Assembly: GCA_943736015.1 (NCBI GenBank)
Contig: OX031059.1
Span: 48,495,159-48,559,158 of the forward strand
Reading direction: 5' to 3'
Source: Tridacna crocea
Taxonomy: Eukaryota; Mollusca; Bivalvia; Cardiida; Cardiidae
Length of the DNA stretch: 64,000 nucleotides
Every line of letters starts with the position of its first letter. Position 1 is the stretch's first letter. Shown piece after piece: positions 1-64,000 of the stretch. The notes below the pieces were generated by a model that saw only the letters and a program-made list of their open reading frames with translations, was not told the origin of the DNA and did no database searches. Both the position numbers and the translations under genes were made by a program.

Positions 1-105
1 ATACAGAGGCCATCATCTGAATTACATTTGATGTTGTCGTCTTCAAATACTTTCAACTTGGTCAAGTCCAAAATTTTATCTTTTGGTCAAGAGCTATAAG
101 TGTAA
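1..105. mobile_element. TTAA-type palindromic MITE, right arm cut by window edge
   Basis: The sequence matches the right arm of the 225-bp MITE family described at 12100-12326: a TCGTCTTCAAATACTTTCAA block followed by a TGGTCAAGTCCAAAATTTTATC block. The palindromic core lies off the window. Confidence 0.5.
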
Positions 106-146
106 TAAACCCGACAAACTATGAGTGACAATACATGTACTACCAT

Positions 147-361
147 TTATCCCTTTCCCAAACGACAAAATTTTAGACTGGTCCAACTTGAAAGCACCTA
201 CAGACGACAAAACTGAAATTTGTTTCCAGCAGGGTAAAAAACATTGTGGGAAAAGGAGAAAATGCTGGCTACCAGTATTTTCTGCTTTTCCCACGATGTT
301 TTCAAAAGGCTTCTATTTTAGAGCGTTAAAAAAAAAGAAGAATTATTTGGTAATGGGTTAA
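147..361. mobile_element. TTAA-type palindromic MITE
   Basis: CCCTTTCCCAAACGAC starts at 151, the core with GGGAAAAGGAGAAAATGCTGG lies near 248-268, and the right end is GGTAATGGGTTAA. The copy lies in an intron of the minus-strand RidA gene; its TTAA is only about 17 bp from the exon 2 donor side (378). Confidence 0.85.
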
Positions 362-377
362 ATGCCTATGTTCAAAC

Positions 378-483
378 CTGTTCTGTTTCTGGCACAGCCC
401 CACCTTCTACAAGTTCTGATGTTTTAGGGTTGAGCCCAATCTGACCAGATATGTACATGGTTTTGTCTACAATAACAGCTTGA
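378..483 (-). CDS. RIDA: RidA coding exon 2
   Basis: Begins with T, completing the Ser codon AGT, and continues SQAVIVDKTMYISGQIGLNP. It ends in phase 0 after ...PETEQ at CAG/GTTTGA. Residues 27-62 match the conserved first half of the YjgF/UK114 fold. Confidence 0.9.
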
Positions 484-1482
484 CTGTGAATGAAAGTAAA
501 AAGCAAACTATTACAATAAAAAAGTGATTCTGTAGAGTTGTTTAATAATAATAATAATAATATATGCGCTGTTATCTCTGTACCAAACAATCCCTGGTTT
601 TAAAGACCCTGAGGAAGAAGCCTTTGGAAAACAATGTGGGAAAAGGAGAAAATGCTGGTCACCAGCATTTTTTCCTTTTCCCACATCTACTCTCCCAAAG
701 TCAAATTTCAAGTTCTGAATCACATTTATTTTGTCATCTCATGTCTATCTATAAATGCTTTCAATTTGGACTAGTCTCAAGATTTTGTTGTTTAGGTAAG
801 AGTTAATTCTTACCAAATGAAAAAAATCTTTGATCAATCCAAGTGGAAAGCATTTGCAGATGAAATAAATATGAATATGACAAAATAAATGTGACTGACA
901 ATTTAGAAGGTTTTGGAAAAGGGTAGAAAACATTGTAGAAAGAGGAGAAAAAGCAGCTGGCTTCACGACCATTTTTTGAAAATGATTTCAAAAGGCTTTT
1001 CATACAGCTGTTATGTCGGGGTTTTTGGTAAAGGGTTTTTTGATAAAGGGTTAAACACACCGTAAACAAATCCTATGAACATGGGAATAAAAATGCCCGC
1101 AGACCTACAGTTTCATGAATTTTCCAGAAACAACTCTTAATTTACAAGCTCGAAGCTTATTTTGTCAAAAATTATGTCAAGATAGCAGATTTTTCAATAA
1201 TATTAAAACAGAATCATCTTGGCATGAAATCGAGCATTCAATCTATCACCAATGTCATCATCATTATAAGTTTAAAGATTGTGGACGAATTCCACAGGGG
1301 ACGAAACCGTTACCATTGCCACATACGAGTTCCGGCTGTTTCCAAGGGACTTCAGTCCTTGACCCAGTTATTTTCAGGTGCTTCATTAAACAAACAACTA
1401 ACCTGTACGGGCCAACAGCCCCAGGGGCCTTACAGGTCTGGACTATCTGCCTGACAACTTTTTCCATCGCTCGGCTCGCCAT
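378..1482 (-). CDS. RIDA: RidA/UK114 family 2-iminobutanoate/2-iminopropanoate deaminase, 5' part only
   Basis: Two coding exons are visible. Exon 1 (1482 down to 1403) reads MASRAMEKVVRQIV then a KAPGAVGPY block; its donor GT is at 1402-1401. Exon 2 (483 down to 378) has acceptor AG at 485-484 and donor GT at 377-376. The phase-2 junction rebuilds GPYSQAV at residues 24-30, followed by the family hallmark YISGQIGL. Only 62 of the roughly 130-140 residues usual for the family are present; the catalytic arginine region would lie in exons beyond the left edge. Known family role: homotrimeric hydrolase of reactive enamine/imine intermediates released by PLP enzymes such as threonine dehydratase, in cytosol or mitochondria. 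The intron (484-1402) holds two MITEs. The start is the first ATG of the frame; a second in-frame ATG lies at codon 6. Confidence 0.9.
577..806. mobile_element. TTAA-type palindromic MITE, first of a back-to-back pair
   Basis: Left end TACCAAACAATCCCTGG, core with AAAATGCTGGTCACCAGCAT, right end TTTAGGTAAGAGTTAA. It lies in RidA intron 1 and shares its terminal TTAA (803-806) with the next copy. Confidence 0.85.
803..1054. mobile_element. TTAA-type MITE, diverged, second of the pair
   Basis: Starts TTAATTCTTACCAAATGA, keeps the GGAAAGCATTTGCAGATGA block and the TAGAAAACATTGTAG core arm, and ends TTGATAAAGGGTTAA. It is oriented opposite to the preceding copy. Confidence 0.65.
1403..1482 (-). 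CDS. RIDA: RidA coding exon 1
   Basis: Twenty-six codons plus two bases (AG) of codon 27, ending CCG TAC AG before GTTAG. It encodes the N-terminal KAPGAVGPY motif that lines the family active-site region. The antisense 141-codon ORF at 1115-1540 is a shadow. Confidence 0.88.
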
Positions 1483-2025
1483 TAATATCGAACTTTGCCC
1501 AATGTTTCTACTTTTGACTGGTTTCCGTTTTACCTACTGAATATGGTTCGCAGAGGCTAGACGCAGGCTACCAAATTGACGTTGTTCTTGTAGCTTCTGA
1601 AAAGCGAAAAAAAAAACATTAACGTGCATGAGAAATAAACCTATTGAAACACCGTGAACAAACGAGAAAATTCTGGTTTCAAGCATTTGACTTTTTCAAT
1701 GCTTCCTATTTTTTTCAAACACATTGTAGTTTAATAGTTTCTTGAATAGATCTAGATCTCGGCATTGCCACCCACCATTATTTGTCGTCTGCAGATGCTT
1801 TTTGGGGGCAATTCTTATAAACATATGTCATCTGCTGGTAAAGAAGAAAATATTACGTCTATATCTAGGAACTGTCTGATATGGTTAACAGGGAAAAAAA
1901 GCCACTTTAATGTATTTAAAGTCTATCTAGATCTAGTCGATATCTAGATAATTAGATCTAGATCTGCATTTATTGTTTCAAATACACGCGGGCCTTTCCA
2001 TCAACAATACATGCCACGTTTCACT
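1483..2025. other. Sequence upstream of RidA, no gene recognised
   Basis: It probably includes the RidA 5' UTR and promoter, but no clear core element is visible. 1747-1968 is rich in overlapping TCTAGATC motifs. Confidence 0.4.
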
Positions 2026-2246
2026 TTAACCCTAAGGATGCTCACTGACCTTTTACGGACAGTGTAGATCAAGATCAGACTGCATAAAACGTGCAGTCTT
2101 ATCTTTGATCTACGCTGTCTGATAGGGTCTTACTTTAAAAGAGTACATTTGAAAAAGCTAAATATTATTGTGTTAAACCGATAGACCTAACGTACGTTAT
2201 TGGTTTTCAAAAATTTTATTTCAGTTATTTAGCAGAATAAGGTTTG
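2026..2246. mobile_element. Second TTAA-flanked MITE family (GATCAGACTG hairpin)
   Basis: Starts TTAACCCTAAGGATGCTC and carries a central imperfect hairpin GTAGATCAAGATCAGACTG / CAGTCTTATCTTTGATCTAC. It ends near AGCAGAATAAGGTTTGAG, a decayed form of the AGGGTTAA end seen at 42312. Related whole copies are at 42065, 53218 and 63735. Confidence 0.7.
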
Positions 2247-3715
2247 AGGTATCAACAAGGTTTATTATACCATACATGTAGACCTACATCTCTAACAGCA
2301 CAGAGCCTTTATCCAGAGAAGTTTGGGCGACAAGAATGGCATACTTGTGGACGAGAGATCGGTCAGGCTTTGTACCTATCATATAGTGCATTGAAAATAG
2401 CTTCGATTTTAAAACACAGAATCTTGAAGACATGGAAAAGAGTATAGAAAAGAATTTTAATTAAGGTAATACATGCATGTACAAAATTTTGTAATTAGCA
2501 GTCTTAGTAAGGCAGGTATTTCTTGACATGCTTTATGTTGCCCCGGCACCTTTCTTTCTAGAAGATTTGCAGACCTGTAACATTTACGTTTGGAAACTAA
2601 ATCTAGTTCTTCATGTACAGCTGAGCCATTGCTGGAAAAAATGTACCCCTTGTTTATTAGAGTTTATGCCAGAGATACAGAAACAATTCATACCAAAGGC
2701 AAAAGTCGGTTTATCCAACGAATATTATGCAGCTCGATATTGTGAGCGACAAGACCCTTTCATTTTAAGTCTATGGGAGAAAACTCATACGATGTACGAA
2801 TTAAAATCATGAAAAGTGACTTCCCTTCTTTGACTCAACATCTACTTCTATCAACCGCTGTTCAAGAATCTTTTGAATTTCTTTAATAAATTCCATCTTT
2901 AAAAGCTTTATCCTATAGTCAGTACGGCGCGACGAAAAGTTTATTTACACCATATCACGGATATAAACTATATAAGTCATCGCCGAGAAAGATTCGACAA
3001 ACTGCACAGGCTTGAAATAATTTACCTAACCATATGAGGCTTCCAGTTAATTAAAGGTAGAAATTTAAAACTGTGGGTGACATCTTTCGATAACCTTGAG
3101 TAAAGGAATCATGGCCAAGATATTGGCATGTTGTTTATTTCTAACGGTTCATTCAATAGAGATCTAAGTGATGACATAAATTCCACCTAATGCCTGGTTT
3201 TCGTATGTTTCCATACCCAAATAAACTGTGTCGATTTTGTAGGATTATTTCGGTAAGCAACCCGTAGGTTCGCCCACTTAGAATTTTAGTGGATGCTTTG
3301 TTCAGAATATTGATGAAAAGCAAGGTTGACAACCATCTTTTGAACAGCAAGATGTCATTTCTCGGCTTTTGTTTGATGTCACGATTGCTTTCGGAACTGC
3401 AGATACTGCAGATTCACAATAAGCGGAAGATTTTTTTTGTACCGATCGTTTAAAGCTACAATCTGTCAAATGTATTATATACTTTATTTCGTCTTTGTTT
3501 ATAAGCTGTCCTAAACTACTAGGAACTAAACTCATCAATATCTTCTAGTAGATCTATACAAAGATCGTCAACAGGCTGACAGTTAACAAGGAATTCGACT
3601 TTGATATATATTAGACAAAAGTAAATTCGAGTTTACTCCCTTTGACCATTATACTTATCTTTCAGAGCCCCCATTCCCCCTTTCTCATCAAATATTAAAA
3701 TAATTCTTTCTTCTC
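2247..3715. other. Intergenic stretch, small ORFs not recognised
   Basis: The longest open frames (94 codons at 2528-2812 plus, 78 codons at 3302-3538 minus) resemble no family I know and have no convincing splice context. I see no clear repeat here. Confidence 0.4.
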
Positions 3716-3796
3716 ATTTTTTTTTTTTTTTTTGTTTGTTTGTTTGTTTGTTTTTTTTTTTTTTTTTTGGTTTTTTTTTGTTTTTTTTTTTTTTGT
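3716..3796. repeat. Poly-T / (GTTT)n tract
   Basis: About 80 bp of T runs broken by GTTT units, directly before the 1.2-kb element that follows. Confidence 0.9.
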
Positions 3797-3802
3797 TAAA
3801 TA

Positions 3803-5053
3803 CAAGAGCCGTCAGAGACGGGTTATGCTCCCCGAACAAGTGCTTGTCATAAAATATAAGAAATTGATATAAATTCACTTCTTTTATCCTAGAAGAACCT
3901 GTTCATGCCCCCCAAAATTTGAAGTGAAAAGGCAATTACTATCTTAGAGATAGCCAACACAAACTTGTAGAGGACAATAAGCCCAATAAGCCCCCTTTAA
4001 GCCCCCTTTTCCCATAAGACAATATTGGATCATTGCAATAAATACAACAGGTGTGTGGTTTGCGGCATTTTTTAACAATAATTCAAAATTCGAAATTTCA
4101 TAAAATTTTGAGCAGTCATGTATTAAACATTATATAAAACAATTTTTTACATGAAGCCCCCTTTTTCCGAGACGCAGCCTGAAATTGAGAAAAAGGAAGA
4201 GAAGTACCTGGGCAATGTTCCAACAAGTTCAGATTTGAAATTTCACAAAGTTTTGAGGACTGATAAAGGAGAACCTAGTTAAAAACAATTTTTTCCATGA
4301 AGTCCCCTTTTTCCGTGATGCAGCCTTAATTTGAGAAACCAGGAAAAACGTATTTGTGCATTAATAATTCACAGATTGCAAAAACAAAGGGCACATGTTG
4401 AAACTTGTAAAACAAGATATAACCATGAAATGTTGACAGAAACTGAACAAGATATTAGTAAAAATTGCAATTTTGCATTAGGGCCCCTTTTTCATTTTAC
4501 AAGAAACCCCCTTTTTCCATGACAGAGGGTCAAATTGAAAAACACATAGATAAAGAAACAAGAGCAGATAGTGAAACTTTGAAAAAACAATATAACCATG
4601 AAGTTTAATGAAATTTTGACCAAAACTGAATGAAATATTAGTAAAAATTGGATTTTTGCAAGAAGCCCCCTTTTTCCATGACAGAACGTCAACTTAAAAA
4701 ATGCCCAGATTAAAAATAGCAAGGGCACATGCTAAAACTTGCCATAAACAATATAACCATGAAGTTTCATGATATTCTGACAAAAACTGAATGAGATATT
4801 GGCAAAAATTGGAATTTTGCATTAAGCCCCTTTTTTCCATGACACGGGGTCAAATTGAAAATCCGAGAAACGTATATCGGCACGTTACCCTAAGGAGTTC
4901 ATATATGAAGTTTTATCCAATTTGGTCCAAGGGTTGTGGAGAAATCGCTTCGGACGGACGGACGGACGGAAGGACGGACGGACGGAAGGACGGACGGACA
5001 GACGGACGGACAGACGAAGCGGCGACTATATGCTCGCCCTTCGGGGAGCATAA
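3803..5053 (+). mobile_element. 1.2-kb non-autonomous element with TATGCTCCCCGAA ends, copy 1
   Basis: Begins ACAAGAGCC, has TATGCTCCCCGAA at 3824 and its inverse TTCGGGGAGCATA at the right end. Inside are five or six diverged tandem blocks, each headed by a form of AGCCCCCTTTTTCCATGAC, about 155-205 bp apart, then a (GGAC)n tract at 4953-5012. No transposase or reverse transcriptase frame is present. A second copy lies at 14669-15882 in opposite orientation. The class is unresolved: short inverted termini favour a DNA element, while an A-rich right flank leaves a retroposon possible. Confidence 0.8.
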
Positions 5054-5871
5054 TAAAAGTCGGTGCACAGCGGAAATAAATAAAAGTAATTGTTTTTGCA
5101 TTTAAATACTTGTTATAAAGTACTCGACCAAAGGTCTGATTTTCACATACTTACAATACCACGTTCAAATTTCAGTGTTAGAGACGGTGCAAAAGGATTT
5201 CGTATGATTTCTCCTTCATCACCAAACATAGTAATACGCAAAGTATGAATGTTTTTTGGGGGAAAATGACAATGATCGGTTTTAACATATCTTTACATTA
5301 TCTATACTTCGAGCACTTTATAGTCTCATTCTCATCTAGTCAAACAGTATTTAGTAATTAATTCAGTTGAGGGCCAGACAACAGTGTAAATCGTGATGAT
5401 GATCTCTGAAGCACAGTAAAAGAATCCCAGGTGTACACATATATACATGACTTGTACAGTATGATCGATGCCTTATCACTTAACATTCGATCTCATGTTT
5501 TGGCCCTTGAATATGTACTATCCAATCTAAATGGCATAAACAGCCCATTGAAGACAGAATATAAGATGTACAGAAATAAATTTATGCTCTTTAGAAACCA
5601 AGTGCCTATGATTTTTCCACAGATATTAGGCTATTGTTTAGCCTACATACATGTATATAGCTATTTGCTGCTTTTTTAGCGGCGAGTTTAAGTTTACACA
5701 ATGAGTATTTATTCTTTTCTGTAAAGGATAGTGATACGTCATAGCAGACATGTCGAATCTTTGAAGAATATGACACGCCTTTAAATGTACAACGGGACAT
5801 TTAAACTTCTTTGCACATTATAAACCCCGGATGAAATGGTCCACGCTTTCCCGGGATCCTGTTACCGGGTA
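5054..5871. other. Intergenic, one short repeat fragment
   Basis: No gene recognised. 5728-5785 is a decayed inverted fragment of the SINE-like family seen at 60509, with a GTCGAATCTTTGAAGAATAT block. Confidence 0.45.
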
Positions 5872-7106
5872 AATCCTACCGGCAAAGTGTATTTCCCGGC
5901 CCTACCTGTCAAAATGGGTCATAATTCCCGGCCCTTGCGGCCCCCATGCTAAATCTTTTATTCTTTGTCGTATTATGCTCAGAATAGTATTAAAATGAAA
6001 CCTAGGTTTCAGACTTTTATATGATGTGAAATACAATATGGTCATTGCAAAACTTTTTGAAATATTGTCAATCAAAAGTGGGTAAGATTTTCGTATTTCC
6101 TTCCAGGTATTTGGTGAGTTACACAAATCCGGCCCCTATGCTAAATCTTTTATTTTTCGTTGTATTATGCTCTAAAAAGTATTAAATTGAAGCCTAGATT
6201 TCAGACTTTCATATGATATGAAATACAATATGGTCATTGCAAAACTTTCTGAAATATTGTCAATCAAAAGTGGATAAGATTTTCGTATTTTCTTCCAGAT
6301 ATTTAATGAGTAACACAAATCCGGCCCCTATGTTAAATCTTTTATTTTTCGTTGTATTGTGCTCAAAACAGTATTAAATTAAAGCCTAGATGTCAAGCTT
6401 TCATATGAACTTTGAAATTATATCATATTTTTTATATTGTTTGAAAAGTTTAATTTCTAATATAGGGGCCGGATAGGTTGTTGGATTCACACATAGAAAT
6501 ACAGTGTATTCCCTTCTAAAAATTTACACAAGTTAAAATCTAATTACCCAATAATGCATGCGTTAATTTTTATTTTCTTGATATCATTCAAGAGCTTAAG
6601 TTAAGGACTTTATAACGATATAATTTTTCGTAGAATCAAGGGAAAAACAAGTTTTAAATATAGGGGCCGGGTTTTTATCTCTAAAAAAATACAACACATT
6701 TTAGTAATAAAAAAGGGCGAATTTCAAACGCTACACATGCATGAAAAGTCAAGTTTCTACATACCATTAGAAAGGTTATTACCTAAGCTTTAATTTGGTG
6801 CTAATCTTATCAAATTTGACAAATAAATGAAATATTTAGCAAGTGGGGCCGGATTTTATCACTAACAAATTACGACGCATTTCAGCAAAAAAAGTGAAGA
6901 ATTTCAAACGCTTTTTTCATAACTACACATGCATGAAAAATCAAGTTTCTATATACCATTAGAAAGGTTATTACCTAAGCTTTAACTTGGTGCTAATTTT
7001 ATTAAAATGTACTGACAAATAAAATATTTAGCAAGGGGGCCGTTAGGGCCGGGAATTATGGCCTATTTTTGATTGGGGCCGGGGAATACACATACCCAAT
7101 CCTACC
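5872..7106. mobile_element. Mutator-like non-autonomous element with 9-bp target duplication
   Basis: AATCCTACC is present at 5872-5880 and again at 7098-7106, so the element is 5881-7097 (1217 bp). The termini are inverted over about 58 bp: left GTGTATTTCCCGGCCC and CATAATTCCCGGCCC match the reverse complement of the right end. The left half holds three tandem units of about 190 bp (starting near 5939, 6128 and 6322); the right half holds two of about 180 bp. No coding capacity is visible. A 9-bp duplication and long inverted ends fit Mutator-like elements; assignment to that superfamily is inference. Confidence 0.75.
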
Positions 7107-8360
7107 ACAATGGCCGCCTCCAACTAAAAACGTGAGTGGAAATAGCCTAAATTCACCTTTTACTTCACAGCCAAAAAAGAATATGGCATGATGAGAAGAA
7201 AATGTTAAAAAGAACTTTGGTACATCTACCATTTAACTTTATAATAATTTCTTCACATCTATATGTAGACTTATGTCGGCATTCTCATGTTGACTGGACA
7301 GCTCGCCCCACAGAAATTTCGCCCTAGCTTAGGAGCCTGAAGATAATTCACCCCAATATTTTAGACTACCATCCTGATTTACAGTTGACTAGCTCCACTT
7401 TCAAAATTCGACATAGAATTTAAATTTTGAAGGTTAAAAGAGTGTAAAATTTTTGAAATTCTATTGGTTTAAATTGGTAAAATCGATCAATGGAAAAGTG
7501 TAAATGAAGGCAATGTTTTGCACTGATCTATTTTTCTTGTCTGTTAATTCATGGATAGCTATTTCCACATGATTAACAAAAGTTAAGTCAATAAGGATTA
7601 CAAGTAACCTTAAAACCTATCACTTTAGATAAGTAGTTAACAGCTTTTTTTTTTAATGTTTTTTTTTTAAATTGAGATCTCGCATTTGACCAAAATTTGT
7701 TTTGCGAATTTCAATTCTATAACATGATTTATGCTCTAATTTACATGAGAGGGAACTGTGATAAATTGTCCCTGATGAGGCAAACATTTGTCTATTGCTT
7801 AATTGCTATCACAAAAGCATGCATGATCACCTACGGGATAATTAGGATGGACAATTATGATTTAAGGAACAAATCTCTCTATGCAATATAATCTGCAAGT
7901 GTCATTAACTCTACTTGATCAACTCTATAACAGTTAAAATTAAATCAGTAGATTTATTTTATCCTGGGTCTGAGATACATGTAATAGGTCTGTTTTTATC
8001 ACTACAGTTGAGATATGTTAAATTATCTTAACTTGACATGGAGCTAAAAAAACTATACACTCTAGAATGACAAAGCAATGAAATTTATGTATATTGCAGA
8101 AATGAAATACATGTGTTTTACATATGTCATTAAGAACCTTTAAAACAAAATGAATTGGGCTAGTTGTCTTTTAACTATGAAGTTAGCTGTCCCTAACTTT
8201 GGAAAGCTGTTTGGTGAATGTGAGACAAATTCTCCTATGATTAGAGATAAATCATCTGCAAAACCTCCTTATATGGCCTATGGTTTATATGATAATACAT
8301 TTGTTTGAGGGAATACTGATTGCAACACCTGTAAGAAAGTACTTCAATTTATCATTTCAG
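7107..8360. other. POP1 upstream region, no gene recognised
   Basis: AT-rich sequence without a recognised repeat or ORF. Because a good acceptor (TTATCATTTCAG) ends at 8360, at least one non-coding POP1 exon and the promoter probably lie here or further left; I cannot place them. Confidence 0.4.
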
Positions 8361-8412
8361 AAACAAGGAAAAAAAAAAAAGGTGGCAGTAGTTATACTGG
8401 AAGGAGCAGTTA

Positions 8413-8530
8413 ATGAAACATATGGCAGGTGAAGTAGGTTGCAGGAAAAGGAAGGTGGGTGTGGAAGAAGAATGTGATAACAAAAAAGCCAGGACAAGCC
8501 ATGCACACCAATCAACCACATACACTCAAG
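8413..8530 (+). CDS. POP1: POP1 coding exon 1
   Basis: The exon begins at 8361 after TTTCAG, with 52 nt of 5' UTR. It encodes 39 residues with basic clusters CRKRK and NKKAR, then one base of codon 40. The donor is CTCAAG/GTGATA. This exon is not conserved enough to prove by family, but its phase joins exon 2 exactly. Confidence 0.75.
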
Positions 8531-11500
8531 GTGATACACTTTATTCCTTCACCACACAATCCTTACTTTTAGCAACCCTGAATGGGAAGACCTTTGAAAA
8601 TATTGTGGAAAAGAAAAAATTTGCTGGATTAAACTTGTTAAACTTGATGTTCAGAATAATGAATTTGATTCCTGTATCTGCATCCTGGTTTTAACAACAC
8701 TAAGGAAGAAGTCTTCTGAAAACACAGAGGGAAAAGGAGAAAATGCTGGTAACCAGCATTTTCTCCTTTTCCCACAGTATTTTCTATTCTTCCCAAGTGG
8801 TGTTTCAATTTTTGAGTCATTCTTTTTGAGTTATTCTGTTATCTGCAAATGCTTTCAATTTGGACTAGTTTAACATTTTGTCATTTGGTAAAGAATTAAA
8901 CATGAGATTGTTTGTATAAGGGTTCGATTAAGTTTTACATGTTAGGAATTCCCTTTTCAAACTCACATTCCTCTCAAGATTCATTAAAATGACATGTAGG
9001 TAAAGAGTAGCCTAAGAAATGTGCATACCACATTCACTGAATTTCATGATTTAATTGAAATTCAGTTTATGTTATTCTGATGTCGTTAGTGTTCCAAAAT
9101 ACAATTAAAAGTTTGATGACAGTTATTGACAGTAAAACATGTAGCAAAACTTGATGATAATTGGTACGGGAGACCACTCCTTCCTGCATGGCATTGTCCC
9201 GATTTAAATACAATACCTGATTACTGTGTCAGGGAGATATCTCTTTGGTTCAGTAGTTAGGGTATTGGTCTTTCGTCAGGGAGTTCCGGGGTTCAAGTCC
9301 TGCCCGGTCTCTTATTTCTGCCATGCATTTATTCATTTGTCCTTTGTTACAGACTTTGTTCGTAAGATTATACACTTCTTTTTCAGAGTTAAAAGTCCTC
9401 TCTTTTGCGGACAGTCATGCCATGGAAATCAAAGCATTAAGGGATGACATTATAGTTAGACAAGGGGGGAAACTTGTGACCCAAAAGTTACCAAGGCACA
9501 TGAGGAGAAGAGCAATGAGTCATAATGTGAAAAGACTGCCTAGAAATATACACAGTTTAGCAAAAGGAGTTGTAAGTAGCAAAATTTGAATCAACCCTTT
9601 TTTTGTTTAATAGTACAAATGTAGGATCATTTAGGCCAGTGCAGATCAAGATCAGATTACAAAGTAAACTTTATCTGATATTTTGTGAGACATGACACTA
9701 TATGCCTTGTATTGGCCTGAATATCAGTGTTAAATTTTATGGCTTTATGTCTGTACAGTCAAGTGAAAACTGGTAGATGATCATGAATCTAATGTAATTG
9801 ATGCAAAAAAGACAGTTTTATCTTGTAATCAGGACAGAACAACTGTTAACTGGTTTCTACATACAGTTTTCAGACTCTTAAATATTGAAAACATGTCGAG
9901 TTTACAATAATTATGATATAAGTAGAAATGATAAATGTCTTCTAAACAGGCTAGAACAAGCTTTAGTTACAAGGTTTTCGAAATAAACCAGTGATATGGT
10001 GGAGTACTTTCTCCAGCTTTCACAATGTTTTCAAAAGGCTTCTTCCTTTCGATTGTTAAAACATGGAATTGTTTGGTGAAGGTTAAGACAGGTATTTTTT
10101 TTCATCTGTTACATGTTTTTATGAGGTGTTTGCAACATTTAGTTTACATGTAGAAAAGGACTAAATCTTTTCCTAAACAAGCTTTCATTGGCTTTGCAGT
10201 ATGCAAACCAGAAAGGAATTATCCGTAAGAGACCTAGTCGCTATCACAGAAGGCGTCCCAAGAATTTATTACAAGAATACCAAAGAAGAAATCGAAAACA
10301 CCGATGGCTTGAAACACACATCTGGCATGCAAAACGCTTCCACATGGTAGAAAAATGGGGCTTTAAGTTGGCATGGAAACCTACAGATAAAAGTCATAGA
10401 GCAGCCTACAGAGCAAGTAAAGACCATTGTCTTTTACAGGTGTGTGGTCATACTTTATATCAATATAGAATTGAATAGTTTTTAGTTTCCAACCAATAAT
10501 TATATACTTATATGGTAATTACCATTTTATGAAAGGATCTGTTTGTTTTACGACCTATTTGCACTGGTAAAGAGCTAACTCTACAGAACATACAGATTGA
10601 TTTGAGATCTAGATGTTTTAATAGTTTATGAGATATTCAGCCCAAAGACTTAAGTAGAGAATCGACCCTTGAAGCAGTTTAGGTCATTGCAGTTATTGAA
10701 AATTTTGTTATCATTAATTTTGCAATCTTATAAAGTACTGAAATGGAAATTGAAACTTCAAATTGTGAACTGTTGATACAATGGTACATTCACAATTGTA
10801 TTAGAAATCATGATTGTTGTATTAAGATACAATTGTGGCAGACATCAGTAGTATTATGGCAGACATCAGTAGCTTGGCTGATTTTGCACAAGGTTTGCTG
10901 ATAAATTTGTAGTACTAGCAGAAGATTTTGAAAATGTTTTTGAGCAAAAATAGGTGTAAATGATTTAAGTTAAATTTTATTACTAAAAGTTATATGTAGA
11001 ATGACCGGTTTTCTATATTTTTACAGGATATTTCTTACATGTGCTGTATAGAATTGTCAGGTGATCCAGTCCATCTCATAGACAGACTGTCACATATTAC
11101 AAGCACTGAAACAGGTACTTTCAGGTCTTTACCAAATAACCATTTTAGATTTGTCCAAATATGAGGCAAATATGAGGCATTTACAGACAACACATGAGAT
11201 ATGGCTCAAACATTTGAATTTTTTGTTGAAAGAGTGGAAAACATTTTGGGGAAGGGAGAAAATGCTTGTTACCAGCATTTTTTACTTTTCCCAAAATGGT
11301 TTTAATTGCTGTCTTCCAAGGGGATTGTTAAAAAGTTATGTTGTAAAAAGTTGAGCGTTGCTCGGATAGTGCATTTTGTATGACACGGTAATCTTGTACT
11401 AATCCAAAAGATAAAGCTATCTTAAAGGAAAAAGTATTTGTGATAGATTTATAAAGGACACATAGAAACAGAAATTAACTCTCTCAGGGCAAGGGTTATA

Positions 11501-14500
11501 AAATATTATCATATACCAGTAAATTTTCCTGATCATATACATGCGATGAATCGGGTGAAATAACACACACAACAGAAAAAAATCCATATCTACACTCGGT
11601 GAAATACCATCCCAAATATGGTGTGCCTACATGACTTGTGCACAGACTAACCATACATTGATTTGTGATTGGTCAAAACATTGTGTTGTTACATTAATTG
11701 GTCATTCATGCAAACAGAGATACTACCATCAAGTCTATTAATCATCTCTTTTTGTTTGCCTTTTTCCAACGAAATATCAACAATTACAAAAAGTTGGCGT
11801 TGAAAGTTGTAGGTGTATAATAAAAGGAATTATGATGTTGTAGTAACTTTCCCAGTGTTTGCATTTACTTCTCGCTGCGTAAGAAAATTTTGACATACCC
11901 TCGGCCTTCGGTCTCGCGTGATATCAAATTTTCTCACACTGCCAGTTACTACAACATAATATTTGGTATGACCTCTTTGGACACCTGAAAATACAATTCA
12001 CTGACACTCAGAATGATCTGTCTCCTACAGGCTACAATAAACAAAGGAATGGTATAGATCCCAGATCAGTCTACATGTTTAGCCACTCCAAGTTTTGCCT
12101 TAACCCTTTACCAAACAATCCCTGGTTTTTACGACCCTGAGATAGAAGCCTTTTTAATACATTTTGAGAAAAGGAGAAAATGCTGGTAACCAGCATTTTC
12201 TCCCTTTTCCACAATGTTTTCTACCCGGCTGGAAACAAATTTCAATTTTTGAGTTGGGTTTATTTTATCATCTGTAAATGCTTTAAATTTAGCAGTCAAA
12301 AATTTTGTCATTTGGTAAAGAGTTAAGCACTGAAAAGGTTGAAGGAAACTGCTGAATGGTGTTAGTATTGAGCAAATTCTGCATTTGACTACCGGTAATT
12401 TTTTTTCCCCCCAATTCTGTATTTAACTCACAAGTTGAAGAAAGCATTTGGTTTAGCCAATCAGAATTTGTGTTTCTTTTAAGTTTAAAAAATTAAGTGA
12501 TGTTTTCAAAAAGAGATTCCTGGTAGTACAACTTGCTTCACCATCCTGCCCAAAATGTCATTTTCAGTCAATGAGATAGCTAGTTCAGGAATTTAGAAGT
12601 TAAAAATGAATTACTGGTGAATATGAAATTGTTAGCTTTGTTATACATGTACATCCATTTCAGGTCAGACTTTTGCTTCAAAAGCCTGTTTATCTGGAAC
12701 AAGAGAAGGCCAGACAGTTTTATATGAAGTAGATCAGTACCCATGGAAAGCCATTGGTCCAGTCAACTTTATGTGGTATCCAGAGTGTTTTGTGAAGCAG
12801 TCATCACAGTCTTCTTGTGAAACTTCAAGCAGGACAATGTGGATATGGTGCCATCCCTGTATATTTGATGCTGTATGGGAGGAGCTACGCAAATGTTTGG
12901 GATTGACAGAAAAAGCAATAGAAAAAATGGCTAAAAACGGTAATGAGAAAACAGAAAAGGTAGCAGTTGAGGACAAAATAGACAAAGATGTCAAGATTGA
13001 CAGATTTAAGACTGAAGTTGTGGCTACAAATAAACAAACAAATGGTTCAATGAAGTCCCTGTCAGGGTCTATCTTGAGGTTCAGATTGACTGGTCCTCTG
13101 TCAAATGTTATTCTAGCAGACACTTTAAGGCAGGCAAGTGTAATACCAGTCAATGATAAGACAGAACATGGTGACCCCTGGTGGAAATCCTACTATGCTC
13201 GGGAAGAAATGGCTCTGTGCCATGGAGCACAGAGACAGTTCATGGAAGGTCTAGTAGACTGTCAATCTCCTGCAGAGCTTTCTCCACATAGTATTGTAGC
13301 AACTCTTGTTCAAGACCCACGACTAGGTAGACCAGTAAAGAGGACTAAAGTTGAGGGACAGGAAAATGGTAAGGGGCAATAAACATGTAGTTATATGATT
13401 ATAATGAGAGAGAGAGAGATATATACATGTATGTAGAGAGAGATACGTGTATCAACTGGCTACCCACTGCAGGCAACCATACAATCTTACAACAGAACTG
13501 CTTGAAAGCAGTTTAAGAAGTTTTTTTTCCTTTTCAACCATGTTTCATGGTTTTGCTTAGCATTAAACTTTGGAGGTCATTGTAACCCCTAGCCTCATTA
13601 GTTGAGGGTCATTTCTTTAATTTAGGGAGGTCAAAATAAATGGATTTCTTCGCCTTTAAAATTATTTTCCATGAACAGAACAGACTGGTAATGTATATTT
13701 TTATCTACTGGATTTCACATAAGCTATAAATTAAAGACAACCTAACTAAGACTTTGACTGGGCCCATATTTACAAGAACTGCACTGTACGATATGGCAAT
13801 AGTGTGTAAACCAGCCCTATTCTATCAATATATTTCTGGAAAACTAATATATCCAAAATAGACCCTGTAGTTTAAAAAAAAGGGGGGGGGCGTTCATTTG
13901 ACAGTGAAGCAAGAGCAGACTTGGATTTTTGATGATTCATTCAATTTTCTACATGCTTTAGATTTTGGAAAGTTGTGGCACTGGTGATGCAGAGCTATTT
14001 GTTTTTTGGATCATTTGAGTTAAAATGGCATCATAAATACAGGATTTGTGCATCATTAAAAATTCTGACATTTTCATCTTTAGAAACCCTTTATCATGCA
14101 ACAAAATTATACACTTTTAGCAACTCAAAGCAGCTACAGATGACAAATGTGGCTCAAACTGTATTTGTTTTTGATAGGGTTGATAAAGTCTGAGAAAAGG
14201 AGAAAATGCTGGTTACCAGCATTTAGACCTTTCGCAAAAATGTTTTTAAAGACTACTTCTGCAAGATGTTTGGCAGGTTTTTGTGGTAAAGTTTAAATTT
14301 GAACTTTTGTTGAATACCCATGCTCTAAAAAAATATGTTTCAGCTATTCTGCAACAAATTTATTTATAGGACCAATGATTTTTAAGTTTGCGGTTTTCAA
14401 AGAAAACATTGCAGAATTGTTATAGCCATGGCATTTTCTGTGAAAATTGATGTTTTTTTAGTTATTTCATGCTTTCTGCTTTCTGATAGGTTGTTGAGAA

Positions 14501-17500
14501 ATATTGGTGAAATAATTTTTGATGTTACATGGTAAGACAAGTCAAAGTACCAATGTTTATATTCTGATTGTTCAATTTTAAGCAGAAAAAGTTGTTCCTG
14601 CACAGTACTTACTAAGGTAAAATAGCTTCACCACCAGATGGACATACGACGTAATTTACCATACATTTTTATGCTCCCCGAAGGGCGAGCATATAGTCGC
14701 CGCTTCGTCTGTCCATCTGTCTGTCCGTCCGTCCGAAGTGATTTCTCCACAACCCTTGGACCAAATTGGATGAAACTTCATATATGAACTCCTTAGGGTA
14801 AGGCGCCGATATAATTTTCCCGGATTTTCAATTTGTCATGGAAAAAAGGGGCTTAATGCAAAATTGTAATTTTTACCAATATCTCATTCACTTTTTGTCA
14901 GAATATCATGAAACGTCATGGTTATATTGTTTTTGGAAAGTTTTAGCATGTGCCTTTGCTATTTTTAATCTGGGCTTTTTTTAAGTTGACGTTCTGTCAT
15001 GGAAAAAGGGGGCTCCTTGCAAAATTCCAATTTTTTACTAATATTTCATTCAGTTTTGGTCAAAATTTCATTAAACTTCATGGTTATATTGTTTTTTCAA
15101 AGTTTCACCATGTGCTCTTGTTTCTTTATCTATGTGTTTTTCAATTTGACTCTCTGTCATGGAAAAAGGGGTTTCTTGTAAAATGAAAAAGGGGCCCTAA
15201 TGCAAAATTGCAATTTTTACTGATATCTTGTTCAGTTTTTGTCAACATTTCATGGTTATATCTTGTTTTACAAGTTTCAACATGTGCCCTTTGTTTTTGC
15301 AATCTATGAATTATAATTCACTAATACGTTTTTTCCTGCTTTCTCAAATTAAGGCTGCATCACGGAAAAAGGGGTCTTAATGGAAAAAATTGTTTTTCAC
15401 TAGGTTCTCCTTTATCAGTGCTCAAAACTTTGTGAAATTTCAGATCTGAACTTGTTGGAACATTGCCCAGGTACCTCTCTTCCTTTTTCTCAATTTCAGG
15501 CTGCGTCTCGGAAAAAGGGGGCTTCATGTAAACAATTGTTTTATGTAATATTTAATACATGACTGCTCAAAATTTTATGAAATTTCGAATTTGGAATTAT
15601 TATTACAAAATGCCACAAACCACACACCCGTTGTATTTATTGCAATGATCCAATATTGTCATATGGGAAAAGGGGGCTTAAAGGGGGCTTATTGGGCTTA
15701 TTGTCCTCTACAAGTTTGTGTTGGCTATCTCTAAGATAGTAATTGCCTTTTCACTTTAAATTTTGGGGGGCATGAACAGGTTCTTCCAGGATAAAAGAAG
15801 TGAATTTATATCAATTTCTTATATTTTATGACAAGCACTTGTTCGGGGAGCATAACCCATCTCTGATGGCTCTTGTTCACACTTGATGTAGTATTTTAAT
15901 GTTTTGCAATGTGGAGGGTGTACATTACTGGGAATAACTGAAAAGAACCTTACCGGATTTTTATGCAAGTTCCACCAAAAAAGGGTTAAAATCATCAAAT
16001 AAATAGAAGATTTGTTTTTGTCACAGACACTCTTGAAAATACTACCGATGATGTTCAGTCCATCAAATAAATTTCGATCTTTCACCAACAAAAACAAATA
16101 TCCTCTATTTCTCTCTCATTACAGAGGATGTTTACTTCAAACTAAAACTAGTTGTTAACTATATTTTGGTGAACTCGTACAACAAGGGCAGGTGACCATC
16201 AAGCTAGTTTTTCCCCTTTTTATACACCAAAAGGGTCGTATTATGTTATGGCCCCAGTCATCTGTCCATCTGCCCATCTGCTAGTAATTACTTGTGCGTG
16301 TAACTCCTCCTACAATTTTCACTGGAGCAAGATAAAACTTACCACAGTTAATCTCTATGAATTGTTGTGGTGCATGAGACTTAAAAATTAGGTTATTTAC
16401 AGGTATTCTAGATTTAAAACAATTTCACTCACAAGCCCCTTTTTAGTATATATATATACTGCTTTGCAAAGTTCTTGTTTGACTGTGAATTTTCTTTAAA
16501 AGTCAAGCAAATGCATCTGAGCATTTGTACCTGCGTGTCCTACTCTTGTTCCAGTCTGAGCCTGGATGAAAGAATATTCTTTCAGTTTGATGAGCCCATT
16601 ACCACACAATCCCTACTTTTGACGCCCCTGAGAAAGAAGTCTTTTGAAAACACTGTAGGAAAAGGAGAAAATGCTGGTAACTAGCATTTTCTCCTTTTCC
16701 CACAGTGTTTTCTACCCTTCCCAGAACAAATTTCAATTTTTCAGTCACCTTTATTTTGTTGTCTGCAAATGCTTTCAATTTGAACCGGCCTAAAATATTG
16801 TCGTGTGGTAAAGAGTTAATAAACCTTATTTAGGAAATTAAATTTTTTTTACCAGCCATCATCAAGGATATCAAAAACTGTGTTATCTGTTGTAGGTGTT
16901 TCAACTGATACAAGTTTCTGTAAACAGAAAGTCACCCCAGACCTTGCTATGTCACCAATATGGGATGAGAGGATTCGTAATGAAGTAGTTCATACCAAAC
17001 AGCCAGATTACAAGATTTATGAACTAAAATCAGAAATGCTTGTTCCAGGTATTCAAACCCATTAGCCACATAAGTCCTCTGTTTTACTATAGGAAATGTT
17101 TAAGTTGGAATAGTGGCCATATCATTCTGTCCAGGTAGCTGAGTCTGTAGCGTACAGGAGTATTTTCTATCCAAGGATTGATGATTGATGACTGATGACA
17201 GGATCATTCTTCTCTTTCTGCTGTCAATTTTTTTTCACAATTCTGTGTAATTAACAGTTATGTGAGAAAGCAGCCAGTGGCTGTGAAAGACAGTTGTGCA
17301 GAGTACTGGTAAAATAAACTTCAGGAAAGCATACATAACATCTTGGTGCTTTGATATAACTGAAATAATAAAAAAAAAAAGAGTATGAAACATCATACAA
17401 CCCAAAAACCAGATCATCAGAAAGCCTTTACACATTATGGTAGTTAACTTAGTACCTGCGGATGTAATGCTTTTCCACACAATTTCAATTTTTATCAACA

Positions 17501-19281
17501 ATGAGAGAGAAACTTTTGAAAACATTTTTTTGGGAAAGGAGAAAATGATGGCAACCATCCAGAATTTTCTCTTCTTTTGAAAACTTTACTAATCATTGTA
17601 ATGTATAAAATATAAATGAAGAAATAGGATGAATTTGAAGTAAAATTTTTTACTCATTTCCAATGGGTGAAATGTAGATTTTATATGTTAACTCGTGTTC
17701 AAATTCAAAGCATTTGCAGATGATAAGTATCACTCGGGTATTCCTGTTTGTACATGAAAGGTGGAAACTTGTAATTAAAGTAGAAAATGCTGTTGACCAA
17801 AATTTTTCCATGGCCTACAATGTGTTCAAAAGCCATCTTCTTGAGGTTATTAGAATACAATTTGGAAAGAGTCAACCCCAGAAAAGGAGAATATCTTGGC
17901 TATCAGCATTTTCTCGTATACTCAAAATATTTTCAACCCTTTCACTGAAAAGGTTTTGTAACATCTAGCCTGTTGTCTTTAAATGCTTTCAATTTTAACC
18001 GTAAGTTGTGTGGTTTAGAGTCTAAATGATTGAGTATCACTGATTGTTTCAGGAACTGCACTTGAACTTGGTGATGAAGAGTCCAAAATTCCAGTAATCT
18101 TGATTCAAAGACCAGGCGTAGCAGCGGACAGATCTACTGCCAATGACCCATGTCCAGGGCGTGGGAGTGGCTGGGATTTATTAATCCCAAAAGCATGGGC
18201 CATGCCTTTTTGGCTTGCTTTGGTATTTCGTGGAGCCAGATGTGGAGGGCTAATGGAACAAGAATGCTCTGTTTATGAAGAAAGGTCTCTACTCTTTCCA
18301 CACAACTTTCCGGACACACTAGCAGGATTGAACCATCATTCTGATATTGAGAACGCCTTTTTGGCGAAGTATAACAGAACCCCTGCTGCCAAGCGCCCTA
18401 ATTTTACAAAACTTGGAGTATCATTTCCATATAATTCTCCCTGGAATATGTTGGTTACGTACTGGAATGGAACACAAAGTACTATTGATGGAAATGAAAA
18501 TGTCCTGGAAAAACTACAGAATTGTTCTAAAGAGAATATAGTGGATCAGAACAAACCAAGTTCACAGACTCAGAGAATTAACTGTGAAAAAAATACAAGT
18601 CAGTTTGAACAGTCTGAGAAAAAAGGGGAAGCAACATCAAATATAATCATTGAACGCCGTAGAAACTACTTTGTCATGAGAAATTCAAGGCTTTTGAGAC
18701 ATTTGCAACTAGACAATGTTGGAAAAGATAAAAGATACAATAAGAGCATTAATGGTGGCTTTAGGACAACTGAGTCAATGTTGGCTGATATTGAGAACAA
18801 ATACCCAAATGCTTTGATTCCAGTTCGTATAGAAATGAATATCAAAGGGGTATTGAAAGATTTTGCAATGATCTGTGCCCCTGTAAAAGAAGACATTGTG
18901 GCTCTATGTGGAACTGCAAACTACTCAGGACCTGTAGAACCCAAACATGTGGACCCGATACTGGTTCAGAAAAAGAAATTGAAACAGGAAATGAAGCTGA
19001 AGAAACTGAAGAAAAAGATAAAAATTGATAGGACATTATGTAAAATTGCAGATAATTCAAATTTGACATTAGATTCAAGTTTACGGAAGATTATAGGCTT
19101 TGTTAGCAAAGGAGGTCACTCCCTCACAACAGGCTCTGGAGCTGGCGTTGGCTTTGTGTCAGCTGTAGGTTTATCTTACCTGATTAAAGATAGCACTAGA
19201 ACTAATCACAAGTGGACAGTTTTGGTTAGAAATAATACATCCTTACAGTATAGATATGCCAGGTTACTGGTTCTGAACTAA
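8413..19281 (+). CDS. POP1: POP1, large protein subunit of RNase P and RNase MRP (complete coding region, seven exons)
   Basis: Joining 8413-8530, 9387-9571, 10200-10439, 11027-11114, 12664-13368, 16896-17048 and 18053-19281 gives 2718 nt, that is 905 residues plus stop, with every GT/AG junction in phase. Seen: [13 protein letters not shown] (residues 74-86) and [14 protein letters not shown] (137-150) of the POP1 N-terminal domain; [12 protein letters not shown] (534-545) in the POPLD domain; a lysine-rich linker near 18970-19030; and a C-terminal GFVS...GVGFVS domain. Vertebrate POP1 is somewhat longer (about 1,020 residues), mostly in linkers. Known role: scaffold protein binding the catalytic RNA in pre-tRNA 5' processing (RNase P) and pre-rRNA processing (RNase MRP), in nucleus and nucleolus. 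The start ATG at 8413 is the first in a basic exon with possible nuclear-localisation clusters. Introns 1, 2, 4, 5 and 6 contain MITEs; intron 5 also holds a 1.2-kb element. No AATAAA is seen close after the stop. Confidence 0.95.
8683..8899. mobile_element. TTAA-type palindromic MITE in POP1 intron 1
   Basis: Left arm CTGGTTTTAACAACACTAAG, core ATGCTGGTAACCAGCAT, right end TCATTTGGTAAAGAATTAA. A truncated left arm of another copy precedes it at about 8548-8630. Confidence 0.85.
9166..9371 (+). mobile_element. tRNA-derived SINE abutting the POP1 exon 2 acceptor
   Basis: A-box-like TGGTTCAGTAGTTAGGG and B-box GGTTCAAGTCC lie in a tRNA-like stretch at about 9242-9310, preceded by a leader ACGGGAGACCACTCC and followed by a body ending ACTTTGTTCGTAAGATTA. 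The same leader, boxes and tail occur at 36669-37265. The tail stops about 15 bp before the polypyrimidine tract and AG of POP1 exon 2, so the branch point may lie in the SINE. Confidence 0.8.
9387..9571 (+). CDS. POP1: POP1 coding exon 2
   Basis: Acceptor CTTCTTTTTCAG, donor GTT/GTAAGT. It encodes residues 40-101 with [12 protein letters not shown] and [18 protein letters not shown], the signature of the POP1 N-terminal RNA-binding region. Confidence 0.95.
9997..10089. mobile_element. TTAA-type MITE, right-hand fragment in POP1 intron 2
   Basis: Only the TTTCACAATGTTTTCAAAAG arm and the GAATTGTTTGGTGAAGGTTAA end remain. Confidence 0.6.
10200..10439 (+). CDS. POP1: POP1 coding exon 3
   Basis: Phase 0 at both ends; acceptor GGCTTTGCAG, donor TTACAG/GTGTGT. 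Residues 102-181 include a run of basic residues and [14 protein letters not shown], then KSHRAAYRA, all highly conserved in POP1. Confidence 0.95.
11027..11114 (+). CDS. POP1: POP1 coding exon 4
   Basis: Acceptor TATTTTTACAG, donor AACAG/GTACTT. It encodes [14 protein letters not shown] through ITSTET (residues 182-210). Too short to stand alone, but it joins exons 3 and 5 in phase and aligns with the family. Confidence 0.93.
11126..11354. mobile_element. TTAA-type MITE in POP1 intron 4, decayed ends
   Basis: CTTTACCAAATAACCATTTTAG starts 12 bp after the exon 4 donor; core GGAGAAAATGCTTGTTACCA; the right end is degraded. Confidence 0.75.
11828..11960. repeat. Imperfect palindrome with ATGTTGTAGTAACT arms
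   Basis: ATGATGTTGTAGTAACTTTC on the left is repeated in inverted form as CAGTTACTACAACATAAT on the right, with AAGAAAATTTTGACAT and its inverse further in. The centre is GC-richer (CCTCGGCCTTCGGTC). Confidence 0.7.
12100..12326. mobile_element. TTAA-type palindromic MITE, near-intact representative
   Basis: 227 bp bounded by TTAA on both sides. The left end is CCCTTTACCAAACAATCC, the right end reads inwards as CTCTTTACCAAATGAC, and the core ATGCTGGTAACCAGCAT sits in a longer stem of AAAAGGAGAA / TTCTCCCTTT. The two outer arms are not complementary apart from about 13 terminal bases, so this is a short-TIR element with a central hairpin. TTAA duplication with CCCTTT-like ends is the habit of piggyBac-type transposons; that assignment is inference. 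Confidence 0.9.
12664..13368 (+). CDS. POP1: POP1 coding exon 5
   Basis: Acceptor CATTTCAG, donor AAATG/GTAAGG. It encodes residues 211-445: [20 protein letters not shown], then IGPVNFMW and RTMWIWCHP, a charged variable linker, then [10 protein letters not shown]. The family shows the same order. Confidence 0.95.
14082..14298. mobile_element. TTAA-type MITE in POP1 intron 5
   Basis: Left end ACCCTTTATCATGCAACA, core GAGAAAATGCTGGTTACCAG, right end TTTTTGTGGTAAAGTTTAA. Confidence 0.75.
14669..15882 (-). mobile_element. 1.2-kb non-autonomous element, copy 2 (inverted relative to copy 1)
   Basis: TATGCTCCCCGAAGGGCGAG at 14670 corresponds to the right end of copy 1, and GTTCGGGGAGCATAACCC near 15841 to its left end; homology continues to GGCTCTTGTTC. 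It holds the same internal tandem blocks and a short GTCC tract. It lies wholly inside POP1 intron 5. Confidence 0.85.
15890..16125 (+). mobile_element. Decayed copy of the CACTCGTG hairpin foldback family
   Basis: Shares with 40919-41365 the segments ATCAAATAAATAGAAGATTT and AAATAAATTTCGATCTTTCA plus the AATACTACCGATGATG hairpin region. The arms no longer pair fully. Confidence 0.6.
16594..16819. mobile_element. TTAA-type palindromic MITE in POP1 intron 5
   Basis: CCCATTACCACACAATCCCT at the left, core GGAGAAAATGCTGGTAACTA, right end GTGTGGTAAAGAGTTAA about 75 bp before exon 6. Confidence 0.85.
16896..17048 (+). CDS. POP1: POP1 coding exon 6
   Basis: Acceptor CTGTTGTAG, donor CCAG/GTATTC. 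Residues 446-496: [20 protein letters not shown] through KSEMLVP, matching the family block before the POPLD domain. Confidence 0.93.
17429..18030. mobile_element. Two strongly decayed TTAA-type MITE copies in POP1 intron 6
   Basis: 17470-17590 keeps AAACTTTTGAAAACAT and GGAAAGGAGAAAATGATGG. 17695-18024 keeps CAAATTCAAAGCATTTGCAG on the left and CTTTAAATGCTTTCAATTTT on the right. The ends are degraded. Confidence 0.5.
18053..19281 (+). CDS. POP1: POP1 coding exon 7 (terminal)
   Basis: Acceptor GATTGTTTCAG; the phase-1 junction makes VPGTALELG. It encodes residues 497-905: [41 protein letters not shown] (POPLD domain), a long polar linker, a lysine-rich stretch and the C-terminal domain, ending [11 protein letters not shown] then TAA. 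Confidence 0.96.
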
Positions 19282-19384
19282 TAGAGTGGACTAGAATTAC
19301 CACTGGTTTTAGGGTGACAGCTTAGATAATTCTTGGCTAGTCGTGCTTTAGGGCTGCAGTGCAGAAGTCACGATTCATCCTTTA

Positions 19385-19800
19385 TAGTTCCTGTATGACT
19401 TGTAGACAGCTGCTGAAAACATTTTGGCTAGGGGAGCTGTTGCTTGAAAGAAGCAGTTGCTCCATTTTCCCACAATGTTTTCTGTATAGTCTGACAGGAC
19501 ATACAGTGCCAAATGCGTGAACCTTACATGAATTAGGGTTACAGTAACTGTTGTTAGTGGGCATGAATCATATACAACTTGACAAAGTTTGAGACTTGGT
19601 CAGATTGAAAGCTTTAATTTTTCAGATGACTAAATAGATCTGGCTCATACGTTGAGAGTTGTCTCTAAACGAGTAGAAAATAATTGTAGAAAAAGGAAAA
19701 GAAATGTGGGTTCAGGGGATTTTATTCCTTTCCTGATATGTTTTCAAAAGGCTCTGTCTAAGAGTTGTTAAAACTTGAAACTGTGAGGTAAGAAGTTAAG
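19385..19800. mobile_element. Decayed TTAA-type MITE copies downstream of POP1
   Basis: 19385-19490 keeps a different core hairpin, GAGCTGTTGCTTGAAAG with GAAGCAGTTGCTCC. 19590-19798 keeps the GATTGAAAGCTTT, GTAGAAAATAATTGTAG and TTTTCAAAAGGCTCTGTC blocks. Confidence 0.5.
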
Positions 19801-19894
19801 ATAGCAAGTACTGTACATCATGGGAGAAGACAAAGATTTGTGATTGCCCACAAAGTGTCTCTTTTCTTGCTGGCAAATATTGTTGTTGTTGTAT

Positions 19895-20115
19895 TTAAGC
19901 CTTTACCAAACAAGCCCGGATTTTAACAACCCTAGAAAAGAGGGCTTTTGAAAATATGGGGAAGGGAGAAGTTGCTGGTTACCAACATTTCTCCTTTTCC
20001 ACATGTTTTCTACTCTATCAGGGAGCTTAAGGTTATTAATAGCAAGTTTAAATTTGTCGTCTGCCAATGCTTTCAATTTGAAAGAATCTAATTTTGTTGT
20101 TTGGGAAATTATTAA
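19895..20115. mobile_element. TTAA-type palindromic MITE, first of a second back-to-back pair
   Basis: Starts TTAAGCCTTTACCAAACAAG and ends GTTTGGGAAATTATTAA. Core GTTGCTGGTTACCAAC. Its TTAA at 20112-20115 is shared with the next copy. Confidence 0.8.
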
Positions 20116-20338
20116 TTTTTACCAAACGACAAAAATCTAGACTGATCCTAATTGAAAGCACTTATAGACGACATAATGAACATTACTCAAAAATTGAAAT
20201 TTAATTCCAGCAGAGTAGAAAACATTGTGGGAGAAGGAGAAAATGCTGGTTGTCAGCATTTTCTCCTTTTCCAAAAATGTTTTAAAAGGCTTCTATCTCA
20301 GAGTCGTAAAAACCAGGGATTGTTTGGTAAAAGGTTAA
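20112..20338. mobile_element. TTAA-type palindromic MITE, second of the pair, opposite orientation
   Basis: Starts TTAATTTTTACCAAACGAC, core AAAATGCTGGTTGTCAGCAT, ends GATTGTTTGGTAAAAGGTTAA. Confidence 0.88.
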
Positions 20339-20609
20339 AAGACAGATACATGCATGAGATCAGAAAGCACTCAAAGCAGCCTGAATTTTTTACAAGTACT
20401 TTCTTTCAATACATATTTAGTTGATAGATTTTTATAAACTGACAGAAAATATCTGCTGTCTACAATTGTTCCATGTTCTTGAAACACCAGAATAGATTCC
20501 TTTGAATATAATTATACTCCCACAAAACGAATGTTTTAGGGAGTATACTGGCATCAGCCTTTCTGAGTGTCCGTCTGTGTGTCCGTTTGTGTACAAAATA
20601 CTAGCAATA

Positions 20610-20822
20610 GCCTGCTTCTTTACCAGACCACATAATGTTAAACTGGACCAAGTTGGAAGCATTCGCAGACAACAAATTAATTATGGCTCAAAGTATTGGA
20701 TTTTTCTTTTAAAAGCTTAATTAAATCTTGGTAACAAGTATTTTTTCTCCTTTTCCCACACAGTTTTTCAAAATCATAAGGTCATTAAAACACAAGACTG
20801 TTCGGTAAAAGACTAACCCATT
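20610..20822. mobile_element. TTAA-type MITE, decayed
   Basis: CTTTACCAGACCACATAATG, the GTTGGAAGCATTCGCAGAC block, the TTTTCTCCTTTTCCCAC arm and the CTGTTCGGTAAAAGACTAA end remain; half of the core is lost. Confidence 0.65.
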
Positions 20823-21629
20823 ACTGTCCTGGCTGATTCTCGATTGATTAAGAGCATAGACAACTGATTCAAAGGATTACTGATTCATTTGTTAAGGATA
20901 TGAGGCCGTTCTTTAAATGAAATCGAAAATATTAATGGAAAAGGAGCAATTGCCTACTACAAACAAGTATTCCATTTTCCACAATGATTTCAAAATCTGT
21001 CTACTGGGATGAAGTCCAAAGCTAATTTCTAGATTGTAGAAAAGTCCTCTGAATTTAAAGGATTCTGATAGAAGCTCATGTTGTATACATGTGTACACAG
21101 TAGGTAAACAACGACGGGGAAAAAGCGATTCCGCGTATGTAAAAATTTTGTTATGAATCATGGAAATGAATTAAAAAGAACAACAGAATTATTGAATAAA
21201 AATGAAATCGTGTTGAGTGTGTATTTTTTACATCTCTAGCCACCCTCGTCGTCTTTTCATTATGAAGACACTACGTCTCCACCAGCTTTACCCATGGAAA
21301 AATGTTTAGTCCCAATTTAGATGGTACACGTTTGTAGGCGACAGTTTTTAGCTTAGAATTTTTAGTATTCAACATCGAAAAGAAAATTTAAAAAGAAGAA
21401 AGTACAGCAAACCTTGAAGAAAATGCTGCAATGTTCTTGAATAGGAATTGCTGAACTTAGCATAATGTTGGTAGACCTGCTGGATATATTACAACCGATG
21501 TGGGCTGTCATCCATCAACCTTCACCAAATAATCTAGGGAAATTTCAATAGACAAAGTTAATGTCTCTGTTCTGAAAGACCATGTCTTTCCGTAACTGGA
21601 CGCACCTTTGCAATTCTAAAGCAAACACA

Positions 21630-21870
21630 AACAACTTTAAACTGGCCCATACTGACTGGTCAAACTAAAAGCATTTCCAGAAGAAAAATTAATTAAAGGT
21701 GGCACAAATTGGGATTTTTTTTCTATGAAATTTAAAAAAAAAAAAAAAAAACGATGAGGGGGGAAAAAAACACTGGCTTCTAGCATTTTCTCATTTTCCC
21801 ACAATGTTTTCAAAAGACTTTTTCTAAGGGGTCCTTAAAACTTAGGATTTTGTGGTCAAAGGCTTAAACA
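21630..21870. mobile_element. TTAA-type MITE, decayed, with poly-A insertion
   Basis: ACTGGTCAAACTAAAAGCAT, a run of A at 21733-21751, TTTCTCATTTTCCCACAATG and the TGTGGTCAAAGGCTTAA end are recognisable. Confidence 0.6.
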
Positions 21871-21984
21871 GAGTACCACCCCGGAGAACGTCACGCACGA
21901 TGTGAATTGACTAGGTCGCCTTGTTGGAAGGACTACCAGTCAGACGAAAGGTGATCGATTCTGACTTCGTTATTGTTGGCAGGG

Positions 21985-22609
21985 TTCGATCTTGATGTCG
22001 TAAAGGAATAGCATTTGTTGAAAGAAAGATCCTTGTGTCGTAGGAGAAATGCGTTTATTTAGAGAAAAGCACTCGTCACAACTCGGCCGATTCCGTACCT
22101 ACATCTGACCTCGTCCGTACCAAGGAGGTTTCTATTTTGAAATGAGAATCAGGTGATTCTATAAATGGTGCGTCAACAACATTATCAACCTCGATGAAGT
22201 TAATCATATTCTGTCTATTTGTCGGTGAAAACTTCAATCGGAAAAATAATAACCGCGTTAAAAATGAATGAACGAATCGTTTGTCAACTGTAATACAGTA
22301 AGAAAGATTTTGTTTGGAAATTGAAATTTAGGTTTTCTTTTGTAAGAGGAGCCTTACAATTTTCAGAACAGTAAACCAGCATACATGTATATCCGGGCGA
22401 TGAATGCACTGATAAGACACATATCAATCCACCAGTCACAGCCGAGGGATATGATGGCTCCCAGCATCGGAAGTATGCCCAATGGAGAGAAAAGGTGTTG
22501 CAGAAGCACAGCGTTTATTCAATGAAAGACCTTGATGTCATAGGAGCACAGCGTTTATTGAAAGAAAAGATCTTGTTGTCGTACGGGCACAGCGTTTATT
22601 GAAAAAGAT
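21985..22609 (+). repeat. Left remnants of the 38-bp satellite, interrupted by another repeat
   Basis: Units of the GTCGTAGGAGCACAGCGTTT type occur at about 21985-22075 and 22490-22609, same strand as the large array to the right. Between them lies a dispersed repeat (22142-22480). Confidence 0.75.
22142..22480 (+). mobile_element. Dispersed repeat, copy 1, with an uninterrupted CCGG site
   Basis: Homologous over its length to 33050-33617: TATAAATGG, CTGTCGGTGAA-like, CGTTTGTCAACTG, AAGTTTTCTTTT-like and GTCACAGCCGAGGGA blocks in the same order. Here ATATCCGGGCGATGAA is unbroken at 22391-22406, whereas the other copy carries an ATGACC-array element at this point. Confidence 0.75.
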
Positions 22610-25272
22610 CACTGTATGGAAACTCTGTACGGGAAATTTCTTCGGTGAATTCAAGAAGGCGGACACGTGTTATTGACAAAGTAAGTGTCGTTTAATTTTG
22701 GTCCAAACTTGTTTCAAATTGCATCCCCTACAACGAATAAGGTACCAATCTAAAGAGCTTTGATTGAAAAATCAAGCGATAGTAGCTTATGAGAAAACGG
22801 GAGTGCCCCTTGTTCGCAATCCCGCGCTGAACATGGTGTTTTGATGAAGTTGAAAAACTAAGCGGGAGACCGGAAGAAAACTGGCTTTATTTCATCGAAT
22901 AGAAAGCTAATGATAAAAGAATGTGCCTCGATCGGTGGGGAAATGTCATATTCTTACAACTGTACCAAAATACGTTGCTTATATTTACTGATTTAGCTGT
23001 TATAAAGTTTTTAAATTTTGCATGGTGTACTCTTCGGTGCAAACCGAAACTAAACTGCTGTACGGTTGGGTGATCGGAATTTCTGTACGCTTCGGTAACA
23101 AATATGAAGTCAAAAATCTGTACGCTTCGGTGAAAACGATTAAGGAAGGAAAAAAGGAAATGTACGAACAACCTACATGGGTCATTTACTTGATGTTTTT
23201 ATGTTGAACTCAAAGAAACTTGATGTATAAATCTGCAACTTCGTACACTAAAAAGGCTCGTTATTGAGAAGTGCTGAACAACATGAACAGAAGCATCTTG
23301 TATACATGTATATAATTTATGGGCCTTTAACAAAAAATAATAAACTTAAGGTTTTTGTCTTGGTCTGACACCAAAAATATAGAAGCCATCCATAGTTTAA
23401 ACTTCAAAGACGCATCATGTGAAAAGCGAGATATAAACCCGTACCTCCTCTATCATCATTTATTGATCAGGGTTCCTCCGTGGGGCAGTAGGTAATGTAG
23501 ATTTTTAGTAACTTTTTGTGGATGGTGTTGTTTAGAATTCAACAAAGGGCACTGGTTATGTTTGTATGTCTGTTGGCGACGCATTTTTAGAGCCCACGCC
23601 AAGTGCTGGTGAACACATGAAGCACTTTCACAGCAAACTTTGTGTTGATTGTACTAGAACCAGTTGGAAAGCCATATAAAGCCCGAATCAAACGATGACA
23701 CATCTCTGAGCTTAGGCTTGATTTTTCAAACACTAAGAACCGGCAGTGAAAAATGCAATACAAAACGCCTTTGTGCACTGCCTTGTAGCTATATAGCTCA
23801 TTTTTAATTTACATTGATATCGACTAAGTGATCATTTGTTATTCTTTGTACCCTTAGAGACGTTTTAAAGAAGATAATCGTATGCCTGTTGTTAAATTCA
23901 CATTTAAGAGTTTTGCTTTAGCTTTAGCATAAATTTTTTTTTTTTTTCATTTATTGAAACTGTCAATTTTCATGAATTGATAGAACTGAGAAATTCAGCT
24001 TAGAAGAACCATATCTCTCTTTTCATTTAGGGAAAAAACCCACTAATTTCAACCTTAATTTTCAAAGTATCAAATCCTTTGACTAGAAACTCTGGATGAT
24101 TATACAACACACTCAGGAAACTTGGTCTTCATTACATCGTTTTCTGAGTTACAATCCCTTTATATCATCCTTTTGTAAGCATTATTTTTCCAAAGGACAT
24201 TGTCCTTATTCCGTAGCTTTCATTTAAAGCTTTTATAAACTCTCACTTTTATGTTTCAGTTACACGGATGGGGAACTACTTTAGTGATATTTCTTTTCTT
24301 CTGCTTTCAATGTTCTGCTATAGAATTATATCCATGGAACTTAATGTTTTTTGTTACATTCTGTTAATAACATACATGTATTTTTATTTTGTTACACTCC
24401 GGTATCTAGTATACCCGAATAAAAGGTCTTGATCGAGGTCATCTGAATATGTTGATACATTGTAGTTTTATCTGTGGTTAAGTTTTTTTTCTTTCAATTC
24501 ACACTAATTCTAAACACTATTTCAAAATTACTCGTACTTTCCCTTTAGTAAATAGGAATAATAAAGAATTCTCTATCAAATCCTTACAAAGCCAGGAAAC
24601 CCTGGCGTGACTCATTTTCAAGGCATTATACGGTTTTAACATAACAAACAAGATGTAGAGTAAATGACACAAATTGGTTTCATGTACTTGTATATGGAAT
24701 TCTCGCAGTAGACTGTTCTTGCATTTTTCTCCTTTAATCATTTTCACCGAAGCGTACAGATTTTTGACTTCATATTTGTTACCAAAGCGTACAGAAATTC
24801 CGATCACCCAACCGTACAGCAGTTTAGTTTCGGTTTGCACCGAAGAGTACACCATGCAAAATTTCAAAACTTTATAACATCTATATCAGTAAATATAAGC
24901 AACGTATTTTGGTACAGTTGTAAGGATATGACATTTCCCCACCGATCGAGGCACATTCTTTTATCATTAGCTTTCTATTCGATGAAATAAAGCCAGTTTT
25001 CTTCCGGTCTCCCGCTTAGTTTTTCAACTTCATCAAAACATCATGTTCAGCGCGGGATTACGGACAAGAGGCACTCCCGTTTTCTCATAAGCTACTATCG
25101 CTTGATTTTTTAATCAAAGCTCTTTAGATTGGTACCTTATTCGTTGTAGAGGATGCAATTTGAAACAAGTTTGGACCAAAATTAAACGACACTTACTTTG
25201 TCAATAACACGTGTCCGCCATCTTGAATTCACCGAAGAAATTTCCCGTACAGAGTTTCCATACAGTGAAGAT
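22605..25272. mobile_element. 2.66-kb foldback element with about 545-bp inverted ends and 5-bp duplication
   Basis: AAGAT is repeated at 22605-22609 and 25268-25272, leaving an element 22610-25267 that starts CACTGTATGGAAACTCTG and ends with its inverse. The arms (22610-23155 and about 24728-25267) are nearly identical and contain repeated subterminal motifs of the CTGTACGCTTCGGT type. The 1.5-kb middle has no recognisable gene. The small ORFs inside the arms are mirror images of one another. It sits in a 38-bp satellite, whose units continue in the same orientation on both sides. CAC termini with a 5-bp duplication recall Transib-like transposons; this is a weak inference. Confidence 0.8.
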
Positions 25273-27275
25273 GTTAGTGTCGTAGAAGCACAACGTTTAT
25301 TTAGAGAAAAGGTGTCGTAGAAGCACAGCGTTTATTGAAAAAAGACCTTGATGTCCTAGGAGGACCACGTTTATTTAGAGAAAATGTGTCGTAGAAGCAC
25401 ATCTTTTTATTGAAAGAAAAGGTGAAGAAGCAAAGCGTTTATGCAAAGAAAGATCTTGTGTCATAGGGGCACAGCGGTTATTGAAAGAGAAGATCTTGTT
25501 GTCATAGGAGCATTATCTTTTATTGAAAGAAAGATCTTGGTGTCGTAGGAGCACATCTCTTATTGAAAAAAGGTGTCGTAGGACCACAGGGTTTATTGAA
25601 AAAGATCTTGGTGTGATAGGAGCAGAGCGTTTATTGAAAAAAGATCTTGGTGTCGTAGGAGCTCAGCGTTTATTGGAAGAAAGATCTTGTTGTCGTAGAG
25701 GCACATCTTTTATTGAAGATAAAAAAGGTGTTGTAAAAGCCCAAGGTTTATTGAAAAAGATCTTTGTGTCGTAGGAGCACAACGTTTATTTAGAGTAAAG
25801 GTGTCATAGAAGCATATTTTTTATTGAAAGAAAGAGTATCGTAGAAGCACAGTGCTTATTGAAAAAGGTCTTGGTGTCGTAGAAGCACAGCGTTTATTTA
25901 AAAAGATCTAGGTGTCGTAGGAGCACTTTTATTGAAAAAGGTCTTGGTGTCATAGAAGCATATCTTCTATTGTAAGAAAATGTATCGTAGAAGCACAGTG
26001 CTTATTGAAAAGGGTCTTGGTGTCGTAGAAGCACAGTGTTTATTAAAGAAAATCTTGGTCTCACAGGAGCACAGCGTTTATTGAAAAAGGTCTTGGTTTC
26101 GTATGGGCACAGCATTTATTGAAAAAGATCTTGTTGTCGTAGGGGCATAGCGTTTACTGAAAAAGGTAGGTCTTGGTGTCGTAGGGGCACAACGTTTATT
26201 TAAAGAAAAGGTGTAGGAGCACAGCGTTTATTGAAGGAGGTCTTTGTGTCGTAGGAGCACAGCGTTTATTGAAAAAGATCTTATTGTCGTAGGGGCACAA
26301 CGTTTATTGAAAAAGGTCATTGTGTCGTAGAGGCACGGCGTTTGTTGAAAAAGAGCTTGGTGTCGTAGGGGGTAAACGTTTATTGAAAAAGATCTTGTTG
26401 TCGTAGGGACACAGCGTTTATTGAAAAAGGTCTTGGTGTCGTAGTATCACAGCGTTTATTGAAAAAGGTCTTGGAATCGTAGGGGCACAGCGTTTACTGA
26501 AAAAGATCTTGTTGTCGTAGGAGCACAGCGTTTACTGAAAAAGGTCTTGTTGTCGTAGGGGCACAGCGTTTATTGAAAAAGGTCTTGTTGTCGTAGGAGC
26601 ACAGCCTTTACTGAAAAAGGTCTTGTTGTCGTAGGGGCACAGCGTTTACTGAAAAAGGTCTTGGAGTCGTAGGGGTACAGCGTTTACTGAAAAAGGTCTT
26701 GTTCTCGTAGGGGTACAGCGTTTACTGAAAAAGGTCTTGTTCTCGTAGGGGCACAGCGTTTACTGAAAAAGGTCTTGGTGTCGTAGGATCACAGCGTTTA
26801 CTGAAAAAGGTCTTGGTGTCGTAGGAGCACAGCGTTTACTGAAAAAGATCTTGTTGTCGTAGGGGCTCAGCGTTTACTGAAAAAGGTCTTGGTGTCGAAG
26901 GAGTACAGCGTTATTAAAAAAAGGTCTTGGTGTCGTAGGAGCACAGCGTTTACTGAAAGAAAAGGTGCACATCTTTTATTGGAAAAAAAAGAGGTGTCGA
27001 AGAAGCACAGCGTTTTTGGAAAAAGGTCTTAGTATCGGAGAGGCACATCTTTTATTGAAAGAAAAGGTGTCGAAGCATAGCGTTTATTGAAAAAGGTCTT
27101 GATGTCATAGAGGCACATTTTTTTATTTAAAAAAAAAGGTGTCGTAGAAGCACAGCATTTTTGAAAATGGGTGTGGGTGTCGTAGAAGCACAGCGTTTGT
27201 TGGAAAACGTCTTGGTATTGTAGGTACATAGCGTTTATTGAAAAAGGTCTTGTTGTCGTAGGAGCCCAGCGTCTA
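25273..27275 (+). repeat. 38-bp minisatellite array, about 2 kb
   Basis: Roughly fifty units of the form GCACAGCGTTTATTGAAAAA followed by GGTCTTGGTGTCGTAGGA. Units vary in length (some expanded, for example TTTAGAGAAAAGGTG) and at a few positions (GATCTTGTT or GGTCTTGGT; TTTATT or TTTACT). The most uniform stretch is 26040-26940; both edges are more degenerate. Confidence 0.95.
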
Positions 27276-27428
27276 TCATGACAATTTTCATGTATCCCGT
27301 AGCAGATTAATGCCACTACACTATAGTTACGTAAAACTTAGGCAAATTTTGTACGTAACTACATTGGTGAAACTAGACCCAGATACTGACCGTCTTCTGC
27401 TCTTGATCCTAGTGACATTTGTTGATGA

Positions 27429-27526
27429 TTGGACGGTGAAACTTTTTTCTTCTCTATACACAGTAAGAGTTGGCAGTACTGCCAACTTTTTAAAGTGTAT
27501 AGAGAAGAAGTAATTTCACCGTCCAA
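27429..27526. repeat. Palindrome with TTGGACGGTGAAA arms
   Basis: TTGGACGGTGAAAC...TTCTTCTCTATACAC and GTTGGCAGT pair with ACTGCCAAC, GTGTATAGAGAAGAA and TTTCACCGTCCAA. The stem covers nearly 100 bp. Confidence 0.85.
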
Positions 27527-28589
27527 TTCTCCACAAATATCACTTCTTGAGATCGCCTTGCGATAATTTTCCTGGTGTTGCCTTTCAAATAGCAACAGAA
27601 AACTTCGATTGCTTTGGTCGTTTGTGTCAATTTGTTATCCCTTGACTTGCATACATAAACCTCAAGAAATGAAAAGAAAAAAAAATGTGTTCGAATAGTT
27701 CGTGATGTTGCTACTGCAGACAAGTAAGGGTATTGCAATACTTTTTCAACGTGTATAAATATTTCTTTCCGAAAGTATTGTCTCGCTTTGAAAACTGTAT
27801 TTAAATTTTGATCGAAAACGTTGGTAGCCCTTTCAATAATGAACAAAGATACTGACGTGTATCTTGGCTTTAGTATGGGTATTTTTTTAATACGTAGAAC
27901 CGCCGTCGAGGACATAACCAGGGTAACTAAGCCTTATAAAATTGATGTTACCAGCAGTAAGCCACACTGGTATAAAATCAGCGCACGAGACTTATTTCCA
28001 ATAGCAGCAGATATTTCACCTTAACCACATTTGTAGTCTGCTTACACTAGAAATAGCTTGATATATAAAGTGTCAAAAAACTGTAAGGGAAAATAAAAGA
28101 TGAACAAAAATGGAATATATTGTGTACAATTCAAATAAGAAATATATGTAATTTGAGAAAGTATCGGAAAAAAATTAATTTTTCACACTTAATTAGAAAT
28201 CGATTGGTGACTTTGAAAGGGATAATATTTTTTCTACTTTTGGAATTTATTTTGCTTAAAAGTAAAATACATTTTTAGATAATTGTTGTTTATTTTTCCC
28301 ACGTTTTGTTGAACTTACTCGATTCATTTAGTTTATATCTGATTGGTATATACGGTAATATGTGTTTTGAGGACATTTGTGAGATAACAGTCTTCACCAG
28401 TACCACTACTCTTTGGAAAAATTTCTCCTATCATGTGAGCGTCACTCCACTGGGATATTTCATGTATTACTTTTTGTACGTTTCTTAAGTGTTGATCTTT
28501 AAGTGTCTAGCTATTTTCCAAAGGAAAGCATTCTTTTTTTTTTCTTTTTCAATTTGACAAAGTTTTCTAAGAAGAGTCGAAATCCCAGC
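27527..28589. other. No gene or clear repeat
   Basis: AT-rich sequence after the palindrome. The 141-codon minus ORF at 27490-27915 overlaps the palindrome and resembles nothing I know. Confidence 0.4.
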
Positions 28590-28816
28590 ACTATATCCCC
28601 ACACTTTATAAGTATAAAACGGAACTTGTTACCACAGTATCTCGACTAATTATGGCTGCGAGAAAGATGGTTGGTGAAATTAGTGTGGCAGCAGCATTTT
28701 CTCCTTTTCTCGACCTGTCTTCTAAACCTTCATAGACAAATTCACATGTTTTAGCCAGACTTAATTTGTTGTCTGCTATTGTTTTCAATTTGGACATTTT
28801 GTCGTCCTGTAAAGAG
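28590..28816. mobile_element. TTAA-type MITE, diverged
   Basis: GCAGCATTTTCTCCTTTTCT, the TGTTGTCTGCTATTGTTTTC block and the CCTGTAAAGAGTTTAGTTAA end survive; the left arm is rearranged. Confidence 0.6.
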
Positions 28817-29216
28817 TTTAGTTAACGTCTCGTTGAGATTCGGAGATTCCTCATGTCATACAGGAAATCAATAATAATGGATATTTTCGATTAATAACTT
28901 TGACAGAAAAGAAGATGATTAAAAAAAAGTTATAATGATATTTCTCTGGAATGTATAATCAAATATTAATTATGTTAAAAGTGTGTGACTTAATTTGTTG
29001 TCTGCTATTGTTTTCAATTTGGACATTTTGTCGTCCTGTAAAGAGTTTAGTTAACGTCTCGTTGAGATTCGGAGATTCCTCATGTCATACAGGAAAACAA
29101 TAATAATGGATATTTTCGATTAATAACTTTGACAGAAAAGAAGATGATTAAAAAAAATGTTATAATGATATTTCTCTGGAATGTATAATCAAATATTAAT
29201 TATGTTAAAAGTGTGT
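28758..29216 (+). repeat. Two-copy direct tandem duplication, 229-bp unit
   Basis: 28758-28986 and 28987-29216 are almost identical (one T/A and one A/T change noticed). Each unit begins inside the right arm of the preceding MITE (GACTTAATTTGTTGTCTGC) and continues into its flank. Confidence 0.92.
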
Positions 29217-29376
29217 GGCAGTTAAGACTATAATATTGCATACTACATATGTTAAGCGTCTCGTAGTTGTAGCGATCGGAGATGGAGTAATCATAATCAG
29301 CATATATCTTTATCACGTTTCTATCTCATCCACTTTGTCGAAATATTTACAACAACCGTGTTCCATACTTTTGGCT

Positions 29377-29790
29377 TTCAAACCGTGGAAAGGAACCTTC
29401 GCACATCTGCGTAAATTGTCATCTAGAATCAGCCTGTGCAGTCCGCGCAGGCTAATCCGAGAGAGCAATTTACGACTAGATAAGATTTTGTGCTGCGCTA
29501 GACTTGCACAAAACAGAAAATAAGATAAAACAGGGAAGTGTCGTTTCGGATCAGCCTGCGCGGATTGCGCAGGCTGATCAGAGACAACACTTTAACCCTT
29601 TTCCAAACGACAAAATTTTAGACTGATCCAAATTGAAAGCACTTGCAGACGACAAATGGTTACCAGCATTTTTTTCCTTTTTCCACAATGTTTTCAAAAG
29701 GCTTATACCTCGGGGCAGTAAAAACCAGGGATTGTTTCGTAAAGGGTCAAGCAAATGGCCGAGTGCCCTTTTTCTCGTGTTGCGAGCCAT
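29377..29790. mobile_element. GCCTGCGCAG double-hairpin element, interrupted by a MITE
   Basis: Two hairpins, CAGCCTGTGCAGTCCGCGCA (29430s) and GATCAGCCTGCGCGGATTGC (29550s), separated by a TAAGATTTTGTGCTGCGCTA spacer, in the layout of 37868-38137. Its right arm, CACTTTACGCAAATGTCCG in other copies, is split here after CACTTTA by the MITE at 29592-29750. Confidence 0.8.
29592..29750. mobile_element. TTAA-type MITE nested in the GCCTGCGCAG element, core deleted
   Basis: TTAACCCTTTTCCAAACGAC to GTTTCGTAAAGGGTCAA. The left half of the core hairpin is missing (ACGACAAA joins directly to TGGTTACCAGCAT). Host sequence resumes as GCAAATGGCCGAGTGCCC. Confidence 0.85.
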
Positions 29791-29834
29791 ATTTGAGTCG
29801 CACTCTAGGTGAAGGATGGTTATTGCCTCTTAAA

Positions 29835-30392
29835 GGTACATTATACCAAGCAATCATTGCCTCCCTAAGGTACATTATACCAAGCAATCATTGCCTATCT
29901 ATCGTACATTATACCAAGCAATCATTGCCTCCCTAAGGTACCTTATACCAAGCAATCATTGCCTATCTATGGTACATTATACCAAGCAATCATTGCCTAT
30001 CTATGGTACATTATACCAAGCAATCATTGCCTCCCCATGGTACATTTTACCGAGCAATCATTGCCTCCCTATGGTAAATTATACCGAGCAATCATTGCCT
30101 CCCTATGGTACATTATACCGAGAAATCATTGCCTCCCTATGGTACAATATACCGAGCAATCATTGCCTCCCTATGGTACATTATACCAATCATTCATTGC
30201 CTCCCTATGGTACATTATACCAAGCAATCGTTGTCTCTCTAGTACATTATACCAAGTATTCATTGCCTCTCTAGTACATTATACCAATCATTCATTGCCT
30301 CCCTATGGTACAATATAGCAAGCAATCATTGCCTCTCTATGGTACATTTTACCAAGCAACCATTGCCTCCCTATGGTACATTGTACCAAGCA
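29835..30392 (+). repeat. 34-bp minisatellite, about 16 units
   Basis: Unit GGTACATTATACCAAGCAAT followed by CATTGCCTCCCTAT. Two units near 30230-30290 are shortened by loss of a few bases. Because the unit is not a multiple of three, it opens repetitive reading frames of 127 and 119 codons that are not genes. Confidence 0.95.
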
Positions 30393-30629
30393 AGTCACAA
30401 TATAATTAACCGAAAAAAAAATCTAACATCAGACCGAATTATGAGGTAAAAGGGTTCCTTGACAAGTAGAAAGTTTAACGATACTAAAAGGTTTCGACTC
30501 GGCTCAGCTGTATTAACCGTTTTCCTTCTGATAACTAAAATGAAATTTTCAGTTACAGCACAATACATCCAAATATTGCTATTTCAAAATAATGTTTGGA
30601 GGAATCAACATCTCCTTCACAGACAGTGC

Positions 30630-30720
30630 AGATACAAGAGCAAACTGCACGTTCTGTGCAATCTGATCTTGATTTACACTGTTCGCAGAAGGTCAGTGAG
30701 TCACATTTAGCAGCCTAATA
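30630..30720. mobile_element. Fragment of the GATCAGACTG hairpin family
   Basis: ACAGTGCAGATACAAGAGCA, CTGCACGTTCTGTGCA and ATCTGATCTTGATTTACACT form the central hairpin. Further fragments of this family lie at 34912-34985, 35409-35475, 47450-47520 and 58900-58970. Confidence 0.6.
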
Positions 30721-31321
30721 GCCTAGAAAAAAATGGAAAAAAAAAAATAAAGTTACAAGACTTCGTGACACTATTAACCTTTTGTTCAAGACCTTTCTCA
30801 ATACCAATTACGAGACGAGACACAAAGCTTTCTCCAGTATAATATCACAGTAAACCAATTTTAGGCAATATTTGATAGCGCAAAAGATATAACATGGCAA
30901 CTGCTGTCGCGATTTTAACGGTCCAAGGACTAGATTTTGCTAGTCACATCGTTGTGCGGTAGCGTTTTATAATGGATAATGCAGACTGTTGGATTTCAAT
31001 GGTGTCTTTGGAAATACTTTCTGACGGCATTTGGAGTCATTGTAAGAGTTGGCCAAAACAGATATTAATCCAGTCTGATAGAATAAACGCTGTCCCATAT
31101 CTGTTAGCTTATTTTGACTCATAATGTTCTGTAGCCCACTACAATTTAGCTGAATACAGATACACTACAATTAAATACGAGTGATTAGGCCTAAACGAGT
31201 GATGAAAAGGAAAATACGAGAAGGAAAGTAAAGTGTGTGATTTTTCAAATGATTTGGAAAATTTATCGAAAGAGGAGCAAGTGCTTGTAACAAACAATTC
31301 AACGGTTCTTTTTCCCCCAAA

Positions 31322-31329
31322 TATATAAA
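31322..31329 (+). promoter_or_regulatory. Candidate TATA box of the GPCR gene
   Basis: TATATAAA in a CCCAAATATATAAAACGCC context lies 145 bp upstream of the GPCR start codon. A start site near 31350-31355 would give a 5' leader of about 120 nt. Sequence position only; no transcript evidence. Confidence 0.45.
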
Positions 31330-31473
31330 ACGCCTAGTGCAGTTCCACTTGCAGTGTTCTTTACAAGAAAGGCCCGTGTTCATTATTTTACCAGTATAAG
31401 TGCAATATGACAATGACAGTTGGCCAAGATCATTAAGTGTGCTTACTTCTGTTATCGGTGGAACAGAACGAAA

Positions 31474-31749
31474 ATGGATTTCGAAGACGTTTACGAAAAC
31501 TTCAGTTCGTCGAATTCAACTTTCGGCAATTTTACATTCGATTACACCATTGTGACCGAGCCCCCTTTGGCCGAGCTTATACCTGTGTCCATTGTGTATG
31601 GGGTCACACTCGTGCTGGGAGTGGTGGGCAACGTGTTGGTGATTTTCTCGGTGACCAGATATGAACAAATGATGACCACCACCAACACATTTTTATTGAG
31701 CCTGGCTTCTGCAGACCTGCTCTTAGTGATTGTTTGTGTACCAGTTAAG
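31474..31749 (+). CDS. GPCR coding exon 1 (N-terminus, TM1, TM2)
   Basis: 92 codons ending ...VIVCVPVK, donor GTTAAG/GTAAGA, phase 0. Only this exon is visible as a plain ORF; reading through the donor gives a non-conserved tail. Confidence 0.88.
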
Positions 31750-34700
31750 GTAAGAGCCTCATTGTCCTCTTGTCCTGTCAGAGCCTTTGACTGTTTGTGT
31801 CGATATTACGGGTGTTGCTGTTATTAATATTAACTCATTACCAAACGACAAAATTTTAGAATGGTCCAAATTGAAAGCAATTGCCGATGACAAAAAGAAG
31901 TGAATGAAAGTTTGTAATTTGTTTTGTGAAAGGTAGAAAACATTGCGGGAACAATGTTTTTTAAAGGCCTCTTTCTCAGGGTTGTCAAAAGGAGAGGTTG
32001 TGTGTTAATGGGTTAACCGGCACATATGGGACGATTCATAATATCTGATACAGTTTCAAACCATACTAATTTTTGTTTGCTTGCACATACCTTGTTATAA
32101 TTTATATCACAACACACAACAAAAATTACAGTTTTGTTTGATATACAATGTTAGGTAATTTAAATACTTACTTGTTGAATAAAATATGTCAAGCTTTTTC
32201 TCAACGTTTACATGATCTGCTATATTTAACGTCTACTCTGGGTCATTGCGACGTCAAGCTTCTTTCGAAAGTCCGCCATCACCAATGAACACATTTCTAC
32301 GTTATTTTTCTCATCTGTCGACAAATAGCTGGTTTCAACTCTGATGCATCACCCTTTATGTGCAATTAGATCTTGATACGAACTCCCCTGCCTCACTTTC
32401 TTACTAACAGTCTAACACCAGATACATGTGAGCCATAGTTTGTGAAAAGTGAGTTGAATGCATCTGCAGAGCGTATTGACAACGGTCAGCCTGCGCAATT
32501 CAAGCAGGCTGGCCTGCGTCGATTTGTTTTGCTTTTTGTAAATTTTCTGTATGTCTAAGGAGTCTATCGCAGAACTCAGCCGGTGTAATGCAGAGAAATG
32601 ACCGTCCCCTACAAAATGAACAAATGGGTCATTTCATTACGAAGAGGAATGACCTGGGTTATTATTCCACGAAGAGAAATGACCCTCTGGGTCATTTCTC
32701 TACGTAGAATAATGACCCGGGTCATTTCTCTATGTTGTGAAATGACCAATGGGTCACTTCTCTACGAAGTGAAATGAGCCATGGGACATTTTGAAGGGGA
32801 GGGTCATTTCTCTGCATTACACCGGCTGTCAGACAAAATGGATTTTATGGTTGGTTCCAGGGCAGTGATGACTGCCATCGTATAATATTTCACAGAATAC
32901 ATTAGAGCCCTTTTTACCAGACCATGGCATAGATATAGGCCTACTGTTGAATCTTTGACTTATTTCATGAACAATCTTTCCACAGCAAGACAGAAGCTGA
33001 ATTTCTACAATTGAGTTTGTATATGGGAAACATTAATGTAATCGTTGTCAACCGGTCACGTGATCTTATAAATGGCGGCGCAACCGTCAGTCGTTTAGTA
33101 ACGACAAAAACAACTTCGTTGTTCAATGTTATTCACATCTATCTATCTTGTTTATCTATCTGTCGGTGAACTCTTCAATCGCAATCGATAAACCGTGTTA
33201 AAAATGGACGTAGCCTAAACTGTTTGTCAACTGAAATATAGTAAGAAGGATTTCGGCAGAAAATTTTTAAGTTTTCTTTTTTACGAGGAGCCTTATAAAG
33301 TTTCAGAAAGGTAAACCGCTCTGTTTCCGGTGAAATGACCCCCGTTAGAGAAATGACCCATGGGTCATTTCTCTACATAGAGGAATGACCTATGGTTCAT
33401 TTTTCTACGTAGAATAATGACCTGGGTAAATCCCCTATATAGAGAAATGATCTAGAGGGGGTCATTTATCTACGCAGAATAATGACCCGGGTCATTTTGT
33501 AGGGGAGGGTCATTTCTCTGCATTACACCGGCAATGAAATGTGTAGGTGCATATCAAGCTACCAGATACAGCCGAGGGACTTGATGGGCGCCATCAACCG
33601 AACTATGCCGAATGAGCGTATGCTATTCAACCGAATGGAAATATGACGTAATTTGCCCTGTAATTCTCACCCTTAACGCAGTATTTTGATGAATTGTTAA
33701 GTGGAGGAGGTACGCAACGGGGAATTACCGGTAAGAGCCGCATTAAATTTTGATGCAAAGCCCCCTCCTTTCCCCTAAACGTGGGGGTTAGAAGCGTGAA
33801 AGATAAAAAATTGTTGCATCAAATGAACATAATCGGTAGTGTTTTCAAGATCGTGAGTGGCTGCTGCGCCACTTGTTGGTATGCAGGTCTAACTTCTAGG
33901 TCATCTGAAGTAGAGACGTTAAAATCGTCGATAAAAAGGCAGGCTGACAGATCAAATCAATATCAACTCTGCCAGTAAAAAGTGGAGACTATACATCAAG
34001 GGTTCAAACTTCAGCAATGTTGTTAAGCCTAGGGTATTTCTTTCCCCAAAATCTACTTCTAAGACACTCCGAACGATTTTCACCGGGCCGGGTCCGTATT
34101 CACTGACCACTCTTAAGAATGTTCTTGGTCTCAGTCTCCAGAATTTTCTAAATCTGAAAGTAACGCAACTTCTGATTTGCTACACCAAATGGTTTAGCCA
34201 ATCAGAAGTTGCGTTACTTTCAAATCTAGCAATTCTTGGAGGATAAGACAAAGATCATAACATTGTTTGGTGAATATTTTCTTGATTTCAAGTGAAAAGT
34301 CATAATATCGTAAAAATGACGTTGACTTTTATCCTGTCCTAGTTAAAAGACTTAAATCGAAGACAAAATATCAGCCGCGTCGAAAGTGAACGTATTTGCA
34401 GACGACAAAAAAAAGAAAAACGTTGTGTAAAAAAAAAAATTGTTTTCTTCGCAAGGGTAGAAGCCATTGTGAAAAAAAGGAGAAAAATAATGGTTACCAG
34501 CATTTCTCCTTTTTTCACTATGTTTTCAAAAGCCCCTATTTTAAGCGTCATAATGACTGGGATAATTTTTACACAGGGATAACGGTCTAGTTTTACATTG
34601 ACGAAACTGACAGTTGACAGACAGACGTTTTCTTGGTGCTTTTAGTTAATCCTTTTCCAAAGGATCAAGACTGTTAACGACCCTGTTAAAGAAAGTATTG

Positions 34701-37700
34701 GAAACACCATGGGAAAAGCCGAAAATGTGGGTGCCCAAGCTGGTTAATCACAATTTTCGCTTTTCTCACAATGTTTTCTATACTGTCGTATAGAGTCTGA
34801 GTATTTGAGGGCAGTTTAATTTGTTGATTGCAGATGTTTTCTACAGAAAAAAGTAAATAATATTAAGTAGTTACTTCCTACAGACGAAATTTTAGGTCTT
34901 GAAAGGTACTCACACGCACACCAGTAGCGTAGATCAAGATATGACGTCACAGAACCTGCAGTCTGATCTTGGATCATCAATGTCCATTTGTTTATTTTAA
35001 AGATATGCTTGTGAAAAAAGTCCGGAAGGATATTTTGGTTTTCTGTTGGTTTTTACTTTTTGTTACAGATTAACTTTTTTGTATGCAATTCCGAGTTTCA
35101 TGATCTTTAGGGAAAAGTCTTATAAAAATATTTCAGGCAAAGGAGAAAATACTGCTACATGTAACTGGTATTTCTCTTTCCCTACATTGATACTTTTTTT
35201 CTAAGCACAGTCTGCATTATTTGTGCCACATTCACAAGTAATTTGCTATCTGCACATACCTTGGATCCAACATTTTGTCAAGAGTTATGCTATATCCTAT
35301 CTTGCCGAACTGATATCATTATCTTCTACAGAGAAAGCTGTAGTCGACTATATTTGCATGCATGAATCTTACGAAAACTGTACCTCAACATATTTATAGA
35401 GAACCGGAGAAGGTTGACCAAGACCAGAATTAGCATATGTGAAGTCTGATCTTGGTCTACGCTTCTTCCAAAAATGTATCCATGTAATTGCTTGATAGGA
35501 TAATAGACACATAACTGACGTTCATGAAGAAAATGATAATAACAACACTTGACACAAAAGGTAGGGAAGCACACGAGAAGACATCGAAGAGATTGCTTCA
35601 CACGGGACTCGCAGGACATTTATTATCTGTTATTAAAGATAATTTCCGGTCGTCGGGCAAAGTTTTGCTTAATAAACTTAGCTAAATTCGAAAGACTTTT
35701 CCTATTTCCACGTTTAACAATTTCACACTTGGGCGTTTATATAAAAACGGCGGTTTTCAATTCTACGCAAGCCTGTCAAACTATTAAATTATGGTATTCA
35801 TCGTCGATTTTTCTTTTCGCAAAAAAAGAGTAGATACGTAGATTTCCTTCCACACTGAGCAAGAATAAGGACTTAAATTGTTTTGTATGTACGTCTAGAC
35901 ATGACGGGGTTCTAATCAAAAGAAGTCAAAAGGCTTTCAACGGCAGCTAAAGGGATGCTTGTATAACGTGATTGAATTAATTAATTGAATAAATGGACAC
36001 ATACATAAGTCTAGATGTTTTCGGTAGAGTAAATAAATTGAAATAAAATGTAAGATTTTCTTCTCTCGACGGAAACAAATATCGAATATGGTGGTTTCAT
36101 GGGGAGTCTTAATATGTCGGACTAATTTGTAATAAGTGCACCACCATGATATGGCGCCAGTTTTTGTGCAGTATAATCTTGATCCGCATTGTTTTCAAAA
36201 CACACCAAATCACTTTTCTCACAATGATTTCTAAATGCTTCATTCTCAGAGTCGTCAAATGTAGGGACTATGTGGTAATGGGTTGAACAAAGTTGCTTCG
36301 AACAGCTTTAGAAAAACCATAACAGAAGACGAATAATCACCGAAAACATTAAGGTTTTTATATATTGATAAATCTAAATACAGAGTAGCCAAACGAGAAA
36401 TCGCTTGTTAATACTGTATCAAATTGAGTCTTGTTTCTAGATTATTTTTGTGGACTATTTGGCGCTTTCAGTGATATAATTTCTTTTACCACAATGTTTT
36501 GTATACATTTCAGCAGCAGATCGAAAATGTCGTCTGCATGAGAAAGCGTGTTCTAAAACGTGATACAACGTTAAATGACGTTATGGTACTTGATGTCATA
36601 CGCAGTGAAGGAAGAGTATGGTACTTAATTTCACCGTGATGTCAGATTGACATTTTCTTTAGTGTTACGAGAGACCACTCCTTCATGCATGGCTTCATCA
36701 CAGTTTATATGCAATACCTCGTTGTCTGCGCATGTCATATTCTTCGAAGATTCGACCTGTTGTCTGCGCATGTCATATTCTTCGAAGATTCAACCTGTCT
36801 TATATGACGCATCACTAGCCCCGAAAGCGGGCAGATGTAATATTACACTCTATAAAGTAGCAATGTAGAAAATATTATCAATACGTTTGAGGAGAAATGA
36901 GACCTGCTTTAGCTCCAGATTTCTCTAAACTGCTGATCATAGCTGACCGAATTGCACGAGGTAGCGTTTTATTGAGTAAACGGTTATTTTAGTTTGAAAT
37001 TCAAAGTAGCGGTTGTCACATAGGAAAGTGGTTCAGTTCTGTACCCAAGATACCCAAATTAGATAGATGAGTATTTATAGAATGCCATCTAGTGGGAGAT
37101 AATGTACAACACCTAACAACTACGTCAGGGAGTATTCTCTTTAGCTCAGTCATTATGGTGTTGGCCTTTCGTCCTGGCGTTCTAGGTTCGAACCCTGCTT
37201 GGTCCCTGTATTTCTTCTATGCTTTTGTTCATGTTTCTTTGTTAGGGACTTTGTTCATAAGAACAGAGTACAAACTATATGAGCCATGTTCTATGAAAAG
37301 GGTGACTTAATACATCTGCAAAAAGTATCGACCCAGGCCAGCCTGCGCAATCCGCGCAGGCTGGCCTATGTCGAAACTTTTTGCTATTGGTAAATTTTCT
37401 CCATGTCAAGCGACCATTTTTCATGCAGATCTATTCGATTATTGGACTTAATGGATTTCATTGATCAATCATTATGTGAATTATTGCTTAGTATGATGGA
37501 TATCGATTAAACCTTCTTTTGCCAGAGTGTGGTTCGTGTAGATTTACTAATCTACTGGCGTTTATTTTCTTGATGGGGATTAGCTTGAAGTCCTTGTGCG
37601 CCATTACTATAACACTCGAGCTCTTTTGACGTCTGAATAAAATCTTCTAAGATCAAAAGGGTTTTTATCTTAAAGGCATGATTAAAAATAAGCGAGCCGA

Positions 37701-37758
37701 CATGAGCATGATTAAAGATCAGATTACATATCCTGGGCAAGAAGAGGAAGAAGAAGAA

Positions 37759-37790
<32 letters not shown>

Positions 37791-40700
37791 GAGAGAGAGA
37801 TGGGGAATATATATATTTATATATAATATACATGAAAAAAATCAAGTGGTGCCAGTTCAAGGATATCATATGGAGTGCAACACGCGAAAAGGTGCATTCG
37901 GACATTTGCGTAAAGTGTCGTCTCGGATTAGCCTGCGCAGTCCGCACAGGCTAATCCGAGACGGCACTTTACGACTACATTAGATTTTGTGCTACAGTAG
38001 ACTTGCGTAAAACAGAAAATCACATAAAATCGGGAAGTGTCGTTTCGGATTAGCCTGCGCGGACTGCGCAGGCTAATCCGGGACGACACTTTACGCAAAT
38101 GTCCGAATGTACCATTTCGCGTGTTGGACTCCATATAATAAAGAAGAACAACATACCATGGGAGTCTATATCAATAGCATTTATTGCATCTGCGAAAAGT
38201 ATCGGCAGTCCGCGCATTCTGACCTGAACCGAATCTTTTCGCTGTTGGTCAATTTTCTGTATGTCAAAAGACTTTTCGACCCCATGATTATGTCGGTTAT
38301 TAACTCTTTACCACACGAGAAAATTTTAGACTGGTCCAAATTGAAAGCATTTGCAGACGAAAAAATTAAGGTGACTAACAAATAGAAATTTGTTCTGGGA
38401 AGGGTAGAAAACACTGTGGGAAAAGGAGAAAATGCTGGTTACCAGCATTTTCTCCTTTTCCCATAGTGTTTTCAAAAGGCTTCTTTCTCTGGGGCGTCAA
38501 AAGTAGGGATTGTGTGGTAATGGGTTAACAAAAAAAAGAAAGAAAAAAAACGGATACTATGAAACCATGCGATGGCTTTTTTGGTACCATGGATCACTGT
38601 AATGCATTAAGCCTCATTTTTCCAGAGTATGGCTCATGCATATTTAACCCATTACCAGGGTTCCAATATTTTTTACATATTTGTATTGAAAGCGTTTGCT
38701 TACACCAAGACTGTATAACGTTGCAGCTCTAATTCTTCAATTTGTCATCAATTGGTTGAAATATATATCAGAAAAAAAGAAATTGCTAGCAGAGGGTTAA
38801 ACTAAAACAAATTTGGCTACTTTGGCTTGACATCCTGCGTGTGTACCATTATTCTCTGAAGTTTAAATTATACCTCAGAAAAAAAGAAATTGCTAGCAGA
38901 GGGTTAAACTAAAACAAATTTGGCTACTTTGGCTTGACATCCTGCGTGTGTACCATTATTCTCTGAAGTTTAAATTATACCTCAGAAAAAAAGAAATTGC
39001 TAGCAGAGGGTTAAACTAAAACAAATTTGGCTACTTTGGCTTGACATCCTGCGTGTGTACCATTATTCTCTGAAGTTTAAATTATACCTCAGAAAAAAAG
39101 AAATTGCTAGCAGAGGGTTAAACTAAAACAAATTTGGCTACTTTGGCTTGACATCCTGCGTGTGTACCATTATTCTCTGAAGTTTAAATTATACCTCAGA
39201 AAAAAAGAAATTGCTAGCAGAGGGTTAAACTAAAACAAATTTGGCAACTTTGGCTTGACATCCTGCGTGTGTACCATTATTCTTTGAAGTTTAAATTATA
39301 CCTCAGAAAAAATGAAATTGCTAGCAGAGGGTTAAACTAAAACAAATTTGGCTACTTTGGCTTGACATATTACGTGTGTGTTTATTCTCTGAAGTTTGAA
39401 GTTTGTGATAGAGTTAAACGAGTCCGTCTCCATGGATGACTTCACGTAAGCGGAAAATCATACATACAACAATTTTGTCTGGATCAAAGAATGACATGAA
39501 AATAAATTGTTTTTTAGATGTAAGGTCGATATTTTCTGATGAATGTTCCAAACAAAGCTGTTATATATTAGTAAACAATCGTATTTTCGGGACAAAGCCC
39601 CGAACGTCCATTAGCCGCCCAGATTGTCAAGATAAACATATTTATAGGGAATCAAACTTTGTCGGTTAGATCTCGTATTGTATCTAGTTTCCACTTTCTT
39701 ATTCTCAGTGGTCTCTGTCTGTGGGTCCGCTGGGCTTTCGGTCAAGACGGACAGTGTGAACGTATGATCAGACACTGTCTTATAATCTGAACCACATTGA
39801 CCACTTTCTGTCTCTCTCTGTCTCTCTCCATTTATCCATAACCCTCCCACCTATCTACCTATCTACCCGCTCACCCTCACACCCACCCACGTACCTAATT
39901 GTCTCGGTCTCTCTCCATTTATCCACAACCCCCTCACCTACCTACCTATCTAAATACCTGCTCACTCTCACACCTACCCACCCACGTACTTTTTTCTCCG
40001 CCTCTCTCCATTTATCCACAACCCATTCACCTACCTACCTATCTACTTACCCATTCACCTTCACACGCACCCACACACACACCCACGTTCATACCTACCT
40101 ATCTACCTACATACCTACCTACTGTCCAATCGCATCAGATGTAAATGAATACGCCATCCCCTCTTCTCCATCCTTCGCAGTTCTGTTCTATTCACTTAAA
40201 ATCTATTTACCTATAAATCTGTCTGTCCAGTCATCATTCAGTCCCTTTATCCCTCTGTCTATCTATCCGTCTACACAATGTTTTTCTCCTAATCCGATTT
40301 GCGACTCAATTACATTGTCAGAAATCAATTGCATCGTGTTTGATTTGACGTTATTAAATGTCTGCCCAACCTAGAGGGGTGTCTGTCGCTAATAAGCCAT
40401 GTAGCCCCAAGTCAGTCTTGTTCACAGATAAAGTACAAATCTTAATTACAAAAATGTAATTATTTTGGTCAGGAGGTCTCGATCTCTTTGGCTGCAAAAG
40501 ATCGTTGGATAGTGGCTTGATTTGCAAATCAATTCATGGACAGAAGGATGGACAGAATTTTAGACGGACGGATGGATCGATGGATGGACTACAGAATGAA
40601 CGATGACTTGATGAAAGAAGTAATTATTACTTTTTAAGACAGTTCTCGAGATTCACGGCATTGATTGATTGTATATATCGTCAGTTTACTTCGAAAACCT

Positions 40701-43700
40701 CGTAACTACAGCTTGTCACAAGCTGTAGTTACGTGGTTTTTAGAAGTAAACCGACGATATTCATGAATTGATTCTTGAATAGGATCATGCAACGATATGA
40801 AATACCAGGGCACTCTTTTACATCCTTTTAATTCCAACAATTAATATCTATTTCTTCCAACTCTTTCTCTGTCCTTATGTTCGCATGCCCAAGGAAATTT
40901 CAAAAAGAACGGTCTTTATTTCATGCTTTCCGGTAGGATATCGAGAAATAGCAGTGAAAATATTTTTCGATCTTACACTGGTACCACCAGTGAAAATACC
41001 GATTTTCACGTTCTTGTTGCCTAGGTATTTTGCGCGTGCCTAACAACCAGATGGGAAATATGACGTCATATACCTTACATTTCTCGCGCTTGACGTAACG
41101 TTGCTATGCGGGAGGGGTACGCCACGGGGAATAAGGGAAAAGAAATGTACTGAATTTTGATAAAGCTCCTCCCAGAAAGGGTAAAAAGCATGAAATAAAT
41201 AGAATATTTGTTTTTTTCGGTGAAAGATCTCGAAATTTATTTCATCTCGTGAACACCATCGGTAATATTTTCACTCGTGGCTGCGCCACTCGTGAAAATA
41301 TTACCGATGGTGTCCACTCGATGAAATAAATTTCGATCTTTCACCGGAAAAAACAAATATCCTCTATATCTGCTTTGCGTTAAAGTGAGACAAGTTTAAA
41401 TATTTTATACTTTCCACGTAGGTAGGATACACTACAAAATGTTAATTTGTCTTCTTGAAAATAATCACCATACAGATTTAATGCTTTAATGAAGAAAACA
41501 AAGAAAAGAACTGAGCATATGCTTGGGATAAATGACGTATAAAATTGAACGCGAAAAAGTTGCCATCCATCTAGATCAATCAATCAAACACGACTGGCAA
41601 TGCAAAATATAAACTGTGTTCACAACTTATGGCCGGTGTAATGTCAGAAAAATGACCCTCCCCTACAAAAAGACCCGGGTCATTATTCTACGTAGAGAAA
41701 TGACTCAAGAAATCATTTCACTACGTAGGGGGATGACCCAGGTCATCATTCTACGTAGAGAAATGACACCAGAGGGTCACTTCTCTGCGTAGAATAATGA
41801 CCCAGGTCATTCCTCTACGTAGAGAAATGACCCATGGGTCACTTAACTACATAGAGAAATGACCATGGGCCATTTTATAGGCAGTGTCATTTCTCTGCAT
41901 TACATTGGTGTATCTGTTTACAACAAGCCAGTTAATGGTGAACTAATACTTTGACAATATTTGCATGATAATGCACATATTTTTGTAGAATGAAATCAGT
42001 TAGCTATTCATAATTATGTTCCTCACAAATATATATTCGTTTGATCAGCAGAAAAGCTTAACAGTTAACCTGCTAAGCGCGACACAGGGACCTTTTGGGG
42101 ACAATTTAGATCAAGATCAGACTGTACAAAACGTGCCGTCTGATCTTTGATTTAAACTGTCTGATAGATATGTATTATTCTTTCCCCCCCCCCCGCCCCC
42201 CACCCCCCCCCCAAAAAAAAAAAAAAAAAAAAAACTTTGAAATAGCAAAATTCGGGATTTTACTATCGGTTCTGAAGGTTTCATTTCACTTACTTAAGAG
42301 GACAAGGGTTAATAACGTACTCAGTTTGACGAAGATCAAATTACTTCTGTAGTGCTTTCGCAGAAGTTTCGAGTAGGTTTATAGTTGAAGAATTTCAATC
42401 TTCCGAAAGGCAGAGGCTCAATGTGACAGACAAAAATAAGCACAGAGTGATTCAGAGAGGGAAAGAAAAATCAGTTTCAATTTACCGTTTGTAGTGAGAC
42501 GCTGACAAACGAGCATATACTGTAAATTCTCATTATCTTGACCCAGATTCACTCAGGGTATCCATTAATGTCATCAAAAGCAAACGATCCACGAGATTCT
42601 AGAACAGACTTTTCTTTTTAAAGAGTATGTGATGTTCGTTAAAAGTTTTCCTCATACATAGAAATATGGCAGACAGGAAGCAATGCAGCGTTTTGACGAT
42701 GACGATAAAAGTTCACAGTTAAAGACTGAAAATTTAAATAACTACTACATATTATTTTATAAACCATGATATATCCTCTTCTTGAGATATGTAACGTTTA
42801 ATTATAAAATAAACACAAACTTTCGGCGATACAACCGCCTTCTTCAAGTGTGATCCTGTGATAGAATGCCTGCAGTAATCTGCAGGCATTCTATCACAGG
42901 ATCACACTTGAAGAAGGCGGTTGTACCGCCGAAAGCTTGTGTTTATTTTATAATTAAACGTATCATTTTATACTTGTATATGTGACCCATATTTAGCGCC
43001 TTAGTAGATTATGGTTATATTAAGTACTTTGATTATAAGTTTGGTTGGTTGTCTCCCTTTTTTTTTGTTCGGACATTACCTTTGCTGATACACGATAAAT
43101 ATGCTTAAATAATCTCGTCTTGTTATTGAATACTTCCCTATGGCGTAGTCTGTTTATTGAACCTACTGCACCCGGTTGATCTAAATATCAAACCATTTGA
43201 TTGAATGTAAAATTGTCCTCTCGGTGCAATAAAAGGATTCGTCGATACTTTATTGTATGTACAGATAAGTTTACCAGCACTTTTTATTGGCTGTAAATTT
43301 GTTCTTACCAGATATTGGACAGAAATTCCGAACCCATGTTTGACAGATTTGATGGATGATCTTTTATTTAATGCCCAGTGTTTACCTTTTTATCATCGTT
43401 ACTGTCGTTATGCCTTGAAATATTACTTGGTAAGCATGCCAACAAAAGGCACGTGACAATGTTCAGTCAGAATGCTACTACATCTAGCCAATCGAATGTC
43501 AGGATGACAACCTCCGTCGCATCTACATGTATTTCCGTATTGTGCCATAGTTTATCTCGAAAAGATATTTCTGTGAATTGTTCAGATTGGTGCTCTTTGT
43601 GTTTGTATGATTACATTATTATTTGTTAGTAACTGTTTAAAGGACAAAACTTACAGACGAGTTAAATATTATAAACGATATACAGTTATAAACGATATTC

Positions 43701-46700
43701 AGTCTTAAAGACACCAGATCGAGGCTCAAATCTAACAAAATAAAGAACTGAGCAAGCTTATTAACCAGTTACCACACAATCTCTACTTTTGACGGCCCTG
43801 AGGAAGAAGCCTTTAGAAAAAAAATGTGGGAAAAGGAGGGTGAGGGGAAGATGTCAGGCTTCCATTAACAGCAACAAGTCACTTACTTGACATTTATCCT
43901 ATACCGGCTTGCTGAGCTTGCTTTTTTTTATGTCAAAGTGTCAAACTGTGAAATTATACACTATGGCAAAAATCTCTTTTCAATATGCATCCTACTCTTT
44001 TTCTAAAAGCCATCCCTTCTTTTAATCTATTTATGCATAAATCTTGATTAAATGTTTTCAGACCTGTAACTCTAACTGCATTTTTTCAATTCAATCCCTA
44101 CTTTGCCCCTTCTTGCCACTTTCATCTAAACCGCTGTAACAAGTGCAATTTTTACCTTGCCCGTCAATCTCAAAGAAGCCAGAAGAGGTCAGCAGCAATG
44201 TTTTCAAATAATTTATTTGCTTTTAATTTCAATATATTTTGGTACATGTAAACAAACAAGTAAAAAGTAAAAAAGTCGCCGCGTAGAAACCTCATAAGCT
44301 TTACATGTCGGTCATTTGACCTTCGTGTCGCATTTTCAAGTCGCATGCTCTCTTCTAGCGGTCTTCTTTCTCTTTTGAACGAAATTTTTCTAAATTTTTT
44401 CCTCTGCTTATATCTATTTGCTTAATGAAAATTAGAATTATTTGGGAGGTCATTTGCAACCATGGCAAATCAATACAACAAATCTTTCCTGAAATTCGTC
44501 ATATAAAACTAAACCGCGTCTACTTCCTGTTTTTTTTTTATTTCGCTTTATTTACAAAACCATGACGAATCAAACTGTGTATCAGGACAATTAGCCAGAA
44601 AAATGGATTTTGACAGCAAATTCTGTGACAGTCTGCCTTTTAGACTCACCACTATTGAGGAGGTCTGATGAACTCTCCAATTGTATGAATCGTGCTTTCT
44701 TAAAGGAGGGTTCAGTGTGCATAGAAAGTTTCAGCAGAGGACATATGGTCGGTGTGCTTCCAAAACCTCGTAACTACAGCTTGTTACAAGCTGTAGTTAC
44801 GAAGTTTTGGAAGCACACCGACGATATTAAATCTGGCCTTGTCATTGGATGGATGGAAAACATTGTGCTAAAAGGACAAAACAGCTAAATTGTCGGCCTT
44901 TTTGTTTTTGTAGAATGCCTTCAAAGATGTCGTCTTCAAAGTTAAAAAAAAAAAAAATGGGCTGTCTTTGTGAAGGGTCAAATTTATACTCTTATTCATT
45001 AACCCAATTTTACAAAGATGTTTTCCTAAGTTGTGTTCCACAAATTTCTCTCTGGACCACGGGGGTAATACCAAAATCGCTATTTCTGCTGTCGACCGAG
45101 CTGGTACTGCGTAAAGCTGCTGTCGACCGAGGAATACGGTTTTCGACCGAGCAGTACGGCTGTCGATAGGGGGACAAGGTGACTTTGATGCCCTTGGAGA
45201 AGCAAAAACGTAAGTATTAACATTTACAAACGCTATCAATCTTTTAAACAGACAACGTGTTATTTGTCTGTTCACTTATAGAGAGTTGTGACGCTGAAAA
45301 ACACTATAAAATACCCATTCTTTCGAAAAAAATCAATTTACATAGAATATCATTAATCTAATGCATTATAAAAGGTACGAAAGCAACAAAACGCCTTATA
45401 TATTTCGTGTATCATTTACGCTTCTACAACAAAGTGTGTTTGGCATAATTCATGCACTCTGGAAGATTTTATGGACCTTTGAAAAATATCAGGATACGGC
45501 TGTCGATTACCAGTGATACGGCTGTCGATGGTTTCGTAGTCTGAATGATACGGCTGTCGACAAAATATGAAAACTACATTTCATGTATCTGTGTTAAAAT
45601 ACATGATTTATTCTATGACTATTACTGAAATCTCCACTATAAGGCAGATTTCACAGGGAGCCATGAAGAAAATTGTATGTTTGTGCGGACTGGTGTCTTA
45701 AAAGTCGCAACAGTCGCCAAGAATGACTCCACCCTTAACTCGCCCGTATATAGTTCACACAACAGACTACAAGGCTGGTCACAGATGTAAATACTTAAAC
45801 ATGTAAAGGTCAAACTGCAAAATATGATTTTAGACTAGCAAAGCTAGTCTATAGGCATCCAGATTGAGTCAGACTCAATGTAAACAAAAAACCCCACAGT
45901 TTCAAAATACTGCCTCACAAAAAATACTCCTTACTGTTAAGAATCTTAATTCAGTCATTACGACAACTTTGACTTCAAGCGCAGTCTCTACCATCCCAAT
46001 TTGAACTTGTCCACTTTCAAAGCAGTAGATTGTACAAGATGTCATTGATAAGGTACATGATGCTTGCTTATAGGTAAAGTAAGTGACCTATATGCAAATC
46101 AGGCTCATATCACTGATTCCTACCCCGGAGTACATAAAAGTATGAATGGATCTAAAAGTAATACCTCCAGGTGACTTGTAGCAAATCCCAGCTACACAAA
46201 CCCTAACTGGCCAGGGAACCTTTCTCATTCCTCCAGTCATTCCTTATTTAGATCATTTTGAATGCGAAAGTGATATGCTAAACTGTTGTTTAACGTCTTG
46301 TATATTAACCTTTTACCACACAATCCCAAGTTTTCACATTAGTGGGGAAGAAGCCCTTTGAAAACATTGCGGGAAAAGAAATAGGAAATACTAGATACAA
46401 GCATTTTCCCCTTTTCTCGTGTTTTTTCAACCCTTTTAGAATGTTTTCATCAATGTAATCACATTTAACTTTATTGTCTGGAACAGCTTTTAATGTGGAG
46501 AGCCGTAAAATGTTTGGTTTTGTAGAGAGTTAAATAGTTGACTATTGCATCCGTTGCTGTTAACCCTTTACCACACAACAACAACTTTTAACGCCCGTGA
46601 GGAAGAAGCCTTTTGAAATCATTGTTGGAAAAGGAGAAAATGCTGGTAACCAGCATTTTCTCCTTTTCCCAGGTTTTTTTTTCCTATCAAAGCAAAATTG

Positions 46701-49700
46701 CACCATTTGAGCCACTTTGAAATTGTCATCTCCAAATGCTTTCAATTTGGATAGATCTAAAATTTTTGTGGTAATGGGTTAATTAACTGTATAATCCAAG
46801 TTATTCCTCAACCTGCTTAAAAAAAAGGTTAAATAAAACATTCTGGCGGATGTGTATATTTTTGTAAAAGAAAAATATCCCATTATCGGTTATTATTGAT
46901 TAACTATTGGATATATAGAAGTTATACATGGAAACCGGTCCACGAGATACCAGTCACATTTCTGACTTCGTATAGTACACATGTCGTGACCCAGTCTTAA
47001 TACGACTTGGCCTCCGATCAATACAGTTGACCTCGTATCAATATTGATGACCCGCGACCAATACAGAAATCCTTGAATGTGATTGGCCAAAAGTTCACTT
47101 GCGTGAGCGTCTGCGCTTACTTTTAGCCAATCACGTTCAAAGAGGCGGCAAAGTAAACGTAACCCAAAAATTGATATTTGTTTCCAGCAGGGTAGAAAAC
47201 ATTGTGGGAAAAAGGAGAAAATACTGGTTTCCAGCATTTTCTCCTTTTCTCACAATCTTTTCAGAAGGCTTCTTTTTCAGGGTCGTAAAAGGGTTAATTA
47301 ATAAAATTGTCATTAATCAAGTGATTTCGTATTGGCCCAGTTACAGGTCCTCGGTCAGCCGTATTGATCCTCGGCCTCGGGCCAATACGGCTGACCTCGG
47401 GACCTGTAACTGGGCCAATACGAAATCACTTGATTAATAACATTATAGTTTAGATCCAAGATCAGATTGCACAGACTGTGTAGCCTGATCTTGTTCCACA
47501 CTGTCTGTCTGCTCCTCTGTCCAGACAGACATCTTTTAAAATCCTTGATGAAAATTGGTGAAACATCCTTAATGTATTCCTTACGATAGTCCTCCGATAA
47601 AGATTCCTTCTTCATTTTTTCATTTGATGCCGTGTCATCGGAAAAGGGGGGGGGGGCTTGATGTATGTTTCCATTACGGACTGATATCTTTTTAACTATT
47701 GGACAAAATTTCATGAAACTTCGTATTAATTTTGTTTATAGGCCGCATCATATTTGTCTTATCTTTTCAAATGCTATGCTATGGAAATAACTAAAAGGCA
47801 AGGTGTACATGCAAAACACAATTTACCTCTTATTTCTTTCTATCTGAAGATGTCTTTTTAGGCAGGAGATTTCATCTCAACAAAAAAACCTGTTTTAAAT
47901 TGAAAGTTAACAAACCGAAGTTTATCGTAATATTTCCTAGAGAAGAAAATAGTCAAGAGCGTCGGGTAAAGTCAATGGATTGAACTGCATTTGAATTGAA
48001 CCAACTTGGATTAATAACCAGATTGAACCGATGGACCTGGAACGGACCCAGAAACCAGATATGACAATATTTCTTCAATCAGGTATAAATCAACAAAGAT
48101 TTACATTTACCATAACCACACACTAGTTCAAAATTCGCTAGTCTGTCAGTATTTTCAGTACTTTGATAAAGGAATAGGGCTGAAAACATGTGCAAATACT
48201 CTTGAAGAATGATGTCGGAAAGAGCACATGCGCTTGACGTATAAATGCAAAAACAGGTCAAAAATTCTAAATATTTTTGCTACATGAGCCATTACGAAAT
48301 TGCATATAGATTGCGTCAATATTAACCTTGATATTTAGCATTTTGAGGGGGTTTTCAGAGCGAAGAACTTCAAGCGCCTATGGAGAGAGGAACATTTCGC
48401 AACAAATGTCATGGTAATCGGTAGGGTTGCTCAGCAGATATGGCCCTTGAGTAATTTGCAATGGCTATCTCTAGAGAGCGGCTGCATGCTTTGAAATATT
48501 TTGACCTGGTCAAAGAAAACTTTCCAGATTTTCAGCAAACGGTTAGGAGTTTCTAATCAATAAGAAAAAAATTCAATTGCACTGAATGCAAAGATTGCAT
48601 TTTGTCCATTATCTGGGAATTTTTCTATATGCCGTCAACTTTGAGCGTATTTGCTTCAAAGTGACTATTCATTACGTTAACAATCCCATGCAGTTCAAAC
48701 CCCTGTGAACCCCACTTTTTAAAGTGAAAAGTGGGGTTTGCAGGGGTATGGGCTATTTCTCTTATTTTTGTTTAAAACATAGGTTTTGGTTGATCATTAG
48801 AACCGCCTCACCGAGGCGGTTTCAAAGAAACCTTAAAATCTATGTTTGGATCAGAAATAAGAAAAGATACAAAGGTTTATATTCCGAATAAATGCATCTT
48901 CTGACACCATGTCACACAGCACTAAATTGCATAGGTATGTTAATTAAGATAATGATTTCATATGTGATGATCAGCTTACAGTCTCATTTTGGCCTCACAC
49001 AACAGAACTTTAGACCTCTATAATTTCCTTATAAATTTGGACGGATTACATGGAATTTACGTCAAAATGTTTCTCTTTCCAAGACCATTCTTCATGTTCC
49101 AAGATCATTCTAAGTTCAATTTTTTTACTGATTTGACACATATAACACCGATTTGAGAAAAACTATTTGTTTGAGAAAATGCAAGTGTTTGCCTTTTACA
49201 AAATCATAGCGGTATGCAGGATTTTAGTATCAGAAGCATGGTATACGATGGATACCATTGCAAATATTCTCTTTGAAAGTTTTAAGTGAACAGAAAACAG
49301 CATTTTGGTTGCTATGGTAACAGAGCCATAGCATCATATCCTACTTGCAAGGATATCCATCGTATATCATGCTTCTGACATCTGACTTCTGCATACTGCT
49401 GTGATTTGTGAAAGGCAAACACTTGCATTTTCTCAACAAATAATTTTTCTCAAATCCTTTTATTTTGTGTTATACGTGTATATGTGTATTTTCAAGTTAA
49501 TGTATACTAGTTGGGCCAATTCCTGGACTTACAGTGACGCATTTTGGTGTAACGTCGAAATGCTTGAATACATATGCTGCTACTATTCGTATAAGTGCAT
49601 TGCCCATCACGAAGTCATTGAACATGCGTGCTCAAGGCATCCGTCACAGGCCCTACAATTTCGTAAAAAACTCTAAATCCAGAAAATGGAAAGTTTGGCT

Positions 49701-52700
49701 ACTTCCGTATGTTGTATGATGATCTGATTCCATTAGAGAAAGAGACTGTGGGGGTGCGCAGGATCGCCTAAACCTTTGCTGTACGCATATGCAATAACTG
49801 CTATTTTCCTGCGTCACAGCTCACATGTAAACCTGATTTCGCACACGATAACTGCAGAGTTAATAATTCCTTACAAGCTATTGGTCCAAATTGTCGAACT
49901 AAACGGTCCGCACCAAACACTAAACATTGCTATCTGCTTAACTGCATGTTCTTGAAGAGTGCACAAACCACAGGACTTGCTTTTTACCCATGAGTAAATG
50001 CTTGTGCCAAAAAGTACGGATACACAACGGTGTTTTGCATTTATCAGGACGTACAAACTGCATGTATACATCCATTTTATTCGTTGAAATGAATGAATCA
50101 TAGCACTAGTAGCGACACAATCGTCTAGACTGACATCTGAATCAACAAACTGTAACCCTTTCGAAGGACACAATGACTGACGAAGAATGTAACAGAAATT
50201 TTATTGTTTAACTGGTTATTTCCCAGAAAAATCTGTCGGTTGCACTCTCGATCAATCATCGACAGCCGTATCCAGTAACGTCGACAACCGTACCCGGTAA
50301 ACTTTCAGATCATCGACAGCAGTATCAGCGAAAACATAAAAGGTGCCATAGATGCATATAAGCGCATGCACACACACAAATAAAAGGTAATCATGTATAT
50401 TTATGATATATCTGCATTGTACCGCCCTCGATTTGCCATGACACTGAATAAGAATCACGCATTTCCCCGAAAATACTTATTTTACGTATTTTCACGATTA
50501 ACTGCGATCAGCGTTAAAACAGGATGTTAGCCAAACTTCCAAAACACTTAAAACAATTGCAAAATATTTCAGAAACTGTTTAAACCCAAAAATATAGAAA
50601 CATATAGTACAATTACACACTTATAGCGTATTTAAATCACCTTGTCCCACTGTCGACAGCCGTACTGCTCGGTCGAAAACCGTATTCCTCGGTCGACAGC
50701 AGCTTTACGCAGTACCAGCTCGGTCGACAGCAGAAATAGCGATTTTGGTATTACCCCCGTGACGTGATTGATCCAGAAAACAATGATACAAAAAAGGATG
50801 AGGAGCAGAAAGTCACAAATCTCAGATTTCGTTTTATCCTGTGATTAATTTATCACGTTTGATTCCATCTCACAAATCTCTAATGATTTCAACTTCCCTT
50901 TTTACACAGGCGATGTTTCCGTTATATAAATGACAAATGATTCATTTTCACGCACATTCCATTTTTTTGTCAATTCCCTCAAAGATCAAAAAACCATATC
51001 AATTCTTTTGCTCTCATATTATGTTTTCTCAAAAAATAATTTCAATAGTATTAGTTCGCCCCGAGGCTAAACGGAGGTTGAAACAATGCATTGTATCCTG
51101 CTTGATTCCGTATCGGTGTTTGCGTAAAATCAATCAATCGATCGATCAATAAACCAATCAAATTACATAGAGGATATTTGTTGTTTTTTTTTTCGGTGAA
51201 AGATCGAAATTTATTTAATCGAGTGGACACCATCGGTAATATTTTCACGAGTGGCTGCGCCACTCGTGAAAATATTATCGATGGTGTCCACGAGATAAAA
51301 TAAATTTCGATCGTTCATCGAAAAAAACAAATGTTTTATTTATTTTATGCTTTTAACCCTTTCTGGGAGGAGCTTTATCAAGATTCAGTACAGTTCTTTT
51401 CTCTAATTCCCCGTGGCGTACCCCTCCCGCATAGCAACGTTACGTCATGCGCGAGAAATGTTGGTATGTGACGCCATATTTCCCATCCGGTTGTTAGGCA
51501 CGCGCAATTTATCTAGGCAATAAGAACGTGAAAATCGGTATTTTCACTGGTGGTACCAGTGTAAGATCGAAAAATATTTTCACTGCTGTTTCTCGATATC
51601 CTACCGGAAAGCATGAAATAAACCACATCACGTTCCTGATTATCGTTGATGAAAAATTGCACCATTCATGAACGAACATAAATCTGAGATTCTAGATATC
51701 TCTCATTGGGGCTGCTGAAATGCACTTCAAAGCTGAAAAGTATTAAACTCATGTTCGATACTGTTGAGGTCAGGGTATTAGGCTGACCAGTCTAAATGGG
51801 AGTTTCTCTTTGCAAGTAGTGTTGCATATAGGCAGTGTGGGTGATAAACCTTTTCGTCCATTAAAATAAATCTATCACCAACCACATATTAAGAGCACGT
51901 CTTACCTGCGAACAAAATCTTCAAATTTCCATGCTGCGGGAGTCAAAGTTGCCTGGTCAAAGATTATAATATATATACAACCATCCCGACTCATCCCTTC
52001 CCAGACCATGATGAAGCCGCTTGCATACTTGTTAACAATACCGGCTACATAAAAATTCTCCCATTACTTTACCATAACATTGCTTACCTCTCTGTGTAGT
52101 TTGGGCAGAACAATACCGGCTACATAAAAACTCTACCATTACTTTGCCATAACATTGCTAACCTCTCTGTGTAGTTTGGGCAGAACTATGAACTTAGGGA
52201 TATACTAACACCACTTGCATTCTAAATGTTGTTATGAAGCACTGTTACTGCTACAAAATGGTTTTTGTGTCTCTCGATGATTAAAATTAACCGAAATTTA
52301 GTTGCACCTGCTGTCTGTCTCTACCATTACAGCCCTTGTTTAGAGGTAAGACCTAACGCTGAAACATCATCAAAGGTATGGCGATAAGAGGATGGTGTAC
52401 AACAAGAGTTACATCTTCAGTACAATGCTTCACCTTCCCAAACGTTGTCTGCGCATGTCATATTCTTCGAAGATTCGACTGTCTTATGTGACGCATCACT
52501 ACTAGCCCCGAAAGCGGGCTGACTGTAATATTACAGACTATAAAGTAGCAATGTTGAAAATAGCTTTTACGTTTCAATACGTTTGAGGAGAAATGAGACC
52601 TGCTTTAGCAACAGATTTCTCTAAACTGGTGATCATAGTTGAGTGAAGAGGACGAGGTAGCGTTTTATTTGGTAAACCTTTTTTTGTTTTAAACTCAAAG

Positions 52701-55700
52701 TAACGGTTGTCGCGTAGGAAAGTGGTTCGGTTCTGTACCCAGGATGCCCATATCAGATAGATGAGTATTTATAGAATGCCATCTAGCGGGAGATACTGGC
52801 TTCCCAAATGCCTGTTGTATTTTTGCTAAGATAAATGCCGTCCCACAATGGCGATGGCAATATTGCGGTCATAAAACCTATTACTTTGAATAGCCTTTCA
52901 AATAGAAAGTAGAATTGAATATCTTACATGTGGCAGATATATATTCTCCGTGCACCATAACAGTTAAAAATGAAAAGGTGCAAAAAATTCCATAACAATA
53001 CTTTTCACAACAGCTTATTGACCATCGCTCGTACATCACTGGGGTATTCCCAGTAACAAGGGGTATTCCCAGTAACAATATTATAAATACATCTTGTGCA
53101 CATCACAATGCTGTTTAAAGTATATTGCCTTGTGAATTTCTTAGTAGTATATAACACTTGAGAGGGCGACTGTTAATGAAAATTTGTCAAATTGTTTAAA
53201 TGGGGACTCCATTATCGTTAACTGTTTGGTTGCTGAGCGCGACTTACTTACCTTTTGCGGAAAATGAAGATCAAGATCAGACTGTACAGAACGTGAAGTC
53301 TGATCTTGGATCTACACTGTCCGATACGGAGATATCATTCCCAAAAAACATAACCATGATGTCGTAGTATTTGAGTTTTTACTATCGGAGAGAAAAACTA
53401 TTTTAGTTATTCAGCAGGATAAGGGTTAGTAATCTAATGTGTTGTGAAGGTAATTGTGTACTGCATCATCTGCTTGTGCATCGGTAAATCCCGACGGTGA
53501 AACTCAAATCATTAAAATGTATTTAGTTTTCGGTAATTTATAAGTTTAACAGCAACATTCAAGAATGACGAATTGATTCTGTCAATAATAACTACTAATA
53601 ACTATTTGCTGTTGTTTGTTAACAAATCTGAAATTCATGATCACACACCTAATAGACCCTTTAGTTTGATCGTTATTGTTTACAGTATTTGTTATAAGGA
53701 CAGGTGTCAGGGGACTTGGAAACTTGTTCACGGCTGTGGTGAAACATGTTCCCTGAGTCGAGGACGAGGTGGCGACATGACTCACCATAGCGTAAATAAT
53801 GTCCAAGTCCCCTTCCACCTGACCGCACAACGAATTTATTACACTGCAAAGTTTTATCGTTTCAACGTTTGTCAAGCGAATTTTACCTGCTTTTTTTTGT
53901 TAAAACATTTGAGTATCTATACGCTGAGGAAGTAGAATTTCCCTTCAGAGAGTCCCAATTCAATGAAAACTGATGTCACTTGGAACTGTCGTCACTGAAA
54001 CCTTGGTAATACGTGCAGCTTGGCGCATAATCTTGATGTTAATCTTGATCGACGCCGCCATTTTGGATGTTGCGTTGAAAGTGGAGTTATGTATACGGGC
54101 TTCGGAAAGTGAAACTGCTAAGTTTGTTTTGTAAGTGTACATCATATCAGTGTTCGGGGCATATTCAATTAGAGCATGAGAAATTTCTTTGCACTATAAT
54201 ATTTTACAAACCATGATATATCCTCTTCTTGAGAGTTGTAACTTTTAATTACAATAATGTACACAAGCTTTCAGCGGTACAACCGCCTTCTTCTAGTGTG
54301 ATCCTGTGATACAATGCCTGCAGTAATGTTCAGTTCTTTACCCCTTGGTAAACAACTGAACATTACTGCAGGTACTGTATCACAGGATCACACTAGAAGA
54401 AGGCGGTTGTACCGCTGAAAGCTTGTGTACATTATTGTAACACTATAATATTGGTATATCCTACACACAAAATGAATTTAATAAATAGGATATCTTTCTG
54501 TTACCCAGAGGTATTACTCTCAGACGGTATCAGTGTCTTTCTAAGGTTGACTGATTTCATAATGATAGGGGAAACAGGTATTCCTTATTGCTTATATGTC
54601 AGTTGTACTGTCTATGTAATGAAGAGATGTATTTTACCTGCCTTACCTTTTATGTGTTTGTTTTGTTATGTTGTGTATGTCAACAAAGGCTTAAATTATC
54701 ATCTGAGAGTAATAGATATATGTGTTTGCGTAAAGTAATGCAAACATTTACTCAAATCCGAAAGATGTGCAGTCTAGTTTTAAACATGTTTTCAGGACTG
54801 ATGACTGCGTATTAAATCTTACTCTATAGAATTCGCATTCGGACGTTAAAGCGTTTTTGGGGCCTCTGCGAATGTTAACGACCTCAAAAACGTGAATTAA
54901 CCCTATAATGAAGATATATAATTCAACTTCGGACTGACTATCAGAAGGCGAACCAATATAACAGGGGCAGGTATCCATAATTTTATTTTCGATTTTTGAC
55001 TAAGGATTTTCACTGAAAATATATTCTAGTTATAAAAGCCGATGCAGGGAATAATCGGTAACCGCATGCAGTGCTCTTGTTCTTTTTTGGAAATAAGTTT
55101 AGTTGATGGTTATATGCACTTGCTTCTGGTTGAAGATAAAGACAGAAAACCACAGAATTGTTATCGCCAGAAATCGAAGCATAAGATCGTATATCATTCC
55201 TTATGTATGGTACCATTACATGATTGGTCTTATGAGAGCATAAACAATTAAGTAGGGTATTGAGGGCTCCCTCGTGCGCGTTTGTAATGGTGATTGGCAG
55301 CAGAAATTCCCATCTCCAAACATATTTCGGCACTTTGTTTGACAACAACCATTATTTACGACATTAGGAATATCTTTTAAGACAGTACGACCTATTTATG
55401 ACAATATAATTTACCAAGTAGTTTATTTTAGGTCTTCTTGCATAGTTTTTTGCCATTCGATGGCATTTCCATTTTGGCTGTCATGTATTTTGACAAGCTT
55501 TATTCAGTGTGACGTCAAAGAATTTTCGTCTTGATCTGGCTTCTCAAAAATATTCAAGATCAAGATACAACATGAGAAACAGTTCCTTTTTGTAAATCTG
55601 TCCGTTATGAGACTATAAGACTTACTTAGGGTATTTCGCCCTCCCTTTATAGACAGGAAAATAAATAGAGTAAGATTTACAAACGTAAGGATTGTATGAA

Positions 55701-58700
55701 AGAGATTTAGATGCTATATTGCTGTTTCGAATACCATGCAGTTGTTGATTCCAACCTTCTACAAGTGCCCTTCGATATAAAAACAATGCCCCAAACTGAA
55801 GCAGTTTCTTTGGAGGTCTAATGCATTAGCAATAAAAGAGACCATTTTCTGTAAATGACTGTACCTTCACAGTCTCTATGTACAGGCTGTATGTCATTTA
55901 TTTTATCTCATTTACAAATATTTTTTGTAACAAAACCTTCCATGTTCTCAGTGTAAAATACACATTACGATTTTTCTTATCTTAAACACGTTTAATATCA
56001 CATTTGTGTGACGTCAATTTTGAAGTCATTTTGTACGTATTGCATAGAAGTGAATGGGTCTTATCTCCCGCTAGATGTCATTCTACAAATACTTATCTAC
56101 CTAATTTGGGCATCCTGAGTACATAGGCGGACTACTTTTTACGCGAAAAACATTACTTTGAATTTCAAACTAGAATTAACGTTTACTCAATAAAACGCTA
56201 GTTGTTGCGATTCATTCAGCTATAATCAGCAGTTAAGAGAAATCTAGAGCCGAAACAGGCCTGATTTTTCCTCAAACATATTGATAAAAGCCATTTTCTC
56301 CATTGCTACGTTATAGCGCGTATTATTACGGCCTTCCCAAAATCGGGGATAGCGACGCGTCATATAAGACAGGTTGGATCTTCGAAGATTATGACATGCG
56401 CAGACAACGCATTTAATCTATGTTTTGTGAAATGTCGTTATGTGATAAAAAGAATCTGACATTCGTGGACGTCTGAGATAAACTTTTATTAAACTTGTCG
56501 AGGGAAAATGTTATTAAGCTTGCCAAAGGCTTGCTTATAACATTTCCCGTGACTCGTTTAATAAAATCTTATCTCAAAAGCCCACTCATTTCAGATCCTA
56601 TATACCTTTATCATACGTTGGCAAGTGTAAGCTATGATGTTCGATAAAGGAAATTTCACTGCGAAAAAGAACATTTGAATAACAGTCTTAAATTATAATA
56701 AACGTTAGATATGTGATAGTATGATTTTGCGAGCCCTTTACAATCCCGTATTTTATAGACTTTATGGAACATGAGAAGAAAGGCTTTTGTAAATATTATA
56801 GGAAAAAAAATGCTGGTAACACCCGTTTTCTCCTTTTCCTGCAATGCTTTCTACTCTTTCAGAAACAAATCTAATCATTGGATCTACAATTATCTTATCG
56901 TCTGCAATTGTTTTCAATATGGTCGAATCCAAATCGTGTCGTCTGGTGAACAGTTAAACTGGCCTTTCAACAAGACGGTTTGTCTGATATCAATGTAATA
57001 ATAACCACAACGTTGTCAAGTAATGTAAGACTAACCGGAAGTGATTTAGCAATATGACGCGGTCTTATAACACAAGGCTAACCGGAAATGATAATATCAA
57101 TATGACGTTGTCTCGTAATACAAGGCTAACCGGAAATCATGCATCCCAAACGTCAATTTCTTTCTCTAATTAAGTTCCATGATTGTACGTCAAACACGTG
57201 GAGTTTATCGCTTTTCATTAATTACGGAAAGCTTGGACCATCATGAAAGTCAAATAAAACGAAATCGAATCGTTAGGCAAACGGTGTTAACAGGACATTC
57301 TGTCCACCATAAAGCCAGTTCCATCAAAAACGTATAAATGCCAAACAATTGGAGGATATCCAGGTCAGTGAGAGAAACCCAGATATTCAAACTTTCACTG
57401 CCTTTTATGGACCAGAAAATCTCGAAGAGTATCAATCAGCGTGTAGCCAAGACTACATAATCTTAGACTTGTCCAAATTCAAAGCATATGCAGACGACTT
57501 GTACTTTGTGGCTTTAAAGACGGAATTTGTCTTTAACATGGTTGAAAATATTTTAGGGAAATGAGAAAATGCAGGTTAGCATTTAACTATCTTAACAAAA
57601 CGGGGCCCTGACAGTGTCTCAAAAGGTCCAATTTGTCCTTTATCTGACGTAGACTGTTTTTGAACAAATATGTGAATTTGCACATGCACAGAGTTTAACA
57701 AACGACAAAATTTCAGACTGGTCCAAATTCGAAGCACTTGCAGATGACAAAATAAACACAACTCAAACATTGAAATTTGTTTCCAGCATGATAGAAAACA
57801 TTGTGGGAAAAGGAGAAAATGCTGGGTACCAGCATTTTCTCCTTTTCCCACAGTGTTTTCAAAAGGCTTCTGTCTCAGGGTCGTAAAACCAGGGATTGTT
57901 TGGTAAAGGGATTAAAGAGTTAAGGTCAAAAGTAAACGTCTGTTGCATGTCAGTTAACTCCGAGGCTGCCAGGCCCTACTCAATGACCTTTGGCTGTCAG
58001 TGTAGATTAAGATCAGACTGCATAGAACTAGCGATCTGACCTTGGATCTACTTTTTTGTTTTGTTTGTAGTCAATTTTGAAAACGCAGTAGGTGAGTTTT
58101 AAATACTGGGTGGAAATTTTTGTTTCGTTTATTTTTTTAGCTTTTAACTCTTTACCCCATAAGGCATTTCTATGGTATCACTAATTGACCCTAAATAACA
58201 GCAAGGATGAAGCTGTTTCTTATGTGTATATGAAACCTTTCGATAGCATAGAAAACATGGTGGCAAAAGGTGAAATTGCTCGTCACGAGCAATTTCACCT
58301 TTTGCCACAATGTTTTCCAAAGGCTCATACAAGAAATGCGTAGAAATGAGTAAAGGGTTAAGGCTAAATATTTGCTGTGTTCATTGTATGACTTGTTAAT
58401 TATTAGGCAGTCCATACAGATCCAGGTCGCGGGCAGCGCAGGTTGACCTGGTTAACTTTTAAAGATGATTCAAGTCCCCTCTTTCACAAAGCACGTGTAA
58501 TATGCTTGTGACATAGCGACATCTGTCCGTGTTACTCAACACGACAGGATTAAGTTTGATTTTCTTTTTTTAAAAATGATAAAACTGTTTTAAAAAAATG
58601 AATCTAGAGAAATCTTAATACTTCCTGTAGATAACCTGAACAGTATTTCTTTGTTAGTGGCGGTGTGCTCTATACAGCAATCATGGTGTTGTTTTGAAAA

Positions 58701-61173
58701 AAAGAAAAAAAAATATTTATTGATGGCTGCTAATTCAAACACTTTAATTTAAGACAAACACTCAAATCCGCAATATTACATAATCAACCGGCACCGTTAT
58801 TTCCACTCCCAAGTAATTTTTACACAATCTTATTAGATCTGTCTTTAAAATCTGATTACACATGGTGAATTGACCCTTTCAACGCAATAGGAGAAAGCAG
58901 AGTTCTTTTGCGGAAAACATAGATCAAGATCAGACGGCACAAAACGCACGGCCTGGTCTTAAATCTGTACTCGCGCTCGTTTACTGAAGTCTACAAGATA
59001 ATTTGTTTCTAAGTTTCCAGTAAAAACATTTTCAGCCTTTGATAGAAGTCAAGTGTTTCTTCCTTTTGTCACATGATCCGATTTTAGACTCCTCCAAATT
59101 GAAAAGCATTCACAGATAACATAATTGCAATTGTCTCAAATGGTGGAATTTGTCTTTCAAAGGGTAGAAAACATTGTAGGAAAAGGAGAAAACGCTGGTT
59201 ACCAGCGTTTTCTCTTTTTCCTACATTGTTTTCAATAGACCTCTTCCCCAGGGTCTTATAAAGACGGGATTATTTGGTGTAGGGTTATGTGTTTTTGCGC
59301 CGTCAGCGACGTTCAACGATTTCACGTCAAGTGCACACATTGCCTCCTGCAGAGGACCTGATTTTGTTAAATTAATCTTAGGACCACTTTCGAAAACAGT
59401 TTGGCAAAAGGAGAAATTACTGTTATGATATGTTATGACCAGTTTCTTCTCATAATTTGCCATGATATCTTCTTCTATATTCCTTTACTAAGTCCTAGTT
59501 CGTGTTGCTTGTTTATAAAATGGCCTCACTTTGGTAATAGGTGGTTACATGTATCTCAGTGATACATTAGATGATTGGTTGGTTGTAATGGGGTTTAACC
59601 CTTTCCCAAACAATCCCTGGGTCTTACGGGTCAGGACTAGAAGCCTTTAGAAAGCATTGTCGGAAATGGAGAAAATGCTGGTTAAATGCTGGTAACCAGC
59701 ATTTTTTCCTTTTCCCACAATGCTTTCTGTCCTATCATAGACAGAAATCATCCTTTCAGCAAGAGTTGAATTGTCGTCTGCAAATGCTTTCAATTTGGTC
59801 TAGTCCAAAAATTTGTCGTTTGGGAAAGGGTTAACGCCACTTTAATAGCTAAGATCATATCATGGCGGTTGGTGACGCACATGTGTTTCATGGCTTTCTC
59901 ACGCCGGTAGTTACACTACTTTCTTTCCAAAAGACACCAACTACTTTTCTCACATGCTTCAGATGAGGTGAGAGGCGAAAATACGCCGGAATGAAAGTTC
60001 GCCTCAAGCGGGTATCGAACTCACAACCACCAGGTCATGAGTCCGACACGCTCACCACTGAGCCACCCGGGCGGGCACATTAGATAGACGTCATATAACT
60101 AGGAATCAATTTAACTCCATTTAATTCATTACCAAACGACAAAAAAAACTTTTAGGCTTGTCCAAATCAAAAGCATTTGCAGACGACAAAACAAAAGTGA
60201 CTGAAAATTTGAAATTTGTTTCGTGAAGGGTAGAAAACATTGTGGGAAAAGGAGAAAATGCTGGTTACCAGCATTTTCTCCTTTTCCTACAATATTTTCC
60301 AAAGGCTTCTTTCTCAGGGTCGTCAAAAGCAGGGATTGTGTGGAAATGGGTTAATGAAGTCTGATAATTGTATAAATATGAAGGACCAATCGTCCTTGGA
60401 AATGCACATAATGATTAAAAAAAATAGCAAAAAGCATCGATTCACGTCATCCTGTACAGTCTGCACAGTCTGACAAAGGTCCATACTATTTGCAGATGCA
60501 TTAAGCCCCGTTGTCTGCGCATGTCATATTCTTCGAAGATTCGACTGTCTTATATGACGCATCACTAGCTCCAAAAGCGGGCTGACTGTAATATTACGCT
60601 CCATAAATTAGTAATGTAGAAAATAGCTTTAATCAATACGTTTAAGGAGAAATGAGACCCGCTTTAGCTCCATATTTCTCTAAACTGCTGATCATAGCTG
60701 AGTGAATTGCACGAGGTAGCGTTTTATTTGGTAAACGTTTATTTTAGTTTGAAATTCAAAGTAGCGGTTGTCGCGTAGGAAAGTGGTTCGGTTGTGTACC
60801 CAGTATGCTCAAATTAGATAGATGAGTATTTATAGAATGCCATCTAGCGGGACATAATGCATTAAGCCCGGTTTGTACGGGGCATGTTCTGCATTTATGT
60901 CTTTAAACCGTCAACTGCACATTCTTTCGAGGACTGTCATGTGTTAATTGCGTCTTTGATAGAAAGCATTATTTCATAGCTAAATCTATTAATGGCTGCC
61001 GGAGGGACAGATATTGAAGATTACCGTGAGAAAATTTGGGATCTTTGTCAATTATCACTTTTTTAACGAATGCTCTGTTCACCATCCCATGAATTCGGAA
61101 TTGCGATGCAAAAATGAAAAATGGTAAGGCCCTGAGTTATACTAACATAGAGTAAAACATTAGCAGCTTAAAC

Positions 61174-61228
<55 letters not shown>

Positions 61229-62809
61229 TTAGGCAAGTAGACGGGGGAACAGGCAGGCAAACAGACAGAGAGCTAACGAACTAACGGCAGGGAGAATGAA
61301 AGAAGGGAAGGAAGGAAAAATGAAAAAAAATCCACAGCAAAACAATTGAAGAAAATTTTCAATCGGTAAAGGAACGAACCTAGATAATCAAATGTTGAAG
61401 TTTTGTGATCAGTGTGGATCCAAGACTGCTGGTCTTGTTGGCCCCAAACAGTTTTTCTCTGCAAATAAGATATCTCGGTCTCCAAAGTGTGAACAACTTT
61501 TATAGGGGATAGTTGCATTCAAATCCTGATATACACTCTCTGTAAAACATAACAGTATTTCAATGGCTGCATGTGGATTTTTAATTTATAAGAGATGAGT
61601 TAGAAATAGACAGTGTTGGTTGGTTGTATTGGGGTTTAACGCCATTTTAACAGCTAAGGTCATATCATGGCGGTCGGTGACGCACATGTATTTCCTGGCT
61701 TTCTTACACCGGTACTAACACAAATTTCTCACCGACTACTTTTCTCACTTGCTTCAGCAGAGGTAAGAGGCGAAAATACGCCGGTGTAATGCAGAGAAAT
61801 GACCCCCATTACAAAATGACCCATGGGTAATTTCTCTACGTAGAGGAATGACCTATGGGTCATTTTTCTACGTAGAGGAATGACCCGGCTCATTATTCTA
61901 CGTAGAGAAATGACCCCATGGGTCATTTCTTTACGTAGAATAATGACCCGGATCACTTTTCTAACTAGTGAAATTATTTCTGGGGTCATTTTTCTACGAT
62001 GACCCGGGTCATTTTGTAGGGGAGGGTCATTTCTCTGCATTACACCGGAAAGAAAGTTTCGCCTCAACCGGGTATCGCACTCACAACCACCCCGTCAAGA
62101 GTCCGACTCGCTCACCACTAAGCCACCCGGGCGGGAACATAATTATAAAGTGAGCTTTATGAAAAGGATGAAAAGGAGGTTTAATGCATCCGCAAAAAGT
62201 GTCGACTCAGATCAGCCTGTGCCGTTTGTGCAGGCTAACCAAGGCCGATTCTTTTCGTATTGGTCGATCAGTTGTCCACAGCATAAAGTTTATCCCATGA
62301 ATCAGTTGATATAGTTTCATGGATCAATAATCACGTGACTTGCTTGGTTTAATACATGAAATGCGTTTAGCTTCCTTTTGCCAGAGCTTAAGTCGTTATG
62401 GTCTGCAACACGCAAAAAGGGGCATTCTGGTATTGGCGTAAAGTGTCGTCTCGGATCAGCCTGCGCAGTCCGCGCAGGCTGATCCGAAACGACACCTTCC
62501 GTTTTTATGTACGAGTAACTGTCTGTTTTGCCCAAAGTCTTCTGAAGAACAAAATCTAATGAAGACGTAAAGCGCTGTCTCGGATTAGGCTGCGCGGACT
62601 GCCTAGGCTGATCCGAGACGACACTTTACGCAAAATGTCCGAATGCCCCTTTCCGCGTGATGCGTTATTATCATGTGTCTATTTCAGTTTGCAGCGTTCT
62701 TCTCCTACATCTGGAAGTTTGGGGAGTTTCTCTGTAAGAGCGTTCACTACATCCAGAATGTGTCCTGTATCTGTTCTGTCTCGACCTTGACCTTCATGAG
62801 CCTTGAAAG
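31474..62809 (+). CDS. Class A (rhodopsin-like) neuropeptide-type GPCR, first two coding exons
   Basis: Exon 1 (31474-31749) and exon 2 (62688-62809) join in phase 0 and give 132 residues plus the first two bases of an Arg codon; the gene runs off the right edge. Seen: extracellular N-terminus with sequons at Asn9, Asn14 and Asn19; TM1 (about 36-60) with the class A G-N pair (Asn53); TM2 (about 71-91) with the LASAD motif (Asp81); the W-x-F-G loop (Trp101); the conserved Cys108 at the top of TM3; and TM3 ending SLER, the E/D-R-Y box. TM4-7 are missing. Known family role: ligand-activated G-protein coupling at the plasma membrane. The CVPVK/FGEFLCK region fits a peptide receptor, but I cannot name the ligand. 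The intron is 30,938 bp and is filled with repeats. The ATG at 31474 is the first in-frame ATG. Confidence 0.85.
31830..32016. mobile_element. TTAA-type MITE at the start of the GPCR intron, core deleted
   Basis: TTAACTCATTACCAAACGAC to TGTTAATGGGTTAA. The palindromic core has been excised (CATTGCGGGAACAATGTTTT). It begins 80 bp after the exon 1 donor. Confidence 0.85.
32420..32560. mobile_element. GTCAGCCTGCGCAA single-hairpin repeat
   Basis: GTGAGCCATAGTTTGTGAAA, then a hairpin CAGCCTGCGCAATTCAAGCA / GCAGGCTGGCC, then TGTAAATTTTCTGTATGTC. Sister copies are at 37270, 38165, 62150 and 62940. Confidence 0.7.
32584..32821. mobile_element. ATGACC/GGTCAT hairpin-array element, copy 1
   Basis: Flanked by CCGG (32580-32583 and 32822-32825). 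The ends are TGTAATGCAGAGAAATGACC and its inverse. The interior is a chain of short palindromic blocks such as AATGACCCGGGTCATT joined by TCTACGTAGA. No coding capacity. Confidence 0.85.
33050..33617 (+). mobile_element. Dispersed repeat, copy 2, interrupted by an ATGACC-array element
   Basis: Homologous to 22142-22480. Homology stops at TGTTTCCGG (33330) and resumes at CCGGCAATGAAATG (33528), on either side of the inserted element. Confidence 0.75.
33331..33527. mobile_element. ATGACC/GGTCAT hairpin-array element, copy 2
   Basis: Bounded by CCGG (33327-33330 and 33528-33531). The left terminus has lost about 10 bp (TGAAATGACC), while the right keeps TTCTCTGCATTACA. The interior has the same ACGTAGA-linked palindromes. 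Confidence 0.85.
33640..33880. mobile_element. Decayed copy of the CACTCGTG hairpin foldback family
   Basis: Keeps ATATGACGTAATTTG, GAGGTACGCAACGGGGAATT, TCGGTAGTGTTTTCAAGATC and GTGGCTGCTGCGCCACTTGT, which align with 41060-41300. The second hairpin arm is missing. Confidence 0.65.
34148..34229. repeat. Palindrome, arms AAGTAACGCAACTTCTGATT
   Basis: CTAAATCTGAAAGTAACGCA and AACTTCTGATT are repeated inverted as AATCAGAAGTTGCGTTAC and TTTCAAATCTAG around a TGCTACACCAAATGGTTTAGCC loop. Confidence 0.88.
34340..34585. mobile_element. TTAA-type MITE, diverged
   Basis: CGTATTTGCAGACGACAAAA, core AAAATAATGGTTACCAGCAT, TTTTCAAAAGCCCCTATTTT and GACTGGGATAATTTTTACAC remain. Confidence 0.65.
34645..34845. 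mobile_element. TTAA-type MITE, diverged
   Basis: Starts TTAATCCTTTTCCAAAGGAT; a left arm with GACCCTGTTAAAGAAAG, a core broken around CCCAAGCTGGTTAATC, and TTTTCTCACAATGTTTTCTA follow. A related scrap lies at 35095-35288. Confidence 0.6.
36669..37265 (+). mobile_element. tRNA-derived SINE (same family as 9166), interrupted by another element
   Basis: Leader ACGAGAGACCACTCC, A-box-like TTAGCTCAGTCATTATGG, B-box GGTTCGAACCC, tail GGGACTTTGTTCATAAGA. A 387-bp SINE-like element is inserted in the leader at 36720-37106. Confidence 0.8.
36712..37114 (+). mobile_element. SINE-like 350-bp family, copy 1, nested, with 8-bp duplication
   Basis: CAATACCT (36712-36719) and CAACACCT (37107-37114) flank the insert; the sister SINE at 9166 has a single CAATACCT here. 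The insert starts GTTGTCTGCGCATGTCATAT and ends CATCTAGTGGGAGATAATG. A 39-bp stretch at its start is tandemly duplicated (36721-36797), unlike other copies. Confidence 0.82.
37270..37415. mobile_element. GTCAGCCTGCGCAA single-hairpin repeat
   Basis: ATGAGCCATGTTCTATGAAA, hairpin GGCCAGCCTGCGCAATCCGC / GCAGGCTGGCC, then TGGTAAATTTTCTCCATGTC. Confidence 0.75.
37741..37800. repeat. GAA / GAT / GA microsatellite
   Basis: (GAA)n runs into (GAT)n and then (GA)n. The acidic reading frame across it is an artefact of the repeat. Confidence 0.95.
37868..38137. mobile_element. GCCTGCGCAG double-hairpin MITE, intact representative
   Basis: Ends ATATGGAGTGCAACACGCGA and its near-perfect inverse. Two hairpins, ATTAGCCTGCGCAGTCCGCA / AGGCTAATCC and TTAGCCTGCGCGGACTGCGC / AGGCTAATCC, flank a spacer ATTAGATTTTGTGCTACAGT. 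About 270 bp, no coding capacity. Other copies: 29377-29790 and 62396-62665. Confidence 0.88.
38165..38280. mobile_element. GTCAGCCTGCGCAA-type repeat, degraded hairpin
   Basis: ATTGCATCTGCGAAAAGTAT, a broken hairpin (CAGTCCGCGCATTCTGACC) and TTGGTCAATTTTCTGTATGT. Confidence 0.55.
38300..38528. mobile_element. TTAA-type palindromic MITE, intact
   Basis: TTAACTCTTTACCACACGAG to GTGTGGTAATGGGTTAA, core ATGCTGGTTACCAGCAT inside CACTGTGGGAAAAGGAGAA / TTCTCCTTTTCCCATAGTG. TTAA on both sides. Very similar to the copy at 63130. Confidence 0.92.
38644..38800. mobile_element. 157-bp TTAA-flanked repeat (third type)
   Basis: TTAACCCATTACCAGGGTTC at the left, GAAATTGCTAGCAGAGGGTTAA at the right. The centre resembles a MITE right arm (ATTGAAAGCGTTTGCTTACA). 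Its last part is the start of the tandem array that follows. Confidence 0.55.
38766..39406 (+). repeat. 107-bp tandem array, six near-identical units
   Basis: Unit starts fall at 38872, 38979, 39086, 39193 and 39300, exactly 107 bp apart, with a partial first unit at 38766. Each unit contains GAAATTGCTAGCAGAGGGTTAA and the flank CTTGACATCCTGCGTGTGTA. Very few substitutions are seen until the last unit. Confidence 0.95.
39813..40120. repeat. Pyrimidine-rich (CTAC/CTAT)n satellite with about 105-bp higher-order unit
   Basis: Three blocks, each with TCTCTCCATTTATCCA(C/T)AACCC, then (CTAC)(CTAT) tetranucleotides, then CACACCCACCCACGTAC. Confidence 0.85.
40681..40760. repeat. Palindrome, CGTAACTACAGCTTGT core, copy 1
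   Basis: TTTACTTCGAAAACC and CGTAACTACAGCTTGT pair with ACAAGCTGTAGTTACG and GGTTTTTAGAAGTAAA; followed by CCGACGATATT. Sister copy at 44748. Confidence 0.9.
40919..41365 (+). mobile_element. CACTCGTG hairpin foldback element, copy 1
   Basis: Starts TTTCATGCTTTCCGGTAGGA; contains an ACTGGTACCACCAGT palindrome and, at about 41225-41345, a hairpin whose arms read AAATTTATTTCAT, ACCATCGGTAATATTTTCAC and CGTGGCTGCGCCACG at the turn. A nearly identical copy lies inverted at 51175-51622. Confidence 0.88.
41637..41904. mobile_element. ATGACC/GGTCAT hairpin-array element, copy 3
   Basis: Left flank CCGG (41633-41636); right flank TTGG, a changed CCGG. Ends TGTAATGTCAGAAAAATGAC and TTTCTCTGCATTACA. 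The interior is repeated CTACGTAGAGAAATGACCC blocks in both directions. Confidence 0.85.
42065..42312. mobile_element. GATCAGACTG hairpin TTAA family, intact copy
   Basis: TTAACCTGCTAAGCGCGACA to GAGGACAAGGGTTAA, TTAA on both sides. The hairpin is ATCAAGATCAGACTGTAC / GTGCCGTCTGATCTTTGAT. It contains a long C then A run (42184-42235). Confidence 0.85.
42793..42961. repeat. 170-bp near-perfect palindrome, AACCGCCTTCTTCAAGTGTG arms
   Basis: ACGTTTAATTATAAAATA, CAAACTTTCGGCG, CCGCCTTCTTCAAGTGTG and ATCCTGTGATAGAATGCC are all repeated inverted, turning at CTGCAGTAATCTGCAG. A relative with a longer turn lies at 54249. Confidence 0.93.
42962..43759. other. Intron stretch, no gene or repeat recognised
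   Basis: Small ORFs at 43253-43456 and 43378-43629 overlap in different frames and match nothing I know. Confidence 0.4.
43760..43860. mobile_element. TTAA-type MITE, left half only
   Basis: TTAACCAGTTACCACACAATC through GTGGGAAAAGGAGGGTGAGG; broken in the core. Confidence 0.75.
44748..44822. repeat. Palindrome, CGTAACTACAGCTTGT core, copy 2
   Basis: GTCGGTGTGCTTCCAAAACC plus TCGTAACTACAGCTTGT and their inverse. The core equals that at 40681, while the outer stem differs in both arms together. Followed by the same CGACGATATT motif. Confidence 0.9.
46305..46533. mobile_element. TTAA-type MITE inside the 5.7-kb element
   Basis: TTAACCTTTTACCACACAAT to GTTTTGTAGAGAGTTAA; core eroded (GGAAATACTAGATACAAGCA). 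Confidence 0.8.
46560..46782. mobile_element. TTAA-type palindromic MITE inside the 5.7-kb element
   Basis: TTAACCCTTTACCACACAAC to TGTGGTAATGGGTTAA, core ATGCTGGTAACCAGCAT. TTAA on both sides, 27 bp after the previous copy. Confidence 0.9.
47150..47297. mobile_element. TTAA-type MITE, left end lost
   Basis: TTTGTTTCCAGCAGGGTAG, core AAAATACTGGTTTCCAGCAT (stem mismatch), right end GTCGTAAAAGGGTTAA. Confidence 0.75.
47312..47438. repeat. Palindrome with CAAGTGATTTCGTATTGGCC arms
   Basis: ATTAATCAAGTGATTTCGTA and TTGGCCCAGTTACAGGTC are repeated inverted; the turn holds GGTCAGCCGTATTGATCC with a partial second match. Confidence 0.9.
47700..49149. other. Interior of the 5.7-kb element, no gene recognised
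   Basis: Contains a short hairpin at 48697-48750 (CAAACCCCTGTGAACCCCAC / GTGGGGTTTGCAGGGGT) and AACCGCCTC/GAGGCGGTT at 48801. No open frame above about 60 codons. Confidence 0.4.
49150..49460. repeat. 300-bp inverted repeat inside the 5.7-kb element
   Basis: ATGCAAGTGTTTGCCTTT, TAGCGGTATGCAG and GAAGCATGGTATACGATGGA pair with TCCATCGTATATCATGCTTC, CTGCATACTGCTG and AAAGGCAAACACTTGCAT. Confidence 0.88.
51175..51622 (-). mobile_element. CACTCGTG hairpin foldback element, copy 2 (inverted to copy 1)
   Basis: Reads GAGGATATTTGTTG at the left and TCCTACCGGAAAGCATGAAA at the right, the reverse of 40919-41365. The hairpin at 51201-51310 keeps the TGGCTGCGCCA turn. Confidence 0.88.
52038..52187 (+). 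repeat. Direct tandem duplication, about 74-bp unit, two copies
   Basis: AACAATACCGGCTACATAAA...GTGTAGTTTGGGCAG occurs twice with a handful of substitutions. Confidence 0.9.
52434..52808 (+). mobile_element. SINE-like 350-bp family, copy 2, with 9-bp duplication
   Basis: CTTCCCAAA at 52434-52442 and 52800-52808 flank the body, which starts GTTGTCTGCGCATGTCATAT and ends CATCTAGCGGGAGAT. Confidence 0.85.
53218..53429. mobile_element. GATCAGACTG hairpin TTAA family
   Basis: TTAACTGTTTGGTTGCTGAG to CAGCAGGATAAGGGTTAG; hairpin AGATCAAGATCAGACTGTAC / GAAGTCTGATCTTGGATCT. Confidence 0.82.
53701..53821. repeat. Imperfect palindrome, CAGGTG...GGGGACTTGGA arms
   Basis: CAGGTGTCAGGGGACTTGGA pairs with TCCAAGTCCCCTTCCACCTG; the inner stem also pairs in part (GTGGTGAAACATGTTCCC region). 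Confidence 0.75.
54249..54440. repeat. 190-bp palindrome, relative of 42793
   Basis: TTACAATAATGTACACAAGC, CAACCGCCTTCTTCTAGTGT and GATCCTGTGATAC are repeated inverted. The turn is extended by GTTCAGTT...AACTGAAC and CCTTGG. Confidence 0.92.
54441..56044. other. Intron stretch, no gene or repeat recognised
   Basis: Short overlapping ORFs only (54451-54738, 55010-55348 minus); none resembles a known family or carries GPCR transmembrane motifs. Confidence 0.4.
56045..56412 (-). mobile_element. SINE-like 350-bp family, copy 3, inverted
   Basis: Reads CTTATCTCCCGCTAGATGTC at the left and TCGAAGATTATGACATGCGC at the right, the reverse of copies 1, 2 and 4. No clear target duplication. Confidence 0.82.
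56475..56575. repeat. Palindrome with GAGATAAACTTTTATTAAAC arms
   Basis: The arms pair with GTTTAATAAAATCTTATCTC; the inner stem GGGAAAATGTTAT pairs with ATAACATTTCCC around AAGCTTGCCAAAGGCTTGCT. Confidence 0.88.
56733..56956. mobile_element. TTAA-type MITE
   Basis: GAGCCCTTTACAATCCCGTA to CGTCTGGTGAACAGTTAA; half of the core stem changed (AAAATGCTGGTAACACCCGT). A scrap of another copy lies at 57456-57595. Confidence 0.78.
57692..57915. mobile_element. TTAA-type palindromic MITE
   Basis: GAGTTTAACAAACGACAAAA to GTTTGGTAAAGGGATTAA, core ATGCTGGGTACCAGCAT. Confidence 0.85.
57955..58080. mobile_element. Fragment of the GATCAGACTG hairpin family
   Basis: TTAACTCCGAGGCTGCCAGG, then AGTGTAGATTAAGATCAGAC and ATCTGACCTTGGATCTAC; the right half is lost. 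Confidence 0.65.
58143..58361. mobile_element. TTAA-type MITE with a variant but still perfect core palindrome
   Basis: TTAACTCTTTACCCCATAAG to GAGTAAAGGGTTAA, TTAA on both sides. The core at 58262-58308 reads GGCAAAAGGTGAAATTGCTC / GAGCAATTTCACCTTTTGCC: several bases differ from the usual core, each matched in the opposite arm. Confidence 0.85.
59061..59287. mobile_element. TTAA-type palindromic MITE with compensated core changes
   Basis: Core ACGCTGGTTACCAGCGT and outer stem CATTGTAGG / CCTACATTG, against ATGCTGG..CCAGCAT and CATTGTGGG / CCCACAATG elsewhere. The ends are decayed (GTGTAGGGTTATG). Confidence 0.8.
59564..60085 (-). mobile_element. tRNA-derived SINE (second family) with 9-bp duplication, interrupted by a MITE
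   Basis: ACATTAGAT at 59564-59572 and 60077-60085 flanks the SINE. On the minus strand it begins GCCCGCCCGGGTGGCTCAGT (A-box), then GGTTGTGAGTTCGATACC (B-box), a body with CATATCATGGCGG-type sequence reading the other way, and the tail GGGGTTTAAC...GGTTGG. The CCGG at 59986-59989 is uninterrupted. A MITE splits the tail at 59595-59834. Confidence 0.9.
59595..59834. mobile_element. TTAA-type palindromic MITE nested in a SINE
   Basis: Host GGGGTTTAACGCC (as in the SINE at 61616) is split into GGGGTTTAA and TTAACGCC, which shows a 4-bp TTAA duplication. Ends CCCTTTCCCAAACAATCC and GTTTGGGAAAGGG. The core has a small duplication (GCTGGTTAAATGCTGG). Confidence 0.95.
60121..60354. mobile_element. 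TTAA-type palindromic MITE, intact
   Basis: TTAATTCATTACCAAACGAC to TGTGGAAATGGGTTAA; TTAA on both sides; core ATGCTGGTTACCAGCAT. Confidence 0.92.
60496..60869 (+). mobile_element. SINE-like 350-bp family, copy 4, with 13-bp duplication
   Basis: ATGCATTAAGCCC at 60496-60508 and 60857-60869 flanks the body GTTGTCTGCGCATGTCATAT ... CATCTAGCGGGACATA. The duplicated sequence belongs to another repeat (compare 38600 and 63410). Confidence 0.9.
61176..61228. repeat. (GA)n microsatellite followed by G run
   Basis: About 45 bp of GA dinucleotides ending in nine G. Confidence 0.97.
61229..61615. other. Intron stretch, no gene recognised
   Basis: Purine-rich start (GGCAGGCAAACAGACAGAG); the 81-codon minus ORF here is low-complexity and unrecognised. 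Confidence 0.4.
61616..62135 (-). mobile_element. tRNA-derived SINE (second family), copy 2, interrupted by an ATGACC-array element
   Basis: Tail GGTTGGTTGTATTGGGGTTT, uninterrupted TTTAACGCCATTTTAACAGC, then a body split at CCGG (61781-61784) and resuming at AAAGAAAGTTTCGCC; head AGCCACCCGGGCGGG at the right. Confidence 0.88.
61785..62044. mobile_element. ATGACC/GGTCAT hairpin-array element, copy 4, nested in a SINE
   Basis: CCGG at 61781-61784 and 62045-62048. Ends TGTAATGCAGAGAAATGACC and GGTCATTTCTCTGCATTACA are perfect inverses. The interior alternates ATGACCCATGGGT-like and CTACGTAGA blocks. Confidence 0.93.
62150..62290. mobile_element. GTCAGCCTGCGCAA-type single-hairpin repeat, degraded
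   Basis: TTAATGCATCCGCAAAAAGT, hairpin ATCAGCCTGTGCCGTTTGTG / CAGGCTAACC, then TATTGGTCGATCAG. Confidence 0.65.
62396..62665. mobile_element. GCCTGCGCAG double-hairpin MITE next to GPCR exon 2
   Basis: TATGGTCTGCAACACGCAAA at the left, hairpins GATCAGCCTGCGCAGTCCGC / AGGCTGATCC and GATTAGGCTGCGCGGACTGC / AGGCTGATCC, right end CGAATGCCCCTTTCCGCGTG. It ends about 25 bp before the exon acceptor AG at 62687. Confidence 0.85.
62688..62809 (+). CDS. GPCR coding exon 2 (extracellular loop 1 and TM3)
   Basis: Acceptor GTGTCTATTTCAG, donor GAAAG/GTGGGT. It encodes FAAFFSYIWKFGEFLCK then SVHYIQNVSCICSV and ends SLE plus two bases of Arg, the phase at which many peptide GPCRs split the E-R-Y box. No further exon is seen before 64000. 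Confidence 0.85.
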
Positions 62810-62939
62810 GTGGGTGTGGATTTCAGTCAACACATGATACTACTGTATGTTACAAACTATCTTTTGTCATGTCAGCTGTCGCCTTTCTGTGGGTATTTAA
62901 ATGTGTAACTAACTATACGGAATGCAATAAGTGTTACTT

Positions 62940-63090
62940 AAGAAGCAAGTCATATGAGCCGTGCTCTGTGAAAAGGGAGCTCAATTCATCAGTAAAAAGT
63001 ATCGGCCTAGGTCAGCCTGCGCGAATTGCGCAAGCTGACCTGGGTCGATACTTTTTGCTGTTGGTAAATTTTCTGTATGAACAAGGACCA
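62940..63090. mobile_element. GTCAGCCTGCGCAA single-hairpin repeat
   Basis: CATATGAGCCGTGCTCTGTG, a hairpin from AAAAAGTATCGGCC through GTCAGCCTGCGCGAATTGCG to its inverse CGATACTTTTT, then TTGGTAAATTTTCTGTATG. Confidence 0.82.
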
Positions 63091-63129
63091 GTTTACCTAT
63101 TGACTCACCCTATCGTCAGACAAAAATGG

Positions 63130-63348
63130 TTAACTCTTTACAAAACGAGACTGGTTCAAATTGAAAGCATTTGCAGACGACAAAATGAATATGACTAAAA
63201 TATAGAAATTTGTTCTGGGAAGGGTAGAAAACACTGTGGGAAAAGGAGAAAATGCTGGTTACCAGCATTTTCTCCTTTTCCCATAGTGTTTTCAAAAGGC
63301 TTCTTTTTCAGGGGCGTCAAAAGTAGGGATTGTGTGGTAATGGGTTGA
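63130..63348. mobile_element. TTAA-type palindromic MITE
   Basis: TTAACTCTTTACAAAACGAG to GTGTGGTAATGGGTTGA; core ATGCTGGTTACCAGCAT. Shares CACTGTGGG / CCCATAGTG stem variants with 38300. Confidence 0.9.
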
Positions 63349-63734
63349 TATGGATCTTTTATTATGTGAAGACTTGCTTGGTATCATGAATCACGGAACA
63401 TGGATATGAATTAAGCCCCCTTTTTCCAGAGCATGGCTAATACCTATCATATAGATAGAAGTTGTAAATTTGCCCGCAGATAGGTTTTCAGGGGGCCGCA
63501 TAATTAACATGCCCATATTTTCTACCAATCGCTAATTTCCATTAATTCATTCAGATACAGTCGATACCAAGAAGTAGGTCAAAGTTTCAGTGCATCCTGC
63601 CATGCAAAAATGTATTTAAACAGTTGCTAAGGAATGTTAATAAAGCATTTGAAATAGGAGAGATTCCAAAGGCACTATGGCTTCTGCAATCGCTAGTGCA
63701 GCTTTATTCTTTTCTTTTGAAATATCAATTACAT

Positions 63735-64000
63735 TTAACCCTTTTCCTGGCAAATATTTTAATTCAAACCTTCAAGCCAGTAGAAAAGACAACTATAATC
63801 CTATTTCAACCTTACTTTTTTTAAAAAGAAATATCTCCTTATCGGAAAGAGTAGATCCAAGATCAGACTGCACGTTCTGTGCAGTCTGATCTTGATCTTA
63901 TCTTCACTGTCCGCAGGAGGTCTTTGAGGAGTGATACGGTCTTGGCCAACAGACTCCGGATATACATCCATGATTTGGTACGGTAGGCTATGATTGAATA
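63735..64000. mobile_element. GATCAGACTG hairpin TTAA family, cut by window edge
   Basis: TTAACCCTTTTCCTGGCAAA at the left and a perfect central hairpin AGATCAGACTGCACGTTC / TGTGCAGTCTGATCT; the right terminus is not reached or is degraded. Confidence 0.75.

Follow-up and report, generated by a model that had tools for sequence, protein, structure and literature searches.

Hairpin-array elements of Tridacna crocea as probable Ginger1-type MITEs with a preference for CCGG-like target sites

The window analysed here, a stretch of 64,000 nucleotides of Tridacna crocea contig OX031059.1, carries exons of the RNase P/MRP subunit POP1 (10143-10478 and 18034-19281), an exon of a rhodopsin-type receptor (31417-31827) and four copies of a short element. 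Two of the copies lie in repeats that have an uninterrupted sister within the window. The copies and sisters are:

22214-22484, + strand: sister of the repeat that holds copy 2, itself uninterrupted; its one CCGG, at 22393-22396, is the empty site; alignment gapped near the site
32584-32821, no strand assigned: copy 1, 238 bp, both 20-bp ends intact; CCGG at 32580-32583 and 32822-32825
33331-33527, no strand assigned: copy 2, 197 bp; CCGG at 33327-33330 and 33528-33531
41637-41904, no strand assigned: copy 3, 268 bp; CCGG at 41633-41636 on the left, TTGG at 41905-41908 on the right
59828-60080, + strand: sister of the repeat that holds copy 4, itself uninterrupted; its one CCGG, at 59986-59989, is the empty site
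61785-62044, no strand assigned: copy 4, 260 bp, both ends intact; CCGG at 61781-61784 and 62045-62048

The earlier note had described four copies with TGTAATGCAGAG-type ends and hairpin interiors, and their positions and flanks proved to be as claimed, with CCGG on seven of the eight sides. Since CCGG is rare in the window (77 sites, 0.0012 per position), its presence at these flanks is not due to chance. Copy 4 is inserted in a SINE-like repeat; copy 2 has a left end that is short by about 10 bp and begins TGAAATGACC. When the window copies were aligned, mean column identity was 78%, with 8-base flanks counted in. Terminal inverted repeats extended over 42 bases at 95% in copy 1 (7 flanking bases included) and over 25 bases without mismatch in copy 4 (4 of them belonging to CCGG). 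Comparison of the arms over their outermost 40 positions gave 35 identities in copy 1, 36 in copy 4, 32 in copy 3 and 25 in the damaged copy 2. The hairpin interior is also far from chance: single-strand folding of the two copies tested gave z = -19.1 and -13.2, and none of 200 shuffles was as stable. A 12-mer, AGAGAAATGACC, lies in the element end and is repeated in the interior in both orientations, matching at up to 2 substitutions 9-11 times per window copy versus 6 times in the rest of the window. The interior is built as an array of ~31-bp palindromic units, each of which holds two inverted copies of this 12-mer. The lengths of 38 copies (20 rows of a contig-1 sample, 14 pairs from the genome-wide end listings and the four window copies) had a 31-bp period with a vector strength of 0.51, which 2 of 2,000 uniform random sets equalled, and included a cluster near 173. 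Divergence from the class consensus averaged 9-10%, as judged from 32 copies of the ~268-bp class, mostly picked for similarity to copy 3, and 6 copies of the 173-bp class. Conservation scores were higher at the ends (0.95-0.98) than in the interior (0.87-0.89), in part by construction because rows were required to have ends within 3 substitutions.

To place these copies in their genome, the 1.05-Gb assembly (31 contigs) was searched for the exact 20-base end, which occurred 4,686 times (2,376 + 2,310); the reversed control occurred 0 times. CCGG stood immediately outside 2,637 of the 4,686 exact ends, or 56% (1,310 + 1,327), and 1,978 of these CCGG-flanked ends (75%; GCCGG 999 + 979) had a G before the CCGG. 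Among the CCGG sites of the window, 12 of 77 are preceded by G. The commonest letters outside the four bases were T and G on the left and C and A on the right, and these preferences indicate that the wider target reads TGCCGGCA. The "fixed CCGG duplication" proposed earlier must therefore be given up, since CCGG is found at only that fraction of exact ends and matched pairs of AGGG, CAGG, CCTG and CCCG occur. What is observed is a strong preference for CCGG inside a palindromic TGCCGGCA-like site, a preference and not a rule. Outside this genome the exact end had 0 matches in viral contigs and 0 in genome contigs, a set that holds no relatives of this animal.

The flanks of complete copies were tabulated by pairing left with right ends, up to 3 substitutions being allowed in each, which gave 59 rows. 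They were drawn from 40 scored relatives of copy 3 (of 3,127 first-look candidates), picked by similarity, from the 30 end matches that come first on contig 1, picked by position, and from the window; a copy stayed unpaired if one of its ends was missing, more diverged or too far away (for instance L012, L028, L034, L036 and L038 of the 40). Four rows were removed, namely L084 as a segmental duplicate, L093 because its right end already served another row, and L029 and L014, in which the paired ends belong to neighbouring or tandem copies; addition of window copies 2 and 3 brought the sample to 57 copies. The left flank was CCGG in 32 copies and the right flank in 31; 21 copies had it on both sides and 15 on neither. 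The number of CCGG flanks is somewhat underestimated, because ends were placed without gaps and any indel within an end displaces the four bases that are read (in L004, ACCG where the sequence has CACCGG). The earlier note would have abandoned its proposal if most copies lacked CCGG on one or both sides. Taken literally this is the case, 36 of the 57 being without it on at least one side, yet 92 of the 114 ends differed from CCGG by no more than one substitution and 109 by no more than two. Left and right 4-mers were identical in 25 of the 57 copies (permuted mean 17.9, p = 0.00075), and identical pairs other than CCGG numbered four (AGGG, CAGG, CCTG and CCCG; permuted mean 0.49, p = 0.00065). 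Where both ends were exact, in 12 copies, five had CCGG twice, two another matched 4-mer and five unlike flanks.

The central claim made earlier, that an element with inverted ends inserts and that a single 4-base site thereby becomes two, was borne out by empty sites. When the SINE sister was aligned to the flanks of copy 4, the overlap was exactly 4 bases, 59986-59989, and two more sister copies in fetched loci (L073 and L037) span the same junction. The second site cited, near 22142, did align, although it is weaker evidence because 5-base gaps lie on both sides of its CCGG. In all, 14 insertions had matches spanning the joined flanks, of which L032, L093 and L094 were left out, only their own or an overlapping locus having matched. 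For the remaining eleven, the flanks were aligned after the right one had been shortened by 0, 2, 3, 4, 5, 6 or 8 bases. With 4 bases removed, ungapped alignment to paralogous empty sites was obtained for 44 of 48 matches at L007, 24 of 32 at L077, 8 of 8 at L099 and 4 of 8 at L025, a few being counted twice because some fetched loci overlap; each of the six other lengths gave 0 or 1 ungapped match at these four insertions. The others were weak or uninformative at this cut (L091 1/4, L071 2/7, L098 0/34, L020 0/2, L014 0/2 and the two window sites 0/3 each). L098 did best with 6 bases removed (6/34; 3/32 with 8), and copy 4 gave 1/3 with 5; for this copy a length difference of one base, a few positions right of the site, disturbs the strict alignment. 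No doubled 4-mer, the other finding on which the earlier note would have abandoned its proposal, was seen at the informative empty sites. The 4-mer in the ungapped empty sites was CCTG in 7 of 8 for L099 and TCTG in 22 of 24 for L077, which is flanked by CCTG; for L007, flanked by CCGG twice, it was CCAG in 16 of 44 and CCGG in 1 of 44. These sites indicate that the target need not be CCGG. The target duplication is 4 bp at four informative insertions of the eleven, one of them a CCTG site.

Two much longer sequences carry the same ends:

C1:4940639-4944359: E1, 3,721 bp, with the element's ends and CCGG on both sides
C1:9983752-9986488: E2, 2,737 bp, with the element's ends and CCGG on both sides

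Their inverted repeats are ~416 bp long at 80-82%, and the parts common to E1 and E2 match at 83-92%, the longest of them at about 90%.

The earlier note knew of no familiar DNA transposon superfamily with a fixed CCGG duplication. Bao, Kapitonov and Jurka (2010, PMC2836005) had in fact already reported one with a CCGG-specific 4-bp duplication, Ginger1. According to that paper, the target of Ginger1 is highly specific (CCGG 75%, CCGT/ACGG 24%, figures based on 112 Hydra elements), the ends are TGTNR, and the inverted repeats measure about 40-270 bp; a family is described in the mollusc Aplysia, and lancelet is noted to have a few non-autonomous copies whose ends are the same. The Ginger1 transposase has a Gypsy-integrase-like core (H2C2, DDE, GPY/F), often with an OTU or Ulp1 domain, and 4 bp is given in the literature as the characteristic duplication of Ginger1. 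The element studied here is like Ginger1 in its 4-bp, mostly CCGG duplication, its inverted repeats and its TGTNR 5' ends (TGTAATGCAGAG...). It differs in its looser target (56% of exact ends, versus the published frequencies), in an interior that is a palindromic array, in the inverted repeats of E1 and E2, which exceed the published range, and in that a transposase with these ends was not found here, an absence that in the MITE itself is expected. Since the element agrees with Ginger1 in its ends and in the length of its duplication, and loosely in its CCGG preference, we conclude that the four sequences are probably copies of a short non-autonomous Ginger1-type DNA transposon family (MITEs). 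A new superfamily is not called for. An abundant repeat of this genome is thereby placed in a known group, and its CCGG flanks are explained.

Other molluscs offer parallels: a mollusc survey lists 98 Ginger elements (PMC10294476), and an oyster satellite is labelled DNA/Ginger1 in PMC8268682. Ginger-type elements are thus already known in molluscs. Satovic and Plohl reportedly described in 2013, judging by the title, tandem-repeat-containing MITEs of the clam Donax trunculus, which would share with ours a short, non-autonomous form and an internal tandem array. We found no description of the present family in the literature searched; Repbase, Dfam and most subscription journals lay outside that search, and the family may therefore be already catalogued.

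The earlier note had also called for a search for an autonomous element with the same ends. In the part of the genome searched there was no transposase with these ends, and membership in Ginger1 consequently rests on the ends and the target. E1 and E2 contain no recognisable gene in the frames scanned (six frames of the middle 1.8 kb of E2 and ten frame pieces of E1, leaving aside the middle 681 bp of E1 and two reverse frames of L089), where no Pfam match passed the cut-off (best E = 0.054). A sub-terminal landmark of E1 gave 211 first-look candidates, 40 of which were scored, and a second landmark was present at 93 places. A pair of landmarks 12.7 kb apart was rejected as a partner, the 4 kb that were read looking by eye like a BEL/Pao retrotransposon. 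In pairs 6.5 and 5.3 kb apart, the longest open reading frames in the 1.9 kb read of each were 78 and 144 aa, and the sequence was partly E1-like (94% and 91%), the remainder being unmatched or repeated. A class with ~950-980 bp between the sub-terminal landmarks was also set aside, as the one member read, L107, proved to be an E1-like end with a ~870-bp insertion.

Searching by domain, we obtained 40 matches to OTU; at the 30 loci scanned for ends there were scattered imperfect matches and no CCGG-flanked pair. Pfam analysis of 10 open reading frames from 10 of these 30 loci found one, L044, with integrase plus OTU. L044 (C3:50119336-50122816) is an open frame of 1,160 aa that encodes an integrase core and an OTU protease domain and has a repetitive tail; its next best relative is 47% identical, and when its protein was compared with all loci fetched by then, only L044 itself matched. 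It was rejected as the partner because the 6.8 kb around it contain local palindromes but neither the element's ends nor inverted repeats enclosing the frame; it is possibly a domesticated or orphan transposase gene. Its integrase had 1,995 candidates in the genome, of which 113 were scored; three further integrase frames among these were discarded because by eye, judging from their motifs, they looked like Gypsy polyproteins. Three matches passed the cut-off in the Ulp1 search, and the open frames containing them were 99, 105 and 63 aa long. A separate open frame, L052:1465-3438 on C16, combines DDE_1 transposase, Psq helix-turn-helix and OTU protease domains.

The mover might instead be another integrase-like or DDE transposase that makes 4-bp duplications, either a Ginger relative outside Ginger1 or one of PHIS type. 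This would accord with the failure to find a Ginger1 transposase in the stretches read, with a target looser than the published one (the matched CCTG, CCCG, CAGG and AGGG pairs) and with the fact that 4-bp duplications are possible in other superfamilies. According to PMC2836005 and PMC10045372, Ginger2/TDD has TGTNR ends and a duplication of 4 or 5 bp, both of which it shares with our element, and an AT-rich target, RTATAY, which does not agree with the CCGG-like sites found here. Polintons make 6 bp, and the combination of TGTNR ends, a 4-bp duplication and a CCGG preference is the published signature of Ginger1 (PMC2836005). On balance we regard a different transposase as unlikely.

That the copies are solo LTRs or a small LTR retroelement, with TG...CA ends and a duplication of 4-6 bp, is very improbable. 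Such ends and a short target duplication are typical of LTR retrotransposons too, and Ginger1 ends are said in PMC2836005 to resemble those of Gypsy; against this, the ends of our element are long inverted repeats (window copies 1 and 4, and E1 and E2). The self-reverse-complementary CCGG makes CCGG-TGTAAT...ATTACA-CCGG read as one longer inverted repeat, but the notion that CCGG belongs to the element's own ends, without duplication, has practically no chance of being true and is already refuted by the empty sites, given the 4-base overlap of the SINE sister with the copy 4 flanks, the restoration of the sister sequence on cutting exactly 4 bases at four informative insertions, and the existence of matched flanks other than CCGG.

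If the copies are Ginger1-type MITEs, a Ginger1-type integrase-like DDE transposase supplied in trans would bind the inverted ends TGTAATGCAGAGAAATGACC and join them to both target strands four bases apart, and repair of the gaps left by this staggered joining would yield the 4-bp duplication. The ~31-bp units of the interior could serve as extra transposase-binding half-sites, or could be a by-product of hairpin-driven replication slippage; gain or loss of whole units would give stepped element lengths. We tentatively put forward, as a rather doubtful extension, a Ginger-type MITE lineage in which the interior has become a modular array of half-sites to which the transposase itself binds, with whole ~31-bp palindromic units gained and lost, the target has widened to the palindrome TGCCGGCA with tolerated substitutions, and the transposase is possibly an integrase-like enzyme outside Ginger1 proper. 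A palindromic site wider than the four duplicated bases is what is expected of a symmetrical integrase complex, and with thousands of insertions the target choice of such a transposase becomes measurable. The stepped lengths likewise make it possible to ask whether a MITE spreads better when its binding sites are repeated.

A 30-base landmark of the long relatives was found on one strand four times, ~25 kb apart, on C14 (29935883-30010742), and likewise on one strand 21-27 kb apart on C16 (34118425-34145907 and 35963662-36006266) and 24 kb apart on C9 (7381209-7405113). These spaced landmarks on C14, C16 and C9 may reflect a larger unit carrying the element. L107, with its ~870-bp insertion, is the only place read on C9; its left flank matches that of L079, and this common flank adjoins what appears by eye to be a Penelope-type reverse transcriptase. 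On a smaller scale, element ends occur in tandem at L014:801-1395 (C7), in 107-bp steps, and at C1 14840289-14840449, in 47-bp steps, and look as if the MITE were seeding a satellite.
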